The notes beneath the pieces are model-generated. The model ran no database searches. It worked only from the letters and a program-made list of their open reading frames with translations, and was not told the origin of the DNA. Below, piece after piece: positions 1 through 64,000 of a stretch of 64,000 bases of DNA. Positions within the stretch are counted from its first letter, which is position 1. Each line of letters opens with the position of its first letter. Source of the DNA: Nereocystis luetkeana. Taxonomy: Eukaryota > Sar > Phaeophyceae > Laminariales > Laminariaceae. The position numbers were made by a program, and so were the translations under genes. The stretch lies in assembly GCA_031213475.1 (NCBI GenBank), contig JARUPZ010000020.1:5567858-5631857 (forward strand). The letters run 5' to 3'.

Positions 1-149
1 GGTTGGTTGTGGAAACAGCGATTCGAAACAGAGCCCTCTCTTTGGGTCCACGGCCCAGGTTCTGGGCAGAACACTCTCGATCTCACGTCAGTTGTGGAAT
101 CGGAGAAAGCACTCGCTACCATTCGACAGAGAAGCGCGTGGGTGGTGGG

Positions 150-530
150 CTAGAGTCCGAGACAAAGGCACAGGAAATATCCTTGGTCTGTGGAGATATA
201 GAGCGTTGCCATCATGAGCCAGCACTGCCAATGTGCAACCTGGAGTGAAGAACACAAGGCTGGCGTGCCGTCGTTTGCCTTCGCGTACCTTTCATGGGTT
301 GTCCCGAGGACCACGCAAGCGGAGGAGTCAGGTGTCTCCACACTAGCGAGCTGAATCCAGGCTGCCATCTCCTACTCCTGTGGCTCTGGCAGGCGCTGGT
401 CGCTGCTGCTGGGTTGCTCGTTGCTCGCTGGCTTGCTGGAGGGTGGAGGGATTCCGAGAAACGAGAAGAACGCTTCAATACCTCTATAACACCGTGTATC
501 GGTGTAACGGCAAAATCAGAAGTATTCAAA
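150..530 (-). other. possible coding stretch, minus strand
   Basis: On the minus strand an ATG at 368 opens MAAWIQLASVETPDSS and reads to HER, where a possible donor (AAG|GTACGC) occurs near 288. Base composition is GC-richer than the TACG-rich DNA that follows. The second minus-strand frame, with an ATG at 529, is also open through the same stretch, so the frame is undecided. No family is recognised. It may be a short first exon of a gene running off the left edge, or chance. Confidence 0.2.
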
Positions 531-539
531 TATTGAACA

Positions 540-1190
540 CGACGAGCTCACGAGTCATGGGTACGTACAAGTGTACGGGTACGAGTACAGAAGCAGTGCG
601 AGTACGTACGTACTGCTGCTGTGCTGCTGTGCACGGCTGTAGGATTTCTCGTACGTGCATAAATAGTGAGGATCGTGATGAGCATAGAACACGCGCGACC
701 TATATTTTTTACTTTCAGTTTGCACTAAGAAATGAGTAAACTCGTCCAGGCCAGGCGACACGTACGTATGATACACCTGCTGTACGATATTCACGTACGT
801 ACGGTACACCTCAGCTTGCTGTACGATATTCGATAAAACGAAACCCCTACGTAACTTACGCGCGCGAAAGACGGCTGATTGCTGGGAACAAGCCCAAAAC
901 AATGATACAGGGTCTCACGTGACAACTACTTACGCGTGCTAGTACCGCATCAGATGAAAGACCCAACCATATACCTTACCTTGAGACATGAAAAGGACGA
1001 GGGGGGCGACACGGGCTACATACCATGCGTGCGCGTCTGTTTTTTTCGCGTCAACGTTTCTCAATATTAAGTGAAGGCTTCCGCACGCACGCCAACCTTT
1101 CGAGCACGTATAAAACTCATCGCATTGCATCAGCTATATCGATAGGAGTCTTACTCCCCCCCCCCCCCCCCGCCCCGCACATAGTAAACC
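540..1190. other. gene-free, TACG-rich stretch
   Basis: Dense in TACGTA, TACGAGTA and related TA-bounded words (for example 570-620 and 765-840), with a C-run at 1155-1171. I see no coding signal. Confidence 0.5.
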
Positions 1191-1195
1191 CATTG

Positions 1196-1235
1196 CTGTC
1201 TCTGGAAGTGCCCACGCCAGAAATTAAATTAGCCG
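1196..1235 (+). repeat. head fragment of the poly(C)-tailed repeat
   Basis: TCTCTGGAAGTG followed by a CCAGAAA box matches the left ends of the copies at 46.70 and 52.60 kb. Here it is separated from the body (1570-1810) by a tRNA-like unit and about 300 bp. Confidence 0.45.
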
Positions 1236-1237
1236 GC

Positions 1238-1312
1238 GTCCCCGGTGGCTTGGTAGGTGGTCCGCGTGCCTATCAAGATCAATTTCGTGGGTTCAAGTCC
1301 CACCGAGCGCAC
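1238..1312 (+). tRNA. tRNA-like sequence (probable SINE head or tRNA pseudogene)
   Basis: An A-box-like TGGCTTGGTAGGTGG is followed about 40 bp later by a B box GGTTCAAGTCC. The T arm is perfect: 5-bp stem GTGGG/CCCAC around TTCAAGT. The acceptor and anticodon stems pair poorly, so I favour a tRNA-derived retroposon head over a functional tRNA. No anticodon can be assigned safely. Confidence 0.45.
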
Positions 1313-1569
1313 ATGTTCGCAGGGACTTTTTCTTGCATGAAGAAATTGATTAGCGGAAAGCGCGAAAGCGTGAGTTATAGCTACATTCGATGAAAGTCGA
1401 CGAGCAGTGGGAATGCTGAACCCTATGCGCGAAAAAAAATAAAGGCACGCACCGGGGGGGGAAAGGGTAGACACCTGTGACCACAGCTTGTCCAGAAGAT
1501 CGCCGAGGGTAAAAACCTCCTACGAGCTAGGCTGGAAAGTAAAAGTGATGATAAAAATAAAATAAAAAT

Positions 1570-1810
1570 GATCCTGTCATCCATATGCAAGAAAATCCGC
1601 CTCTAAAGCGATTTTTAGTAGGATGCAGCTCACCCTTCCTGCGACTCGCTGGACACCTCACGGCGCTTCGCGCTTGGTGCAAGCAATGTCTGTCTGGTCG
1701 GTGAAAACCCGACGTGCTCCATCCCGGCATTGTAGGGATGCGAGGGTCTATGTTCATACGACTACGGCCATGCATGATAATGAGTACACCCCCCCCCCCC
1801 GCCCCGCATG
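1570..1810 (+). repeat. poly(C)-tailed dispersed repeat, copy 1
   Basis: Body beginning near GTCCGCCTC-like sequence, then GATGCAGCTCACCCTTC, GCGCTTGGTGCAAGCAATG, CTGGTCGGTGAAAACCCGAC, and ending CTACGGCCATGCATG...GAGTA followed by a C-run. Six further copies lie at 2.86, 5.7, 35.24, 41.33, 46.7 and 52.6 kb on both strands. The constant end followed by C10 or more suggests a homopolymer-tailed retroposon. No coding capacity is visible. Confidence 0.65.
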
Positions 1811-2120
1811 GTACATGTAGATGCGCGGGTTGTCGAACGTGTTCTCGCGATGGTGAGAGAGGCAGAACCGCTGTACTGTAGTTCCATTCGTTTCACCGTT
1901 GATAATGTCCCCTTTTGACCGTTACCTTGTTGTTTCGCCTTCCTTGGTAGTCGGCCGCGATTGCAAACATATTGAACTGCTGGTGCTGGAAGGTATTCAG
2001 TGCCAACAGTTTTCCTACTGCTGTACACTGGTCAGCATGTTTTTGAAGGATTTTGAATTTTGTTTTTTTGTTGTCGGTGGGAAATTCCTGGTCGACCCGT
2101 CCGGTGTTGTCCTCCATAGG
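1811..2120. other. non-coding stretch
   Basis: Short overlapping ORFs only; no splice-bounded coding frame and no recognised repeat. Confidence 0.4.
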
Positions 2121-2124
2121 GCCG

Positions 2125-2245
2125 TGTTATAAGGATTACCCTGGGCTGGGTAATCGATCGGTCTTCTACCCCTATAGCTCAGTAGGTAACACCTGCGCCT
2201 TTGACGTCGTCCAGGTCACGGGTTCGAACCTCACTTCGAACGTTT
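2125..2245 (+). repeat. tRNA-like repeat SINE-2, copy 1
   Basis: GTTATAAGGATTACCCTGGG leads into a tRNA-like part with A box TAGCTCAGTAGG (2174-2185) and B box GGTTCGAACCT (2220-2230). The T arm is only partly paired, as expected of a decaying tRNA-derived retroposon. Confidence 0.5.
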
Positions 2246-2388
2246 CTTTTTCAGAAACGCTTGCGCGTGCACTTAAAAAACACATCTCCCTGGTTCCCCA
2301 GGACCTAGGTAATGAAGCGGGTAGGTCAGCGTACGGACGTATGCGGTTCCGACGCCCCAAAGATCCCGACGTTCAAAGGTGGGGAGAG

Positions 2389-2470
2389 CGTTATAAGGAT
2401 TACCCTGGGCTGGGTAACCGATCGGTCTTTTACCCCTATAGCTCAGTAGGTAGCCCCTTCACAGCCGTGA
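2389..2470 (+). repeat. SINE-2, copy 2, truncated
   Basis: Near-identical to the first 80 bp of the copy at 2125 (same GTTATAAGGATTACCCTGGG start and A box), but diverging right after TAGCTCAGTAGGTA, so the B box is absent. The two copies are 265 bp apart in the same orientation. Confidence 0.5.
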
Positions 2471-2850
2471 TGTTACTTTTCGGATAAATAGAAAAATCAC
2501 GATGACCCGGGGATGATGACAACGCCGGGTGGAGGTTCAAGGCGGGGTTGGCGTGTATGTAAGGTGGCGGCGCTCACCGGTGGTTTTTATGGTGTTGCCT
2601 TGATCTGGGTTGTAGGCGATGGGTTAATTTTACCAACAGCCCAGCAGATTAAATATATTTTGACACTATGGTGTCTGGCGTTTGACAGTTTGTGGATTAC
2701 TCACACACGTATTTGCGCGCAGTCTTATTCACACCTCACACACGTACCAGGTATTTGAGCATCCACGCTCGAAGGTACGGGGGCGGCGACGGTTGAGGGC
2801 TTGGGATACTGATACGAGCCACAAGCGAGTGAATGACGACGTTGTTATGG
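2471..2850. other. gene-free stretch
   Basis: No supported coding frame. CACACACGT-type sequence and unremarkable unique DNA. Confidence 0.4.
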
Positions 2851-2854
2851 AGGG

Positions 2855-3131
2855 GGAGGGGGGGGAGCACTCATGGTTATATGCATGGCTGAAGTCGTCG
2901 AAAAATAGACCCTCGCATCCCTACGTACACTGCCGGGGCGGGGCACGCCGAGGTTTGACCGACCAGGCAGGCATTGCTTGCACCAATAAGTGCGAACGCA
3001 GTGAGGTGTTTGGCGAGTCGCATGAAGGGTGAGCTGCATCCTTTTTAGAACCTTTTGTGAAAAAGACTTGCATCGGATGACAGCTTCGAATTGAATGATT
3101 TGTTTTTTTATGTGGTCACTTCCAGAGACAG
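2855..3131 (-). repeat. poly(C)-tailed repeat, copy 2
   Basis: Minus-strand copy. The G-run at 2851-2865 is the C tail, the body follows, and CACTTCCAGAGACAG at 3117-3131 is the complement of the TCTCTGGAAGTG head. This makes it one of the more complete copies (about 275 bp). Confidence 0.6.
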
Positions 3132-3889
3132 CCTTGCACTATGTAACTACCTCGTGGGTACCTTACTTACTGTACACCTGGTACACATTACGTGATACGA
3201 CTATTCCTCTTGTTCGGTGTTGAGGTTGTCTACCCCGTCTAAATGTTCTATAACTCGATCGCCACAGTGATGACCACCAAAAATGAAATAAAACAAACAA
3301 ACGGTACCACCCTCTGGTTGTCTAGCGCACGCAGTGAGAGGCATGTTTTACGACGTCGTGGCCAACCGAGGGGGGGGTTCAAAGCGGAGTGACGTGTACG
3401 GTGGTGGCAGCGCTCACCGAACTAAGACTCGTTCACGGAGAACAGGGATACTGCCGCAATTCACACCGCTTGCTACGGCGCCCGCAGCCTACAAAGCCAA
3501 ATTAATAGAGGCAAAACTGTCGAGCGATTGCGTAAACAGATACCACTGAAGCACGAAATAGGCTGGTTCTGGTGCTGTGCGACAGGAAACAACGATGGCA
3601 GGTCCCGCGCAAGGCTTACCACTGGATAAGGAGGCCTTGGCGAAGCGTCAGATAAGGAGGCCTTATATTTTTCCAAGGGGCACGTCGGTATAACCCACGG
3701 GGTACACGCATTACCAAGGTATGTCGCACGAAGCTCAGCCCAAGCACCGCCAAGAAATATAACATGGGTTATCCAGCCCACCGCTCGTAAAAGTGCGGAA
3801 GAAGTCGAAGAACGCATACACACACCCGACATTCGAGCATACCAAATCGTGAGGTTAACAACGAAAAACGTTTTCACAAGTCCCGTCCT
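3132..3889. other. gene-free stretch
   Basis: Contains a duplicated GATAAGGAGGCCTT (near 3624 and 3650) and ORFs of up to 148 codons that lack splice signals or recognisable motifs. I see no gene. Confidence 0.4.
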
Positions 3890-3997
3890 ATCACGGGGGA
3901 CCATAGTAAAGAGGACCAAATATTTTTAGTAAAAATAGGTAAATATATAGGTTTTTGTGTAGACCATAGGTCCTATTAACTATGGTCCCCCGTAATA
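3890..3997. mobile_element. TA-MITE copy 1 (reference, no insertion)
   Basis: Termini ATCACGGGGGACCATAG and CTATGGTCCCCCGTAATA are inverted repeats; the interior is AT-rich. Family consensus: TA target, then TTACGGGGGACCATAGT, then about 75 bp, then the inverted copy. Its end reads AGGTCCTATTAACTATGG (3968-3985), the unmodified form against which micro-insertions in other copies are judged. No ORF, so non-autonomous. Confidence 0.85.
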
Positions 3998-4519
3998 CTA
4001 ACAACGCAACTACAGATACAGATATATGGGATGCTGGCCATACGCCCGGCCCATGGAGGCACAAAGAGGAAAAGTCGCAAACAAGCGCGACAGAGCAGTC
4101 GAAATTTACCCGCTGAGACCCTCGCGGCCCCCTCTCCACTCGTCTTCCGAGCAACAATGAAACTTCCAGAAACATTGGCGAAAAAGTGTGTTCCTCGATG
4201 TATTCCGACGGCCCCAACAGATAGGCAAGCCCCGCGAGGCAAAGAAAAAGCACCATATGCGTGAGCAGCCTATACATCGACGTCTGATCTGCGCCAATAT
4301 GCAGCTGACACGCCAGCGACACAGTTACACTGTCAATAGGGGAGGTGCCTGATGGAACAAAAAATAGTCGACCACGACACGAAGACATTGAGACACGCTG
4401 GAGGCACCTGCAGGTCAGGTGTCACACGAGGTGGAAGGCGGACAGGGAAGCCCTCTGTTTTACGCATTTACGCCCTAGAGGCTCGACGAATCAGCGGACA
4501 ACCCGAAGACAATGGACGA

Positions 4520-4620
4520 TACAACGAGACACTGAACGACACCAATACACTGAACAACACAAAGTACGCTGAACGAACGCAACGGCACTGAACAACTCAA
4601 CGACACTTGACAACACAAAG
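4520..4620 (+). repeat. degenerate ~18-bp minisatellite
   Basis: About five imperfect units of the type CACTGAACAACACNAAN (ACACTGAACGACACC, ACACTGAACAACACA, GCTGAACGAACGCA, CACTGAACAACTCA, CACTTGACAACACA). Confidence 0.5.
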
Positions 4621-4639
4621 ACAGGGGGAGAACACAAAA

Positions 4640-5690
4640 ACGCCACACCATCATCACTCTATTGTAGTAGGCGAACCCCCGCTACCAGGGTAACGCTCAC
4701 GTGGTTTGCGGTCTGCATTGGACAAAGCGAATGATAAACGATACGCCCTAGCAGGGTGGTGTTGTCGTGCTTTTGGCTCTGCGGCGAAGAGCACCAATAC
4801 TAAACTTTTACCAGGTACCTGGTGGTAGGCTACACCCCGCCAGCAACATAGCACTGGGCGTGCTCTAGGCTCTACATAACAAAAGAGCCGTCACACCTCC
4901 TCACTCAAGGCCTCAGCAAAAAATGAGCGGATGCGGTCATTCACGCCGCCTTCGTAGGCGCGCGTGGGCAGCTGTACTAGTCTAAACTGCCCGTGGATCG
5001 GCGGGGCCATTTTCATTTACCTATCCACACACGGTGCACCCCAATGCGAAAACAATCGCAATTGCGTAGTAGAAGAAAAAAAATAGCGGACGCCTAAGGC
5101 ACAAATAGAACATGAGTAGAAGGCTGTCGCAACAGCGTAGGCTGGAGAGAGAGAAAACCCGCAAGCGCGAAGGTACATGTGCGCACTCTCGGTTTCCCCC
5201 CCGAAAATCGTTGACGTGACACGCTAACATACACAGGCAAACCGACAAGAGCGCACACAATTGAACAAACGAGAGAACGCACAGGAGAGCATACACAAGG
5301 GAACATCTCCTAGAACGAGCAGAACACGAAAGACAACAAACGCGCAAACACACAAAACACACGAACACAAAACGCATCCCACACTCGTACGTAGCGCGCC
5401 GGCTGTACGAATGGAAGGCGACGCGGCAGCTGTCGAGGGAGCAGAACAGCTTGACCGGTCTCCCATCTATCGTTTTCTTTTTATCCGACCCGTGGTGTAC
5501 GCACTGACCCCCCCCCCTCCCATAAGAAAAACCTTATCCGAGACAATAGCGAAATATTGCACCACCGTCACCGCGCCCGCAATCCTCCCTCCACACGTCA
5601 CCATTCCCAGCGAAGTAGACAGGAGAAACTTTAGCTTGGGCGCGCGAATACCTCTATGGGCCTAAATATACCGATTTTAGTGTGTGGGGA
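4640..5690. other. gene-free stretch with A/C-rich segment
   Basis: TACCAGGTACCTGGT at 4810-4825. The + strand is A/C-rich at 5220-5390 with many ACACAAAC-like words and gives spurious ORFs on both strands. No coding signal is supported. Confidence 0.4.
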
Positions 5691-5694
5691 CGCG

Positions 5695-5800
5695 TGTGGG
5701 GGGTGTACTCAGGGAAGGCATGGCCGTAGTCGTATGACCATAGACGCGAGCATCCCTGCGTACGATACCGGAATGGAGCACGTCGGGTTTCAACCACCAT
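5695..5800 (-). repeat. poly(C)-tailed repeat, copy 3, partial
   Basis: Minus-strand fragment carrying the CATGGCCGTAGTCGTATGA end and CGGAGCACGTCGGGTTT. The distal half is replaced by unrelated sequence with a TACCTGGTACCTGGTA doublet near 5818. Confidence 0.5.
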
Positions 5801-6164
5801 CCGTTGCATTATATGATACCTGGTACCTGGTATAATTTTGTTTTCCAGCGACCTTGAGGTGGGCAAAAACGGCGACAAAGCCTGCAAGCTCCTCGGTAAA
5901 CATCCTCGAAGCACTGGTCTTCGAATCCACCGTACGGTTCAAGTAGTCCCCCCCTCCCCCCGTCAAGCATAGCTTGATTGTTGCGCGCTCAACAGCAAGT
6001 ACTGGTGAGTGTGTTCGATGGCGCGTCCCGCCCCGCTCTCGGTATATGTCTGAGAAAAGAGAGCCGCCTCCTAGAATACGCTGGCGTTCGACGCAAATTC
6101 ATGGTATTTCACCCCCCAGGACACAGCACCTAGAGGAGACGATGTTTGCCGCGGCAGCAGTGCG

Positions 6165-6375
6165 AGGGAGCGAACAGCGGCTCTCACGTTCTCAACGGAT
6201 CTCACGTTCTTAACGGCTTTTACGATATTAGTTGTTCTCACGCTTTCCACGACAATCACATTGCAAACGGTTCTCACGTTCTCAACGGCTCTCCCGGTAT
6301 CAACGGGCGGCCGTTACATTACCAGCGGCTCCCATGACATCAAAACGGGTTTGACGCCCCCAACGACGTTCACGT
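6165..6375 (+). repeat. imperfect ~20-bp repeats, TCTCACGTTCTCAACGG
   Basis: The unit TCTCACGTTCTCAACGG recurs with variation at 6181, 6197, 6235, 6271 and 6288, continuing as CAACG/TCACGTT words to 6372. It lies just downstream of the 3' end of the minus-strand gene. Confidence 0.5.
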
Positions 6376-6423
6376 TCCTATAGATCGTGTTCACTCCATC
6401 GCATAGGTTTTGCGTGGCGTGAA

Positions 6424-6929
6424 TCAAGCCTCCTGCGACATGGCGCCCCAGTCGTCCCAGGGGCGGAGCGCCAGGCACGGCAAACCTCCGTCTGCCGGGT
6501 CCGACGGGTCTGGCTCGTAGAACTCCTCCTCGGACCCCGAGCTGCTGCTCTCGGCATTGTCATCATCGATATCGTCATCGTCGTCATCGATATCGATACT
6601 CCGGCTGGCTGTGTTGCTGCCGCCGCTGCCGCCGCCGCAGTAGCGACCGCCGCCACCGCTATTTTCGTTGCCACTGCTGAAGCGGGAGGAGTAGGCCCCC
6701 TGACCCTGAAAGCGCTGTGCCGCCAGAGGTGATCCTTCCTGCGCCTCCTCGCGGGCGAGGCCGAGCGCGGCGGCGAAGAGGTTCGGGTAGACGTCTTCGC
6801 CGGGGTCAAGGAGGCGAGTAAAGTCGTCGTCGAACTGGTCATGCAAGCCTGTGGGGGACGCTACAGCCTGAGATGCGACAGCGGCGGGGGCGGCGGCGAA
6901 CGTGCAACCGAAGTGAAAGGCCGCGTCAG
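6424..6929 (-). CDS. last exon of acidic, low-complexity protein (minus-strand gene)
   Basis: Read on the minus strand, a long pyrimidine tract (complement of 6935-6965) and TCAG precede the exon, which then stays open for about 168 codons to a TGA at 6426-6424. The product has an N-proximal segment with DQFDDDFTRLLDPGEDVYPN, then a Gly/Ser-rich region. An Asp run follows (IDIDDDDDDIDDDN), then a Ser/Glu patch (SSSSGSEEEFYEPDPSDP), ending in WDDWGAMSQEA. The frame extends upstream to an ATG at 7179, but that part is pyrimidine-rich and more likely intron. Composition (GC-rich, CG-rich) is clearly coding-like. No known family is recognised; acidic tails of this type are common in nuclear or chromatin proteins, but function is not assignable. 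The terminal-exon call rests on the stop and the splice-like acceptor. Confidence 0.5.
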
Positions 6930-7232
6930 CTGACGCGTGCGGTGGGGGCCGGAAAAAAAAATCGTTTCGTTTTCTTCTATCGGTTTGCGATCGAAAATAC
7001 ACGTGTGTGGTCGCTAATTGTACTGTAGGAGTGCCTCTAAACAGGTGAGGCGAATGAGGCCTCGGTGTACTACCCCTGCCTCGGAAATGATTGTTATGCG
7101 GGTCATGTGCGATAGAAGGCGCCTCCCAGAAACCTACAAGCGCGGACGGTGGCGCTCGGCTGCGTGGGGGGGGGTTCAACGATAGTGGCTAGATGGCAGC
7201 CGAAGAGAGACGGTAAAGCTCTGCGCGAAAGC

Positions 7233-7390
7233 TGTGAGTCCGAGAACCAAAACAACTCTGTTGAGCGTTTGCTCCCGGCAGCGTCTCGTTGATCTCCCAC
7301 CATGTCTGTGCCCATCGTGTCGTCCATGTTCATCATGTTGTCCTCGTCAACCATGGCAGGCGCACTGGCGCAAGGTGCATCCTCATCCAG
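7233..7390 (-). CDS. probable internal exon of the minus-strand gene
   Basis: The minus-strand frame encodes DEDAPCASAP, then a Met/Asp-rich run (MVDEDNMMNMDDTMGTDM) and KRSTELFWFSDSQ. The acidic character matches the last exon at 6929-6424. The upstream edge could be an AG near 7391 (CTGGATGAG|). No consensus donor is obvious at the downstream edge, so the boundaries are approximate. It could also be a chance ORF. Confidence 0.3.
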
Positions 7391-7495
7391 AATCAAGCCG
7401 GGAGAGCGACCCCTCTGCCCGGCACCGAGAACGATACACCTTCCTTGGTTCGAATGCTCGCTCGAAGCACTCGGACTGGTGAGAATTGGGGCAAG

Positions 7496-7864
7496 TCAGG
7501 CGGAACGCGGAGAGATTAGATGGAACATATGACGCAGCGCCTCATATTCGGGTTCGCGCCGCTGATGGGGACTACTATCAATACGGTACCAGGTATGATA
7601 CAGCTCGTGTTGTGGTGAACTTGAGCTTTGAATCATACGGTACAACCCCTCACACAGGTCAAGTGTGTGCCGCACGCACCTCCGCGGGCTGTTTTCGCGA
7701 CGCATCAGCCACATGAAAATCTCGAAGTACTCGCACCCAAGGACGTACGCGACGGCGGGACACGCATCGCGGCCTGGTGTGTCGCTAAACCTCCTGCACG
7801 ATGCCAGCAGAGCTTCGACCAACACTGTTGCCCTGGAAATGAAATCCTTAATGATGGGGGTCAT
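7496..7864 (-). CDS. probable exon(s) of the minus-strand gene, unknown protein
   Basis: A 122-codon minus-strand frame with normal amino-acid composition: starts MTPIIKDFISRATVLVEALL, contains CPAVAYVLGCEYFEIFMWLM and RCVRHTLDLCEGLYRMI, and ends at a stop at 7498. A good internal acceptor (TTTCATTTCCAG|GG, near 7828) suggests an exon may begin there rather than at the ATG. The repeated Cys/His and hydrophobic helices look like a folded domain, but I do not recognise it. TACCTGGTA at 7584-7592 falls inside the frame (coding HTWYR). The real 3' splice point, and whether it joins the exon at 7.39 kb, is not resolved. Confidence 0.4.
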   Translation of the reverse strand: MTPIIKDFISRATVLVEALLASCRRFSDTPGRDACPAVAYVLGCEYFEIFMWLMRRENSPRRCVRHTLDLCEGLYRMIQSSSSPQHELYHTWYRIDSSPHQRREPEYEALRHMFHLISPRSA

Positions 7865-7869
7865 CCCTG

Positions 7870-8326
7870 ATTGATAAGCGTGGAAAACCTACAAAAGGAC
7901 GCACAATGGTAGTGGAATTTGGGAGTTTGGTCGCGCGCTACGAATGAGCGACGACTGACGGCTTGGGAGATGAGGGCAAGGACAACATCATACACTTGAG
8001 AGACGGGGCCCGTGCTATGAGCGTCACGGGGTGATTTTCACGAAAGAGAGAAATTTCGCATGGAGTGCCAATCTCTCTGCTACTTGACCCTTTTTTTACA
8101 CACGCACTCACATTTTGGGTCGAAACTACTTGGAATTAGAGTTGAGTAAGTTCTGGAGTGGTAAAAGGGCTGATGGGCCACTTTCGCTGCAAAATCAAGC
8201 CACTTTCGCTGCAAAATCATTCGCCCAAAACGACGAGTTCTTCTGTAAAAGGTTACCTGGTATGTGTGTTCCAAGCCGCAACTTCGTATGTACCTGGTAC
8301 ACGATTTCGAAAAGTAATGGCCCTCT
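7870..8326. other. gene-free stretch
   Basis: No supported frame. CCACTTTCGCTGCAAAATCA is duplicated in tandem at 8178-8220, and TACCTGGTA occurs near 8252 and 8290. Confidence 0.4.
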
Positions 8327-8328
8327 TA

Positions 8329-8573
8329 TAGGCTCATTCTTATCGGAGAGTATTTTTTCCATAATTTCCAAAGTTTGGAAATTATTGGAGATACGTATCA
8401 ATATACGGAGGCGTTCTGTCACTATTCGTGAAATTCTCCAGAAGCAAAAAAATCAAGTTCGTTAAATTTCACACATTTGGGAAAATAATCAGGAAAATAT
8501 GGAAGACTGAAAAATTGCGCGAAAAATTTGTCGAAAATATGGGGAAAAAAGCTCCCCGATAAGAAGGATCTGA
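8329..8573. mobile_element. AT-rich foldback element, copy 1
   Basis: Starts GGCTCATTCTTATCGGAGAG and ends in the complementary CCCCGATAAGAAGG. The interior carries the family core (CGGAGGCGTTCTGTCACTAT, AATTTCACACATTTGGG, AATTGCGCGAAAAA). About 250 bp, no coding capacity. Four other copies are at 28.06, 39.54, 44.85 and 53.84 kb, some in the opposite orientation. Confidence 0.7.
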
Positions 8574-8654
8574 TAGTATACGAGGTATAGGGGGTATATA
8601 TAGCTGACTACCGGATAACAAAAGGGGCAGTATGGGGCAGGCCCGACTACTGTA

Positions 8655-8993
8655 ATGCAAGTCGGCCTAGACGTGTGTACTTACTCACAGAGATTGATGT
8701 CTTATCTTGATAATTCTGACTTTCCTGGCTCTCAGAGAGTTCTTAGAACAGGGGGGTTTTATCTAAACTATTTGCGTGGCGCGTTTCATCAGAAACACGC
8801 CTCCTCGACAATAGAGGGAAACGGGATCATGAATACCATGACACAAGCCCACCTTGAAGGGCTGTATATGCAGATGCATAGAAATCAGGAGGGGACAAAA
8901 TCCATCCAGAAAATTCTGCGCAATGGATCGAAGATACGGCGCTTCACAACCCACTCCCACACCTCTATAACTTGCAAGGCGAAAGCCGATTAA
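8655..8993 (+). other. weak ORF, 112 codons
   Basis: ATG to stop with ordinary composition (contains SYLDNSDFPGSQRVLRTGGF and GLYMQMHRNQEGTKSI). It continues after the stop into another open frame (8972-9355). No motif, no clear splice sites. It may be a gene fragment or chance in AT-balanced DNA. Confidence 0.2.
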
Positions 8994-9359
8994 ATCAACA
9001 AAAATCTGCTACGGTAGGAAGCAGGTTTATATGGGAAAACCTCCTACAAGTACACTGGAAAAGGAAAAACTTGGATCTCCAGAACGAAACCTCGAATGGC
9101 TGGCCTTATTGTACTACAAGAAATCTTACACTGACCGCAATATGGTTTTGTTCAGCTGGCGGATCACTCCGACGCATTCTTCAACCCCAAACACGCCTCA
9201 GGGACGAACGAACTCCGTTAATGCTCCACCATCTGTTGGTCGACGTGATGAACGTTTTTTTCCTCGCGCTACCGGTGTCGACAACGCTCGCCGATCAATG
9301 CAAGCCCCCCGTGTGCCGTAAGGCACCGGCGACGGAGAGAGGTTACTCGGGGTAGGGCT

Positions 9360-10378
9360 TGATAGGGGTTGTAGAAGTACATGAATTGCTTCACGAGATA
9401 CACATACATCCTGGGGTGTACTAGCAGCTGCTGTATTCTGGTCGTTTTTTCCTGTGGTTGGACATTGCCGCCGTGCTGGAGATACGTACTGGTACTATTA
9501 ATAATATCGTGACACTGCTGTATATAACCAGTTATACCCGCGTATGATACGTTATACGTATGCGCCTCCTTTCAACTCTCTCAGCCAGTACGGCTTTTCA
9601 CTATTCAAGGCATCGTATCATACTACGAGACGACGTGCAATATCCAAACACATGAGCAGAAGAATGATCGCTATCATCGTCGCGTATCATACGTGCCGTC
9701 AACGTGGGTGCTCGAAAGTCGAACCATCCCCCCTGCCTTGGTGGCGCACAACCATGCGATATATTATATCAGGTAGTGCCCTCGTCTCTAAAGCGGTTCC
9801 ACCCGTCGCGCAGCATCTTTCTGTTCCGCGCGACGCCCCCACGGAACCCCCCTTGCGACACCTTCTTGTGGCCGTAGCCGCCACAAATTAAATTTCGCAG
9901 ATTGCGCGAAAAACAACGTGTCACCGCCGTGTCACTACTGCTGTACGTATTCGGTACTCGTATTGCTGTAACTCTTACGAACCATACGGGTACGTATATG
10001 AGCAAGAAGAGGAACGAATGAACGCGTTCATTACTCGTAGTCATCAGCGTGTTACCAACCTGTCTTACGACACCTTCGTGTAAACTCGTTGTTGTTATTG
10101 TTCTCACAAACACTACTGCTGCTGTTCTGGTAACATACCTGATACCTGGTACAGACAGCGGTTGATAAGATCATACACAGTTATAATAGCAGTACATCAT
10201 GATACGATAGATAAAAACCAGCAGACATGACGGTAAGAAACGTACGATACGCCCCTCCTACTCGTAAATAGACCTGTGTCAAGGTGTATCCCCTGCAATC
10301 CATTGTACCGGTATTACTATTATAATACTGGTACCAGGTACACAGAGTTAGCAGTACATGTATGCATAGATACATGAG
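9360..10378. other. gene-free stretch dense in TA-bounded words
   Basis: TACGTACTGGTACTATTAATAATAT, TACTGCTGTACG, TACTCGTAG and TACCTGGTA all occur, with repeated ATACG/CGTATCATAC. No coding frame is supported. Confidence 0.4.
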
Positions 10379-10449
10379 TCAAGGGGAGGGGGGGGGGCGC
10401 AAATGGTTAATGGTTAATGTTTGACGTATGATCTGATATATGGCGGCAC

Positions 10450-10725
10450 CGTTGGAACTTGCCCGTTGGTGGTGCTTCCGATCTGCAGGCGCGAACGGGT
10501 CGAAGCAACGAAGGGCTCCCCTTGCCGATTGCAGCACGGCCTGAACCCTCCCCGCGTGTGTGGGGCATGAAAAATAGACGTCAAGCTGTTGCATCAACAC
10601 CTGCCGCCGACAGGAAGCAAGCAGCGCAGAACAACACCGACAGCCTGTCGGTACGACAAACTGGCAGTAGTATGCAGCAGCATTTCTCGCTGGAGGCAAT
10701 TGTTCGTCTACAGTAGTAGTAGTAC
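10450..10725 (-). other. possible exon of the minus-strand gene
   Basis: A minus-strand frame is open through FVVPTGCRCCSALLASCRR, then QVLMQQLDVYFSCPTHAG and ALRCFDPFAPADRKHH. A CCAG acceptor-like site precedes FVV in phase 0, compatible with the phase-0 donor at 10930. A CAG|GTGTTG donor-like site lies at about 10603. Composition is plausible, but the polypyrimidine tract is weak. Confidence 0.25.
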
Positions 10726-10930
10726 GGACTGCCAACGAGTAGACGTTGTATACCTCTCTGCATGATCCTTTAGGTGCTGTATGATGTTGAGCAACGAGCG
10801 TACGCGACTCCAACTTTTGTTAGCCTCTTCGTCGCCCAAAGAAGCTTGTACTCGCATGCGTGTGTACAAATAGCCGGGGGGCTCGCTGAAGCGGTGGGTG
10901 TTTCAAGTTCGGGAGGTTGGCACGACTTAC

Positions 10931-11041
10931 CTGGTCGTCGACCGTGGGCTGAGGCCTCAGGCCGCCATGGCCTGACACTTCCGGACTCTCGTTCGCCAGC
11001 ATCCGTCCATTTTGCCAAGTGCTCGAGTCATTGTCATTCAT
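10931..11041 (-). CDS. first (or early) coding exon, minus-strand gene
   Basis: Minus-strand ATG at 11041 followed by 37 codons (MNDNDSSTWQNGRMLANESP ... QPTVDDQ). It ends at a textbook 5' splice site, GACCAG|GTAAGT (donor GT at 10930-10929), phase 0. The coding strand is GC- and CG-rich. The frame remains open a few codons upstream, so the exon may start further left on that strand behind a CTCAG acceptor. It sits 740 bp from an oppositely oriented candidate start at 11780, suggesting a shared promoter interval. Function unknown; low-complexity polar N-terminus. Confidence 0.45.
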
Positions 11042-11779
11042 GCTGAGTCTCGAAACGTGACGGGGACTCTCTACTCTCTACAGCAGAGGTGCATGCCGCT
11101 TCAAATGCCAAGATGCGTAGGTATGAGGTGCAAAGGACTGCTCGGTGGCGCGGCGCAATTCATCAATAGTCGCTCTTGGGCTTGGTCAATCCATCGTTCT
11201 TCAGGGGACATCGGACGTCGGGCGTCGTCGGCAGTTCGTACACGGTTGGTCGACCATCGTTGGGAAGTCGGTCGCCGAAATGAGAGAATATACGATAAAA
11301 ACGTGAAACGACAAAAAATATGAAACCGCCAGATTTCCGGGTCAACGGATGAATTATTTATTGATTTCGGCCAATCAGAGGGCTGTACGAGCGGTTCTAC
11401 GATTCTTCACCCAAAAAGGAAACGCGGGAAACCAATTTGTTGGGGCAAAATAAATCCCATCGAACTTTTTCGTTCCGCTGTCTGAAATATCAAAATCAAA
11501 AAAATAATACCATCTGGTATATCGCACCAACAACAGCGTACGACATTGGCAAACACACAGCAGCAGCACCAACGAGAATAGCTTACGGCCGACATCATCC
11601 TCTGCTGCGATTCCGACACTCACGCTGGCCTTCTACGCCTGTGCCGAGACTTGTGTGATCATCGCCCCTGAGAGCGGTCGTTGGAGTTGGTTGAGAGCCC
11701 GCGGAGCAGCGTGCATCAACAAAAAACGAGCAATCGTTCCGAAAGAGGAGGATTGGAGAGAGGCACCAGGCACCAAAGC
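11042..11779. promoter_or_regulatory. possible divergent promoter interval
   Basis: Lies between two outward-facing candidate first exons. It contains ATTATTTATTGATT near 11350, a CCAATCAG box near 11371 and several CGAC/GTCG words. No gene or recognised repeat is inside. The promoter role is inferred only from layout. Confidence 0.25.
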
Positions 11780-11863
11780 ATGGCGTTCGGAGCGTTCTCT
11801 TGCTGTGCCCTGTTCTCGAGCGAAGAACTCGCGGGCGACACAGAGCACCTCAAGGCGCTAGAT
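11780..11863 (+). CDS. candidate first coding exon, plus strand
   Basis: ATG in a good context (CCAAAGCATGGCG) opens 28 codons, MAFGAFSCCALFSSEEL ... HLKALD, ending at a consensus donor GAT|GTGAGT in phase 0. GC-rich coding-like composition. The next exon is uncertain; a phase-0 candidate ends at 12602. Residues 2-12 are hydrophobic/Cys-rich and could be a weak signal anchor, but the segment is short. No family recognised. Confidence 0.4.
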
Positions 11864-12274
11864 GTGAGTGGATCGTGGAAAAGAGGAGATCAGCGTATGT
11901 TTTGTGCCCGGCCTGAATGCACTTAAGTTGGAATGGCGCCAGCCGCCGCCGCTGCGCTTTGCTGTTTGGTTTGTTCATTTGCCCACGCAACAAGTTTTTT
12001 CAAAACCGCGCGATCGGAGAGCGCCCTGCAACCAAACCAACCAGCTTTTTTTGTTTGTTTGCCTTCCCCCCGCGAGTTTGTGTATGCTCGTTTTCTGTAC
12101 GAGATGCCAAAACACAGAAACGACCACCGCCTCGAGAAATGCTCCAAGCTGTTGCCCACTGCTGCTGTGTAGGCTCCTTGTCAGATAGACACCTTACATA
12201 TAATCGATCCGGTTGCCACCATTTCGGGGCCTCGTTCGGGGACCACTCGTGCTCATTTGTCCAACGGCAGGCAA

Positions 12275-12282
12275 GATCCCGG

Positions 12283-12314
<32 letters not shown>
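12275..12314 (+). repeat. (CTG)n microsatellite
   Basis: About 11 CTG units, broken by a CTTCC at the end. One of many CTG/CAG runs in the window. Confidence 0.9.
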
Positions 12315-12530
12315 CCCCGGTATCCAAGTTAGTCGGTGCATTGGATGGCCTCCAACGTACGCCAAAATATGAAGCTTCCTTGCGTGTTATTTTATCTGTC
12401 GATGGTGATGATGACCAGGTGCACTTGTGTTTATGATGCAACGGAGATTTCTGTTTTCTCATTTCGCGAAAGACGGAATGCTCGTGCAGCTGCAACAACA
12501 GTATACTACACCAATAGTAGTGATGGACAG

Positions 12531-12602
12531 CACACGTTCGGCCGGGATGTCTCGGAAGTGTCCGCCGAGCGGCTGCCGCTAGCGCAGTCGCTACGAGCAC
12601 AG
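12531..12602 (+). CDS. possible second exon of the plus-strand gene
   Basis: The frame TFGRDVSEVSAERLPLAQ ends at CAG|GTATTA in phase 0, compatible with the donor at 11863. A phase-0 acceptor GGACAG| lies at about 12530, but its polypyrimidine tract is poor. The frame is open from 12336, so the exon may be longer. Confidence 0.25.
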
Positions 12603-12659
12603 GTATTAAAGGTGTTGGTGGCGGCTGCTGCTGCCGTTTTGTGCCTTGTACCAGGTATG

Positions 12660-13985
12660 TAATTTTGGTATTAATAGACGCTCTTCATACTTGAGGCAGC
12701 ACTTCCTTATTTATAGTACGTGGAAACATGTACCAGGTACCAGGTAGCAATCAGCTACCACACGAGGCTTTCGGTGTCGTTTGTGGCTCCTTTACACCAG
12801 CATGTACGAGTATGTACGTGGTCTGATCAATATTAAGTATGCCGATTCTCGTGTGCGCACCGCTGCTGGTGTATCGCCATATACCAGGTACGTACATACC
12901 TGTCGTATATACCAGGTATATGCCAACATCGCCATCATGTGATATCATTCGTATTCGTGTCTCGTGCCTCTCAAAAAGCGACAATTTTCTAATAAAAGGC
13001 TTCGACGTACAGCAGTACGCATACACATCAAATACCTACAAAAACTTCCAAAATTCAACCTCCGCTATCGGTACGAGTAGTCTTGTTTATGCCTGGTATA
13101 TACCAACAAATATAGCGGCTTGAGGAGGACCACTGCTGCACTGACCTGTACTCGCCAGTAAGGTACTCATGCAGGCCATACCGCACTGAAATCACCGACA
13201 CAGCAATGCCCGCTGCAGCCACTATTAATATAGCACCCTCGGCTCATTTGCGCCGCGTTAGGTGGATATCTCGGGCCCGAGTGCCTGGGCTCTGGAACGT
13301 GACGATTTTTTATATAACCTCTGTACTGCTATAAAATCAAACCGAAACCCCGGATCCATTCAAACCTTGCCGCTGATACTCTCCGTGCTCCGGGGCGGGG
13401 GGGAGGGCAGTCCCCTGTAGTGCCCGATTTCCTATCCTAATCGCTGGCCGCAGCGTATCATACGATTACGAACGAACGCATAGATAGCATGGAACGGCCT
13501 CTGGCCCTAGGGAGGTCCGCCCCGCCCCCTCCCTTCTGTCTTTATTACGAATAGAAGAAGCCAGGCACCCTCGTACCTGTTTTTTATACTATTAATACTG
13601 CAGTTTTACTTGCTGTCAATAATATGCTGAATATTTTGCGATGGTTGCGGGTCTTTGCCCTCATCACACACAATATTATTATGAGTACTTGTCCTATTTC
13701 CTATGATATACGTAGGGACTACCAGGTATTGCTGTTGTAGGTAGGGAATGCCCTGGGAGAGAGAGGACTTACGAAACGCGAGGTTTGTGTGTTTTTCAAA
13801 GCGTTCTTTCTACCGGTATTCACTCGTACCACCCTTCGACATCCAGCCCGCCGTATTCTTCATTTTTCGTCTCTCCGAATCCAGAAAGTACTTTGCTTGT
13901 TTTTAGATAATTATTTTCAATCTCTGTCTTGCATATTGCGTACGTACGGAAGAAGCGTCTCCCGAACAAGTAGTCAAATTTGATG
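12660..13985. other. gene-free stretch, very dense in TACCAGGTA-type words
   Basis: TACCAGGTA at 12649, an overlapping doublet at 12731-12746, and copies near 12882, 12910 and 13722; TATTAATA-like words at 13225 and 13588. No coding frame beyond short chance ORFs. Confidence 0.45.
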
Positions 13986-14059
13986 AGGCTGGAACGGGAG
14001 GCACAACATACTTCCCAAGTATTTTGCTTCGAAAACTTAAACTTGGCATTTCTCTGTTT

Positions 14060-14125
14060 TATATGGCGGCAGAAGCAGCACAGCAGCGGCGGCAGCAGCA
14101 ATAGCAGTATCAGCAGCAGCAAAAA
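14060..14125 (+). repeat. (CAG)n-rich stretch
   Basis: CAGCAGCGGCGGCAGCAGCAATAGCAGTATCAGCAGCAG; interrupted CAG array. Confidence 0.8.
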
Positions 14126-14732
14126 AGGGCTTCGTCCAGATGTAGTAGTCGAAAGTTTCGGTACTGTTGTTGCTGCCTTTGCCATCCGACAAATGTTTTC
14201 GCGGCCTGTCGTCCTGTCGCAGTTTTTGTTTTGTTTGTTTGGTTCACCGCCTGTTGACAGCTTTTTTCGCGCCCCTCTGGGAGAAACGTTCGAAACACGA
14301 GACACTTGAAAAACATCAACTATAATATTAATAGCAATCGAGCAAGGGAACATCGAAAAATCGAAAAGTCGAGAGACAATCGAATCGAAACTTCGAACAC
14401 ACAACGAAAATAACGGAAGCACGGGCAGCATTCTCTCTTCCCCCCCCCCGCCCCACGCGAACTTGGTTTTGCCTGTTGCCCCGCCCAAACATCTATTAAT
14501 AGAGAAGCATTATTATTCAGGGAAAATGGTATGCCAAGGACGTCAGGTTTCCACCCACTACGAGTACTCATAGTGACTACTCGTACGAGTACCTGGGTAC
14601 TGCTGTAGTCGGCCTGGATGATATCATACTAATAATTATTATTACTTGACTACACCACTGTACTGTTTTTCGCTGACTGTAAGGGGGCGATGTGATATAT
14701 CATACCGGTACTCTGTCAAGCAACTCTGATTA

Positions 14733-14924
14733 GTGATGAGGGACGATCTTCTATCCCGAACGCTGTACGAATATATGACCATTATCCCTTTAGAAAGGCA
14801 CCCGCGCTTTGAGGGCAAAGCTGCTGCTGTCTTGGAACTTACTGTAGGAGTTGGAAAAAGCATAGCAGTCGGACTGGGGTCTTACTTTTCACATGCACAT
14901 CTATCTGCTCGTGCATATTTGTGA
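14733..14924 (+). other. weak ORF, 63 codons
   Basis: MMRDDLLSRTLYEYMTIIPL then a GKAAAVLELTVGVGKS stretch. No donor or acceptor and no recognised domain; the GxGKS is not in a P-loop context. Probably chance. Confidence 0.12.
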
Positions 14925-14929
14925 AGAAA

Positions 14930-17900
14930 AACCACAAATATACGAACGACGCAAGGCTTGCAGGAAGAAAGAGGAAGAAGGAAAGTAAGAAAATAGAAGT
15001 AGTGGCGTTGCAGTCTATTATAGGTATATATATAATATATAATATATATATACCAGGTATATATACGAGGGTATATGGTTCTGTATATGCGGCGTGTTTC
15101 GCTCTTAGCTGCTTAGTAGTATTTCGGCTTGCTCTGTCTCACAACAGCAGTCGTGACGCCGTGACCACAAAAAAATGTTTCTCTTCTCGATGCAGATGTA
15201 CTCGGCGTGGGATGAAGATTCAAGACGGAGGCTACTACAGTAGTAACTGCTGTGTATGTTCTTCAGTACTAAATGTCGTCCGATAGGAAGAAGTGTTTTC
15301 TAGTGTCAAGACCACACAACACGTAACACAACGCGCGTTGCGTTCGATACTGACGATTCAAGCTGTACACCAGCTATTTTCAGCTTATAATATTCATACC
15401 TCGTAGAAGTACTACAGCGGTATTAATAGTGCCGTAACATGACTTGTGCAGAGGTGTAGCTACAACAGTCAGTATCATTAAATAGTATTACTTAATACTT
15501 GTTGGGTGAAGCGGGGGGGGTGTCTAAAAAAGCACACTCGCGCTCCTTGTCCCTACTAAACTCTGTTATGGACTACTTGCCTGGTGTGTGTGAAGAGAAC
15601 GAACCGCTGTCAAGTTTGGAAGATTAGTCCCTGAAAAACGGCGGTGGTACCAGGTATTAAAAGTCCGGTACATTCGGAGTACAGGTATATATTGTGGTAT
15701 ATTCGCTCGGAAGTTTATTTTCACGTGGTTTTCCAGGTATCGTGGTGTGAAGTGTACTTTACACCGGTAATGTTATTGTTATGTGTATTTTGACCAGTTT
15801 GGGGAACGCCGGTCCGGTGTACTTGTTTTACTATCTGTAGGAGCCTTATTATTTGTAGCAGCGGCAGCAGCAGCGAGGTAAGGGCCGAGTCCCATGCATG
15901 ATACCCGCGCAGTTAAAATTTGGTACGCATGATACCGGGGCGGATTGAAGAAGGTACACGCGAGAGGCGGTCCGGAACTTATCGGCCATTGTCACAGCTA
16001 CTTTTAGTGCACAGGCAGTACTGAATGCTGAAGCAGCCCTTGCTACTACTGCTGCTGCTGCTGCTGCTCCTGCACACTACCGACCCGACGCTATCATGAC
16101 AACGCATGCCAAAAGAATGAGCCGTACAAAAAAACCAAGCCTTAGCCTCGACGGGATGAAGGAATTCAGGCGCGGTTGTACTGAAATTAGTGTTGAAGAC
16201 ACCTTCTGAAATACCAGGTACCGTATTGAATTTACGCTCCTATGTCGTACGAAGCATACAACTCGTAGTACGAGCATGGGCCTGATTCAGGTTATACTTT
16301 GATAGAGAGGGCCGGTACTGATACTCTGCGGCGAATTTAATGAATCTATATATCTGCTTACAGCAGCGGCATTTCTAAAGACTTGATTAATACCCACTCG
16401 AACTGCCCGGCCGTCTGACCGACGTTCTTCACTGTCCGCTGTTGCCTTGGAAAGTCGCAAGGTCTTTGGGTTTGTCTTTCAGTTCGTTTTGTTTTGCCCC
16501 CACCTACCTGTCGTGGTCTTTGAACTATTCCCCACCTTCAAATCATGGTCTTTGAACTATTCCGTGGCCCATCGGACATGGTATCATACCCGTCACAAAA
16601 ATAACACGTTGCACTGTGGATGCACCTGGTGCTGCAAAGTCGATTACTTTTTCGCTGTCTCCCTCCGATTTTTTAACACCTGGTAGGATTCACGACTGGA
16701 TATGTACATGGTATCCATTTGTTTGTGCAGGTACCCGCGGGACACTCGCTGTGGGCTTTGGGCTGTGGCAAAATGAGTCCGAAAACTTGCTTGGTTAATC
16801 AAAGTTGTACCCATAATATAGGATAGAAGAGAGCAAGAGTTGTAAATTTCGAGTAAATGACTCCCTTGTACCGGTAGTTATGGGTTTTAGAGCCCGGTTA
16901 GAGCTTCTCAGCTATGAATGTCAGCAACGAATACAACATCCTATCCAGCAAGTGTGACTCGTATGGTGTGGATTCATACGCTGTACTCGGAGTATTTCGG
17001 TACGGTACCATGGGTGTATATTTGTCACTTGCATACATACTAGTACTGCTGTACCGGTATACTTTCGGCGCCGATTAAGCAGCGATGCTAAAAATACTAC
17101 TATAATATGGTAAGTAAACCTTGAGGGTCTAGTCGTGCCATTTTGCGAAGTATCGGCTACAAGTAGTACCAGGTACAGCACGGTAGTTGTCCTCACACTT
17201 CACGTCAAGCTCATGTCCAAAATGTTGAGTCCGTGGCGGTCACTGGTCACTGGACAGGCTCCCAAAAACTGGAGCGGAAGAATAGGTCAGCGAAAAAATG
17301 TCGCAGTCTTGAAATCAAAGAATACAAAACAGAGTCAGATACACATCATAATAACTGAAACAGCATTGCACATCTCCAACAGGAGAAAGTCAAATCCTTG
17401 CACGATTTGCATCCTATAAATAGTCCGATAGGGGCAGTCTTGCAGTACGAGTACCTGTGTAAAACTATTTAACTTGTAACTTTACATATTTTTAATAGTG
17501 TACCATATGGTATATATGTATACAGCACGAGTGAGATGTCGGGGTCTGATCGTGATTATGTTGCTGTTTTCACATTTTCGACTTTCGACTGCACACGCAA
17601 TTTTGATTATAGTTTATGTTCAGTATACCCTTTTGCCCTTGCCTTGTTGACGGAACCCAGATCGTCACTAATATTCTACAGCAGTAGCAGTATACAGTAC
17701 CCAGGATCAATCTACAGGTACTATTGGAATATGGTATGGACAGGTCCTTATTATCTCTGCTGTGCGCTTGGTTTTGGTGTTCGCTGTGTTCTGTCTTTTC
17801 GTTCATTTCTTGTTTTTTCTTCTGTTCTGATCAGTATTATATCTGCCGTAAAATATCTAGATCGTGACGTGGGAATCGATTACTTCTCTGTCGGACAAAG

Positions 17901-18086
17901 TGCACAGCACAACTACAACACCGGCCACACGAAGCACTGCTTTTGCTTGTGAGGGGATGGGGGATGCTACGTTTGTGTTTTTGTGTCCGATAACACAGAA
18001 CACGCTTACACAACACGATACTCCTCGTGCTCTTATCCCCTTTTTTTGGGGACCTCGAGAGAGCGACCGAAGAGCAACACATATAT
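14930..18086. other. 3-kb gene-free stretch
   Basis: AT-rich TATATA runs near 15025-15070, CTG/CAG runs near 15860 and 16050, many TA-bounded words (TACCAGGTA near 15050, 15648, 16214 and 17168; TACCGGTA near 16870 and 17052). Open frames exist (for example 17536-17952) but lack splice context or motifs. Confidence 0.4.
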
Positions 18087-18248
18087 ATGTCAGGAGTCAT
18101 GTCAAGTCAAGCGAAACATGCGCTGTCAAGGGCGTAGGGCCCACTGTTCCACACTGAATCTTACTATTAATAGTTCGGTGTCAGTCGAGGCCTGTCAAGA
18201 CGGAGTTGCTCTCTTGTCAAGGGGTGAAAGTGCTGTCTCCTGTCATCT
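18087..18248 (+). mobile_element. ATGTC-MITE copy 1
   Basis: ATGTCAGGAGTCATGTCAAG at the left and GCTGTCTCCTGTCAT at the right; AGGGCCCACTGTTCCACACT internal. Family consensus: terminal inverted repeat ATGTCAGGAGACA, about 160 bp, non-coding. This copy carries TATTAATA in its centre (18162-18169), at a position where sister copies have unrelated bases. Confidence 0.65.
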
Positions 18249-18762
18249 TTGTCTAGGAGCCAGTGAGCGCCCGTAAGTACTGGTAGGATGATCAGGCTGC
18301 GCACATGCCGTACAATTCCTTGCATTATATCACACCTCCGACACAATGTGTTGCAAAATTAATCTCATGACGCCGTGGCCGGTGCCGTGGGTCGTCGCTT
18401 TTTTTATACGAAGTCAAAGATTATCCCCATTGAAGTCACGAGCGGAAGGGTTAATATTAATAGTAGAAGGTTGAAGACTGCAATAAAAACTTGCTCATTA
18501 TGTTTGTGGTCGCAAGCAAATACCGTGTCCCCCAAGAGGTTTCGTAGTGTACTATTTTTATGTGCGTTGTGATCGCTGTGTGCAATCGCTTCATCTGTGC
18601 GCTGGGGATGCGTCGTGCGAAGATCTTGCGTTGAAGTTTGAGCGGAGTGCTCGATCCACGGTGGTGGAAAACCTGTGAACCCCAGCGGCGCTGGTCGCTG
18701 CGTGTGGCCGATGCTGCAGCTGTAATCGACACTCGACTGGAGTCCCGATTTGAGCACAGACT

Positions 18763-18822
18763 ACTCAAGTTCTAAGTTGTTTGACCCCGAACGGGACTGC
18801 GGGTCTAAAAGGACCAAGTTCG
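18763..18822 (+). mobile_element. TTAA-MITE, right half only
   Basis: Carries the CCCGAACGGGACTGCGGGTC right arm; the left arm is missing. Confidence 0.5.
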
Positions 18823-18954
18823 TCACTTTTTCCTGCTGGGTGTACTATAATCAATATTAATATTAATACTGTATTGGCAGGGTTGCATACGCCGCACGAA
18901 TACTTCGTGTGCTTTCTCGCTTTCTTCGTGTTCGGTTTGTAAGGCAAGTATTCG

Positions 18955-19150
18955 AGACCCTCTCCAACAAATGGGGAGAGGACGAACACCCTCTCCAAAA
19001 CATTGGGCAGTTATTCGTCCCATGGATGAATACCCTCTCCAAACCATGGGCCAAGTATTTGCCCTATATGGATGAATACCCTCTCCGAACACACGGGGCA
19101 AGTATTCATACCCTCTCCAAAACATGAGGCAAGACCTGGGGCAAGTATTA
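18955..19150 (+). repeat. CCCTCTCCAAAACAT tandem repeats
   Basis: Five units built from ACCCTCTCCAAAACATGGGC plus AGTATTCGTCCATGGATGAA, 35-70 bp apart and diverged. TATTAATA follows at 19146. Confidence 0.65.
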
Positions 19151-19189
19151 ATAGTTGCCCGTGGGCGAATAGTACCTATTCGACGAATG

Positions 19190-19500
19190 GATTTGGCAGG
19201 TATTCGTCAAATCCAGTCGGATTTGTCCGGGGTGTGTAGGGTTGTGAACGGAAAACGAGAAATGGCTCGGTCGTTTAGGTGAGTCGATTTTTCGGGTTTT
19301 CACCGAAAATTCCTACGGTTTCCGTCGGGGGTTTTCTAGCAAACCGAAACCGGAAAAAACGAGAAAAAAAGAAGAAAATATCGGTCGATTTCGATCGTTT
19401 TTTGCGTGTAAATCGTTAAGAAAACGTCCGTGTGGGTCCGGAAAGACCGAAAATAACAACTGTCGTTATGTACTGAAACGGATTTCGGTTCTCGGTCTGC
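19190..19500 (+). repeat. CGAAAACCGA-rich sequence
   Basis: Repeated CGAAAAT/CCGAAACC/TCGGTCGATTTCG words, like the stretch at 57.79-57.99 kb. Short-period, self-complementary (TTCGG/CCGAA), non-coding. Confidence 0.4.
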
Positions 19501-19577
19501 AACCCTGACTTCTTCTGTCTGTGCTGATGATGGCGTTTGGTGTCATACTTACAAATTCCGAAACAATGGTAGTTTAA

Positions 19578-19680
19578 CCCCTTTAGAACTCCAGTCCCGT
19601 TTTGGAGACAAGGCATTCAAATTCCGAGTAATTTGACCCCAATCGTCCCCAAAACGAGACTGCAGTCCTAAAATGGTCAA
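19578..19680. mobile_element. TTAA-MITE copy 1
   Basis: Preceded by TTAA (19574-19577). Left arm CCCCTTTAGAACTCCAGTCC, right arm GAGACTGCAGTCCTAAAATG. Family: TTAA target, ends CCC...GGG, arms of about 40 bp (consensus CCCTTTTAGAACCGCAGTCC then CGTTTTGGGGACAAA), total about 90 bp, nearly a perfect foldback, no ORF. These are the hallmarks of piggyBac-type non-autonomous elements. Confidence 0.75.
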
Positions 19681-19719
19681 GGGCAACCAACCCCTCTTGA
19701 AATCTCGAAAGCAAACGTG

Positions 19720-20950
19720 CTCATTGGCGGCAGCCGTTACAAAACGCCCCATTAACCACAGCTAATAATAGTGCGCCATCCGCAGTAGCGCGTCCACGGT
19801 CGGGGAGATTTAAGAAATACGAAAAAAGGAATGGTGGTTTTGGTTCTGCCTGAGAAAGACTAATCCGTCGTGTAACAAAGTAGCATAAAAATTTTCGCCT
19901 CATTCCTCAACTTTTTATAAATAAACCACCTCTCAGACCTATATGCCAATGGGAAAGCGAAGTATCAATAAAAAGTTTGAATTTCAAAGATACCCTCCAA
20001 AGATTTTTAGAAAAAAAAAAAGTTCCTAACTTTTGCAAAAGCCCGAAAAAAGCAAATCTGGGGCCGATGTTGGGCCAACATCGGCTTGGGAAGAACTCAG
20101 GCCGATTTTTGGTTCGAAGCGGCGAGATTCCGAGTCCTCGACAGACATCGATCAACAAAACCAACGATTGCGTCATGAATTCTGACCGGAGTGCGTTCGT
20201 TAGGGGCTCCGACCCACCCTAGAGTCACCGTCTTCACACCATGGCCGGTGTCATGTGGCGGGAGCTGACCAGGCGTATGATAAAAAACATTTGACCGCTG
20301 GTTTGCACAAAACAAAAGACAAAACTTCTCCATCCGTCTCGAATGGCGAAAATAGACTTTTTTTCAGGTTTGGGAGGATACCGTAGGACGCCGCCGGCAA
20401 GCTCTCGCACCCTAGACCATGGATCCTTCGAGGCCGTCATCTATGTTCGTTGGGCTTGCCAGATACCGAGCGGGTTGGCCGTGGGCTGAGTCTATGTGGA
20501 GATCGAGCGTCGATCGTCGCACGAGCTGGTTTCTATCACCGTGTTGACAATCTGCAACCAGAGAAAACAAATTGCGCCGCCTGCAGCCGTTGGGGGGGAA
20601 AAAATAAAAAACTTGACATTTTTCTCTTTTTTCCCACAGCGGCGGTACGAGAATTTTTTCGGCTGTTTTTTTAAAGCGATGTATTTGAACAAATACTTCT
20701 GAACCTCGCGTATCCATTGGCATGGGTCTCACCAATCGACCATGCTTGGCCTATTTTCAGAAAGCTGATCCGGCAAAAACTCCACCCTCCCCTGGAATTT
20801 GGAACATTTCCAAATCCTTACGGAACGGCCTTTTTCGCATGGCTGTTTTTCAATGAGATTGCCAAATTGAGACATGGCCATGACGGATTCGTGGTCCCCA
20901 CCCCATAATCTCACCTGAAAATTGCAGCCCGTACTCTGGTAAATTATGGG
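19720..20950. other. gene-free stretch
   Basis: Short ORFs on both strands without splice signals. An 18-bp near-palindrome GGCCGATGTTGGGCCAACATCGGC lies around 20065. Part of 20400-20560 is similar to 24.9-25.4 kb in the other orientation (GACAAATTTACAACGAGAAA-type and TGTCGAGGACTCGG words), so an older dispersed repeat is likely. Confidence 0.35.
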
Positions 20951-20956
20951 CAGTTC

Positions 20957-21050
20957 TCCCTTTCAGAACTGTAGTCCCGTTTTGGGGACAAAACCGCTCA
21001 AATTCTGAGTAGTTTGGTCCTTTTAGGGGAAAGCAGTACTGAAGGGGTTA
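20957..21050. mobile_element. TTAA-MITE copy 2, diverged
   Basis: Left arm well preserved (AGTCCCGTTTTGGGGACAAA); right arm degraded (GCAGTACTGAAGGGGTTA). Confidence 0.6.
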
Positions 21051-21599
21051 GGGATGGGATTTTTCAGGCCATCCCCGCCTTTTGGCGTGTTTTTGTGTAT
21101 AATAAGCTGTAACTCGGTCGCATGAACGAGTTCGATTTTTTTGGCGACTGATCCGTGGTTCCCACCCCAAAATTACCCCCCTCCTGTTTTTTCAGTACGA
21201 TCGGACCTGTACGAGAGAGAGGGGGTATTTTCCACACATCCCGCTTTCTTGCGTTTTCGATCATGTATCCCCTAAGGGAGTCGGTAAAATCCGTGGAACC
21301 GGAGTACTATATGTACCCATGCAACAAGTTTCCAATTTTTTACTATGGTCAAATATGGGAGTGTCGGCATGGTGTTAATTTTTAGACCTTACCCGGGGGT
21401 GTTTCACCGCCCCGCCCTCCGAAAAAACTAAACTGCACGCACTATCGCGGATGGTGCCTACAGCAGTAGCAGCAGAACTTTGATGTCTATTTTTTAAACA
21501 GGGCTTGACGGGGTGAAAACTGGGTCTCGAACCGTTATTACTTCAGAGTTGATAAAACTTACGTGCCTTACGTATACTACACATTATACCGTAGACTTT

Positions 21600-22130
21600 C
21601 GAGTCACGCCGCAGGCGCTTCTAGGCACGTAGATATACGGCGCGCCGCAGGTGAAAAAAAAGGATGAGACGTGTAGATAGGCATCTATGCCTGAAATGCG
21701 TGAATGTGCCTTGAACGTGCCCATCTATTTAAGGCATTCGTCTGAAACAATGCCCGAGGCTTGCCTGAAACCTTATCCTACACTAAGGTTAACTTGTTTT
21801 GTTGCAAGGGGTGGAGTGCCTACTGCTGTAATGAAATAAAAAATGCCTTTACTTGTCTGGAAAAGGTAGGCGCGAAAACCAGTGCTTTATGCACGCCTGT
21901 TCCAGAAAAAAAAAAGTTCGGGCAGCTTGCACCGACCCCACATTTTTCTTCCCCTTTTACCTGATTTTGGGAATTCCGGACTAACGGTGTTATTTTATAG
22001 TGCCCGCAAGGCCTTTCAGGAGTGCCTGACGCGTTCCTGGCGAAAGATCGGCAAGCTACGTAGGCACGGAACAGTCGTTCAGGCACACGCCTGTCTCAGA
22101 AAATGTAGTTGAGGTCTTCTTTTAGGCATG
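21600..22130. repeat. AGGCAC/GTGCCT-rich segment
   Basis: Many short inverted words (GCCTGAAAC, AGGCACG, TTCAGGCACAC, TTTAGGCATGCC). It may be a decayed foldback element; boundaries cannot be fixed. Confidence 0.3.
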
Positions 22131-22231
22131 CCTTGAAGGCTATAGTTGGGCGTATAGTTGTATACCGTATACTGTTGGTACCTGATAACGCGCAAAATAG
22201 CAAGCTCACCGGGGCTCCTTATAGCAAGCAT

Positions 22232-22389
22232 GCCTCGAGACAACGTTTTCACCCATTGACAGACGGCACCGTTGCCTTGACATGCCTTGACTGACATCAA
22301 TTACTAGTGTTGTAGTTTTTAGTGTGGAACACTCGGCCCTACACCCTCTACAGCGCACGTTTTGTCTTGCTTGGCATGTCTCCTGACAT
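22232..22389 (-). mobile_element. ATGTC-MITE copy 2
   Basis: Minus orientation. The right end CATGTCTCCTGACAT is intact; the left end is eroded (CATGCCTCGAGACA). The centre has ACTAGTGTTGTAG where copy 1 has TATTAATA. Confidence 0.6.
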
Positions 22390-22499
22390 ATTTGCCTTAT
22401 AGGCCACCGGGGCTTGTTGCACATGGCGCAACACGAGCTGAAGGTGTATTGCACTCCCCTCGCCCCCCCCCCGGCCGCCGGAGGCCAAAAGTTGCGACA

Positions 22500-24600
22500 T
22501 GTTCAAGGTAATTTGCTAAGAAACGCCGGAAAACTCCTTCTAACGCATTTGGCGGGTCGTTTTAGCCGTTAGAGAGCCAACACGTATTCCTTACGGATGT
22601 GTGTGTAAACGCATGCCATGTCCAAGTTGTTTGCCCCAAAATGACTCGTACAGATGAAATAATACTTTTATAAACACACTAAACTGCGGCGATAACATCG
22701 TGAAATACGTTTGAGCCTGCGACATGGAACATACCCTCCCCCCCCCAAAAAAAACACCTGCCGCGCAAGAGGCGCCGCCACATTTTCTTTGGCCTGCAGC
22801 GAAACTTGTTGTGCAGTTTTAGTTGCGTGTTGCGCAGTTTTGATTGCGTTTCGCGCATATGAGTGATTTCGCGGGAAAAGTTGCGCTGCACCCAAACTGG
22901 ATTCCTGGAGCACACCTGCCTGGGCAGAATTTCCGACCCAGTTTGCTCCATATCAATGAGGGCACACACAAGGAATATCGACCAGATAGTTCCTGACAAA
23001 GATGTCGGTGGTAGCAGTTTGCATCGTCCCCGCTGTCGAGAAAATCGGCTTGGAACAAAAACACCGTCTGAGGCGTCTTTTAGTATTTCGTGTTTTATCG
23101 TACCTGGCTTAGTTCATGTACGGCGGGAAATGAAAGGTTGAAAGGAATGATAAGTCTGCCCAAGCAAGTGAATGATGTACCGTGTATCACGCAAGATGAT
23201 TTCAAAGCCGGTTTTATGGACAATGGGCAGAGCGTGAACGTGGCTGACTGAGATGTCAGTAGCGATTACAGCGTCGTCAGAACCATCCTGTACACTGGAT
23301 TGCAGCAGTAAACTGTCCCCCCTCTACTCTCTCACTCTCTCCCCACGAAACGTATCATTGGGTTTCCGTACTTTAATATGGCGTGTTTCTTGCACCCTAC
23401 GCAAGGTAAAAACGTGCCCAGCTCTACTAAGTGTATGTATTGGATGCCGAGCAACGCGTGGAACGATATCAGCAAAAAAGTTTCAAAGCCATCAATTTCG
23501 TTGTGTACTTCCCTTGCTTTGGAAAAAATCGACTCCGAAATTCGTCCCAGGGGTTGTGTTGTTTTCTTACCACATGTGTGCTATCATACTTACGGTAGTA
23601 TATTTGCTCACGAGGTGAAATGGTACGTGGACATGGTGAAAACACCTGCTTGTTCCGATTACGTATCACCCCGGCTGTCTCATGTCACCGGCTTGCGGCT
23701 ATCGTCGGTTCGTGGATTTGTGGTGCATTCGTTGCCCGGCGGGCCGTTGCTGTGTCGGTTCATCTCCATACCGGTATATTTTGAAGGGGGTGTGGGGGGA
23801 GGGGGGGGGGGTGGGGTGTCGGTGTCCGGTGCTGTTTTGCGTACCATTGATGCATTACGTATGAACGACACCCGGACGACGTGTTCGTGTGTCGGGGGGA
23901 AGGGATGACGCGCTGCGGCGCCACCAGAGACGGAACAGCCAATCACCACCAGTGATCATCAGTCGTGATGACGATGCGACGTTGTAATGATGACGTCCTG
24001 ACTGAGAGTATATACTTGAGATACGGAGTAGAATCTCGTGTGTTTGTTTTTACACATTTTTGCCGTGGTGTGTGTGTCCGGTATCCACTCTGTTCCGTGA
24101 GATAAGGTTGATTTCCATATCCATAGTTTATTGAAGTGGTCCTGATATTTTTCGGGACATGAATGTTGATAGGATATATATGTGTGTTCGTACGACTTTT
24201 CGCTCAAAACAGCAGTGTATATTATTGATTATACTGCTGTACGAGTACGGGGTGATATTACCTGGTATATCGTAGACGAACTGGTTGCTGTAAGCTCGAG
24301 CATCTTTCATGCACCCAGGCCCGGCCGGGTGTGTACGGTGCGTCACCTGATATTCATTGCCGAGTTCGTACTACTGCCGTACACAAATACGCGCCCTCCC
24401 CCTAGGATTGCACCGCATTGCCAAGATGCTGCGACCTGTGGTATCGTTACTATTGGTAGAGTGTTACTACTATTAATACCAGGTAGTTAATGTCTTGTTG
24501 TGAGTCATGACCCATCAGGTACGAGTATTTTATACCACTTTGTCCGTCAATTTAAGGATATTTTTTGTATGTCAATATTTCATCAAAACGAACCTTCCAC
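22500..24600. other. gene-free stretch with one weak ORF
   Basis: An ORF at 23378-23908 (176 codons, with YGSIFAHEVKWYVDMVKTPA) ends in a G-run artefact and has no recognised domain. A G-run lies at 23787-23813. ATTCGTCCCAGGGGTTGTG near 23540 matches the repeat of 35.76 and 44.64 kb. Confidence 0.3.
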
Positions 24601-24696
24601 TAACCCTTTGAGAACCGCAGTCCCGTTTTGGGGACAAACTACTTGGAGTTTGACCGGTTTTGTCCCCACAATGGGAGTGCGGTGCTTGAAGGGTTG
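24601..24696. mobile_element. TTAA-MITE copy 3
   Basis: CTAACCCTTTGAGAACCGC to GGTGCTTGAAGGGTTGA. A TACCTGGTA lies 14 bp downstream (near 24710). Confidence 0.7.
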
Positions 24697-24699
24697 AGG

Positions 24700-25735
24700 G
24701 GCAGAGTGGTACCTGGTATTGGAAAGATGAGTTTCGAGGAAATTACGATTTTTTCGATTTGAGACGGATGCTTCTTAACAGTGGAACCACGTTGTTTGAA
24801 AGTTCAGTTTCCAATAATCTGCTTTCAACAAACAGCTGAAGAAGTTCTCGTGCCGCCGCTGTGGGATAAAAGGGAAAACGTGTTGGATATTTTTTGATGC
24901 GGCTGCCTGTACGCGGCGCAATCCGTACTTTCTCGTTGTAAATTTGTCTAAGCCGCTGATAGATCAGCTCGTGCTACGATAGCCCTTCGGACTCGACACA
25001 GCCTCAACCCACGGTCAACCCGCTTGGTGTCAGGCAAGGCCAACGAATGTAGATGTCCTCGAAGATATCAGGCGAATCCGAGGTCAAGGGGGCAAGAGCT
25101 TGCCGGCAGCGCCCTACGCTCTTTCTCCCCAACCTGAGAAGAAAAACATTTTTGCCGTCCGGGAGGGATCGAGAATTCGTCTGTTTTCTACACAGCAGCG
25201 GCTATTCTGATGTTTTTTTTTGTCATACGTACGCCTGGCCAGTGCCCGCCACATATATATATTACCGGCCATCGTCCGAATGATCACTGCTTGCTGTGAC
25301 CCCAGGGTGGGTCGGAGCGCGTGAAGAGCGCGCCCTGTTCAGAGGTCATGACGAAGTTGTTTGTTTAGTCGATCGTATGTCTGTCGAGGACTCGGAATCT
25401 CGCCCCTTGAAATTGAACATTTCGTCGAGTTTCTCTCAAGCCGATCTTCACTCAACATCGTCCCACCCAGGATTTTTGTTGTTGTTTTTTTCCAAAGTTT
25501 GTATGCACATACGTTACGTTTCTCTTTGAAGAATCGTGCTCATAGCGAGCGGGAATGAAATACTCTCCCTGGGGCGGATTTTTTTCAATTTTTTATTTCA
25601 ATTTTTTCATGAAAGCGATGCGTTCTCGTTGTAGTCGGTCTCTCACAGCTGGGGAGTTTTTTGTTAATGTTTTTTTTTTTTCCAATCGACTGCAGAAAGC
25701 GCCTGGCGTGTGCGTACAACTACCAGGTACCCTGC
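24700..25735. other. gene-free stretch
   Basis: T-runs and unremarkable sequence; no coding frame supported. Contains the partner of the older repeat seen near 20.1-20.6 kb. Confidence 0.35.
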
Positions 25736-25738
25736 TAT

Positions 25739-25927
25739 TCACCCTTTCAGAACCGCAGTTCCGTTTTGGGGACAAACTACTTAACCCCTTTAGAACCGCA
25801 GTCCCGTTTTGGGGACAAACCACTCAAATTTCAAGTAGTTCATGCCCAAAACGGGACTGCGGTTCTAAAGGGGTTATTCATATTGACTGGATTGTCCCCA
25901 AAAGGAGACTGCCGTTCTAAAAGGTCA
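25739..25927. mobile_element. TTAA-MITE split by a nested TTAA-MITE
   Basis: Outer copy: left arm 25739-25784 and right arm about 25892-25927 (ATTGTCCCC to GTTCTAAAAGG). The inner copy (25785-25873) interrupts it after ACTACTTAA. Confidence 0.75.
25785..25873. mobile_element. TTAA-MITE copy 4, nested, near-perfect
   Basis: Flanked by TTAA (25781-25784) and TTAT (25874-25877). Arms CCCCTTTAGAACCGCAGTCC and GGACTGCGGTTCTAAAGGGG are perfect complements at the ends. The nested position gives a direct view of target choice. Confidence 0.8.
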
Positions 25928-25951
25928 AGACGCGAGTCAACGAGGGATTAA

Positions 25952-26020
25952 CTCTTTTAGAACCGCACTCCCATATGTGGGGGCAAACCCTCTAAATATA
26001 AGTAGTTTGTCCTAAAAGGG
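25952..26020. mobile_element. TTAA-MITE copy 5, shortened
   Basis: TTAA on both sides (25948-25951, 26021-26024). The right arm lacks its central part. Confidence 0.7.
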
Positions 26021-26108
26021 TTAAAGTGCTCCCCTATTGTTCTCAGCAGTTCAGAATGCAAGGCACGTACGAACGGTAGTGGAGATGGAGAAGAAGAGCC
26101 GGCTTCGT

Positions 26109-26210
26109 GACCCCGAATCTGAGTCCCGTTTGGGGCCGTTTCGGGGACAGTCCACTCTAAGTCCCAGTAGTTTGTCCTCAAAACGGGACTGCAGTCCTAA
26201 AAGGTTCAAG
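26109..26210. mobile_element. TTAA-MITE copy 6, diverged
   Basis: CGAATCTGAGTCCCGTTTGG left and CGGGACTGCAGTCCTAAAAG right; the left arm has a small internal duplication around GGGGCCGTTTCGGGG. Confidence 0.55.
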
Positions 26211-26358
26211 ACGATTTTATATTTCTAGGGAGGGAGAAGGAGAGGAAGGGCAAAAATTATACCTGGTACACCTGATGAGCAACACAAAAATAAAGAACGC
26301 ATCCGGGTGGGGGGGATGGGCTTGGGCAGGGTGGGAGTTTAGGAGGGTTGTTGGTTCA

Positions 26359-26568
26359 TGTTTTTTTTTTTTTTTTTTTTTTCTCATCCCATCCATTATC
26401 TTCGCACATCTTCTTCTCTCTCCTTTCAACTCGTAACTCAGATCCGGGGTCACATGGCAGGCTCTTCTCCCCCCTTCCCGCTACGGTACGTGCCTTCATT
26501 TTTATCGCGAGAAGATTTCGGCCTTTCCTTCCCTTGTCGACTCGCATCGAATAGTGCCTACCCACGCA
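26359..26568 (-). mobile_element. SINE-1 copy, 5' truncated
   Basis: T-run (26360-26382) is the complement of a poly(A) tail. The body matches the full copy at 26831 closely (TCCGGGGTCACATGGCAGGC; ATTTTTATCGCGAGAAGAT). The match stops at GTGCCTACCCACG, before the tRNA-like head. Confidence 0.75.
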
Positions 26569-26828
26569 TGTGTTGGGTGTTGGCTTATACCTGGTATATA
26601 TGTTGGTCCGCACCTTCAAAAATGATACCATGTACTTTATACCTATATATATAATAGCATAAAAAAACGAAAACTGGTATTTCATTTTTTCGGAATATGT
26701 ATGGGGTGTGAATCAGAGACACATGTAGTGTAATTACAATTGTTTTCGCTGTACTTTATAGGCGTATCTGATACGCCCATGCCCGTGTCAATCGGTACGG
26801 GTGCTGATGATGCGGACTGACTTTCATC

Positions 26829-26830
<2 letters not shown>

Positions 26831-26870
<40 letters not shown>

Positions 26871-27191
26871 CCATCCCATTCATTATCTTCGCACATCTTC
26901 TTCTCTCTCTCCTTCCAACTCGTAACTCAGATCCGGGGTCACATAGCAGGCTCTTCTCCCCCCTTCCCGCTACGGTACGTGCCTTCATTTTTATCGCGAG
27001 AAGATTTCAGCCTTTTTCTTCCCTCGTCGACTCGCATCGAATTGTGCCTACCCACGCTGCAAGGCGCTCTCAACAATTGAATCCCTTTTTTATTTTTGCA
27101 AATAAAGTCAAAGTCCGACCCTCCTAGGGCTCGAACCCAGGACTCAAACAAGTAGAATTCGAGGTTAACCACTTGAACCACCGGGGCGACC
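26831..27191 (-). mobile_element. SINE-1, full length
   Basis: Minus strand: head GGTCGCCCCGGTGGTTCAAG with A box and B box GGTTCGAGCCC, perfect 5-bp T-arm stem CTGGG/CCTAG-type. Then ACTTTGACTTTATTTGCAAA, a body of about 230 bp and a 40-bp poly(A) (T-run 26831-26870). The tRNA-like Pol III promoter plus A tail identifies a tRNA-derived SINE that would depend on a LINE for retroposition. I could not find a clear target-site duplication. Confidence 0.8.
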
Positions 27192-27734
27192 GTATGAAAT
27201 GCTGAATATTGTGTTGTACTATAAATATCAGTAATAATTGTAAAACACAAGCGAGACAAGCGGGACAAAAAAATAGCCCGTCCTCGTTCCCTGTCGTACG
27301 TGTGTGTTCTTCCAGAACCGCTGTACGTCAGTACGTAAATGTGAAAACGTGCATACAACTTAACCGGCGTTGTATTTTATCAATATTAATATTCATAATG
27401 ATGCTCTTAAAAAAATCCATTCCTCGCAGTCTACCGATTTTGTCACAAAAGAAGAAACATAAAAAGCACACGAAAAAGCGAGTTGGTTAAAAAAAAGACC
27501 TTCAACAGCTGTAGTGCACATTGCACCCGTGCGAAGGTCTTCCTGACCCTGATTGACCAGGGCCTGATCGTGCACCTGTCGGCCGCAAGGTTCCAGGTAC
27601 AGCCTTTCTGTGCCTACTCAAGTTGGTCTTGGCCTATCTGTAGACTACGGTACCGGGAGCAGTCTGTGGCCTCATAAGTTGCATCGCGCTCTTCGAGTGT
27701 GTTCTCTTCTCATTTGGTAAACCGTTGTTTTCTA

Positions 27735-27880
27735 CCCGTCGACATCCAGCACACACACCCAGTGTCCGTGTCAATCCTTCATCCTAGAAAAGAGATTCAA
27801 GCTCTACGTCAGTCGTAAGGCCAGCAGCACGGACACTGGGTGTACGGATTTGAGTTTGTTTGGTATGAATATTAATAGAA
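27735..27880 (+). repeat. CAGTGTCCG-family element
   Basis: ACCCAGTGTCCGTGTCAAT and ACGGACACTGGGTGTACGG are inverted ends of about 12 bp around a TCATCCTAGA core. Related pieces lie at 29.52, 31.51, 32.84, 53.50, 56.21 and 60.48 kb. This copy ends TATGAATATTAATAGAAG, where the 60.5-kb copy has TATGAATAGAAA: a 6-bp TTAATA insertion. Confidence 0.5.
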
Positions 27881-28060
27881 GCAACGGGTCGTCGTCAAGA
27901 CAACACACAACACACGAGGTGTATTTATCATATGTGTGATGTGATCCGGTACACCCAATGAAATCCAGCATCCGCCAAACCCCAACGCCCTTGCTGATTA
28001 TTCACCCTGAAGAAAGATTTCCCGGTAAGTTTTTCTTGTTGTCACGTTGTCACAGAGTAA

Positions 28061-28311
28061 TAAGGGTCATTCTTATCGGAGAGTTTTTTTCCCCGATTCT
28101 CGGCATTTTTTTCGCGCAATTTTTCAATCTTCCATATGTTCCTGATTTTTTTTCCAACCGTGTGAAATTTAACGAACATGATTTTTTTGCTTCCGGAGAA
28201 TTTCACGAATACTGACAGAACGCCTCCGTATATTGATACATATCATATCTCCAATTATTTCCAAACTTTCGAAATTATGGAAGAAACACTTTCCGATAAG
28301 AATGAGCCTCA
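28061..28311. mobile_element. foldback element, copy 2
   Basis: Intact ends TAAGGGTCATTCTTATCGGA and TTCCGATAAGAATGAGCCT; a good reference copy of about 250 bp. Confidence 0.75.
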
Positions 28312-28653
28312 GAGAGAGATAAGAGTGAATCGAGGCACAGCAGTATCATACGAAAGAAAATTTATTGGCCTGATATAGGATGTGTACCGGATCTAATCTA
28401 AAAAGAGCACCATAAAACAAACACGATCGAGAAAAATCGCGAAAAAGTAGGAAACATACCTGTGGTATCATACGTACTGCTGTACCTGGAGTACCTGGCC
28501 ACTGCTGCTGCAGGAAAGAGAAGCATCGAAACTATTTTCTTGTAATATAACACAAAAAGATAGATATATAGAACAAATATAAAACACGATCGTAGACATA
28601 CCTGGTACGTAGTACTGTAAGCTGTTTGGTACCATTAATATCATCAATATTAT

Positions 28654-28772
28654 TATTACGGGGGACCATCGTTAATAGGACCTATGGTATATAGATAAAA
28701 AACCTACCAGGTATATATTTAACCATTTTTACTAACAACACTTGGTCCCATTAACTACGGTCCCCCGTAATA
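28654..28772. mobile_element. TA-MITE copy 2, with TACCAGGTA insertion
   Basis: TATTACGGGGGACCATCG to CGGTCCCCCGTAATA. At 28705-28713 it reads CCTACCAGGTATATATTTAA, where copies without the insertion read CCTATATATTT: a clean 7-bp CCAGGTA insertion at a TA. Confidence 0.85.
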
Positions 28773-28807
28773 GTATTATTATCATACCTGGTAGTATTTA
28801 CGTTGCT

Positions 28808-28840
28808 GTCGTCTCTGTTGTTGTTGTTGTTGTTGTTGTC
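28808..28840 (+). repeat. (GTT)n microsatellite
   Basis: Seven GTT units followed by GTCACA. Confidence 0.8.
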
Positions 28841-29004
28841 ACATTAACTCACAACGACAATACAACGCAGTCCGTGGTCGCAGGACAGGCTCCAATAACT
28901 CTGGAGTGGAAGAAATACCTCGGTAAAAAAATGAAACAAGCAAAGAGTACACGATAACTGAAGCACATCTGTACATCTCTGTGTGCAGTATAGAGTTTCG
29001 AGAC

Positions 29005-29175
29005 AACGCGGTTTTATGTGAAGACAACGGCAACGGCAAAGACAACGGCAACAACGGCATCGACCACTATTAATACAAGAGCGCTGACAGCAACGACAAC
29101 AAGCAACGGCAACAAACAATGGTGACGATGTAACGCATAAAAACAACGGCAGCAGCGAGAACAGCAACACAGCAG
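29005..29175 (+). repeat. ACAACGGCA-rich minisatellite
   Basis: Units AAGACAACGGCAACGGCA and ACAACGGCAACAACGGC recur in imperfect register and end in CAGCAGCAGC. Confidence 0.55.
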
Positions 29176-29595
29176 CAGCAACATCTGTTCATTTACTCCC
29201 GTTGATAGCGGGAAGAGCGGAGTTGTTACGTGCGCTAATGCAGGCAGCATTTCCACCCTTCCCACATAATATTCCATACGATTCATACGCATCACATACG
29301 ACCAGGTACCAGGTATATATTTTATACGCAGGTATGATGATACACCTCGTAAATAATACCAGGTATATATATATAGCCAGTATACGACGAGTATTGATAC
29401 CTGCTGCTCGTATGTAATAGTAAGTGTGACGTGCTAGTTTTTTTTATTACTATTTGGACACGCGAGCGATGTTATGATTTTGGAGTACATACTGCTGAGT
29501 CTGCCGAATTTCTCCACAGGACCAATAATCAGGACGGACACTTGGTCTACTTATGCAGTTGGGTAGAAATCAAGTTTTAATGTGAAGACAACATA

Positions 29596-29675
29596 CACAC
29601 AAAGGTGTTACCTACTGAGCTATACTGATGTATACTGGTAAAATATCGATCGATTACCCAGCCCAGGGTGACACT
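29596..29675 (-). repeat. SINE-2, copy 3
   Basis: Minus strand: CACCCTGGGCTGGGTAATCG, then the A box TAGCTCAGTAGGTAACACC. Relative to copy 1 it has extra TACCAGTATACATCAGTA-like sequence just before the A box. Confidence 0.45.
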
Positions 29676-29679
29676 TACA

Positions 29680-30435
29680 ACACATACCTGTCTGTACCCG
29701 GCCGGGTGCATGTTTTAGTTGCCGTGCACCAGGCGTTCCTTATACCCAAGACCACAATGGTCAGCATTCCACCCACCGCCCCCCCAAGGGCACCCGGAAT
29801 AAAAATTGTGAACCGTAACGGATTTTTCTTTCGCTAGACAGGGGAGGGCGGGGGTGGTGCTACTAGAACCAAGTGAAAAAAAGTGAAGAAAAATATAAAA
29901 ATAAAATTACGAAACCTTTTTTTTATTTCGTCATCTGATCACAACGATTGCAACGGTTTTCCATTCCGACCTCCGGGGGTGTGGTGTGTCGTTTTATCTT
30001 TTTCACGGACGCCCCTGCCCCCCCCTGTTTTTTTTTTTCGAATTTTCTTCCCAATATTTACACAATATTTTTCCTGGAGAGGCAAAAGTTCTGTGGGGCA
30101 GAGGGGATATGAGAGGACACACACACTGCACTCTCGCGAACAGCAGTAGCACAGGCCACCTACGTCGATATAAAAACGAAAAACGAGAAAGGCAGGCTGA
30201 GATTTGCAGCAGGAAACTAAAAAATATCGGGAGTCGCTATACTGAATTTCGCGTGGAACGCACCCATTTTCCCAGTAAGAAATCCAGCCTGGGTGAGATC
30301 TTCTGCTTCTTGGTGAGTCGTCCTGGACTACTACTGATACTACAGTCAGCACTTCTTTTTTGGGCAGTATTAATAGCGCTGTATAGGATACTTGTTTCTT
30401 CCGTACGATAATGTCCCAAAGTGTAAGAGGGTTGG
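29680..30435. other. gene-free stretch
   Basis: No supported gene; T-runs near 30020, TATTAATA at 30367. Confidence 0.4.
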
Positions 30436-30441
30436 TTTGTG

Positions 30442-30533
30442 AACCCTCTTAGGACCCCAGTCCCGTTTTGGGGACAAACTACTTATAATTAGAGTGCTTT
30501 CTCCCCACATATGGGAGTGCGGTGCTAAAGGGG
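30442..30533. mobile_element. TTAA-MITE copy 7
   Basis: CCCTCTTAGGACCCCAGTCC left arm. The right arm GGGAGTGCGGTGCTAAAGG resembles that of copy 3, hinting at a subfamily. Confidence 0.65.
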
Positions 30534-30618
30534 CAGCCCCGTTTTTGGGGACAAACTACTTGGATTTTGGCTGGTTTGTCCCCAAAATGAGACTAGCTGT
30601 GGTTCGAATAGGGTTACC
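30534..30618. mobile_element. TTAA-MITE copy 8, adjoining copy 7
   Basis: Starts inside the left arm (CAGCCCCGTTTTTGGGGAC) directly after copy 7 and ends TTCGAATAGGGTTA. Likely a tandem or recombined copy. Confidence 0.55.
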
Positions 30619-30783
30619 ATGCAAACGATTCTTACCGTTCGAGACTGAATGGTACCCGGTTATTTTCGTTTCCGGTACGAAGGCCTTTCATGTGTTGGCA
30701 GTTGGGATATATATTTACGAAGTACCAGGTATATATATATGTGCATATACGTACCCGGTATCGTATACTTCGAAGTATATATA

Positions 30784-30810
30784 TACCAGGTACCAGGTAT
30801 ATACCAGGTA
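30784..30810 (+). repeat. triple TACCAGGTA cluster
   Basis: TACCAGGTA at 30784-30792, 30791-30799 (sharing a TA) and 30802-30810. Further TACC/GGTATATA words surround it (30720-30760). Confidence 0.8.
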
Positions 30811-30894
30811 CGTACCTCCTTTCATTGGCGATGGGTTTTGGCTTCATTCGCTCTGTCACTTACGTGTGGCTGTCAGTTGCGACCTCAAAATTAA

Positions 30895-30983
30895 CCTTTT
30901 TAGAACCGCAGTCCCGTTCTGGGGACAAACCAGTCAAATTTCAAGTAGTTTTGTCCCCAAATGGGACTGCGGTTCTAAAGGGG
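30895..30983. mobile_element. TTAA-MITE copy 9, intact
   Basis: TTAA at 30891-30894 and 30984-30987, arms almost perfectly complementary. Confidence 0.8.
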
Positions 30984-31091
30984 TTAACTCGTGCCTCTCT
31001 ATTAGTAGGAGGAAGAGTCAGTCCGGCCACAACGGCGGGGTGTGTGCGTGCGCTGGCATGTGTTCGTTGTCTCCGCATCAAACCGTGTTTC

Positions 31092-31200
31092 TATTACGAG
31101 GGGCCATAATTAACAGGACCAAATATTGTTAGTAAAAGTGGTTAAACATATAGGTTTTTATGTATACCATAGGTCCTGTTAACTATGGTCCCCCGTAATA
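31092..31200. mobile_element. TA-MITE copy 3
   Basis: TATTACGAGGGGCCATAAT to ACTATGGTCCCCCGTAATA, with no micro-insertion (AGGTCCTGTTAACTATGG). Serves as reference for the copy at 44142. Confidence 0.85.
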
Positions 31201-32450
31201 GCACATAACATAACATACACCACTCTGAACGGAAATGGGAGGACTGTTTGATATCCAAATGTGTGCCTCAACGGTTCTTACATTTCAGTCCATAGTGGGA
31301 GGTATTCAACGACGCCCAGGAGGCCTAATTTGGAGTTCAGCCCTCGCTGATTCTTGATGCTATATATATATACCGGTCACGGAGAGATGCGGTGCCAGTT
31401 TATATATATATGTGGCAGATTACGAAAGCAAAGAAACATCGTGGGGCTGTCGGTTTGTGTGTGAGTTGCCTCCGCATTAAATCGTCTTTTCTATTATTAA
31501 CACCCAGCTTTATCAGTAGACCCAGTGTTCGTCCTGATTTCTTATCCTAGAGAGAGAACTATTTTGTTTGGTCACAGATTGAGCCAGGTGAATTCATGTT
31601 CGATAAATGTGAGGACGAACGGGTATTCGGTACATACGCGAGTACCTCAGAGAGCGTCGAGTGGTTGAGCCCGACATGGGGTGCGATGGTTTTCCAGCGT
31701 TCAATCCCTCGGCAACGGTACGCGTGGCATGTCAAGCCGATTTTCGAGGAAGGCTCTCCCCCGGCCAGATACTTCCGAAAACACCCTACTGGTAGTTCGG
31801 TTCGTATGATGCTGGCAAACCTTTCTGGTCCTGGAAGATTCGAGCACTGAAAAACGATCGCGTCCCTCTGCGAAACCAAAAACGCTTTTTACGGTGGTGT
31901 ACATGTTGTGTACGAGGGGGGGAAAGAGACGGCACCTGTGACTACGGCTTGTCCTGAAGGTCGCTGAAGGCTGAGAGGGTAAAGCCAGGCGAAGTTGCGT
32001 GAGCGCAAGCTGTGGCGAAATTCGATAGTAAAAGTCGACGAGCAGTCGTAGGAACGCTGAACGCTGGACTCTCTCCGCGCGCTGAATGGAATCAACTGCT
32101 TGCCGTGTACGGTGGGGGGGGGGGGAACGCAGTGTGGCCACTTTTTGTCCAGGAGGCCGCTACTGATTGTGAAACCCCCCACCAGGTACCAGGTATTACG
32201 GTACAGAACGTTGTTGAGTTGGCGCAGGGGTGCGGTGCTATCGTTCGTTAGCGCTCGTTTTTTTTCCCAGAGCGGGAAGGGAAGGTTGCCAACACCGAAC
32301 AGGAAGGCGTTTTCGGAAAGGGTCTGATCGAGAGAGAGAGCCCAACGAAAATATCGTGTTCGGCTTTGAGAAGCACGGTTTCCGTCCGTGGCGAGAAGAA
32401 CGAGCGCTGCGAAACGATCGCGCCTAACCCCGTGCGAACTTGACGCCTTT
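31201..32450. other. gene-free stretch
   Basis: A CAGTGTTCGTCC fragment at 31510-31560, TATATATATACCGG near 31365, a G-run at 32105-32125 and ACCAGGTACCAGGTA near 32180. ORFs overlap on both strands, with no support for a gene. Confidence 0.35.
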
Positions 32451-32454
32451 GAAC

Positions 32455-32541
32455 AATTAAGAGTACTGCAGTCCCGTTTTGGGGACAAACCACTTGGGAT
32501 TGGAGTGGTTTGTCCCCTTATCGGGACTGCAGTCCTTTGTG
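32455..32541. mobile_element. TTAA-MITE copy 10
   Basis: TTAAGAGTACTGCAGTCCCG start; right arm CGGGACTGCAGTCCTTTG. Confidence 0.65.
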
Positions 32542-32711
32542 ACACCGAGATGTCTGACCATCACTTTTACTTTCCAGCCTTCTAGACAAGCTGTGGTCAG
32601 AGGTGTATTTCCTTTTCCCCCCGCTGGTGCTTGCCTTCATTTTTATCGCGCAGAGGGAGGTTCCAGCACTCCCTCTCTTAGTGTGTGTTGTTCGCATAAA
32701 ATCGTTCTTTC

Positions 32712-32820
32712 TATTACGGGGGACCAGAGTTAATAGGACCTACGGTACACACAAAAACCTTTTTACTTCCCTATTTTTACGAACAATATTTGGTCCTATT
32801 TACTATGGTCCGCCGTAATA
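32712..32820. mobile_element. TA-MITE copy 4
   Basis: TATTACGGGGGACCAGAG to TATGGTCCGCCGTAATA; no micro-insertion. Confidence 0.85.
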
Positions 32821-33134
32821 TATACCTGTCGGCACCCAGCACAACCAGTGTCCGTGCCGATTCTTCATCCTCAAGAGACGCATGCTCTGTGGTTAAAAAA
32901 AACTCGCAACAGAGATACTGCTGTATATACATTGGTAACAGTCAGCAGTGTAGGCGATGCAATGCCATGCCATCGTACTGGATACTAGAAATAGCGCTTG
33001 CCAGTTTTCATCGATTTTTTCTAACGCGCACTCTCTCGCGTTTTCCGCGATGAGATGTGGATGCTCTGCCCAATCCCCCTCCGCGAGTCTTGCGCACCCA
33101 CACCTAAAGAACAGGTTCACCCGCCTCTACCTGT

Positions 33135-33224
33135 TTTAGGCCGCAGTCCCGTTTTGAGGACAGAGCTCTTATAGTTTGAGTGGTTTACCCCCAGAACGGG
33201 ACTGCAGTCGTGTAAGGCTTGAGG
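33135..33224. mobile_element. TTAA-MITE copy 11, diverged
   Basis: AGGCCGCAGTCCCGTTTTGA left and CGGGACTGCAGTCGTGTAAG right; flanking TTAA lost. Confidence 0.6.
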
Positions 33225-33327
33225 AGCAACCGTCCCTCGCTCAGCCTACAGCAATAGTTACGACGTACCACCCTGTTCCAAAATTTAAGGAACGTTTTTA
33301 GGTTTAAACTTGGTATAAATGATCCTC

Positions 33328-33392
33328 ATTGTGCGGGACAGAGTGGGTACAGCAGCGACACCGTTTAACGCTCTGTCCCGCAAATGCAAGGG
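33328..33392. mobile_element. small foldback, GCGGGACAGAG ends
   Basis: TGTGCGGGACAGAGTG and CGCTCTGTCCCGCAAATG face each other across about 35 bp. The same end sequence occurs at 59446-59462 and brackets 60625-60714. Confidence 0.45.
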
Positions 33393-33690
33393 TCGATACA
33401 TCTTCGTGTTACTGTCTAAACGGTCCTCGTATTTCCCCTTGGGGTGGCGGCAACACGGGACGGAGATCCGGAGCCGATTTTCTCCAACGCATGGGGTGGG
33501 GACACACACAACGAACAATGGCGTGTCTTTTTTGTTTTGTTTTGTTTTTTCAAAAAAAAATGTGTCCTGATTAAAAGTAGACGCGTCGCTCGGCCTTGAC
33601 GCTCGTCGCTGCGAAACCAACACTGGTAGAAGAAACCGAGCCGTCGACGCCAATGTTGGGCGGAGCCTCGGCGGGCTGGTTGTCTCTTAA

Positions 33691-33779
33691 CCCTTTTAGA
33701 ACCGCAGTCTCGTTTTGGGGACAAAGCACTCAAACTTCAAGTAGTTTGTCCCCAAAACGGGACTGCGGTTCCAAAGGGG
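33691..33779. mobile_element. TTAA-MITE copy 12, intact
   Basis: TTAA at 33687-33690 and 33780-33783; inverted arms near perfect. Confidence 0.8.
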
Positions 33780-34138
33780 TTAAGTGGTTGTGGTGTGGAG
33801 GACACACCGAGGTGGATTGGTGTGTCGGGTCTTCACGGAACGGAGTGGAGGATCTCTGGTAACCTTGGAACTTGTGTGTAATGAGGCGGTATTGTCTAGG
33901 GGACAGGGCCTGATATCCACAGCAGTTGTCGAGATAAAACAACAGCTATGGAATTCGTCGTAGGGGGCGGGGGTGGTTAATTTATATCCCCTTTTGGGAC
34001 TCCGAGGATGGCGACTACAACAATGGTTGGCAACTTTGATGTTGTCAGCAGCGTGAATGCCGAGCCGTAAGGGTAGGGAGGGTCATGTCACACCCGTGCC
34101 GTACGACTGCTCGGGTTGTGCAAAGTAGGACACCTTTT

Positions 34139-34254
34139 TATTTACGGGGGACCGTGGTAAATAAGACCTACGGTCTACTCAAAAACCTACCAGGTATATA
34201 TTTAACATTTCTATTCACAATATTTGGTCCTATTTACTATGGTCACCGATAATA
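34139..34254. mobile_element. TA-MITE copy 5, with TACCAGGTA insertion
   Basis: Same insertion point as copy 2: TACCAGGTA at 34188-34196 in CCTACCAGGTATATATTTAAC. The shared site means a common ancestor copy or a preferred site. Right end eroded (GGTCACCGATAATA). Confidence 0.8.
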
Positions 34255-34336
34255 TTAATATTTAATAGTGTCATCCTTCCCCCCCCCCCCCAATCACGCG
34301 GTGGCCGGTGGTGTAATCGGCACTTTTTTACAAAGA

Positions 34337-34507
34337 TGTCTATTCAATAGGAGACATGTCAAGCAAAAGGCGAAACGTGCGCTGTCCAGGGCGTGGGGCC
34401 GGTTGTTCCAGACTTGAAAACCTACCCGGTAGTAATTTGGCGTCAGTCAAGCCATGCCAAGGCGAAGTTGTCGTCTGTCGAGGGGTGAAACTGCCGTCTC
34501 CTGACAT
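34337..34507 (+). mobile_element. ATGTC-MITE copy 3, end interrupted by 8 bp
   Basis: The left terminus should read ATGTCAGGAGACA but reads ATGTC, then TATTCAAT, then AGGAGACA. TATTCAATA occupies 34341-34349. The right end GTCTCCTGACAT is intact. The centre contains TACCCGGTAG. Confidence 0.65.
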
Positions 34508-35239
34508 ATTTGCTTTTTTTCCCCTCTCAACAGGGTTACCGCTCTGGATCTGGACGGAAATATAAGGACCGCTTTGTTTTTATATTGACGTCTAAAGCAT
34601 CCATATATTTCCGTCCATAGTGATGGGTGTTATACGCGTGGTAGGTACGTGCGTCCCAGGTCCCAGGCATACTGCTGTATTTGTACGCACGTCATTCCTG
34701 ATTAAAACAACTGCTGTAAGTGTAAACTCCTTTGGGCTGGTCGGTGCTACTTTTTTGCTGGATTTACTCGCCCGATGGCTATATGATTTTTTCGGCTTTG
34801 CGAGCTTTCAAAGTTTTTTTTTTTTCTTTTTAATGCTATTCGTTCTTGCCCGGTGGCCACGTACGCACGTACGTACAAGCGCAGCGGGTACGAGGAAAGA
34901 CCGCCTGCTTGGTTGACCCTTTTCAACTTGCGACGCCTCCGAGATTTCAAATCAACCAAGATCCCGAGGAGGGAATCCAAGATCCCGAAGAGAGAATCTT
35001 GTACACTGCTGTACCAGGTATACGATAGTGCTAGAAATACGATATCGGAAATCACGATGAATCGAAGATCGCATCGGTTATCAAATCGGTATACTAGGTA
35101 TAAAGTATCCCGATATCCGATATTAACGCCTTTGCTTCTAGCGGGGAGGGAGGGCGTGTTGCTCTATTGCCCCCCCTCCCCCGCCCCCCACCCACACACC
35201 AGGAAGCAAATCGAGTTCATTCGAAGCTTAAATCCGTTG

Positions 35240-35446
35240 CACGTCCGCCTCGCAAGCGGTTCTTAGATAGGATGCAGCTCACCCTTCTTGCGACTCGCCG
35301 GACACCTCACGGCGCTTCGCGCTTGGTGCAAGCAATGTTTGCCTGGTCGGTGAAAACCCCGACGTGAGCCCCGGATTGTAGGGATGCGAGGAAGGTCTCA
35401 GGTCATCCGACTACGGCCATGCATGGCATGAGTACCCCCACCCTCC
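35240..35446 (+). repeat. poly(C)-tailed repeat, copy 4
   Basis: GTCCGCCTCGCAAGCGG start and a body nearly identical to copy 1, ending CATGCATGGCATGAGTACCCC. Confidence 0.6.
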
Positions 35447-35807
35447 TTGTTGAGAGAGTCGAATGTACGTAATTCGACGTCATGTTCCAGTACGAATAGA
35501 AGACTCTGGCATGCCTCCTTGGCAGTAGCGTCAGGCTTGTGTTGCCGTACTTGCGCCTCGCGTATCGTTCATCGTTTCGGCATCGGACTTTTCAGCGAAC
35601 CGATCCGATCCGTTCCGAGAGGGACACCGGGGTGCTTGATCAGATGTCGGGGTTTTTGGCCCCTCATCAGGTCGGGATCGATTTCGGTTCCGATACCCGA
35701 CGCTGCAGTACTCGCATACCGTATCACACTATCACACTGGGTGATAAGATAACACCCCCCCCCCTGGGACGAATTTCAGACCCGGTTTACTGCAAAACAT
35801 GCCTTAA

Positions 35808-35896
35808 CCCCTTTGGAACCGCAGCCCCGTTTGGGGGACAAACCAGTCAAATTCTAAGTAATTTGTCCCCGAAACGGGACTGCGGTCCTAAAAGGG
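35808..35896. mobile_element. TTAA-MITE copy 13
   Basis: TTAA at 35804-35807 and 35897-35900; lies in the first unit of the 290-bp duplication. Confidence 0.8.
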
Positions 35897-36098
35897 TTAA
35901 AAGGGGCACACGCAACGAAAAGGGTGGCTTGGAACGATTTCGTCGAGAAGGTTGCATCAGGTCGGGATCGATTTCGGTTCCGATACCCGACGCTGCTGTA
36001 CTCGCATACCGTATCACACTATCACACTGGGTGATAAGATAACACCCCCCCCTCCTGGGACGAATTTCAGACCCGGTTTACTGCAAAACATGCCTTAA

Positions 36099-36187
36099 CC
36101 CCTTTGGAACCGCAGCCCCGTTTGGGGGACAAACCAGTCAAATTCTAAGTAATTTGTCCCCGAAACGGGACTGCGGTCCTAAAAGGG
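36099..36187. mobile_element. TTAA-MITE copy 14 (duplicate of 13)
   Basis: Multiplied by the tandem duplication rather than by transposition; flanked by the same TTAA and context. Confidence 0.8.
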
Positions 36188-36419
36188 TTAAAAGGGGCAC
36201 ACGCAACGAAAAGGGTGGCTTGGAACGATTTCGTCGAGAAGGTTGCATAGACGCGTTGGTCGGCGTATACGCCCTCCCCCTTATTACGAAACCCAGCTTT
36301 GAAAGGAGTCCGAGGGGGTGTGGTATCTTATCACCCGGTGTGTTATACGGTGGTAGTTGGAGCTGGTTGGAGCTAAAAGCTGAACCGGTACAGCCGTTTC
36401 ACAGCTCGGACATATCGTG

Positions 36420-36720
36420 ATCTATCTATCCACAGCAGTAGATGATCTAGTTCATCACCTGTCGATGTGCGAGGTTGCGCAGGATCTGCATACGGATATA
36501 GTACAGATCCAACCGAGGGAACTTACTTTTACCCCTACAGTAGACATGCGGCTTATACGGGTCACGCCCGGCTGTACGAGCTGAAATCTTACAGAAGATT
36601 CGGGAGTAGATTTTGCCTTGAAAGGTGCTACCACTATGTCCCTGAATATAAGGAACGTTTGCATATTAACTTTAAATGGAAAGCATCCTCTAAAATTCAC
36701 GGACAGAGCGGTGCATCATG
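36420..36720 (+). repeat. GATCTAG-family repeat
   Basis: GATGATCTAGTTCATCACCT and GCGCAGGATCTGCAT resemble segments at 44755-44825 and 48400-48664. The ORFs here (for example 36467-36721) therefore belong to a dispersed repeat rather than a host gene. Confidence 0.35.
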
Positions 36721-36779
36721 ACGTAGGGTAGCGATGGTCTGTCCGAGTCGTGAGCTATTTTTTGTCCCATAGTCAATTT

Positions 36780-37680
36780 GCCAGTATACCAGTTGGGCCC
36801 AACAGCTGGTTGCTGCTGCTACAAGCATGGTAGCTGGAGCTAGTTCGCGTGAGAGCGGGTAGACCTCGAAATCTGACGTTTGCTGTTGCTGGTATTTGCC
36901 GTATTATTAGCTGTGCCTGGTAGCTATTAATTGAAGCTAACGTTTGTTGCTGTTCCTGCTGTTGGCTTTATCACCGGCATACTTGTTTGACCGGGGGGGC
37001 TAGAGGTTGCCCGCGGGGCACGCTCTACAAACTGGATGTGCTGTTTTGCTACGAGTATGTAGTCACAGATAAAAGCTCCATTCTGCTGTCGGTTGCACTC
37101 TTTTACTCGTAGCATGTACCAGTTGGGCCTACTCTTAAGAGCTGGGGTTTGCTTGTTGCTGCAGAGAGTACTTACAGTAGTAGTTGGCCAAAGTTTGCCG
37201 TTCTTCGTACTTGTAGTATATTTCCCCTCGTATACCGGTTCGAGCTTGATTTCGCTGCTACAGCAGTAGTAACTGGAACTCAAAGTTAAGGTTGCTGTTA
37301 CCGAGTCGCGGCCGTATACCAGTTGGACCTCAAGGCTGAAGTTTGCTGTCACTACGACTACCTGCGGCAGCCGTAGAACGGCACGCGTACAACAGCAGTG
37401 TGCTGGGTTTTTTTTTTTGTTTTTTTTTCCCGAGTACAAACGGGGATTAGCCGCCTCTTTTTACTACATGGTAGCTGGAGCTAAAAGTTTACCTTCTCTG
37501 CTGTTGCTGTTTTGTACTCGTATACCGGTTGAAGTCAAATGGTACGTTTGCTGTCGCTGTCGATTGATTTGGCAGCTGAGTTTTTTTTTTTTATCGTTTG
37601 CTGTTGCTACTTCGTGTTGATATTCTCGTGTACCAGGCGGACCCAAAACCTGATGTTTTCTCTTTTGCTGTTCGTGCCGA
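36780..37680 (+). repeat. degenerate TACCAGTTGGACCT...TTTGCTGTTGCTG array
   Basis: Recurrent TATACCAGTTGGNCC (36784, 37108, 37317), TACCGGTT (37231, 37520) and GGTAGCTGGAGCTA (36830, 37470) words, alternating with TTTGCTGTTGCTG. Irregular spacing. Open frames here are repeat artefacts. Confidence 0.5.
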
Positions 37681-37977
37681 GCTAGCTACGTGATATGACG
37701 AATATTCAAACGGTGCCTATATGCTGGCACGTTAATACGGGGAAACTCAGCAGTAATCAGAGCCGAGGACGTCGTGTGAACGTAAGGGGATACTTGTTCG
37801 TTTTGAGTTCGTTGTTGGTTCTGATTATTATGCCCCTTGGTAGCATTGCGGTGTATAGACGTAACGTGTCCCTCGTGGATCACCTGGTAGAATGTCATAT
37901 GTGGGTGGATGTATGTGCTCTTGAACGCTGACGCCGGCCAAGGCCGATACCAGTCCCGTCATAACAGCAAAGAGAGA

Positions 37978-38660
37978 GCCGTCGCAGAATGTGGGAAACG
38001 CCTGCTGTTGCTGTTGCTGCTGCTACTGCTGCTGCTGCTGCTGCATGTGGCGTGAAAAATCACAACACGAATTCATACCAGCACGTACTTCGAAGTATAT
38101 GTTCTTGAACCCTGGATCGGGCCAAGTTCGTTGCCAGCCCCGTCTGCACAGCGAAGAGAGAGCCGTCGCGGAATGTGGGAAACGCCTGCTGTTGCTGTTA
38201 CTGTTACTGCTGCTACTGCTGCTGCTGCTGCATGTGGCGTGAAAAATCACAACACGAATTCATACCAGCACGTATATGTTCTTGAACCCTGGATCGGGCC
38301 AAGTTCGTTGCCAGTCCCGTCTGCACAGCGAAGAGAGAGCCGTCGCGGAATGTGGGAAACGCCTGCTGTTGCTGCTACTGTTCCTGCTGCTACTGCTGCT
38401 GCTGCTGCATGTGTGCGTGAAAATTCACAACACGAATTCATACCAGCACGTATATGTTCTTGAACCCTGGATCGGGCCAAGTTCGTTGCCAGCCCCGTCT
38501 GCACAGCGAAGAGAGAGCCGTCGCGGAATGTGGGAAACGCCTGCTGTTGCTGCTACTGTTGCTGCTGCTACCAGCTGGCTGCTACTGGTATTGCCGCTTC
38601 CAGCTGGCTGCTGCTGCTACTGCTGCTATCAGCTGGCTGTTGCTACTTCCTACCTGTAGC
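37978..38660 (+). repeat. ~178-bp tandem repeat with embedded (CTG)n
   Basis: GCCGTCGCAGAATGTGGGAA starts units at 37978, 38162, 38339 and 38517 (spacings 184, 177, 178). Each unit has a CTG run, AATTCATACCAGCACGTA, TGTTCTTGAACCCTGGATCG and TCTGCACAGCGAAGAGAGAG. The first unit has an extra CTTCGAAGTA. The last unit decays into CAGCTGGCTG repeats. Confidence 0.85.
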
Positions 38661-38783
38661 GTAAAAAACACAATGCAGGGATTCGAGGCGATACCACAAA
38701 ACCAGCCCTTGCGTTGATTGCTTTATTGCGAACGTCACCTTTCCCTCTGACCCTCCCCGAAAACCGGAGCCGAGCCGTCCTAC

Positions 38784-38892
38784 TATTACGGGGGGCCATA
38801 GTTAATAGGACCAAACATTGTTAGTAAAAATGGTTAAATATATGGGTTTTAATGCAAATCATAGGTCCTACTAACTATGGCCCCCCGTAATA
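38784..38892. mobile_element. TA-MITE copy 6
   Basis: TATTACGGGGGGCCATAG to CTATGGCCCCCCGTAATA; the ends have co-varied (GGGGGGCC/GGCCCCCC), and no micro-insertion is present. Confidence 0.85.
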
Positions 38893-38919
38893 ACACGTCG
38901 GCGCGAGTCGATTAGAGAA

Positions 38920-39020
38920 GAAAATCCTGAACGCTTCTCGCGATAAACATGGAAGGCGTGCACCGTAACGGGGGGGGGGGGGAGAAGAGTTGGCCTTTTG
39001 GCCCCGGATCTGAGTCACGA
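38920..39020 (+). mobile_element. SINE-1 fragment, diverged
   Basis: CTTCTCGCGATAAACATGGA and CCCCGGATCTGAGTCACGA match the SINE-1 body; no head, a G-run in place of GGGAAGGGGG. Confidence 0.5.
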
Positions 39021-39882
39021 ATTAGGGGGGGAGTGAGTAGAGGGACAAAGATGGTACATGAGATGGGAAAAAAAGGGAACATGAAGAAACAACGAAAATG
39101 GCGTTGCCGCCACTCGAAAGCTATGCACCAATTTTTACCACGACCGAATACCAACACCAGCACTGTTGACGTAAAACCTCAATTCAGTCTTTTCAGGTGC
39201 TTTTTTTGTTTTAGGACTGAAACGGGGGATAATAATTTTCGAGAATAATGTGACAAACAATGGCGTTACGACTCTCTTCTAGGAACGCGCACTCGATGCG
39301 CCAAAACGAGCACCAGCACCAACAACGAGCTCGTTCAGAGACACTTTTAGGGCTGAGCGGGGAAAAAAAAAAAGGTCGGAAGCAAAAATTTGACAAAACA
39401 ATGTCGTTGCCGACAGCACTCGAAACGTACACCAAAGCACAAGAATCACTCAAAACATACACCAATGCATCACGACCGACGCCTCTCACCAACGCTAACC
39501 TCGTTCAGTCTTCCTGTCATTAATAAGGCACTTTTAGGACTAAGGGTCATTCTTATCGGAGAGTTTTTTTTTCCCAAATATTTCGACATTTTTTTCGCGC
39601 AATTTTTCAAATCTTCCATATTTTCCTGTTTTTTTTTTCCCAAATGTTGGAAGGTTAACGAACTTGATATTTTTGGTTTCTGGAGAATTTCACGAATAGT
39701 GACAGAACGCCTCGGTATATTGATACATATCTCCAATTATTTCCTAAGGCCAAGTATTATGGGAAATTTTTGAGACGTTATTTCTGGCTTTTTCAGCGAT
39801 CTCCGAAGCCCAAAAATCAGAACCATCTATTATGGGACAGGAAATCATCGATATTTTTGATCTCAGTTCCTGGAGGGGGCAA

Positions 39883-39936
39883 AAATCAGCAAAACCTCTC
39901 AGAACTGAGCTCAGTTCTGAGAGGTTTTGCTGATTT
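39883..39936. repeat. perfect 27-bp-arm palindrome
   Basis: Arms AAATCAGCAAAACCTCTCAG... and its complement meet at 39909/39910 with no loop. An outer pair (ATCTCAGTT near 39860; AACTGAGAT near 39943) extends the structure. Confidence 0.9.
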
Positions 39937-40086
39937 CTGAGAACTGAGATTTTTCGTATTTTGGGTGCTACATCTCACTACTACTGCCAGCCCACCTATC
40001 TACCTGCGCACCTGCCACCCGTCACCCACCACGCGAAAGCATCAAGCCGACGGCGGGCGGTAACTACGGCGCTTGTGTAAAGAGAG

Positions 40087-40205
40087 ATGGCTTCTCCTTC
40101 ACATGGAAGCAATATTAGCGGTGGCAGCAGCAGCTGCAACAGCGGCACCAGCAGTAGCAGAAGCAGCAGCAGCACCGCCAGCAGCAGCAGCAGCAACAGC
40201 AGCAC

Positions 40206-40237
<32 letters not shown>

Positions 40238-40590
40238 GCAGCGATGGCGACTCGATGTCGCCGGCGCTAATCCTCCCGTGTTTGGATGCTGAAACCACGC
40301 TCGCGGCCGCCGCTGCCTTCGCAACGTTTGAAGACGACGAGGAGGACGCTGAGACGCCTGCCGTAAAACGCTCGCGACGTGCCAAGCCACGCCCAGACTA
40401 CAGAAAATCAACTTGGATGAAGATGCTACAGGCCGAAGCCAAGCTGTTGGACCCCACCTCAGACGAAGCCACGATCAACCAATACTATACAAAACCACTT
40501 TTAAAAATCAGAACCCATAATACACGTTATATATTTTCACCCACACTTTTCTGTAGCCCGAAAACTCACAAAATAAAAAGACAGAAATAA
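40087..40590 (+). CDS. truncated Harbinger-type transposase remnant with Ser tract
   Basis: 167 codons. Residues 4-50 are almost pure Ser/Asn/Gly/Thr from an interrupted CAG/AGC run. Residues 57-90 are acidic (FEDDEEDAE); then KRSRRAKPRPDYRKSTWMKM and LLDPTSDEA. The pattern basic stretch, xDYxxSTWxxML, LxDPxSxEA matches, from memory, the region that precedes the DDE domain in stramenopile PIF/Harbinger transposases. After DPTSDEA the sequence departs from the family and runs into the terminal repeat, so the catalytic part is deleted. The start codon is uncertain: the Ser tract may be read-through of the repeat. Confidence 0.45.
40120..40243 (+). repeat. (CAG)n-rich tract
   Basis: Interrupted CAG/CAGCAGCAA array inside the Harbinger-like element. 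Confidence 0.9.
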
Positions 40591-40790
40591 CGTCTCAAAA
40601 ATTTCCCATAATACTTGACCTAACTTTGGAAATTTATGGAAAAAAACGCTCTCCGATAAGAATGAAAACCGAAGAGTGGGAAAAAAAATGTCGAAAGCAA
40701 TGTGACGTTGTCGGTAGTACTCAAAACGTACACCTATGCACCACAACCACCACCAGCCACCAGCACTATGACCTCGTTCAGCCTCATTAA

Positions 40791-40885
40791 CCCCTTTAGA
40801 AAAACCGCAGTCCCGTTTTGGGGGCAAACCGCTCGAATTCCGAGTAGGTTGCTCCCCCTAATCGGGACTGCGGTTCTGAAAGGGC
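40791..40885. mobile_element. TTAA-MITE copy 15
   Basis: TTAA at 40787-40790; 2-bp insertion in the left arm (TAGAAAAACCGCAG); right end AAAGGGCTCAG. Confidence 0.65.
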
Positions 40886-41061
40886 TCAGGCCCTTTTAGC
40901 ACCGAGGGCAAACATGCTACTGCTTTGTTTCGACGAATACTTTTGGTTGCAACCAATTTTGGTTGGGCTTCTTTCGGGCTGTTACCGATATAGAAATGAC
41001 TCCGACCCATGAACGCTTCCTCAGGAGATATGACCCAACCCAAGAATAGTTGTGTTAAAAA

Positions 41062-41102
41062 GTGGCGTTATGTCCCCCAAAACGGGACAGGTCCTAAAAA
41101 GG
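41062..41102. mobile_element. TTAA-MITE fragment
   Basis: Right-arm piece TCCCCCAAAACGGGACAGG, then TCCTAAAAAGG. Confidence 0.4.
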
Positions 41103-41319
41103 ATACACGAGGGAGACAGACGGACAACGCACAGCGAGGGTGGTGGTTTTAGGAACATCTCGGAACGACGAGGTCTTCTGTTTCCGACAAAAACGCGTCG
41201 CTCGGCTTTTGTAAGCTCTCTCTCTTAACTCGACGTGGAGAAATAAGCAATACCAGTACCAGTACTCTAGAAAAATAAGTTTGCGATTGGGGGGCGGGGG
41301 GGGGGGGGGGGGGGGGTAC

Positions 41320-41545
41320 TCGATAGGAGAGATGTACTCGATCTCATGCATGGCCGTAGTCGTATGATCATAGACCCTCGCATCCCTACAATGCCGGGAC
41401 GGAGCATGTCGGGTAATCACCGACCAGGCAGACATTGCTTGCACCAAGCGCGAAGCGCCGTGAGGTGTCTTGCGAGTCGCATGAGGGGTGAGCTGCATCC
41501 TACTAAGAACCGCTTGTGATGCGGACTTGAGTATGGACGACGGCT
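41320..41545 (-). repeat. poly(C)-tailed repeat, copy 5
   Basis: Minus strand; the G-run at 41290-41316 is the tail. Body well preserved. Confidence 0.65.
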
Positions 41546-41729
41546 TCAATGAGTTGATTTAGTTTCCGGTGTAGGGGGGGGGGGGGGGGGGGTTGTCTCG
41601 CGTGTTGCGAGGAACCATCCTGGACGGGAATGTAAACATCGCTTGGTACTGATGTTTATACCCCAATGGTGCTTGTATTTTCGTGCAGGGTGGTATGTGT
41701 ATACCAGGCACCAGGCATATGGTACCAGT

Positions 41730-42061
41730 CTGATCGTGAATGTAAGGGAGTTTACATCGCAAGCAAAAAGTCCAAACGTATCTCATGTCTCTGGCCTGAC
41801 ACTGGTGATAGTCTTCTTCGACCGAAATGTTTCGCCCTTTCGAGCCGGAAAAAAACGCGTTTTATCCCAGATGCCGAAAAAGACTCGGAGAACGAGCTCC
41901 GGAAATTAGAGCACGCGGCTATTAATAGCTGCATAGTAGCCAACTACTGGAATTTAATGATGATCGAGTCGGCGGCTTGCAGCCATCCTGCTCGCAGCCC
42001 TACGAGTAGTGTTTGGAATGTGTGCCATACCACTCCGAGCCCAAACGTCGGGAGCGTTTAG
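41730..42061 (+). other. weak ORF
   Basis: Open frame with ordinary composition (SKKSKRISCLWPDTGDSL; RKKTRFIPDAEKDSENELRK) up to a stop at 42061. TATTAATA at 41919-41926 lies in the frame. No splice sites or domain recognised; it could be an exon or a decayed element. Confidence 0.2.
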
Positions 42062-42445
42062 TCATTATGAACACGAAGCGTTCCTTATTATCCCGCATCA
42101 GGTGTGGTATGTGCCACACGTGTATCTCCTTGCAGTTCACCATCGGACAGCAGCAGCAGCAGCAGTGCGTCAATCATTTCGTCTCCGCGAATTTGTACAC
42201 GGCTGGGCTATGCAACCCCAAAATAACCCGTCTCCCATCGAAAAAATAAAATAAAACAATTGTTTTTGACGCATTCTATGCGGAAGAGTGTGTCGGTGCA
42301 GCCTGCGTGTGACACGGCGTTTGTTGCTCGAACACCGCGACAAAAGTGTTCTGTAGCTACTGGTCCTCTCAAGACCTACACATCAGTTTCCACTGCTGTC
42401 TCGGATGTATGAGTTATCATGCTGTAAAATCTCAGGATGGTGTTT
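42062..42445. other. gene-free stretch
   Basis: A (CAG)6 run near 42148; otherwise nothing recognised. Confidence 0.4.
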
Positions 42446-42450
42446 TAAAA

Positions 42451-42540
42451 CCCTTTTAGAACTGCAGTCCCGTTTTGGGGACAAAACAGTCTAATTCCGA
42501 GTGATTTGTCCCCAAAACGGGACCGCAGTCCTAGAAGGGT
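42451..42540. mobile_element. TTAA-MITE copy 16
   Basis: Flanked left by TTTTAAAA; arms CCCTTTTAGAACTGCAGTCC and GGACCGCAGTCCTAGAAGGG. Confidence 0.75.
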
Positions 42541-42997
42541 GTAAGTGCACCCAAACGGCCGAATAATCCGCACGTTTCCGGACAAGGTGGTGTGTGTACG
42601 TACCATATGTAAGCGGTACTGTATGGTCTTTGTCGGAAATCGTAGGTTAAAAAAAAATGAAATAATTCCGTCAGGCGAGGAGAAACCCCGGTCGGGCCAG
42701 GATACACCACATCCCCATGTCCTCACGTGCACATGGCCACAAAATGGCAAGTTATTGAGCTTTTCGGATTTTCGACGATTATTTGTCGAGTCGTGCCTTT
42801 TTTTTTAAGGCCACGGAGGATCTTGTCCAGCCAACATCCCCGGGTTTCCGGGTGACGTGAATTAATCTCGTTTTTCTTTTTTTCCTTCTCATGTGCAAGT
42901 AACTCGCGCCTCTATTTCGACGCGCTCGCGTTTGGTTCGTGCCTTCGCAGATAGCGGGCGTGTGTCAGTGTGTCAGCTTTTTTACGTGTTTCATCTA

Positions 42998-43107
42998 TTT
43001 TACGGGCGACCATACTAAATAGGACGTACGGTACAAACAAAACCCTATACATTTTGCTATTTTTACTGACAATATTTGGTCCTATTTAATGTGGCCCCCC
43101 GTAATAA
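42998..43107. mobile_element. TA-MITE copy 7
   Basis: TTTTACGGGCGACCATACT to TGTGGCCCCCCGTAATA; no micro-insertion. Confidence 0.8.
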
Positions 43108-43415
43108 ACACAGCAGCTTCGTGCTTCTCTGAAGACTGGCAGTCCGCGCTTTTTATTCAACAGAGGCCTGTAATGGTACGATTTGACTTTGGGGTGCTGT
43201 AACAGGTAGCGGTCGAAATCGGTCGATAAATTCGGAAATACAACGAAAAAAGGAGGCAAGAAAAACAACCCCCAGTTGCAAGATTTGTTGATATGCACCA
43301 ATAGGGTGGGGCTTGTGGCAGGGGGGGGGGGGGGCGGGGTTAATTATTTTCTTGACTCAGGGAGACGAAATGAAATGGTTGCGTTTGGCTTGCGGACAGC
43401 TGTATGTATTGCAAA

Positions 43416-43574
43416 GATGTCAGGAGACAGCACTTTCACCCCTTGACAGACAGCAATTTTGCCTTGACTGACATACCTTAACCGGTACTGAACTGCTAGG
43501 TATTAGTGTGGAACAAGCGGCCCTAAACCCTTGACAGCACACGTTTTGCCTTGCTTGACATGTCTCCTGACATC
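43416..43574 (-). mobile_element. ATGTC-MITE copy 4, best ends
   Basis: Perfect ends ATGTCAGGAGACA and TGTCTCCTGACAT, extended by AG/CT to 15 bp. TACTGAACTGCTAGGTA-type sequence in the centre. Confidence 0.75.
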
Positions 43575-43584
43575 TTGGATGTAC

Positions 43585-43725
43585 TGTACAGCTCCTCACG
43601 AGCAGCAACCACGGCGCCCGTATGATTGAGGCGCGCTTCTTGCGGTTTGTGCGAGGGCGTCGGGCGCGCCAGAGAGCAGCCGCGGGCAGCCAGAAACGAC
43701 TCACGACGTTGTTTTCAACTTGGTG
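43585..43725 (+). other. weak GC-rich open frame
   Basis: A frame around MIEARFLRFVRGRRARQRAA (ATG 43622) ends at a stop near 43723. GC-rich and CG-rich, unlike the flanks, with an AG near 43605. Could be an exon remnant; no family seen. Confidence 0.18.
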
Positions 43726-43913
43726 AACTCGAAGTTGGAGTCGTGAGAGAGAGCAGAGCACAAGAACAAACAAAAAAAACCCGGAGAACTACGGCAGCAG
43801 TTCGCTCGGCGCGCCGGAGCCTATTAATGACACCATTTGGCTACGTCACAGCGATGCAAGAACGGCCTGCCTTTATCAAACGTTCGCTGGTTTTTTTGGC
43901 GAGTCTTTTGAGC

Positions 43914-44029
43914 TATTACGGGGGACCCTATTAAATACCAGGTAGGACTTATGGTACACACAAAAAGCTATATATTTCGCTATTTTTACCAACAATATTT
44001 GGTCCTATTTACTATGGTCCCCCGTAATG
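43914..44029. mobile_element. TA-MITE copy 8, with TACCAGGTA insertion
   Basis: TACCAGGTA at 43936-43944 in TTAAATACCAGGTAGGAC, where uninterrupted copies read TTAATAGGACC. The same site is hit in copy 15. Confidence 0.85.
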
Positions 44030-44141
44030 GTAAGAGCTGACACACCCCGTGAAAAATAAAGCAGAAAATAATTTCTTACGTTACGTTACCGCCGTGAGAG
44101 GTAGCGAAAGATATTGCGCCGAAAAAAAACGCTAAACAACT

Positions 44142-44269
44142 TATTACGGGGGACCATAGTTAATAGGACCAACTATTGGTAGTAATAGTAAAAGTGGCTA
44201 AATATACTCGTATAGGTTTTTATGTATACCATAGGTCCTACCAGGTATTAACTATGGTCCCCCGTAATA
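44142..44269. mobile_element. TA-MITE copy 9, with two or three micro-insertions
   Basis: Against copy 3 it has CTCGTA inserted at a TA (TACTCGTA, 44205-44212) and CCAGGTA inserted at a TA (TACCAGGTA, 44239-44247). A 6-bp TAATAG extension (GTAGTAATAGTAAAAG) may be a third. Otherwise nearly identical to copies 1 and 3, and only 112 bp from copy 8. Confidence 0.85.
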
Positions 44270-44398
44270 AGCGCAAAACAACTGATCGACCATCCTGGAC
44301 AGGAATAGAAGGACCGGGCCATTTCATGCTTCTATTAAAAGAGTATTATACTGCTGTAAACGATCCCTATTTTTTCCGTGCAGAGGAATATTGTTTAG

Positions 44399-44700
44399 TT
44401 GCAGCTATTTTCTGCAATTTACAAAAAATGTACCTGTATAACCCACTGGGTGATAAAATATAACACACACCCCTCGGTCGTTTTTCGGAGCTGGGATTCT
44501 CGGCGACGGGGAGGTCGTGTACTGAATACGACTACTGTAGCGATGCGTCTACCCAACTTTCTCGACGAAATCTTTCCGAAGCCACCATTTCCCTTGTATG
44601 TGCCCCCCGTGTGCTTGGAGGAAACCCGATCTAAAATTCGTGCCAGGGGGTGTGTTATCTCATCACCTAGTGTGATAGTGTGATACGGTATCTTGTTTGC
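44399..44700 (+). repeat. repeat related to the 35.7-36.4-kb segment
   Basis: CACTGGGTGATAAAATATAA and GTGTGTTATCTCATCACC followed by TGTGATAGTGTGATACGGTA match the GTGATAAGATAACACC and TATCACACTATCACACTGGG words at 35.72 and 36.01 kb. The ORF here is repeat-derived. Confidence 0.4.
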
Positions 44701-44850
44701 AAATCCCCTACCCTATTCCGCACATCGGACATGCTACTATTAATAATAAGATTTAGATCATCTATATCCTAAACTGCCGCTCTGAGGTGCTGTGCAGGAT
44801 CTATTTATTAATAGTACAGATTTATAACCTACCTGGTAGACAACATGTCC

Positions 44851-45110
44851 TACCAGGCCTATTCTTATCGAAGAGCGTTTTTTCTCAATTTTTTCACAGT
44901 TTGGAAACATACTGGCGATTTGTATCAAGATACGGAGGCATTCTGTCAAAAAGTATGACGTTCTTCAAAAGCAAAGCAATCATGAAGTTAATTTTCACAT
45001 ATTTGGAGAAAAGCAAAATCTGGAAAGTCTGGAAGATGAAAATATTGCGCGAAAAAAATGGGAATTATAAAAAACAAAACGCTCTCCGATATGATACGAA
45101 TGACCCTTTT
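44851..45110. mobile_element. foldback element, copy 4
   Basis: GGCCTATTCTTATCGAAGAG to GCTCTCCGATATGATACGAA; the right end has 5 extra bases in GATATGATACGAATG relative to GATAAGAATG. Confidence 0.65.
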
Positions 45111-45169
45111 GATAGATCATGCAGCTTAGATGGCACTCGCCGGGCAGTGTGAGGTATGAGTCGATGGTA

Positions 45170-45460
45170 TTGGGAAATTAATGGATATATCTGCCCTTAA
45201 TGAGCTATACCTCATGCAGTGGGAATCGATTGTTCGTCCAGGGTGTGCTGTATTTCCAAGTCGTTTGTGTATTTTGGTGAAACGCCTACCCAGGCCGACT
45301 CGACAACAAGTTCCTGAGAGGTCCGCCGTGGCCTCAGGAGATATATATCATGCTACGACGTACCTGGTGCGATGTTTCAAGTTTCTTGTTGATAATATCG
45401 GAGCGCCTGATATGTGCATACCAAGCGGGATAGTGTGCACGTGTGTATCGTAGGTGCGTG
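45170..45460 (+). other. weak ORF in dispersed repeat
   Basis: MDISALNELYLMQWESIVRP... reads 90 codons. GATATATCTGCCCTTAATGA resembles a stretch on the opposite strand at 48.43-48.45 kb (GATATGTCTGCCTTGAATAA), so it is probably part of a repeat. Confidence 0.2.
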
Positions 45461-45504
45461 CAGAAATGTTGGGCGGGCCCGTGCTCTGTAAGAGTGCACG
45501 TATT

Positions 45505-45812
45505 GGGATATTGATACCAGTATACTGGAATATATATATACCAGGTATATACTATCGATAGTACACTGGAGTGTAAGTACGAGGGTACTGGAATATAGGT
45601 ATACACCAGAACGTTGGAATAGAAATACTACGTAGGACACTGGAATATTTTTAACAGTATACTGGAATATAGTTACCAGTATACTGGAGCATAGAACCCC
45701 AGTATACTGGAATTTAGATACCAATATATCGGAGCATAAAACTCCAATATACTGAAATATAGATACCGGTACACTGAAATATAGATACCAGTATACTGGA
45801 ACTTAGAAGAGG
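45505..45812 (+). repeat. ~22-bp minisatellite, TACTGGAATATAGATACCAG
   Basis: About 12 units with core CCAGTATACTGG (palindromic) and variants GAGCATAGAACCCC and GAACTTAGAAG. Contains a TACCAGGTA near 45540. Confidence 0.8.
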
Positions 45813-45940
45813 AGCCGACGTGTTGGATAACTTTCGACTTGCTACCCTCATCCCACCCGGACCTGAGCCTTCCGAGTTGCCACGGGTATTAGTTGCCGAT
45901 ATCCCCCGTTTGTGGCACGCAAAATTATTCGTTATATACC

Positions 45941-46055
45941 TGTTACGGGGGGCCATAGTAAATAGGACCAAATATTGTTAGTAAAAATAGGGGATTATCT
46001 AGGTTTTTGTCTGTACCGTAGGTCCTACCAGTACTTACTATGGTCCCACGTAATA
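45941..46055. mobile_element. TA-MITE copy 10, variant insertion
   Basis: Reads GGTCCTACCAGTACTTACTATGG where others read GGTCCTATTTACTATGG: a 6-bp CCAGTA version of the micro-insertion. TACCAGGTA lies just outside (46060). Confidence 0.8.
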
Positions 46056-46153
46056 ATAATACCAGGTAGACGCCTTGGGAGTGCTTTATGGGGTCAAAGC
46101 CTACCAAGTTTTGTACACGCCAGTTTTCGGGTTTGGTATAGATAAGGGTAGGG

Positions 46154-46537
46154 ATGGATGAAACTAGTCACTTGCAAGTCATGACCCGAGCTATTGTGGA
46201 TTCATTCATTTTGACGAAAGAGGTAAGACGATGTGTACGTACTACCGAGGGTTATATACCGCCAGCCGACAGGACTGGGAGCGAAGAGGCTGCTTGGCGG
46301 GAGAAGAATCTGTGCGACCTATGTGCTTGTCTTTTTTATGGCGTTTCGTATCCTAATGCTACCGGTAATGTACGTGTCAGACCCAATCAACCATTGATGA
46401 GTCTTCACCCATTTTTCTCGTACATATTATCGTGTGTCGAACCATTTTTTGGAATATGTGGTGAGCCTTACTGTTCGCACCCCCCACCCCCGCGCCCCCC
46501 GACGCCGACCCCCACCCAAGATATGGGGAAAACGTAA
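46154..46537 (+). other. weak ORF, 127 codons
   Basis: MDETSHLQVMTRAIVDSFIL, then EKNLCDLCACLFYGVSYPN; normal composition up to about residue 105, then a Pro-rich C-run artefact. No splice sites identified; a first exon upstream of 47.36 kb is conceivable. Confidence 0.2.
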
Positions 46538-46704
46538 CGAGTGCCCAAATGTTGGAGGCGTCTCTATTGGGAGTAGGCGCAGTAGTGCTCCGTCTCGAGA
46601 GAGGTGCGGGTTCAATGGTCGAAGGACTAAGGTGAGCAACGAGTAAGTACGTCCCACCTCGAACCCCTTTCGCCCCTACCGCCCACCCCTGCATACCCCC
46701 GCGC

Positions 46705-47020
46705 CTCTGGAAGTGGCCACACCAGAAAGCAAAACAATTCGTTGACGCTGTCGTTCACTCGCAAGAAAATTCCGCCTAAAAAAAAACGGTTGTTCGCGGG
46801 ATGCAGCTCTCGCCCTTCGTGCGACGCGACTCGCCCAACGAGCGCATCACGTTTCGCTTCGCAAAGCTTGGTGCCTGGTTGCCTGGTCCGTCAAATGCTC
46901 GGCGTGCAACCCGTCCGAGCTTTTGTGGGGGTGCGAGGGTCTGTTGTGGTCGTACCGCTTCGGCCATGCGTGGGGTCGAGTACCCCTCCCTACCCCCCCC
47001 CCCCCCCCCCCCCCTTCGCC
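46705..47020 (+). repeat. poly(C)-tailed repeat, copy 6
   Basis: Head CTCTGGAAGTGGCCACACCA at 46705; body to CGAGTACCCCTCCCTACC and a long C-run (46994-47014). One of two copies with both head and tail. Confidence 0.7.
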
Positions 47021-47330
47021 CCTCCTAGCCCCTACATACCCCCCACCCTCACTCCTCCACCCCCGCCCCTACCCTCACTCCTGCATCCTCACCCCCGCCC
47101 CCACCCCCACCCAAACCCCCGCTACCACCCCCCCCTGCCCCCTCCTAAACCCTACCCCCCACCCTCACTCCCCCACCCCCATCCCCACCCTCACTTCTCC
47201 ACCCCCACCCCCGCCCTCACTCCCCCACCCCCATCCCCACCCTCACGTCTCCATCCTCACCCCCACCCTCACTCCCCCATCCCCAACCCCGCCCTAACGG
47301 CCGCCGCCGCTGCCCCCGCCCCCGCCCCCA
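46985..47330 (+). repeat. C-rich minisatellite (CCACCCTCACTCCCCCACCC)
   Basis: About 15 imperfect units over 340 bp, almost free of G, directly upstream of the 47360 acceptor. Likely to form i-motif/G-quadruplex; any ORF across it (Pro-rich) is spurious. Confidence 0.85.
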
Positions 47331-47359
47331 CCGACTATGGTGACGCCTGGCCTCACCAG

Positions 47360-47527
47360 GAGGTAGACGCTGCGAGGGATGGTGATATTTCAATTTTTGT
47401 GGAGGCGGATGGTATGGACGGGTCGAGGGGAGGGTTCGACGGGACCCCTTTGGTGTCCAGCCCGAGGGTCGCGGCCGCCCAGCACCGGTCGTTGGAGGCG
47501 GTCTCGTCGTCAGAATTTCACGAAACC
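47360..47527 (+). CDS. coiled-coil/PH gene, exon 1 of those visible
   Basis: Acceptor CCTCACCAG| after a 340-bp pyrimidine tract, donor GAAACC|GTGAGT. 56 codons in phase 0 at both ends: EVDAARDGDISIFVEADG ... SSPRVAAAQHRSLEAVSS then SEFHET. GC-rich and CG-rich. No domain recognised; it would form the polar N-terminal part before the coiled coil. The frame is open upstream, but only through the C-rich repeat, so the acceptor was preferred as the boundary. Earlier exons probably exist and were not found. Confidence 0.5.
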
Positions 47528-48399
47528 GTGAGTATGTCGGTGTGTTTTTGATTCATTTTTGTTTCGGCCTTGGTGCTGGTTTTGTTTCGTCTTTTGTTTT
47601 TCGTTTTTTGTTTTTTTTGTTTTTTTTTTAGTTCTAGTTTCGCTTTGTTTTTGCTTTGTTTTGTTGTTGTTATCGTTGTTGCGGTATGTTGGGTTCGAGT
47701 TTTTGTGTTTTCGGGGTTGTGTTTTTTTTGGGATCTGGGTTTTGGTTTTTCGGTTCGGTTTAGTTAGGTTTGCTTACGATGAGTGTGGCTTTTGGTTTTG
47801 AAGTTTTGATTTTGATTCTGATTTTGATTTTGGGTAGTTGTGTTTGTTGTTGTTGTTATCGTTGCTGTTGCTGTTGCTGCTGTTGTTTTCTTTTTTTGGT
47901 TTTTGCTACGAAGCGCTGATAGCATATGTCAGCAGCAGCAGCACTAGCATCAACATCATACGGGAGGAGGTGAAAGCGAGAGGCGGAGGAGGGGGAAGTT
48001 CGTTCGCGTCGAGACGATCAATAGGTGTTTCATCTCGAATGGTGGAGGCGTTTGTTCGTTTTACAAGAGGGGGGCGAGATTTCGTCCAGAGTCTATAGAG
48101 AGGAGCTGGATAGAGGAGGAGGGGAGGGGAAGCGGTTCGTCTCAGCGAGGACGGGGAATGTCGTCGACGGAAAGGCGCGTCGGGGTTTCGAATATAAGGG
48201 AGGGCGGAAGGAGGGAGGGGGTTTCTTGGAGAGGTGGAGGGATTTTGTTGACAGGAGGGGAAGTGATCTCGTAGAGAGGAGAGGAATGGATTTTGGTAAG
48301 AATTTTGGTGTACATTTTTTGCGGTGCCTCATGTCTGGTTGTCGTGTGGAATGGTTTCGTCGGACGGTAAAAAAAAAGCTAGCGCACCCCCCCCCTCGA

Positions 48400-48664
48400 C
48401 AGATCCATCGATTTCTACATGGATGATCTAGATTATTCAAGGCAGACATATCTATGACGATCTTGTATGTATGATCCATGTATAGCCCAGGTTGCCGCGG
48501 GGGAGCTGTACAATCTGCATGATCTGCCGTGCAATCCGCATGATCTACTGTTTGTAGCACATGTATCCTGGGTTGGATCTGTACTACACTGATCGATAGA
48601 TCCTGCGCAAACTCTTAAAATGGCCGGTGAGAAAAGATGATCTATCTGCAGACAGATAGATCAT
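48400..48664. repeat. GATCTAG-family repeat, longest copy
   Basis: Begins GATCCATCGATTTCTACATG, ends GATGATCTATCTGCAGACAG; GATC-rich with short inverted ends (ATGATCTA/TAGATCAT). Relatives at 36.43 and 44.76 kb. Confidence 0.4.
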
Positions 48665-49249
48665 GATATCTCCGAACTGTGTTAAGGCAGTCGCTGTCAC
48701 GACGATGGGCATTTTATTGTTGTTTTCAACGTATCTTTCATGCGACACCTACGTAGGAAGGGCCCAAGCTTGCAATGGCGGACCCTGGTACGATCGCCAA
48801 ACTCCGCTCGAAAAATGCGGAGGCGTCGGGGGGGGGCGGGGGGGCAAGGGGGTCATCGATTGTGGTAAACGATGAAAACAGGGAACTTGAAGGGGGAGGT
48901 GAAATGCGGAAAAAAACATGAAACATTTTTTTGACTGCTTTTCAGGTTTTTGTTTCTTCGTGTTTCCTCGCTGACCCGTGGTGTCTTCGGGAGCAGTACG
49001 GAATCCAGCCCAACCAACCATTCAAGAAGGCAGTCAACCATCCGTCTACCGCTACATATCAGTTGTGACCCAAGGGGGGGTGGGTTTGTATAGATCGTCA
49101 ACGCACCCCACTATGCATGGTGTCGTTGGCGCGCGCCGCGGGAATGTCGGCCGTTGTACCTGGGATCTGAGCGTATTTGGGTCGAAACGTCCCGATGTTG
49201 AGATCTAAAGACGTAGTCTGCCGCGGTCGAAACACTGCCCATCGTTAGC

Positions 49250-49610
49250 CCGTCCCGACCCTACCCAACCCAATCTCACCTTCCCCCGCTCCCCTCCCTC
49301 GGGTCTGCTCCAGGCGGTAGTACAATGCTCGATGATCGAGCCCAACCCATCTCAACGTTTCCAGCCGACGAGACCTCACCCAACCCCACCTATCCAAGAA
49401 AACGCTTCGACCTGACCTGACCTTGCCTCACCTCTACCCAACCTAACCCCAACTCAACCCAACCTTGCCCCGCCTTCTCGCCTAACCTCATCCCACTTCA
49501 ACCTGACCGTACCCCAACCTGACCCCAATCCAACATACCGCCACCCCTAACCCTACCTACTGTAGCTCCGACGATACCTGACCCAACCCAACCCACGTTC
49601 CTGCCTCTGG
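49250..49610 (+). repeat. degenerate CCCAACCTGACCTCA tract
   Basis: Irregular CCCAACC, CTGACC and CTCACC words; nearly lacks G runs. Not a telomere repeat (no constant CCCTAA period). Confidence 0.6.
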
Positions 49611-49620
49611 TGTACTCCAG

Positions 49621-49785
49621 GGAGCTGCGCATGGCTTGATTAGCAAGTCCCAGTCCGCCGTGGAAGAGATGGCAGCGGCGGAGGCGTCGGCCCAGCTGGC
49701 GACGAGGGAAGCCCAGCTTGGCGTTGTCGCCGCGGAGGAGGCCAGGGCGGTGGCGCAGGCCGCCGCGGACACGGCAAATGCTGAG
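49621..49785 (+). CDS. coiled-coil/PH gene, exon 2
   Basis: Acceptor GTACTCCAG|, donor GCTGAG|GTGTGT. 55 codons, phase 0 at both ends. After GAAHGLISKSQSAVEE the sequence is Ala/Glu-rich with heptad-like spacing (MAAAEASAQLATREAQ; EEARAVAQAAADTANAE), a classic long coiled coil. Strong GC and CG enrichment compared with both flanks. Phase matches exon 1. Confidence 0.65.
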
Positions 49786-49799
49786 GTGTGTTTCGCGAT

Positions 49800-49804
49800 A
49801 CTGA

Positions 49805-49835
<31 letters not shown>

Positions 49836-49838
49836 AGT
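49800..49838 (+). repeat. (GATT)n microsatellite
   Basis: Seven GATT units 14 bp after the exon 2 donor. Confidence 0.9.
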
Positions 49839-49989
49839 TTGACTTTTCATGTTTTGTTTTTTTGTTTGGCATCGCTTGATTTTTTAGACTATCGGTGTGG
49901 ATAGTTATTCCTACGAGTACGCTGCATATTTCGAGTTTTTCGACTATTAAGTGTCGATAGTACGATTTTGATTATTTTATTCGATCTGA

Positions 49990-50831
49990 GGCCATTTCTT
50001 ATGCAGTCGGAATCTAGGATTGAAAAAGCCGGCTTCCGATCGGTGACGGCCACAAAACATTGGCATTTTTATGCAGTTGAAAAAGCGCCTTTTCAATTCA
50101 AGATTTTTCGATCATGATTTCCAACTGTATGGACCAGACAGTCGAAATAACTGAGATTTCCGATCCAACTCGCCAGTCGGATTCATGCATCGGAAATGTC
50201 AGAAAGTCCCGTCACACACCCACACAACACGACATACGACACGACTCCACGCCACAACATCGGCAGCGCTTGGCTTGGCTGCTGCTTCTTCTGCTGCTGC
50301 TCGGCACGAGTCAGCGTGATACATCATTTTATCTACGCCCATCAGCAGCACGTGACAGCACCCGATGGCCCCGGTTCGCGGTATCGATGACCTTTTGCCA
50401 AACTGCTGCGCTGGTTGTAGCTTTGGCGACTCTCGAAGAAATTCAGCTGCGCGATGGCCTCGAGGACGAGACGAAGGAGAGCTCCCCGCGTTCGAAGCTC
50501 ACACGCTGCTCGAGAAAGAAGCGAGACATGAGCATGTATGCGTGGTTGGCGCAGCTGCTGGAAGATGAAGACCTCTCTTACCCCACGAGCATTACGGCGA
50601 AAGCAGTTTCGAACCGACTTCCGCCTGCCCCACGTACCCTTTTTTCTTAGAGCTATAGTCAATCTATTGAACGTCACTCCCTTACATCAAACGCCTCCAA
50701 AAAAAACACGAAAACAGTATATTCCATCCGACGGACGATAAGAAGATTGCCCATTCACGGTCCAGTCGGAAAAATAAGCGATCGGAAACCGGCTTTTTCA
50801 ATCCTAGCTTCCGACTGCATACTAAGTGGCC
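49990..50831 (+). mobile_element. second PIF/Harbinger-like element, 842 bp
   Basis: TGA on both sides (49987-49989, 50832-50834). Terminal inverted repeats of about 52 bp with five mismatches (GGCCA...TATGCAGTCGGAA, then CTAGGATTGAAAAAGCCGG). GGCCA start and size match the element at 39748, but the repeats differ, so it is a distinct family. It lies in intron 2 of the + gene in sense orientation. Confidence 0.7.
50380..50740 (+). pseudogene. Harbinger-type transposase remnant, frameshifted
   Basis: One frame gives KKRDMSMYAWLAQLLEDEDL; at about 50597 the sense continues in the +1 frame as KQFRTDFRLPHVPFFLRAIV. Together these follow the pre-DDE block of PIF/Harbinger transposases (STWxxML, LxDP, FRRxFRVPxPLF). 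A single frameshift separates the parts and no DDE domain follows, so it is a decayed, internally deleted gene. Confidence 0.45.
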
Positions 50832-50849
50832 TGAGTGCATTTTTTTTTT

Positions 50850-51335
50850 CTGGGTTCGTATGCCTCTTCCGTTTCCTTTTCGTTTCCATCGAAGATCCAT
50901 TTCGGTTTCGATTCCGATTTTGACCGGAACTTGGCTTTTTTTCCCACTCCGTTTCCGCCTCCTTGTCCGTCTTTGTTTCCATTTGCGTACGAATCCACTC
51001 CCACTTCCGTTTTTGTTTTTCATTTCGACGTGCGTTTTCACTGTTGTGTTAAATTTCGCTTCCGTGTATATTTCAATTTAATTTGCCTTTCTGCATCCAT
51101 TACAGTTTCCGCTTCCAAACCTCTCCGCTTCCATTTCGATTTCCGTTTCCATTCCCCTTCCTTTTTCTACTACTCCCACCCCACTTTCGTTTTCACGTCT
51201 GTTTCCGCTCCCATTTCCGCGTTCATTTCCACTCACAAGTCGATCCCGCTTCAGGTTTCCACTCCCAGTTTTCGTTTCCTTTTCCGTTTTATTCCCGTTT
51301 CCACTCCCACATACACTCCCATTTCCTTTTCGAAC
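50850..51335 (+). repeat. polypyrimidine tract, TTTCCGNTTCC words
   Basis: 480 bp of CCGTTTCCATTTCCG-type sequence with almost no purine runs, immediately followed by the purine-rich 24-bp array. The two are roughly complementary in word content (CCATTCC/GGAATGG). Confidence 0.7.
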
Positions 51336-51650
51336 TGGAACGGATGAACCGTTTCGAACGGGAATGGATGATCCATTTCGAACTAGAATGGATGGGCCAT
51401 TTCGAAATATTAATAGAAGGGATGAACCATTTCGAACGGAAATGGATAAACCATTTCGAACTGGAATGGATGATCCATTTCGAGCGGGAATGGATACGCC
51501 GTTCCGAACGGGAATGGATACACCACTTTAAACGGGAATGGATGAACAATTTCTTTGGGAATGGATAAAAACCTTTTCGAACGAGAATGGATGAACAATT
51601 TCGAACGGGAATGGATAAAAACCATTTCGAACGAAAATGGACGAACTGGA
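51336..51650 (+). repeat. 24-bp minisatellite, TTCGAACGGGAATGGATGAA
   Basis: About 13 units TTCGAACNGGAATGGATNANCCAT. The unit at 51401 has TATTAATA (51408-51415) in place of the CTGGAATGG start. Open in several frames, but not coding. Confidence 0.85.
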
Positions 51651-51833
51651 ACTATTCCGGAAGGGAATGGTTGGAAAACCCCCAGGGCCTAACGGGACTC
51701 CGTTTCTGAAGTCCCCCCGTTGGAACTGCGCCAACGTTTCTGGGGATGATGCAGTCGGAATCGATTTGTGCTACGAGATATTCTGTTGACCCAAGAGCTT
51801 GGAATCCATTCCGTGAGGAACATTTGAGTGCGA

Positions 51834-52050
51834 CTAGGTGCGCGATCGTTTTGTCAGCGCTCGTTTTTTGTGTGGAGAAGAACATTCAGTTCGCACAGAG
51901 GAGTATTACGGGGGGCCATAGTTAATAAAACCTACGGTACACACAAGAACCTATATATTTCCCTGTTTTTACCAACGATATTTGGTCCTATTTACTATGG
52001 TCCCCCGTAATAGGTGCGCGGTCGTTTTGTCAGCGCTCGTTTTTTGTCGG
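51834..52050 (+). repeat. 36-bp direct repeat flanking a TA-MITE
   Basis: AGGTGCGCGATCGTTTTGTC at 51837 and AGGTGCGCGGTCGTTTTGTC at 52013, both continuing AGCGCTCGTTTTTTGT, bracket TA-MITE copy 11. Too long for a transposition duplication, so a tandem duplication or recombination is likely. Confidence 0.7.
51904..52012. mobile_element. TA-MITE copy 11
   Basis: TATTACGGGGGGCCATAG to TATGGTCCCCCGTAATA; no micro-insertion. Confidence 0.85.
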
Positions 52051-52286
52051 CAATGTTAAGGAGGGCATCAGGAGTCGGACACTCTATTTTTCGGAAGGCT
52101 CTCCCCGTGTTCGATGACGGGGGCGGTCTGAGTGAGGCGGTATCCCGATGCAAGGCGGTAGATAATCGCTTGCCGCGAGCGGGGGGACTGCACTCATGAC
52201 CTGGAATGAATTTGGAGGCTTTCTCCGATAAGGCGGTCGTGTTGCTTTCGCAGGCACACCACCACTGCCTTGCTGGCGGGGGGGGA

Positions 52287-52395
52287 TATTACGGGGGACC
52301 ATAGTAAATAGGACCATATATTGTTAGTAAAAATAGGTTAATATATTGGCTGGTGTGGCTACCGTAGGTCCTGTATACTATGCCCCCCCGTAATA
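52287..52395. mobile_element. TA-MITE copy 12
   Basis: TATTACGGGGGACCATAG to CTATGCCCCCCCGTAATA; no micro-insertion. Confidence 0.85.
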
Positions 52396-52604
52396 GTGTA
52401 GGTTTGGGCGGGTCACCGATCCCCACATCATGATCTGGATACCCCCCCCCCTCCCCCCCCCCCGGCTGGCGGTCGAGTTAGGCCATTTTGCTGGTTGGGA
52501 AACCTGAACTCCGCACAAGGGAAATGATGGTATCACGTACTGCAGTATGTATATGGTAAGGCACCCACGAGGCAGTGGCAGTGACATATCGAAGTAACCC
52601 TGTT

Positions 52605-52870
52605 GCTGTCTCTGGAAGTGGCCGCACCAAAAAACAACTCTATCGATTCGACGCTGTTATCCATATGCAAGAAAGTCCGCCTCGCAAGGGGTTGTGGGTG
52701 CAGCTGCAGCTCGCTCTTAATGCGACTCGCCCAATACCCGACCAAGCTTCGCGCTTGGTGCGAGCATGGTCTGCCTGGTCGGTGAAAACCCGACGTGCTC
52801 CGCCCCGGCGTTGTAGGGATACGAGAGTCTATGGTTCATACCACGACGGCCATGCATGATATGAGTGCAT
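52605..52870 (+). repeat. poly(C)-tailed repeat, copy 7, C tail replaced
   Basis: Head TCTCTGGAAGTGGCCGCACC to CATGCATGATATGAGTGCAT, followed by a T-run instead of C. Confidence 0.65.
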
Positions 52871-52924
52871 TTTTTTTTTATTTATTTTTTTGTCCTCCGG
52901 CGGATTGGTAAAAACAAAGCTTAA

Positions 52925-53012
52925 CCCCTTAGAACCGCAGTTCTGGTTTGGGGACTAACTACTTGAAATTTGAGTGGATTGTCCCCAAAACGGGACTGCG
53001 GTTCTAAAAGGG
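52925..53012. mobile_element. TTAA-MITE copy 17
   Basis: TTAA at 52921-52924 and 53013-53016. The context CCTCCGGCGGATTGGTAAAA before it and CTTCCACGTTC after it is shared with copy 21 (61885), so the two sites were copied together. Confidence 0.8.
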
Positions 53013-53161
53013 TTAATCTCAACACACTTCCACGTTCCATCCACCCGCACCCGCACCCTCCCCCCCTCCCCTCCACCCCCCTTCCCGCCCCTAACCCCCC
53101 CGCCCCCCTCACTCTCCATTCCAATGCCCCTGCTCGTATCCCCTTGGATGTGATACTGCAG

Positions 53162-53241
53162 AGAACGGAGCAAACGCTAAGGAATCTGAGAGAGGCGGAG
53201 GACGCGGCGCACTCTGCTGCCGCGGAGGCAGAGAAGCGCAG
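53162..53241 (+). CDS. coiled-coil/PH gene, exon 3
   Basis: Acceptor GATACTGCAG| after a C-rich tract (53035-53115). Frame RTEQTLRNLREAEDAAHS then AAAEAEKR, ending CGCAG|GCAAGG: the donor is GC, not GT, but in the usual GC-donor context (AG|GCAAG). 80 nt, leaving 2 bases that combine with the G of exon 4 to give Arg. If the GC donor is wrong, the frame continues into GGKNSAWHLL and hydrophobic intron-like sequence. Confidence 0.55.
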
Positions 53242-53710
53242 GCAAGGGGGGAAGAACAGTGCATGGCACCTCTTGATTCGGTTTTGGTTTGGGTTGGTAG
53301 TTTTGGTGTTGCTTTTTGCCTTGCTTTGCTGTGATTAAGGTCACCTTGCCTTGCCTTGGCCGTGCCGCGCCCTGGCTCGGTTGTTCTAGTTTTTGTGGTC
53401 TGTTTTGTTGTGTTTTCCGGCGTGCGCTTGTTGGTGGGATGGTATACGAAGTACTCGTATTATTTTCAGAACCGCTGTCCGCGGTTGATCCCTGAGTTTT
53501 TCAGGACGGACACCTTGCCGATGACGTAGACGGCTGAAGTACACGCTACTGCATTGTTGACCCTATCGTCAGTAGTAATGCCGGCATCAATAAAACTGAC
53601 ATCGTTGTCGTAAGAACGCCACTTGCGAGGGGGCGGGGGGGGGGACAGAACGGATGCATGGCTATTGTCGTACCCGATACCAGTACTGATGTTTCAATGC
53701 TCCTTTTTAA

Positions 53711-53799
53711 CCCTTTTAGTACCGCAGTCCCGATGTGGGGGCAGACTACTTGAAATTTGACTGGTCTGTCCCCAAGACGGGACTGCGGTTCTAAAAGGG
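53711..53799. mobile_element. TTAA-MITE copy 18
   Basis: TTAA at 53707-53710 and 53800-53803; intact arms. Confidence 0.8.
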
Positions 53800-53841
53800 T
53801 TAATAAGGAACCGCATAACTAAGAGCAAAAAAGAACTGGTC

Positions 53842-54052
53842 TAAGGGTCACACTATTATTGGAGAGCGGAGAGCTTTTTTCCCCCATACTTTCCATATTT
53901 TTTCTCACAATTTCTTTTCATCTTTTGTTTTTCCAAGTATGTGAAACGTAGCTTTCTTGATTTGTTGTGCGTCTGAAGAATTTCACAATTTTTGACAAAA
54001 TCCCTCCGTATCTTGATACTTACGTCCTATTATTTCCATGCGGAGTATTATC
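53842..54052. mobile_element. foldback element, copy 5, truncated
   Basis: TAAGGGTCACACTATTATTG start and the CCCTCCGTATCTTGATACTT core; right end lost. Confidence 0.6.
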
Positions 54053-54418
54053 GAGGTTCGATAAAATATGTGTTTTGTATGTACGGGAGAAGTTGACCAA
54101 ATAGATCAGCACGGGTTGTTGTACCCGTATAGTCCAGAAGTGCGCCTGGGACCAGTCCTGCTGTAGCAGTTGATTCGCGATCGAGAGGACGCGGCGAAGC
54201 AGTGCCGTCAAGACAGGTCTAAGGTGGGGTGAAGACTGGCCTAGCTTCTAGCTCCCGAGGATAGCTGTGGACTGGTGGGAGCTGCTGTCTTGGTCGCTGG
54301 TCGGCGTGGCGCTGGTATTTCGGCCTTTCTTTCGGGTTAAAAAGCTCTTCGATAAGACTGTGCCTACCTGGGTGAAATCCTAATGTACGGTGGTGTCTCT
54401 GCATTGTGCCTGGTTCAG

Positions 54419-54503
54419 GTTTGAGGAGGAAGCTTCGGCACGAGCTGCTAGAAAGGCCGAGTCCGAGGCGAGAAAGGCTCTGTGGAGGGCGGAGGAGGCG
54501 CAG
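54419..54503 (+). CDS. coiled-coil/PH gene, exon 4
   Basis: Acceptor CTGGTTCAG|, donor GCGCAG|GTGAGG. 85 nt: the first G completes the split Arg codon of exon 3, then FEEEASARAARKAESEARK and ALWRAEEAQ, ending phase 0. Continuous Ala/Glu/Arg helix. A TA-MITE begins 17 bp after the donor. Confidence 0.65.
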
Positions 54504-54520
54504 GTGAGGGAGCCTACGAT

Positions 54521-54626
54521 TATTTCGGGGGGCCATAGTAAACAGGACCTAACATTGTTAGTAAAAACAGGTTAATATATAGGTGTTTGTGTGTACCGTA
54601 GGTCCTATTTACTATGGTCCCCCGGA
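54521..54626. mobile_element. TA-MITE copy 13, 17 bp from a splice donor
   Basis: TATTTCGGGGGGCCATAG to TATGGTCCCCCGGAG; ends slightly eroded, no micro-insertion. Confidence 0.8.
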
Positions 54627-54797
54627 GTGGTATATACAGCAGAAATGGTCCCTCTTTTATAGTGCCGGTATGCGCCAGCCCGCCAACAAGGCGGGTCACT
54701 ATGGCGGCAACCGTACCGACTCCGCGCGCTGCCACGCCAGTTGATAACATCTGTACCTAGCGATTTTACAGGCACACACAGCAGTAGTTCTGTAGAA

Positions 54798-54917
54798 CGG
54801 AGGGGCCATAGTAAACACGACCTACGTATGGTACAGACAAAAAAAACAACTATATATTTCCCCTTTTTTACCTCAAATATTTCGTCGTACCAGGGTATTT
54901 ACTATGGTCCCACGTGG
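54798..54917. mobile_element. TA-MITE copy 14, with TACGTA insertion
   Basis: Eroded left end (CGGAGGGGCCATAG). CCTACGTATGG at 54821-54831 where copy 2 reads CCTATGG: a 4-bp CGTA insertion. Also a TACCAGGGTA near 54889 (variant). Confidence 0.75.
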
Positions 54918-56480
54918 TAGCAGTAATGGAGACGGGAGTTATGCGTGTATTATACTTCTCGGTGAACAGTAGTAGTAGTAGCAGCAGTATAGGAAGAGTA
55001 ATGTTGCAGAAGGTGGTCAGCTAATATTGCATGTACCGTGGGCGTCGGGGCTCAACTACTGTTGCTATTTTGCTGCTTACTTTAGGCACAGGCTACTCTT
55101 GGGTAGTTGCAACTTGATATGTCACCCGACCCTTGACACCGACTCTTGGCACCGTATTATTCAATCTGTCTTCCTTCCTGTCCTCATGAAAGGGAGTCTT
55201 GTTACGTGGGTGGATGACAAGCCTGTGTTTTTTTCGGGGGGGGGGGGGTTGTATTGCTTGACGCATCCTCTCGGGGGGGAGGGCACGGTTGACGAAAGCA
55301 GGAAGGAGAGGACAGACAGGACAGCAAGGTACCGGATCGACTACATCAGGAGTATGTAGAACCTGTCTGTATGCTACCAGTACAACAAACTGCTTCGGCT
55401 GTCTGGAGGATGCTGGGTTTGCCTGTTTTTCGGTTAGGTGTCGTAGTCGTAGTCCGTTCATGTCTGGTGGTTTTGTTTCTCCCTGCTTGTTTTTGTGTTG
55501 TCTGCCACATTTCCTTCTGCGGGGCACGGACCATTTTTCGTTTTTTTTTTTGTTTCTCCGATTTGTTTTCCTTTGCTTCCTTCAAATGTTCTTCTCTTTT
55601 ATAGAATATGTATGTTGCGCCTGTCGTATCCAGTACGATGGCATTTTACCAGGGATGTCTGTTGCGCGCAGCGCAAGAGGCGGCGCGAGGCGTGTTACGC
55701 GCCTGCGGCCCGCAAGCCCCCCGCAGCCCCCCCCCGGAAGGGCCGTCGGGGGCAAAACAAATGCGATATATGCGCAAACATATGCCCGAAAACCAAGCAA
55801 CAAAGTGCGTTTAAACTCCCGAACCTCGAAAAGGAGGGTATCGAGATCAGAACCTTACCTTCTCGTGTTCTACTATAGAAAAAGGGCCTGACAGAAAAAC
55901 GCCTCCGGCGAACTAAAAAAAGGGGGCTCAATTTTTTTTTCGCCAAAGGCGAATTTGGAAAACAGTGTTTCAATTTTTTCCCCGCCTACGGCGAACAAAA
56001 AAGCCCGCAACATTTTTTCGCCCCCGCGCCCCAAAATGCTTGTTGCTCTGCGCGCAACCAGGCTCTCCGCGGCTGTTGCGGAAAACGGCCATTTTGACCA
56101 AAATGTTGTCCCAGCGCAACAGCTAATTAAATCTCTGCTGTCTACTCTGCTTACTGCACACCAATAGCATATCTGTCTCGTAGTTTTGTGCGCACAGAGC
56201 TTGTTTCTCTCTAGGATTGAAGAATCGGCACGGACACAGGTTGTGCTGGCAGTCGACAGGCAGAAAGAACGGTTCAACGTGAAGAACACACCCAGGCACT
56301 TACAGCGGGCGCCCGGCACTATCCATCGGATCTGAGTTCCGACTTTTTTGGTAGGGGAGGGGGAGAGATGAAAGAGAACGGAATATGACAAATGGTACGG
56401 AGAACGAAAAAAACGATTTCCGGGAAAACGGCCAACGAAGTTGTTGCCAGTGTCTTGGTCTTGAAACCTGTTGATAGCTG
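54918..56480 (+). other. intronic stretch, no exon supported
   Basis: Short AGTAGTAGTAGCAGCAG run at 54967; T-run near 55540; a GC-rich patch at 55660-55750; a set of CGCC(N)GGCGAA words (55890-56010). Reading frames across it are not flanked by matching splice sites. Confidence 0.35.
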
Positions 56481-56481
56481 C

Positions 56482-56597
56482 TGTTACGGGGGGCCATATT
56501 TAATACCAGGTAGGACCTACGGTACACACAACCACCTATATATTTCGCTATTTCTACTGACAAGATTTGGTCCTATTTACTATGGCCCCCCGTAATA
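56482..56597. mobile_element. TA-MITE copy 15, with TACCAGGTA insertion
   Basis: TACCAGGTA at 56504-56512 in TTTAATACCAGGTAGGACC; same site as copy 8. Confidence 0.85.
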
Positions 56598-56710
56598 TGA
56601 AATCCTCTCTGTGCGAGGGAAGAAGCTGCGATCTGCCCTTCTTGTTTCGTTTTTTTTTTTTTTGTTCCCATCTCGTATATTTGGCCTTCTTTTCTCTCTC
56701 CATCCCGCAG

Positions 56711-56824
56711 TATTTTCGGGGGGGAATAATAAATAGGACCAAATATTGGTTGTATAAATATGGAAATATATAGGTTTTTGTGTGTGCCGTAGGTCCTATT
56801 TGCTACGTATGGTCCTCCGTTAAA
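56711..56824. mobile_element. TA-MITE copy 16, with TACGTA insertion
   Basis: CTATTTGCTACGTATGGTCC versus CTATTTACTATGGTCC elsewhere: CGTA inserted at the TA (TACGTA 56804-56809). Confidence 0.8.
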
Positions 56825-56825
56825 T

Positions 56826-56860
56826 TTAATATTAATAGTGACTATTAATAGTCGGTGTCA
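56826..56860 (+). repeat. paired TATTAATA words
   Basis: AATATTAATAGTGACTATTAATAG: two TATTAATA words 15 bp apart, right at the end of TA-MITE copy 16. Confidence 0.8.
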
Positions 56861-57349
56861 CGCAGTATGGTATGTACGTAGGCTCTTTCTTATCCACCCC
56901 CCCGTCATTTGCTCCGTCTCCAAAGGGATGCGTGGTCAGTGGTCAAATGACTGAGGCAAGCAACAAATGAGTACGCACCCCCCCCCCCCCCCACTACGAT
57001 TAGTGCCTTTCATTTTCGTCGCGAGAAGACCGCAGCAGCCCCTCGTGTGGAATGTACCAGGTAGCATACAGAATACAACGGGAGATTCGCCAATGCGTGT
57101 GCAGGGGGGCTGCGCGAAAAGAAAAGCACGCTCCGCTCCTATTCCTCTCTCACCTGATGAACATGGATAAGTTGTTGTTGTTTTTGTTGTTTTTGTTGTT
57201 GTTGTTGTTGTTTTTGTTGTTTTTTTACGTCCTTGTTTTTTTTTTTTTTTCTCTCCATCCCCTGTGTCGTCGTCCCCTTTGTTTCTTCTCGCTCATGGTA
57301 TATGTCGTTCTCTTTGTTTCTTCTCTCTCATGTTATTTGTCGTCTCTCA

Positions 57350-57490
57350 GATCCGGGGTCACGCACTGGCATGCTTAGCACGCTGTCCCCCCCCCCCCCC
57401 CACGACGTAGGGTACTATACTGGTGCCTTGCATTTCTTTTTTCGAGAAAAGGGTCGGGTTGTTTTCTTCCCTCGTCGCCCTCGCGTCTTA
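57350..57490 (-). mobile_element. SINE-1 fragment, diverged
   Basis: CAGATCCGGGGTCACGCACT and TTTTTTCGAGAAAAGGG, then TTCCCTCGTCG, match the SINE-1 3' half (minus strand); head absent. Confidence 0.5.
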
Positions 57491-57784
57491 ATTGCGTGTG
57501 TGGTACCCGTTTTCATCCTGGCGGCGAGTATCATAGGCGCGTGCGTGTACGCAGCGAGTAGATCTGTGTTTGTCACACGGCATTAGTTTCGAATTTCAGC
57601 CACGGACGATTAATAGAGGTGTCGTATCTTTGCCCGTATCTTCGTGCGATTTAAATTCCGTCTCGTATATTCTCGCGAGGTTTTTGGTTTTCAATTTTTT
57701 TTCAGGCTTTCCCTTCTTCTCCTGAAATATTCTGCTGCCAGGAGAGAGCGCTTGTACCTTTCATCCCTTTTGACTGAGACGCTC

Positions 57785-57990
57785 CCAAGCAGCGTTGGTT
57801 GTGAACCGAAAATGGAAAACCACCTCGGTCGGTTTTCTTCGGTTTTTCGCCGAAACGGTCAGTCGGTCTCGGGTTTCTTCGGTTTTTCGCCGAAACAGTC
57901 GGTCGGTTTCGGTTTTCTAAGTATAAATATGACCGAAGCCGAAACTGAACGGTTCACCGAAAATGTCGGTTGGTTTCGTTTTTTTTTTTT
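57785..57990 (+). repeat. CGGTTTTTCGCCGAAAC direct repeats
   Basis: TTCTTCGGTTTTTCGCCGAA occurs twice (57836, 57877) within CGGTCGGTTTC-rich sequence. Each unit is itself a hairpin (CGGTTTTTCGCCG). Confidence 0.6.
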
Positions 57991-58352
57991 TTTCAAATAC
58001 ATCGAGAATTACAGTAGTAAAACTCGGTTGTTCGTCTTGAAAAACCGACAGACAAACGGCTTTCGGTTGTCGGTTGACAACACTGCTTCCAAGGCAAGCG
58101 TCTTGACAGGCAGCCTTGACAGCCGAAAACCCGGGACACGGAGCGAATATCCCCGTTTTGGGGTTAACGCCTGACCATATGACCGTACTATTGATTTTTT
58201 TTTGTGTTTCCTGAACTTTGATTTTTTCGATATTTTTTCTTTCGCCCACGTTCCCGCGTTCCGTTTTTTTTTTTTTTTTTTTTGTTCTTCCCGTTTATTT
58301 TCTTGGGCCTTTTTTTTTTCTCTTTCCCTCCTATTGATGGTCGTATCAATAG

Positions 58353-58469
58353 TATTACGGGGGGCCGTAGTAAATAGGACCAAATACTGTTTTGGTGAAA
58401 ATGGGGAAATGTTTAGGTTCCTGTGTTATCGTAGGCCCTACCTGGTATTTAATATGGTCCCCCGTGATA
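58353..58469. mobile_element. TA-MITE copy 17, with TACCTGGTA insertion
   Basis: CCCTACCTGGTATTTAATATGG (TACCTGGTA 58439-58447) versus CCTATTTACTATGG: CCTGGTA at the TA, the opposite orientation of the word in copies 8, 9 and 15. Confidence 0.8.
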
Positions 58470-58484
58470 GTAAGTCAGATCGGG

Positions 58485-58590
58485 GGTTGCAAAACAGACT
58501 CTCGACCCCCCTCCCCTCCTCGGCTCGTGCCTTGCACGTTTTTCATCGCGAGAAGACAGCCGCCCTTCCTTCCCTCGCGTCTATTTTGTT
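58485..58590 (-). mobile_element. SINE-1 fragment, diverged
   Basis: CAGATCGGGGGTTGCAAAAC to TTCATCGCGAGAAGACAG (minus strand); directly abuts TA-MITE copy 17. Confidence 0.45.
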
Positions 58591-58728
58591 TTTTCATCCT
58601 GCGGCGGATTGGTAAAAATAAAGCTTATTGCTACAGAATCTCGACGATCATCAGAAATAAACTCATGTAAAACGAGTAACCAGCACAACATTGAAAAAAA
58701 CAAAAAAAATTAGGGGTTTCCACACATA

Positions 58729-58844
58729 TTATTATGGGGGACCATGGTAAATAGGACCAAAAAGTGTTGATAAAAATATGTACATAAATACCGGTAAGTT
58801 TTTGTGTGTATCGTAGGTCCTATTTTCTATGGTCCCCCGAAATA
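58729..58844. mobile_element. TA-MITE copy 18, with TACCGGTA insertion
   Basis: TAAATACCGGTAAGTTTTTG (TACCGGTA 58789-58796) versus AAATATATAGGTTTTTG: CCGGTA inserted at a TA, with one neighbouring base change. Confidence 0.8.
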
Positions 58845-58852
58845 GTATATAC

Positions 58853-59198
58853 GGTCGCCCCGGTGGTTCAAGTGGTTAACCTCGAATTCTACTTGTGTTT
58901 GACTCCTGGAATCGAGCCCCAGGTGGGTCGGACATTTGACTTTATTTGCAAAAATACAAATAAAAAGGATTCAATTGTTGAGAGCGCCTTGCAGCGTGGG
59001 TAGGCACAATTCGATCCGAGTCGACGAGGGAAGAAAAGGCTGAAATCTTCTCGCGATATAAATGAAGGCACGTACCGTAACGGGAAGGGGGTAGAATGCC
59101 TGCTATGTGACCCCGGATCTGAGTTACGAGTTGGAAGGAGAGAGAAGAAGATGTGCGAAGATAATAAATGGGATGATCAAGAAACAAAAAAAAACCCA
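58853..59198 (+). mobile_element. SINE-1, full length, second copy
   Basis: Head GGTCGCCCCGGTGGTTCAAG starts 8 bp after TA-MITE copy 18. The B box is altered (GGAATCGAGCCCC). ATACAAATAAAAAGG versus ATAAAAAAGG in the 60713 copy. Ends in an A-rich tail. Confidence 0.8.
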
Positions 59199-59564
59199 GT
59201 TTTTTTTTTTACCAGGGGCTCAGGGGACACTTGTCTACACAAATTGACTCGCTTTCCAGGCAGACGGCTTGACATTATGGTCCATGTCTCAACAACTTTG
59301 CTTTTCTCGGTATTTATGTATTAATGGACTCAAGTTCATGTACTGCTGCTGAGTGTTATTCCGATAGACACAGCAGTATATAGATACCTGTCTATAAGTA
59401 TCAGAACCGCTTATATTGAATGTTAATGCATACACGTTGTTTATATTTCGGGACAGAGCGGAAAACCATTTTGGTGGGATACTATTAATACTACAGTTGT
59501 TTGTTGCGTTGGGTTTCGATGTATTATTGTTCTTTCGTGTGTAAATTTAATTGTGCTGTGAGAG

Positions 59565-59652
59565 CCTTTTAGCACCGCACTCCCATATGTGGGGACAAAG
59601 TACTCTAACTGTAAGTAGTTTGTCCCCAAAACGGGAATGGGTTTCTGAAAGG
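59565..59652. mobile_element. TTAA-MITE copy 19
   Basis: CCTTTTAGCACCGCACTCCC start and TTAA at 59653-59656; left flank lost. Confidence 0.7.
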
Positions 59653-60064
59653 GTTAAGTTTAATGTGTGGACTTTTTTTCGCGAAATCGAATATATCATT
59701 CATTCGGTACGGCTTTTACTGGCAGTATGGAATACCTACAGCAGTAGAACATGTATATATACTTGGAGTATATATTTTCATGGCATTTCAATATGGTGGT
59801 TCTTTTGTGCACTATTTACCGGTACTGTCAAGTGTTAAATACCTGGTACCTGGTATGTGACTATCGCCGCCGGGACGATTTTCTCTTCTGTTTTTTTCCC
59901 TTCTCTATTCCTTCATGCTTCATGCCTTGTCTCTGTTTCCTTCCCCCCTCCCCGCCGTCTGTGTGCCGGTTCCTTCCATTCCTTCGTATTGCTTCGCCCG
60001 TTGAGCAGCTATCTGTTCTTCTCGAGTACCTACGAGTATTTCTTATTTATTTTATTTATTTTTT

Positions 60065-60213
60065 GTGCTCATCCCATTCATTATCTTCGCACATCTTCTT
60101 CTCTCTCTCCTTCCAACTCGTAACTCAGATCCGGGGTCACATAGCAGGCTCTTCTCCCCCCTTCCCGCTACGGTACGTGCCTTCATTTTTCATCGCGAAT
60201 AGATTTCAGCGAG
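60065..60213 (-). mobile_element. SINE-1 copy, 5' truncated
   Basis: CTCATCCCATTCATTATCTT to TCATCGCGAATAGATTTCAG (minus strand). It stops within the body and is followed by TATATACCTACCTGGTACCC. Confidence 0.7.
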
Positions 60214-60477
60214 TATATACCTACCTGGTACCCTTTCCTTCTTTTCATAGCAGCCTTTCTCAGTTCTGTTCTCTGATCTCCTTGCGTCAGTTCTGTTCTG
60301 TTTCATTTCATTTCGTTTCAGTTTTTTTTTTTTTTTTGTATTTCTGTTCTGATTGTTTGGTCGTTGCTCGTGTTGTTGTCTTCTCGTACCCGGTACGCTG
60401 GTATTTCACTCGAATTTTGTGATTATTTGTTCGCCTTTTTTTTTTTTTTTTTTTGTCTCAACATTATTAATAGTATC

Positions 60478-60545
60478 TCTAGGATGAGGAATCAGGACGG
60501 ACACTGGGTGTACTGATGAAGCTGGGTATGAATAGAAACACAGCA
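60478..60545 (+). repeat. CAGTGTCCG-family copy without TATTAATA
   Basis: CTAGGATGAGGAATCAGGAC, then GGACACTGGGTGTACTGAT, then TATGAATAGAAACAC; the empty-site counterpart of 27870-27877. Confidence 0.5.
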
Positions 60546-60624
60546 CACACCCTCTTGAATTATGATGTACTGGAATGTACTATTAATATTAATATTTATA
60601 ACACTTTTTGTTTGTGAGTTTGTT

Positions 60625-60714
60625 ACCGCTCTGTCCCGATATATAGATGCTACCCTGGTATTTATATACTACTATTTAATACAAAACTACGTTATATTTC
60701 GGGACAAGAGCCGG
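60625..60714. mobile_element. small foldback with CGCTCTGTCCCGA ends
   Basis: CCGCTCTGTCCCGATATATA and TATATTTCGGGACAAGAGCC are inverted over about 50 bp. It abuts the head of the SINE-1 copy at 60713. Confidence 0.5.
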
Positions 60715-61052
60715 TCGCCCCGGTGGTTCAAGTGGTTAACCTCGAATTCTACTTGTTTGAGTCCTGGGTTCGAGCCCCAGGTGGGTCGGACTTTGACTTT
60801 ATTTGCAAAAATAAAAAAGGATTCAATTGTTGAGAGCGCCTTGCAGCGTGGGTAGGCACAATTCGATGCGAGTCGACGAGGGAAGAAAAGGCTGAAATCT
60901 TCTCGCGATAAAAATGAAGGCACGTACCGTAGCGGGAAGGGGGTAGAAGAGCCTGCTATGTAACCCCGGATCTGAGTTACGAGTTGGAAGGAGAGAGAGA
61001 AGAAGATGTGCGAAGATAATGAATGGGATGAGGAAAATAAAAATAAAAAATA
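60713..61052 (+). mobile_element. SINE-1, full length, third copy
   Basis: Intact tRNA-like head (B box GGTTCGAGCCCC, T stem CTGGG/CCCAG) and body; A-rich tail GAAAATAAAAATAAAAAATA. The best copy for consensus building. Confidence 0.85.
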
Positions 61053-61065
61053 GTGGTACCAACTT

Positions 61066-61160
61066 TTTTTAGTGCCGCAGTCCCGTTGTGGGGACAAAAT
61101 AGTCAAACTTCAAGTAGATTGTCCCCATAACGGGACTGACTGCAGTTTGCCTTAAAAAGT
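61066..61160. mobile_element. TTAA-MITE copy 20
   Basis: TTTTTTAGTGCCGCAGTCCC and CGGGACTGACTGCAGTTTGC; a 4-bp GACT duplication in the right arm. Confidence 0.6.
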
Positions 61161-61222
61161 CACGTGGACATTCTGAAACAGTCCATACCCTGGAACACTC
61201 TGTATGGCGACTATAGCAGTGT

Positions 61223-61342
61223 TTTTCGGGGGACCATAGTAAATAGGACCAAAAAATCTTGGTAAAAATGGGGAAATATAATGGTTTGTGTACATCGTAG
61301 GTCCTATTTACTACCTGGTATTTAATGTGGTCCCCCGCCAAT
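61223..61342. mobile_element. TA-MITE copy 19, with TACCTGGTA
   Basis: Reads CCTATTTACTACCTGGTATTTAATGTGG: TACCTGGTA plus a short re-duplication of the neighbouring TATTTA, so not a simple insertion. Confidence 0.75.
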
Positions 61343-61627
61343 AGATCATACCCCAGAAGCCACAGAGCTGAAACAATAGTAAAATCAAGGCCTGCTGTTG
61401 ATGGGATTACGAATGATGATTTGAATTGCAGCTGTTGATGCGATTGCGATGATCGGAACTACAGCAGTCGCGATTATTCAAGTTCAAAAATTTACTGGCT
61501 GGTACCTTGTTGGTACCAGGTATTTTTTTTCTCGGTTGTTGTTCCCCCAAGCCTGCATCTGAATACCTCGCTCTCGTTTTGATTTTGTTGTGTTGTTTTA
61601 AATTTGACGCGGTTCACCGGTGGGCAG

Positions 61628-61699
61628 AAAGTGAAAGAGCAGGCGGGCAGTAAGGCGGCAGAAGAGGCCGCGGCGGTCCACCGTGTCGCCCAGGAAGAG
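61628..61699 (+). CDS. coiled-coil/PH gene, exon 5
   Basis: Acceptor CCGGTGGGCAG| after a T-rich stretch, donor GAAGAG|GTGAGA. 24 codons, phase 0 at both ends: KVKEQAGSKAAEEAAAVHRV then AQEE. Continues the Ala/Glu helix; GC-rich. Separated from exon 4 by 7.1 kb of repeat-filled intron. Confidence 0.6.
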
Positions 61700-61884
61700 G
61701 TGAGATGGAGGCGGTGGGATGGAGGGGGAGGCAGTTGCAGAAATTCGGGTGGGGTCAGGTCCGCGCGGGAGGGAGTTGCAGATGTACCGGTAGGATTACG
61801 TCGTCGTGGGATGAGGGTGCCAAGCTTTTTTTTTTATTTTTACTTTTTTTCAACCTCCGGCGAATTGGTGAAAATAAAGCTTAA

Positions 61885-61973
61885 CCGTTTTAGCACCGCA
61901 GTCTCGTTTTGGGGACAAAGTACTTAGAAATTGACTGGATTGTCCCCAAAACGGGACTGCAGTTTTAAAAGGG
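61885..61973. mobile_element. TTAA-MITE copy 21
   Basis: TTAA at 61881-61884 and 61974-61977; same surrounding sequence as copy 17, plus a third, MITE-free version of the left context at 58595-58625. Confidence 0.8.
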
Positions 61974-62130
61974 TTAAGCTCACCACTCTTCCACGTTCTC
62001 GTGTCGTGTGTCAATTTAACCTATAGCTCCCGTTGGTGCCAAGCGGAAGCAGGGCGGTGGATGAGTCGTTCATTGCGGTAGTATACAGGGCTCACCAAAA
62101 AACGAGAACGTGTTGAAGGAGGAAAGCATG

Positions 62131-62194
62131 TTCCCCGGGCTTCCAGGCTGTGCATGCTTGTGTTCCCCGGGCTTCCAGGCTGTGCATGCTTGTG
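62131..62194 (+). repeat. 32-bp tandem duplication
   Basis: TTCCCCGGGCTTCCAGGCTG then TGCATGCTTGTG, twice in tandem. Confidence 0.9.
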
Positions 62195-62335
62195 TTGTCT
62201 CTTACCACAGTTGCTGTTAGGGAGGGAGGGAGTTGTAGATGTAGGGAAGGCGGAGGGGGGGGGTATAGATGTGGTTCTGATCGACCGACGGTCACCGCCC
62301 GCGCACGAAACCTTGCGTTTCCGCGCGTGCACGTT

Positions 62336-63150
62336 TCGCCTCTACGCACACACCTCGCACCCCCGAGGATACAAATAACCCCTCCGCGCATACTAATCAC
62401 CCCTTCGCGCACACATTACGTCTCCGCGCAAACACATTGTGCTTCTGCGCCTCGGCGCATACACTTCCGGCCCTATACTCTCTGCAGGCGGTCGCTGGAT
62501 GGCCTCTGTTCGTTCACTCCGTCCTTTTGTTTGATCGATCGACCGCTCGCGCTCGCGCCTTGCGCCTCTGCGCATACAACTCACGCCTCTGTGCGTACAA
62601 CTCACGCCTCTGCGCATACAACTCACGCTCTGCGCATACAACTCACGCCTCTGCGCATACAACTCACGCTCTGCGCATGCAGCTCACGCCTCTGCGCATG
62701 CAACTTACGCTCTGCGCATACAACTTACGCTCTGCGCATACAACTCACGCCTCTGCGCATACAACTTGCGCTCTGCGCCTACAGCTCACGCCTCTGCGCA
62801 TACAACTCTCGCCTCTGCGCATACAACTCACGCTCTGCGCATACAACTCACGCCTTTGCGCATACAACTCACGCTCTGCGCATGCAGCTCACGCCTCTGC
62901 GCATACAACTCACGCTCTGCGCATACAACTCACGCCTCTGCGCATACAACTCACGCTCTGCGCATACAACTCACGCCTCTGCGCATACAACTCACGCTCT
63001 GCGCATACAACTCACGCCTCTGCGCATACAACTCACGCCTCTGCGCATACAACTCACGCTCTGCGCATACAACTCACGCCTCTGCGCATACAACTCACGC
63101 TCTGCGCATACAACTCACGCCTCTGCGCACACACCTCATGCCTTCGCGCA
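62336..63150 (+). repeat. minisatellite, 20/21-bp alternating unit CTCTGCGCATACAACTCACG(C)
   Basis: From 62558 to 63145 about 28 near-identical units alternate between 21 bp (CGCCTCTGCGCATACAACTC) and 20 bp (CGCTCTGCGCATACAACTCA), giving a 41-bp higher-order period. 62336-62470 is a diverged leading edge. Because 41 is not a multiple of 3 and the units have few stops, all three + frames are open and generate ORFs of up to 412 codons; these are not genes. Intronic. Confidence 0.9.
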
Positions 63151-63393
63151 TCGTGGGTTTGGATCATCTGTACTCTGCAGATACTGTCGGGTTCTCTTGG
63201 TTGGGTCTGTGTTCTACAGATACAGTACATATTTGCTGGGTTGGCTCATCTGCACTCTACAGATACTCTCAAGCATATTAGAACGGCGGGCTACTTCTAG
63301 GATCTACTATTATACAGTAAACAGTATGGGTGGCGGTAAAATTTGTCCGGTGTCTTTTAATGTATCGTACCCGTATGTGTGCTTGTAATGCAG

Positions 63394-63603
63394 GCGGAGA
63401 TAGCCCGGAGACAGGCGGCGACAGCGAGGATGGAGAAGGCGAGGGACCACGTGACCACGCTCCTGACGAGCGAGCAGGGGCTTCGGTTGCAGAAGCATGG
63501 GCGGAATGGGAAGAGCATGAACCGCACTTTGACCTCTCCCAACCGCGAGTGTCAGACGCTGACCTGGGGCAAGACTCTTCACGACTTGGGCTCCATGCAG
63601 GAG
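63394..63603 (+). CDS. coiled-coil/PH gene, exon 6, end of coil and start of PH-like domain
   Basis: Acceptor CTTGTAATGCAG|, donor CAGGAG|GTGGGT. 70 codons, phase 0 at both ends. Residues 1-28 finish the helix (AEIARRQAATARMEKARDHV). Residues 29-61 read GLRLQKHGRNGKSMNRTLTS ... ECQTLTWGK. The pattern hydrophobic-K-H/Y-x-R-x-G-K ... R ... L-S/T ... L-x-W is how PH domains of the PH_12/plant PLC-like type begin (strands 1-3). This suggests a protein with a long coiled coil and a lipid- or protein-binding PH module, perhaps acting at membranes or the cytoskeleton. The rest of the domain would lie beyond the window. The family assignment is from motif memory only. Confidence 0.65.
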
Positions 63604-63840
63604 GTGGGTTGGGGGGAAACAGGGGTGGGGGGGGGGGGCGTACTCACTCGTTGCTTGCCTTATGTCATTTGACCGTTGACCACGCATTCCTTTCGAGACG
63701 GAGCACCGTTGCTAGTCCTAACAGAGACGCGCCCAACAGTTGAGCGCTGACTACGTTGTTTCCATATATGGGATTTTTTTGCTGTTATTAGACTTCTCTC
63801 CGTTATGTTACGCCGCCTGAGGCCACCGCTTATCTCCTAG

Positions 63841-63859
63841 GATGACGATGGATTGGGAG
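63841..63859 (+). CDS. possible 19-nt micro-exon of the coiled-coil/PH gene
   Basis: CTTATCTCCTAG| GATGACGATGGATTGGGAG |GTAGGG gives DDDGLG plus one base, entering at phase 0. Splice consensus is fair at both ends. Could instead be intronic. Confidence 0.25.
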
Positions 63860-64000
63860 GTAGGGGAGGGGTGTGCTGATGTCTATGTGAAATGTGTGGG
63901 TATGCACCGCTCTTTGTCCGGAAATGCGAGGGTCGTTTTCAGTGTCGGTATGATCGCATGATTACACAAACGGCTGCTCTATCTCCGGACGTACCGGAGT

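Follow-up and report, generated by a model that had tools for sequence, protein, structure and literature searches.

What produces the short TA-bounded words strewn across this stretch of the Nereocystis luetkeana genome? The window, i.e. the whole stretch analysed, comprises 64,000 nt of contig JARUPZ010000020.1 (positions 5,567,858 to 5,631,857, forward strand). A preliminary description had estimated about 50 occurrences of TACCWGGTA between 4800 and 61510 and regarded them as a minimal mobile insertion of 5 bp plus a duplicated TA. We counted exactly 50 words, 33 of the form TACCAGGTA and 17 of the form TACCTGGTA (Table 1); the swarm is present as described, and its real span is slightly wider, from 2745 to 61522. 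The doublets and the three-word cluster, as well as the six words assigned to TA-MITE copies (28705, 34188, 43936, 44239, 56504, and 58439), were all found where they had been reported.

Table 1. TACCWGGTA words and related products in the window
Feature	Position	Strand	Remark
TACCAGGTA word	2745..2753	+	
TACCAGGGTA, 6-bp-core product	4683..4692	+	
TACCAGGTA word	4809..4817	+	
TACCTGGTA doublet	5817..5832	-	words 5817 and 5824, common TA
TACCAGGTA word	7587..7595	+	
TACCTGGTA word	8254..8262	-	
TACCTGGTA word	8291..8299	-	
TACCTGGTA word	10143..10151	-	
TACCAGGTA word	10332..10340	+	
TACCAGGTA word	12649..12657	+	
TACCAGGTA doublet	12731..12746	+	words 12731 and 12738
TACCAGGTA word	12882..12890	+	
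TACCAGGTA word	12910..12918	+	
TACCAGGTA word	13720..13728	+	
TACCAGGTA word	15051..15059	+	
TACCAGGTA word	15648..15656	+	
TACCAGGTA word	16212..16220	+	
TACCAGGTA word	17167..17175	+	
TACCTGGTA word	24259..24267	-	
TACCAGGTA word	24477..24485	+	
TACCTGGTA word	24710..24718	-	
TACCAGGTA word	25721..25729	+	
TACCTGGTA word	26260..26268	-	
TACCTGGTA word	26588..26596	-	
TACCTGGTA word	28599..28607	-	
TACCAGGTA word	28705..28713	+	TA-MITE copy ~28654-28772; bare TA in most sisters
TACCTGGTA word	28785..28793	-	
TACCAGGTA word	29307..29315	+	
TACCAGGTA word	29357..29365	+	
TACCAGGTA word	30723..30731	+	
TACCCGGTA, centre-variant word	30752..30760	.	
TACCAGGTA three-word cluster	30784..30810	+	words 30784, 30791, 30802
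TACCAGGTA word	32187..32195	+	
TACCAGGTA word	34188..34196	+	TA-MITE copy ~34142-34253
TACCCGGTA, centre-variant word	34423..34431	.	
TACCAGGTA word	35012..35020	+	
TACCAGGTA word	43936..43944	+	TA-MITE copy ~43914-44029
TACTCGTA, differing TA-CGAG-TA insertion	44205..44212	.	MITE copy ~44142-44269; 16 empty sister matches
TACCAGGTA word	44239..44247	+	TA-MITE copy ~44142-44269
TATTAATA, second-swarm member	44806..44813	.	
TACCTGGTA word	44830..44838	-	
TACCAGGTA word	45539..45547	+	
TACCAGGTA word	46060..46068	+	
TACCAGGGTA, 6-bp-core product	54888..54897	+	TA-MITE copy; 23 empty sister matches, no filled sister
TACCAGGTA word	56504..56512	+	TA-MITE copy ~56485-56597
TACCAGGTA word	57055..57063	+	
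TACCTGGTA word	58439..58447	-	TA-MITE copy
TACCTGGTA doublet	59840..59855	-	words 59840 and 59847
TACCTGGTA word	60222..60230	-	
TACCCGGTA, centre-variant word	60387..60395	.	
TACCCTGGTA (minus-strand TACCAGGGTA), 6-bp-core product	60651..60660	-	
TACCTGGTA word	61312..61320	-	TA-MITE copy, fourth MITE site
TACCAGGTA word	61514..61522	+	

The number of words expected in the window was 0.40 under an order-1, 0.78 under an order-3, and 2.6 under an order-4 Markov model, and the enrichment thus survives low-order controls. Orders 5 to 7 absorb the excess because the words themselves create those counts. Genome-wide (one eukaryotic genome, 465 Mb), TACCWGGTA occurs 182,395 times versus 1,744 times for the reversed pattern. 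A palindrome of such frequency could be a functional motif, for example a binding or CCWGG-methylation site, spread through selection or local mutation. However, single-mismatch neighbours at non-central positions reached 0- to 3.6-fold and once 6-fold, compared to 47-fold for the word itself, indicating that the word was not built base by base. As the words within repeats are 7-bp indels at TA, we consider a functional motif extremely improbable.

The proposed insertion of 5 bp plus a duplicated TA was borne out by the comparison of sister copies. Among 132 words, an empty sister was found for 17 and a filled one for 9, with 102 empty versus 18 filled matches, whereas 590 control TA-N5-TA sites (28 with an empty and 109 with a filled sister) gave 52 empty and 1,173 filled matches. 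Seven of the 17 words with an empty sister are TA-MITE words, which supply about three quarters of the 102 matches, and 4 or 5 of the others sit in TA-rich or tandem DNA. In a stricter, dust-filtered screen of every TA-X-TA with X from 3 to 7, CCAGG was the top 5-mer, empty sisters outnumbering filled ones at 6 sites compared to 1 site for the runner-up (of 134 CCAGG sites, 7 had an empty sister and 6 a filled one), and CCAGGG was the top 6-mer (2 of 11). An alignment of 32 TA-MITE copies placed words at four TAs, every one of them bare in most copies, which marks the TA-MITE words as inserted rather than ancestral. In another repeat, CCTGGTA is found at a TA in one of six copies; it is absent from the other five, three of which have the exact bare TA. 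Judged from these comparisons, the words are insertions converting TA to TA-CCWGG-TA with a duplicated TA.

The flanks of the words show a symmetric preference at positions -1, -2, -3, -6, and -7 (chi-square 28 to 71; 229 half-sites, partly non-independent owing to flanks common to repeat copies). The resulting target, R-TA-Y with A/T at -7/-6, looks like that of a transposase. The earlier suggestion that new words land in the TA of old ones was confirmed by 15,917 doublets genome-wide versus 2: later words re-use the TA of earlier words.

Within the TA-MITE alignment, CCAGGG, CCGG, and CTGG products occur beside CCAGG and CCTGG, and both word centres are present at two of the four sites; words 43936 and 44239 occupy the same MITE site with opposite centres in MITE orientation. 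Among the matches listed for TACCWGGGTA, 93 of 100 are TACCAGGGTA, i.e. CCAGGG is favoured over CCTGGG; 7 of these 93 sit in a single 528-bp tandem array. These data bear on the idea that the 5-bp unit itself moves, as a minimal insertion sequence which an enzyme copies from a word into a TA. One part of this idea stands, namely that the words are dispersed, recurrent, and TA-duplicating, and that new ones sit in the TAs of old ones. The mobility of the unit finds no support: the ambiguous A/T centre, the heterogeneous products, and the transposase-like preference resemble scars of a larger element, and the five products within one MITE family and the preference for A in the 6-bp form resemble repair. 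To our knowledge, a 5-bp unit is too short to have ends that an enzyme distinguishes from its target. We therefore regard a mobile 5-bp unit as highly improbable.

Very probably, the words are scars that repair left behind after past visits of a cut-and-paste DNA transposon, or else copies made of those scars later on. This element would insert at a TA and duplicate it, and staggered cuts would then remove it such that its ends leave short single-stranded tails, 5'-CCAG or 5'-CCAGG, on both flanks. These near-self-complementary tails could anneal during end joining, and repair of the central A:A mismatch either way would yield TA-CCAGG-TA or TA-CCTGG-TA. A larger shift in the annealing register would give the rarer CCAGGG and CCAGGGG, the bias of CCAGGG over CCTGGG being the by-product that end slippage predicts, and new elements landing in the TA of old scars would give doublets. 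What the sequence itself shows is the insertion at TA, a target preference that is symmetric, the range of products, and a further swarm that agrees with a resident Tc1/mariner family. The product heterogeneity expected of short-tail joining is present, except for the excess of the centre variant TACCSGGTA (e.g. TACCCGGTA), which is enriched ~8-fold in the sample. The mismatch-repair model does not predict this excess, which counts against the scar model; the 16 TACCSGGTA sites had 0 empty and 2 filled sisters. Doublets also count against it: of 59, 40 have one orientation (binomial test, p=0.009; chi-square test over three classes, p=0.006), which is more than independent events predict. Footprints of 0 to 4 bp are reported for a pogo element, and likened to those of SB and ZB, in the available text of PMC9976928. 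The footprints of at least 5 bp seen here exceed this range, unless a 4-nt tail is combined with an annealing slip by one.

The second swarm, TA-TTAA-TA (TATTAATA), counts 93,112 genome-wide versus 10,689. The 79 sites examined gave 30 empty versus 8 filled sister matches, and 14 of the matches before merging were to simple repeats; with the dust filter, 23 empty matches were obtained at 5 of 80 sites and a filled sister at 1 site. A resident Tc1/mariner family together with the TA-MITE shows terminal inverted repeats (TIRs), ends in 5'-TTACGG, a TA target, and a DDE_3 transposase; the element is ~4.3 kb long, and the family is young. A flanking C was found at 80 of 160 half-sites of TTAA words and 21 of 37 MITE ends, compared to a fraction of 0.20 for TA in general. 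In its shape and C-TA preference, TA-TTAA-TA is the footprint expected of this family and its MITE and serves as a positive control, although its formation from a TTACGG-ended element requires tails annealed one base out of register. Right ends other than CCGTAA-TA were present in 3 of 10 family copies. That a full-size resident transposon accounts for the second swarm also argues against a mobile 5-bp unit. The resident family is not the source of CCWGG because its ends read TTACGG and its target preference is C-TA, as opposed to CCAG(G) ends and an R-TA-Y target with A/T at -7/-6 for the CCWGG swarm.

A search for the source element revealed no convincing TACCAGG-ended element in the sample or among the places listed genome-wide (100 of 7,659, 29,307, and 17,643); ends of TACCAG plus another base were searched for in the sample only. 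The failure to find a mobile element ending in TA-CCAG(G), among the genome matches listed and in the sample, counts against the scar model. A 315-bp candidate was rejected, since its site was not found in an exact empty or scarred state and its flanks were repeated together with it. PF13358 matches are present in the genome; the ten copies examined all end in TTACGG, and a further, distinct match, which has a frame of 599 codons, lies on C17. As the source of CCWGG was not found, we infer the excision step for this swarm, along with tail length and source element.

That no full elements were seen could also be accounted for by programmed DNA elimination, in which germline IES-like elements at TAs leave imprecise scars in the sequenced tissue, and the IESs of ciliates are indeed TA-bounded and related to Tc1/mariner. 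However, the rare 6-bp form repeats in a tandem array at intervals of exactly 528 bp, which points to inherited sequence, and apparently the same decayed word, TACCAGGCA, is common to two repeat copies. The scars thus seem to be inherited and not remade in each soma, because remade scars would vary between units, and we consider programmed elimination very unlikely. Abortive integration, in which a transposase joins or processes ends at a TA but the insertion is not completed and 5 bp plus a TA duplication remain after repair, would likewise explain the target preference, the duplicated TA, and the scarcity of full elements. It appears very unlikely, as both ends are needed for a symmetric product with both TAs and the nearest documented route, according to the available text of PMC7827188, is excision following full insertion.

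If the words are scars, they form a ledger of up to ~180,000 insertion-excision cycles of one transposon type in one genome, the cycles being fewer than the words because some words were copied within repeats, and of tens of thousands of cycles for a second type (TTAA). Target rules and end-joining outcomes could then be read off a natural genome with no experiment needed. Counting the copies of a cut-and-paste element could then badly underestimate its activity, and short TA indels might stem from transposons instead of replication slips. A more tentative extension, which we hold to be possible but less likely than its alternative, is that the element is a hit-and-run or 'ghost' transposon that nearly always leaves again, so that scars far outnumber surviving copies and are its main trace. 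In that case, the commonest dispersed insertion of a genome could measure five bases, and scars would count past transposition that is invisible to repeat annotation. Among the literature matches listed, the text available contained no report of a comparable scar swarm.

In another brown alga, Ectocarpus, the accessible part of PMC12477816 describes the autonomous Mariner-Tc1 element TcMar-2_Ec32 of 4.4 kb, with abundant non-autonomous copies and a 217-bp MITE, and its size is near that of the resident ~4.3-kb element; its main text contains none of the terms 'footprint', 'excision', and 'CCAGG'. Footprints of grass Stowaway and mariner-like elements, as far as covered by the available text of PMC1925063 and PMC4561436, are alike in consisting of short end fragments between TAs and in recurrent gain and loss at one site, whereas the grass intron case differs in involving one locus and footprints of unequal fragments from both ends. 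Excision of Sleeping Beauty leaves TACAGTA or TACTGTA (PMC4378557), footprints which arise from 3-nt tails (PMC7827188), again according to the portions available. Three bases remain there and five in the CCWGG swarm, and the former were obtained with a known element in a laboratory screen, whereas the 182,395 words stem from a natural genome in which the element was not found. Common to both are TAs on either side, a near-palindrome, and an A/T-ambiguous centre (PMC4378557, PMC7827188); the Sleeping Beauty footprint keeps terminal bases of the element between the TAs, and the same is proposed here for CCWGG.

TACCWGGTA, the word in which a CCAGG or CCTGG core stands between two TAs, occurs 50 times in the window (33 A-centred and 17 T-centred copies). 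As an order-3 Markov model predicts ~0.8 copies, the excess over chance that the preliminary description had reported from a count of about 50 is confirmed. In the 465-Mb genome, in which the window forms part of contig 20, the word was found 182,395 times, compared to 1,744 times for the reversed pattern used as a control. None of 134 words lay inside an open frame of at least 300 codons, with 7.5 expected, part of the frame length being a single stretch (L015) that is open in all six frames.

The words could have been inserted or could be ancestral to the repeats that carry them. We therefore compared related repeat copies that have a bare TA at the word's position (empty sisters) with copies that also carry the insertion (filled sisters), in a 282-kb sample that combines the window with twenty stretches of 10 kb each (L009-L028) and with six of eight 3-kb loci, L005 and L006 being left out because they overlap with L004. 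For 132 usable words, an empty sister was found for 17 and a filled one for 9 (102 empty versus 18 filled matches), whereas 590 control sites (from 600 picked at random among the TA-N5-TA sites whose five-base core contains three or more different bases) had an empty sister in 28 and a filled one in 109 cases (52 versus 1,173 matches). The empty-sister count leans on one repeat family, because 7 of the 17 words lie in TA-MITE copies, which supply about three quarters of the 102 empty matches, and four or five others sit in TA-rich or tandem DNA. In a stricter, dust-filtered screen of all TA-X-TA words with X of 3 to 7 bases, CCAGG ranked first among the 5-mers with six sites having more empty than filled sisters (runner-up, one site), and the top words of the other lengths were TTAA (five sites), TCA (four sites), and, among the 6-mers, CCAGGG (2 of 11). 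For TA-TCA-TA and TA-TGA-TA, which possibly represent a 3-bp footprint class, an empty sister was seen at 4 of 60 sites and a filled one at 5 in the 282-kb sample. An alignment of 32 TA-MITE copies showed words at four TAs, each of them bare in most copies, and at two of these sites some copies carried CCAGG and others CCTGG; CCAGGG, CCGG, CTGG, and CGAG products were present as well. Another repeat had CCTGGTA at a TA in one of six copies, the other five showing either an exact bare TA (three) or a slightly different local sequence (two). The excess of empty sisters over the controls and the TA-MITE alignment support the earlier proposal that the words were inserted. Coordinates of individual features are listed in the table.

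Positions of repeats, words, and matches in the window and in other parts of the same genome
Feature	Located in	Position	Basis
91-bp MITE family, ends TA-ACCCYTTTAGAACC or near	window	25782-25876, 30892-30986, 33688-33782, 53708-53802	TIR scan
41-bp tandem array, CGCCTCTGCGCATACAACTCA...	window	62563-63151	
291-bp unit, tandem duplication, 99% matches	window	35665-36248	
TA-CGAG-TA insertion	window	44205	
TACCSGGTA	window	30752, 34423, 60387	
TATTAATA	window	44806-44813	
29-bp segment TACCTGG-15 bp-CCAGGTA	L007	2208-2236	
Inverted duplication	L029	1-2727	
PF13358 match with 599-codon frame	contig C17	about 1,214,216-1,214,719	profile search
TACCAGGGTA, seven copies	contig C1	1305185-1308362	

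If the words are footprints left by excision of a cut-and-paste transposon targeting TA, two 5'-CCAGG tails would pair C:G, C:G, A:A, G:C, and G:C, and repair of the central mismatch would yield either CCAGG or CCTGG. A slip of these tails by one base would give CCAGGG or CCCTGG and never CCTGGG. Genome-wide, TACCWGGGTA was found at 13,000 places on both strands compared to 771 for the reversed pattern, and the A form made up 93 of the 100 matches listed, seven of these in one tandem array. Alternatively, 4-nt 5'-CCAG tails annealed one base out of register would produce the same words and in addition 4-bp CCAG or CTGG, for which the dust-filtered screen of 33 sites gave two with an empty sister and two with a filled one. 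As the data do not separate 5-nt from 4-nt tails, the fifth base was left free, and we infer from the products that the source element would end in CCAG followed by any base. The centre variant TACCSGGTA, ~8-fold enriched in the sample and with no empty sister at 16 sites, fits the excision footprints less well and is not accounted for by the mismatch model. In L007, word halves were seen at either end of a 29-bp segment, possibly a remnant of incomplete excision.

A target preference was apparent in 229 half-sites counted after removal of word-like flanks: A or T is favoured at -7, A at both -6 and -3, and T at -2, with T being scarce at -1 (chi-square values of 28 to 71). The TA that a word recreates at -7/-6 is in keeping with the surplus of doublets, i.e., two words sharing a TA. 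The earlier suggestion that new words land in the TA of old ones agrees with 15,917 doublets genome-wide compared to 2 for the reversed pattern, and with a doublet share of 8.7%, where random landing in word TAs would give 1.4%. Doublet types were counted by hand over 59 distinct places among 100 listed matches. From the target preference, TACCAGGTACCTGGTA should outnumber TACCTGGTACCAGGTA, and the doublets listed comprise 14 of the former and 5 of the latter. At 40 of the 59 places, the doublet was of one orientation (p=0.009), a bias that fits the target and excision picture less well.

Scars of this kind might be remade in each body instead of being inherited. This is disfavoured by the 6-bp form TACCAGGGTA, which recurs seven times at a spacing of exactly 528 bp in a tandem array, and by one apparent decayed word common to two repeat copies, so that the scars seem, judged from these sequences, to be copied as DNA.

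In genome searches for TACCAGG ends, no source element for the CCWGG words was found among the matches listed, and the query may be one base too strict. The patterns TACCAGGV, TACCAGGM, and TACCAGGT-not-A matched 7,659, 29,307, and 17,643 places, respectively, of which 100 each were listed, all on contig C1; the reversed patterns, which coincide with other repeats, could not serve as controls. Some ends recurred among the matches listed. Of the pairs inspected, that of L029 belongs to a large inverted duplication with 817-bp arms that are 99% complementary and 1.1 kb apart, that of L030-L032 to a repeat with homology extending beyond the TA, that of L037-L038, judged by eye, to LINE-like DNA, and that of L040-L041 to an apparent decayed word inside a repeat. 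The MITE-like, CCAGG-bounded 315-bp segment of L043-L048, a candidate source, was dropped because all six copies share their flanks and because its insertion site had no exact match in either empty or scarred form. When the 282-kb sample was scanned for TIRs, MITE families were detected, with no CCAG-ended family among the matches listed or in the end-type tally except word-derived CCAGGT matches, and the fused end-to-end MITE scar TACTATTAATAGTA had no copy in this sample. The PF13358 profile gave no genome match at E<=0.001 and 30 at E<=10, one with a 599-codon frame; PF01359 gave none, as in the control genomes. Pfam scans covering 62 of the 114 window frames detected no domain, and those of nine other frames a single reverse transcriptase and a single match below threshold; in the window, neither Rfam families nor tRNAs were detected. 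The CCWGG words behave like Tc1/mariner footprints; as the source was not found and one candidate failed, Tc1/mariner identity is not claimed for it.

A second swarm served as a positive control. TATTAATA, sometimes within CTATTAATAG, occurs 93,112 times in the genome compared to 10,689 for the reversed pattern. At 79 TA-TTAA-TA sites of the sample, 30 empty versus 8 filled matches were obtained, part of them in simple repeats; after dust filtering, an empty sister remained at 5 of 80 sites and a filled one at 1. The outer neighbour was C in 80 of 160 half-sites, compared to a fraction of 0.20 for TAs in general, and TA-MITE ends were C-flanked in 21 of 37 cases. The same genome harbours a Tc1/mariner-type family (L049-L058, L061-L063) of ~4.3 kb, as derived from locus coordinates, ten copies of which have an open frame of 437-515 codons with a DDE_3 match (E=0.006, 24.5 bits per stretch; 36.7-37.3 bits with frame neighbours, cut-off 28.6). 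These copies were 99.1-100% alike among the comparisons listed, and the family is young; some of them may not represent separate insertions, as L051 and L055 have a common flank. TTACGGAGGCTCATAATTAGTAGG forms the left end of three copies, where it follows TA in two and TAT in one, and all ten right ends carry the matching inverted end, with CCGTAA-TA in seven and deviating last bases in three. The TIR (TTACGGAGG...) matches the ends of TA-MITE, of which this family is apparently the autonomous partner. Three-base tails are described for Sleeping Beauty and mariner in PMC7827188, and were assumed, by likeness to these elements, for the footprint of the TTACGG-ended family. With a slip of one base, 5'-TTA tails would pair over two bases and yield exactly TTAA, and the TA-TTAA-TA swarm matches, at the sequence level, the footprint that the TA-MITE/Tc1 family would be expected to leave.
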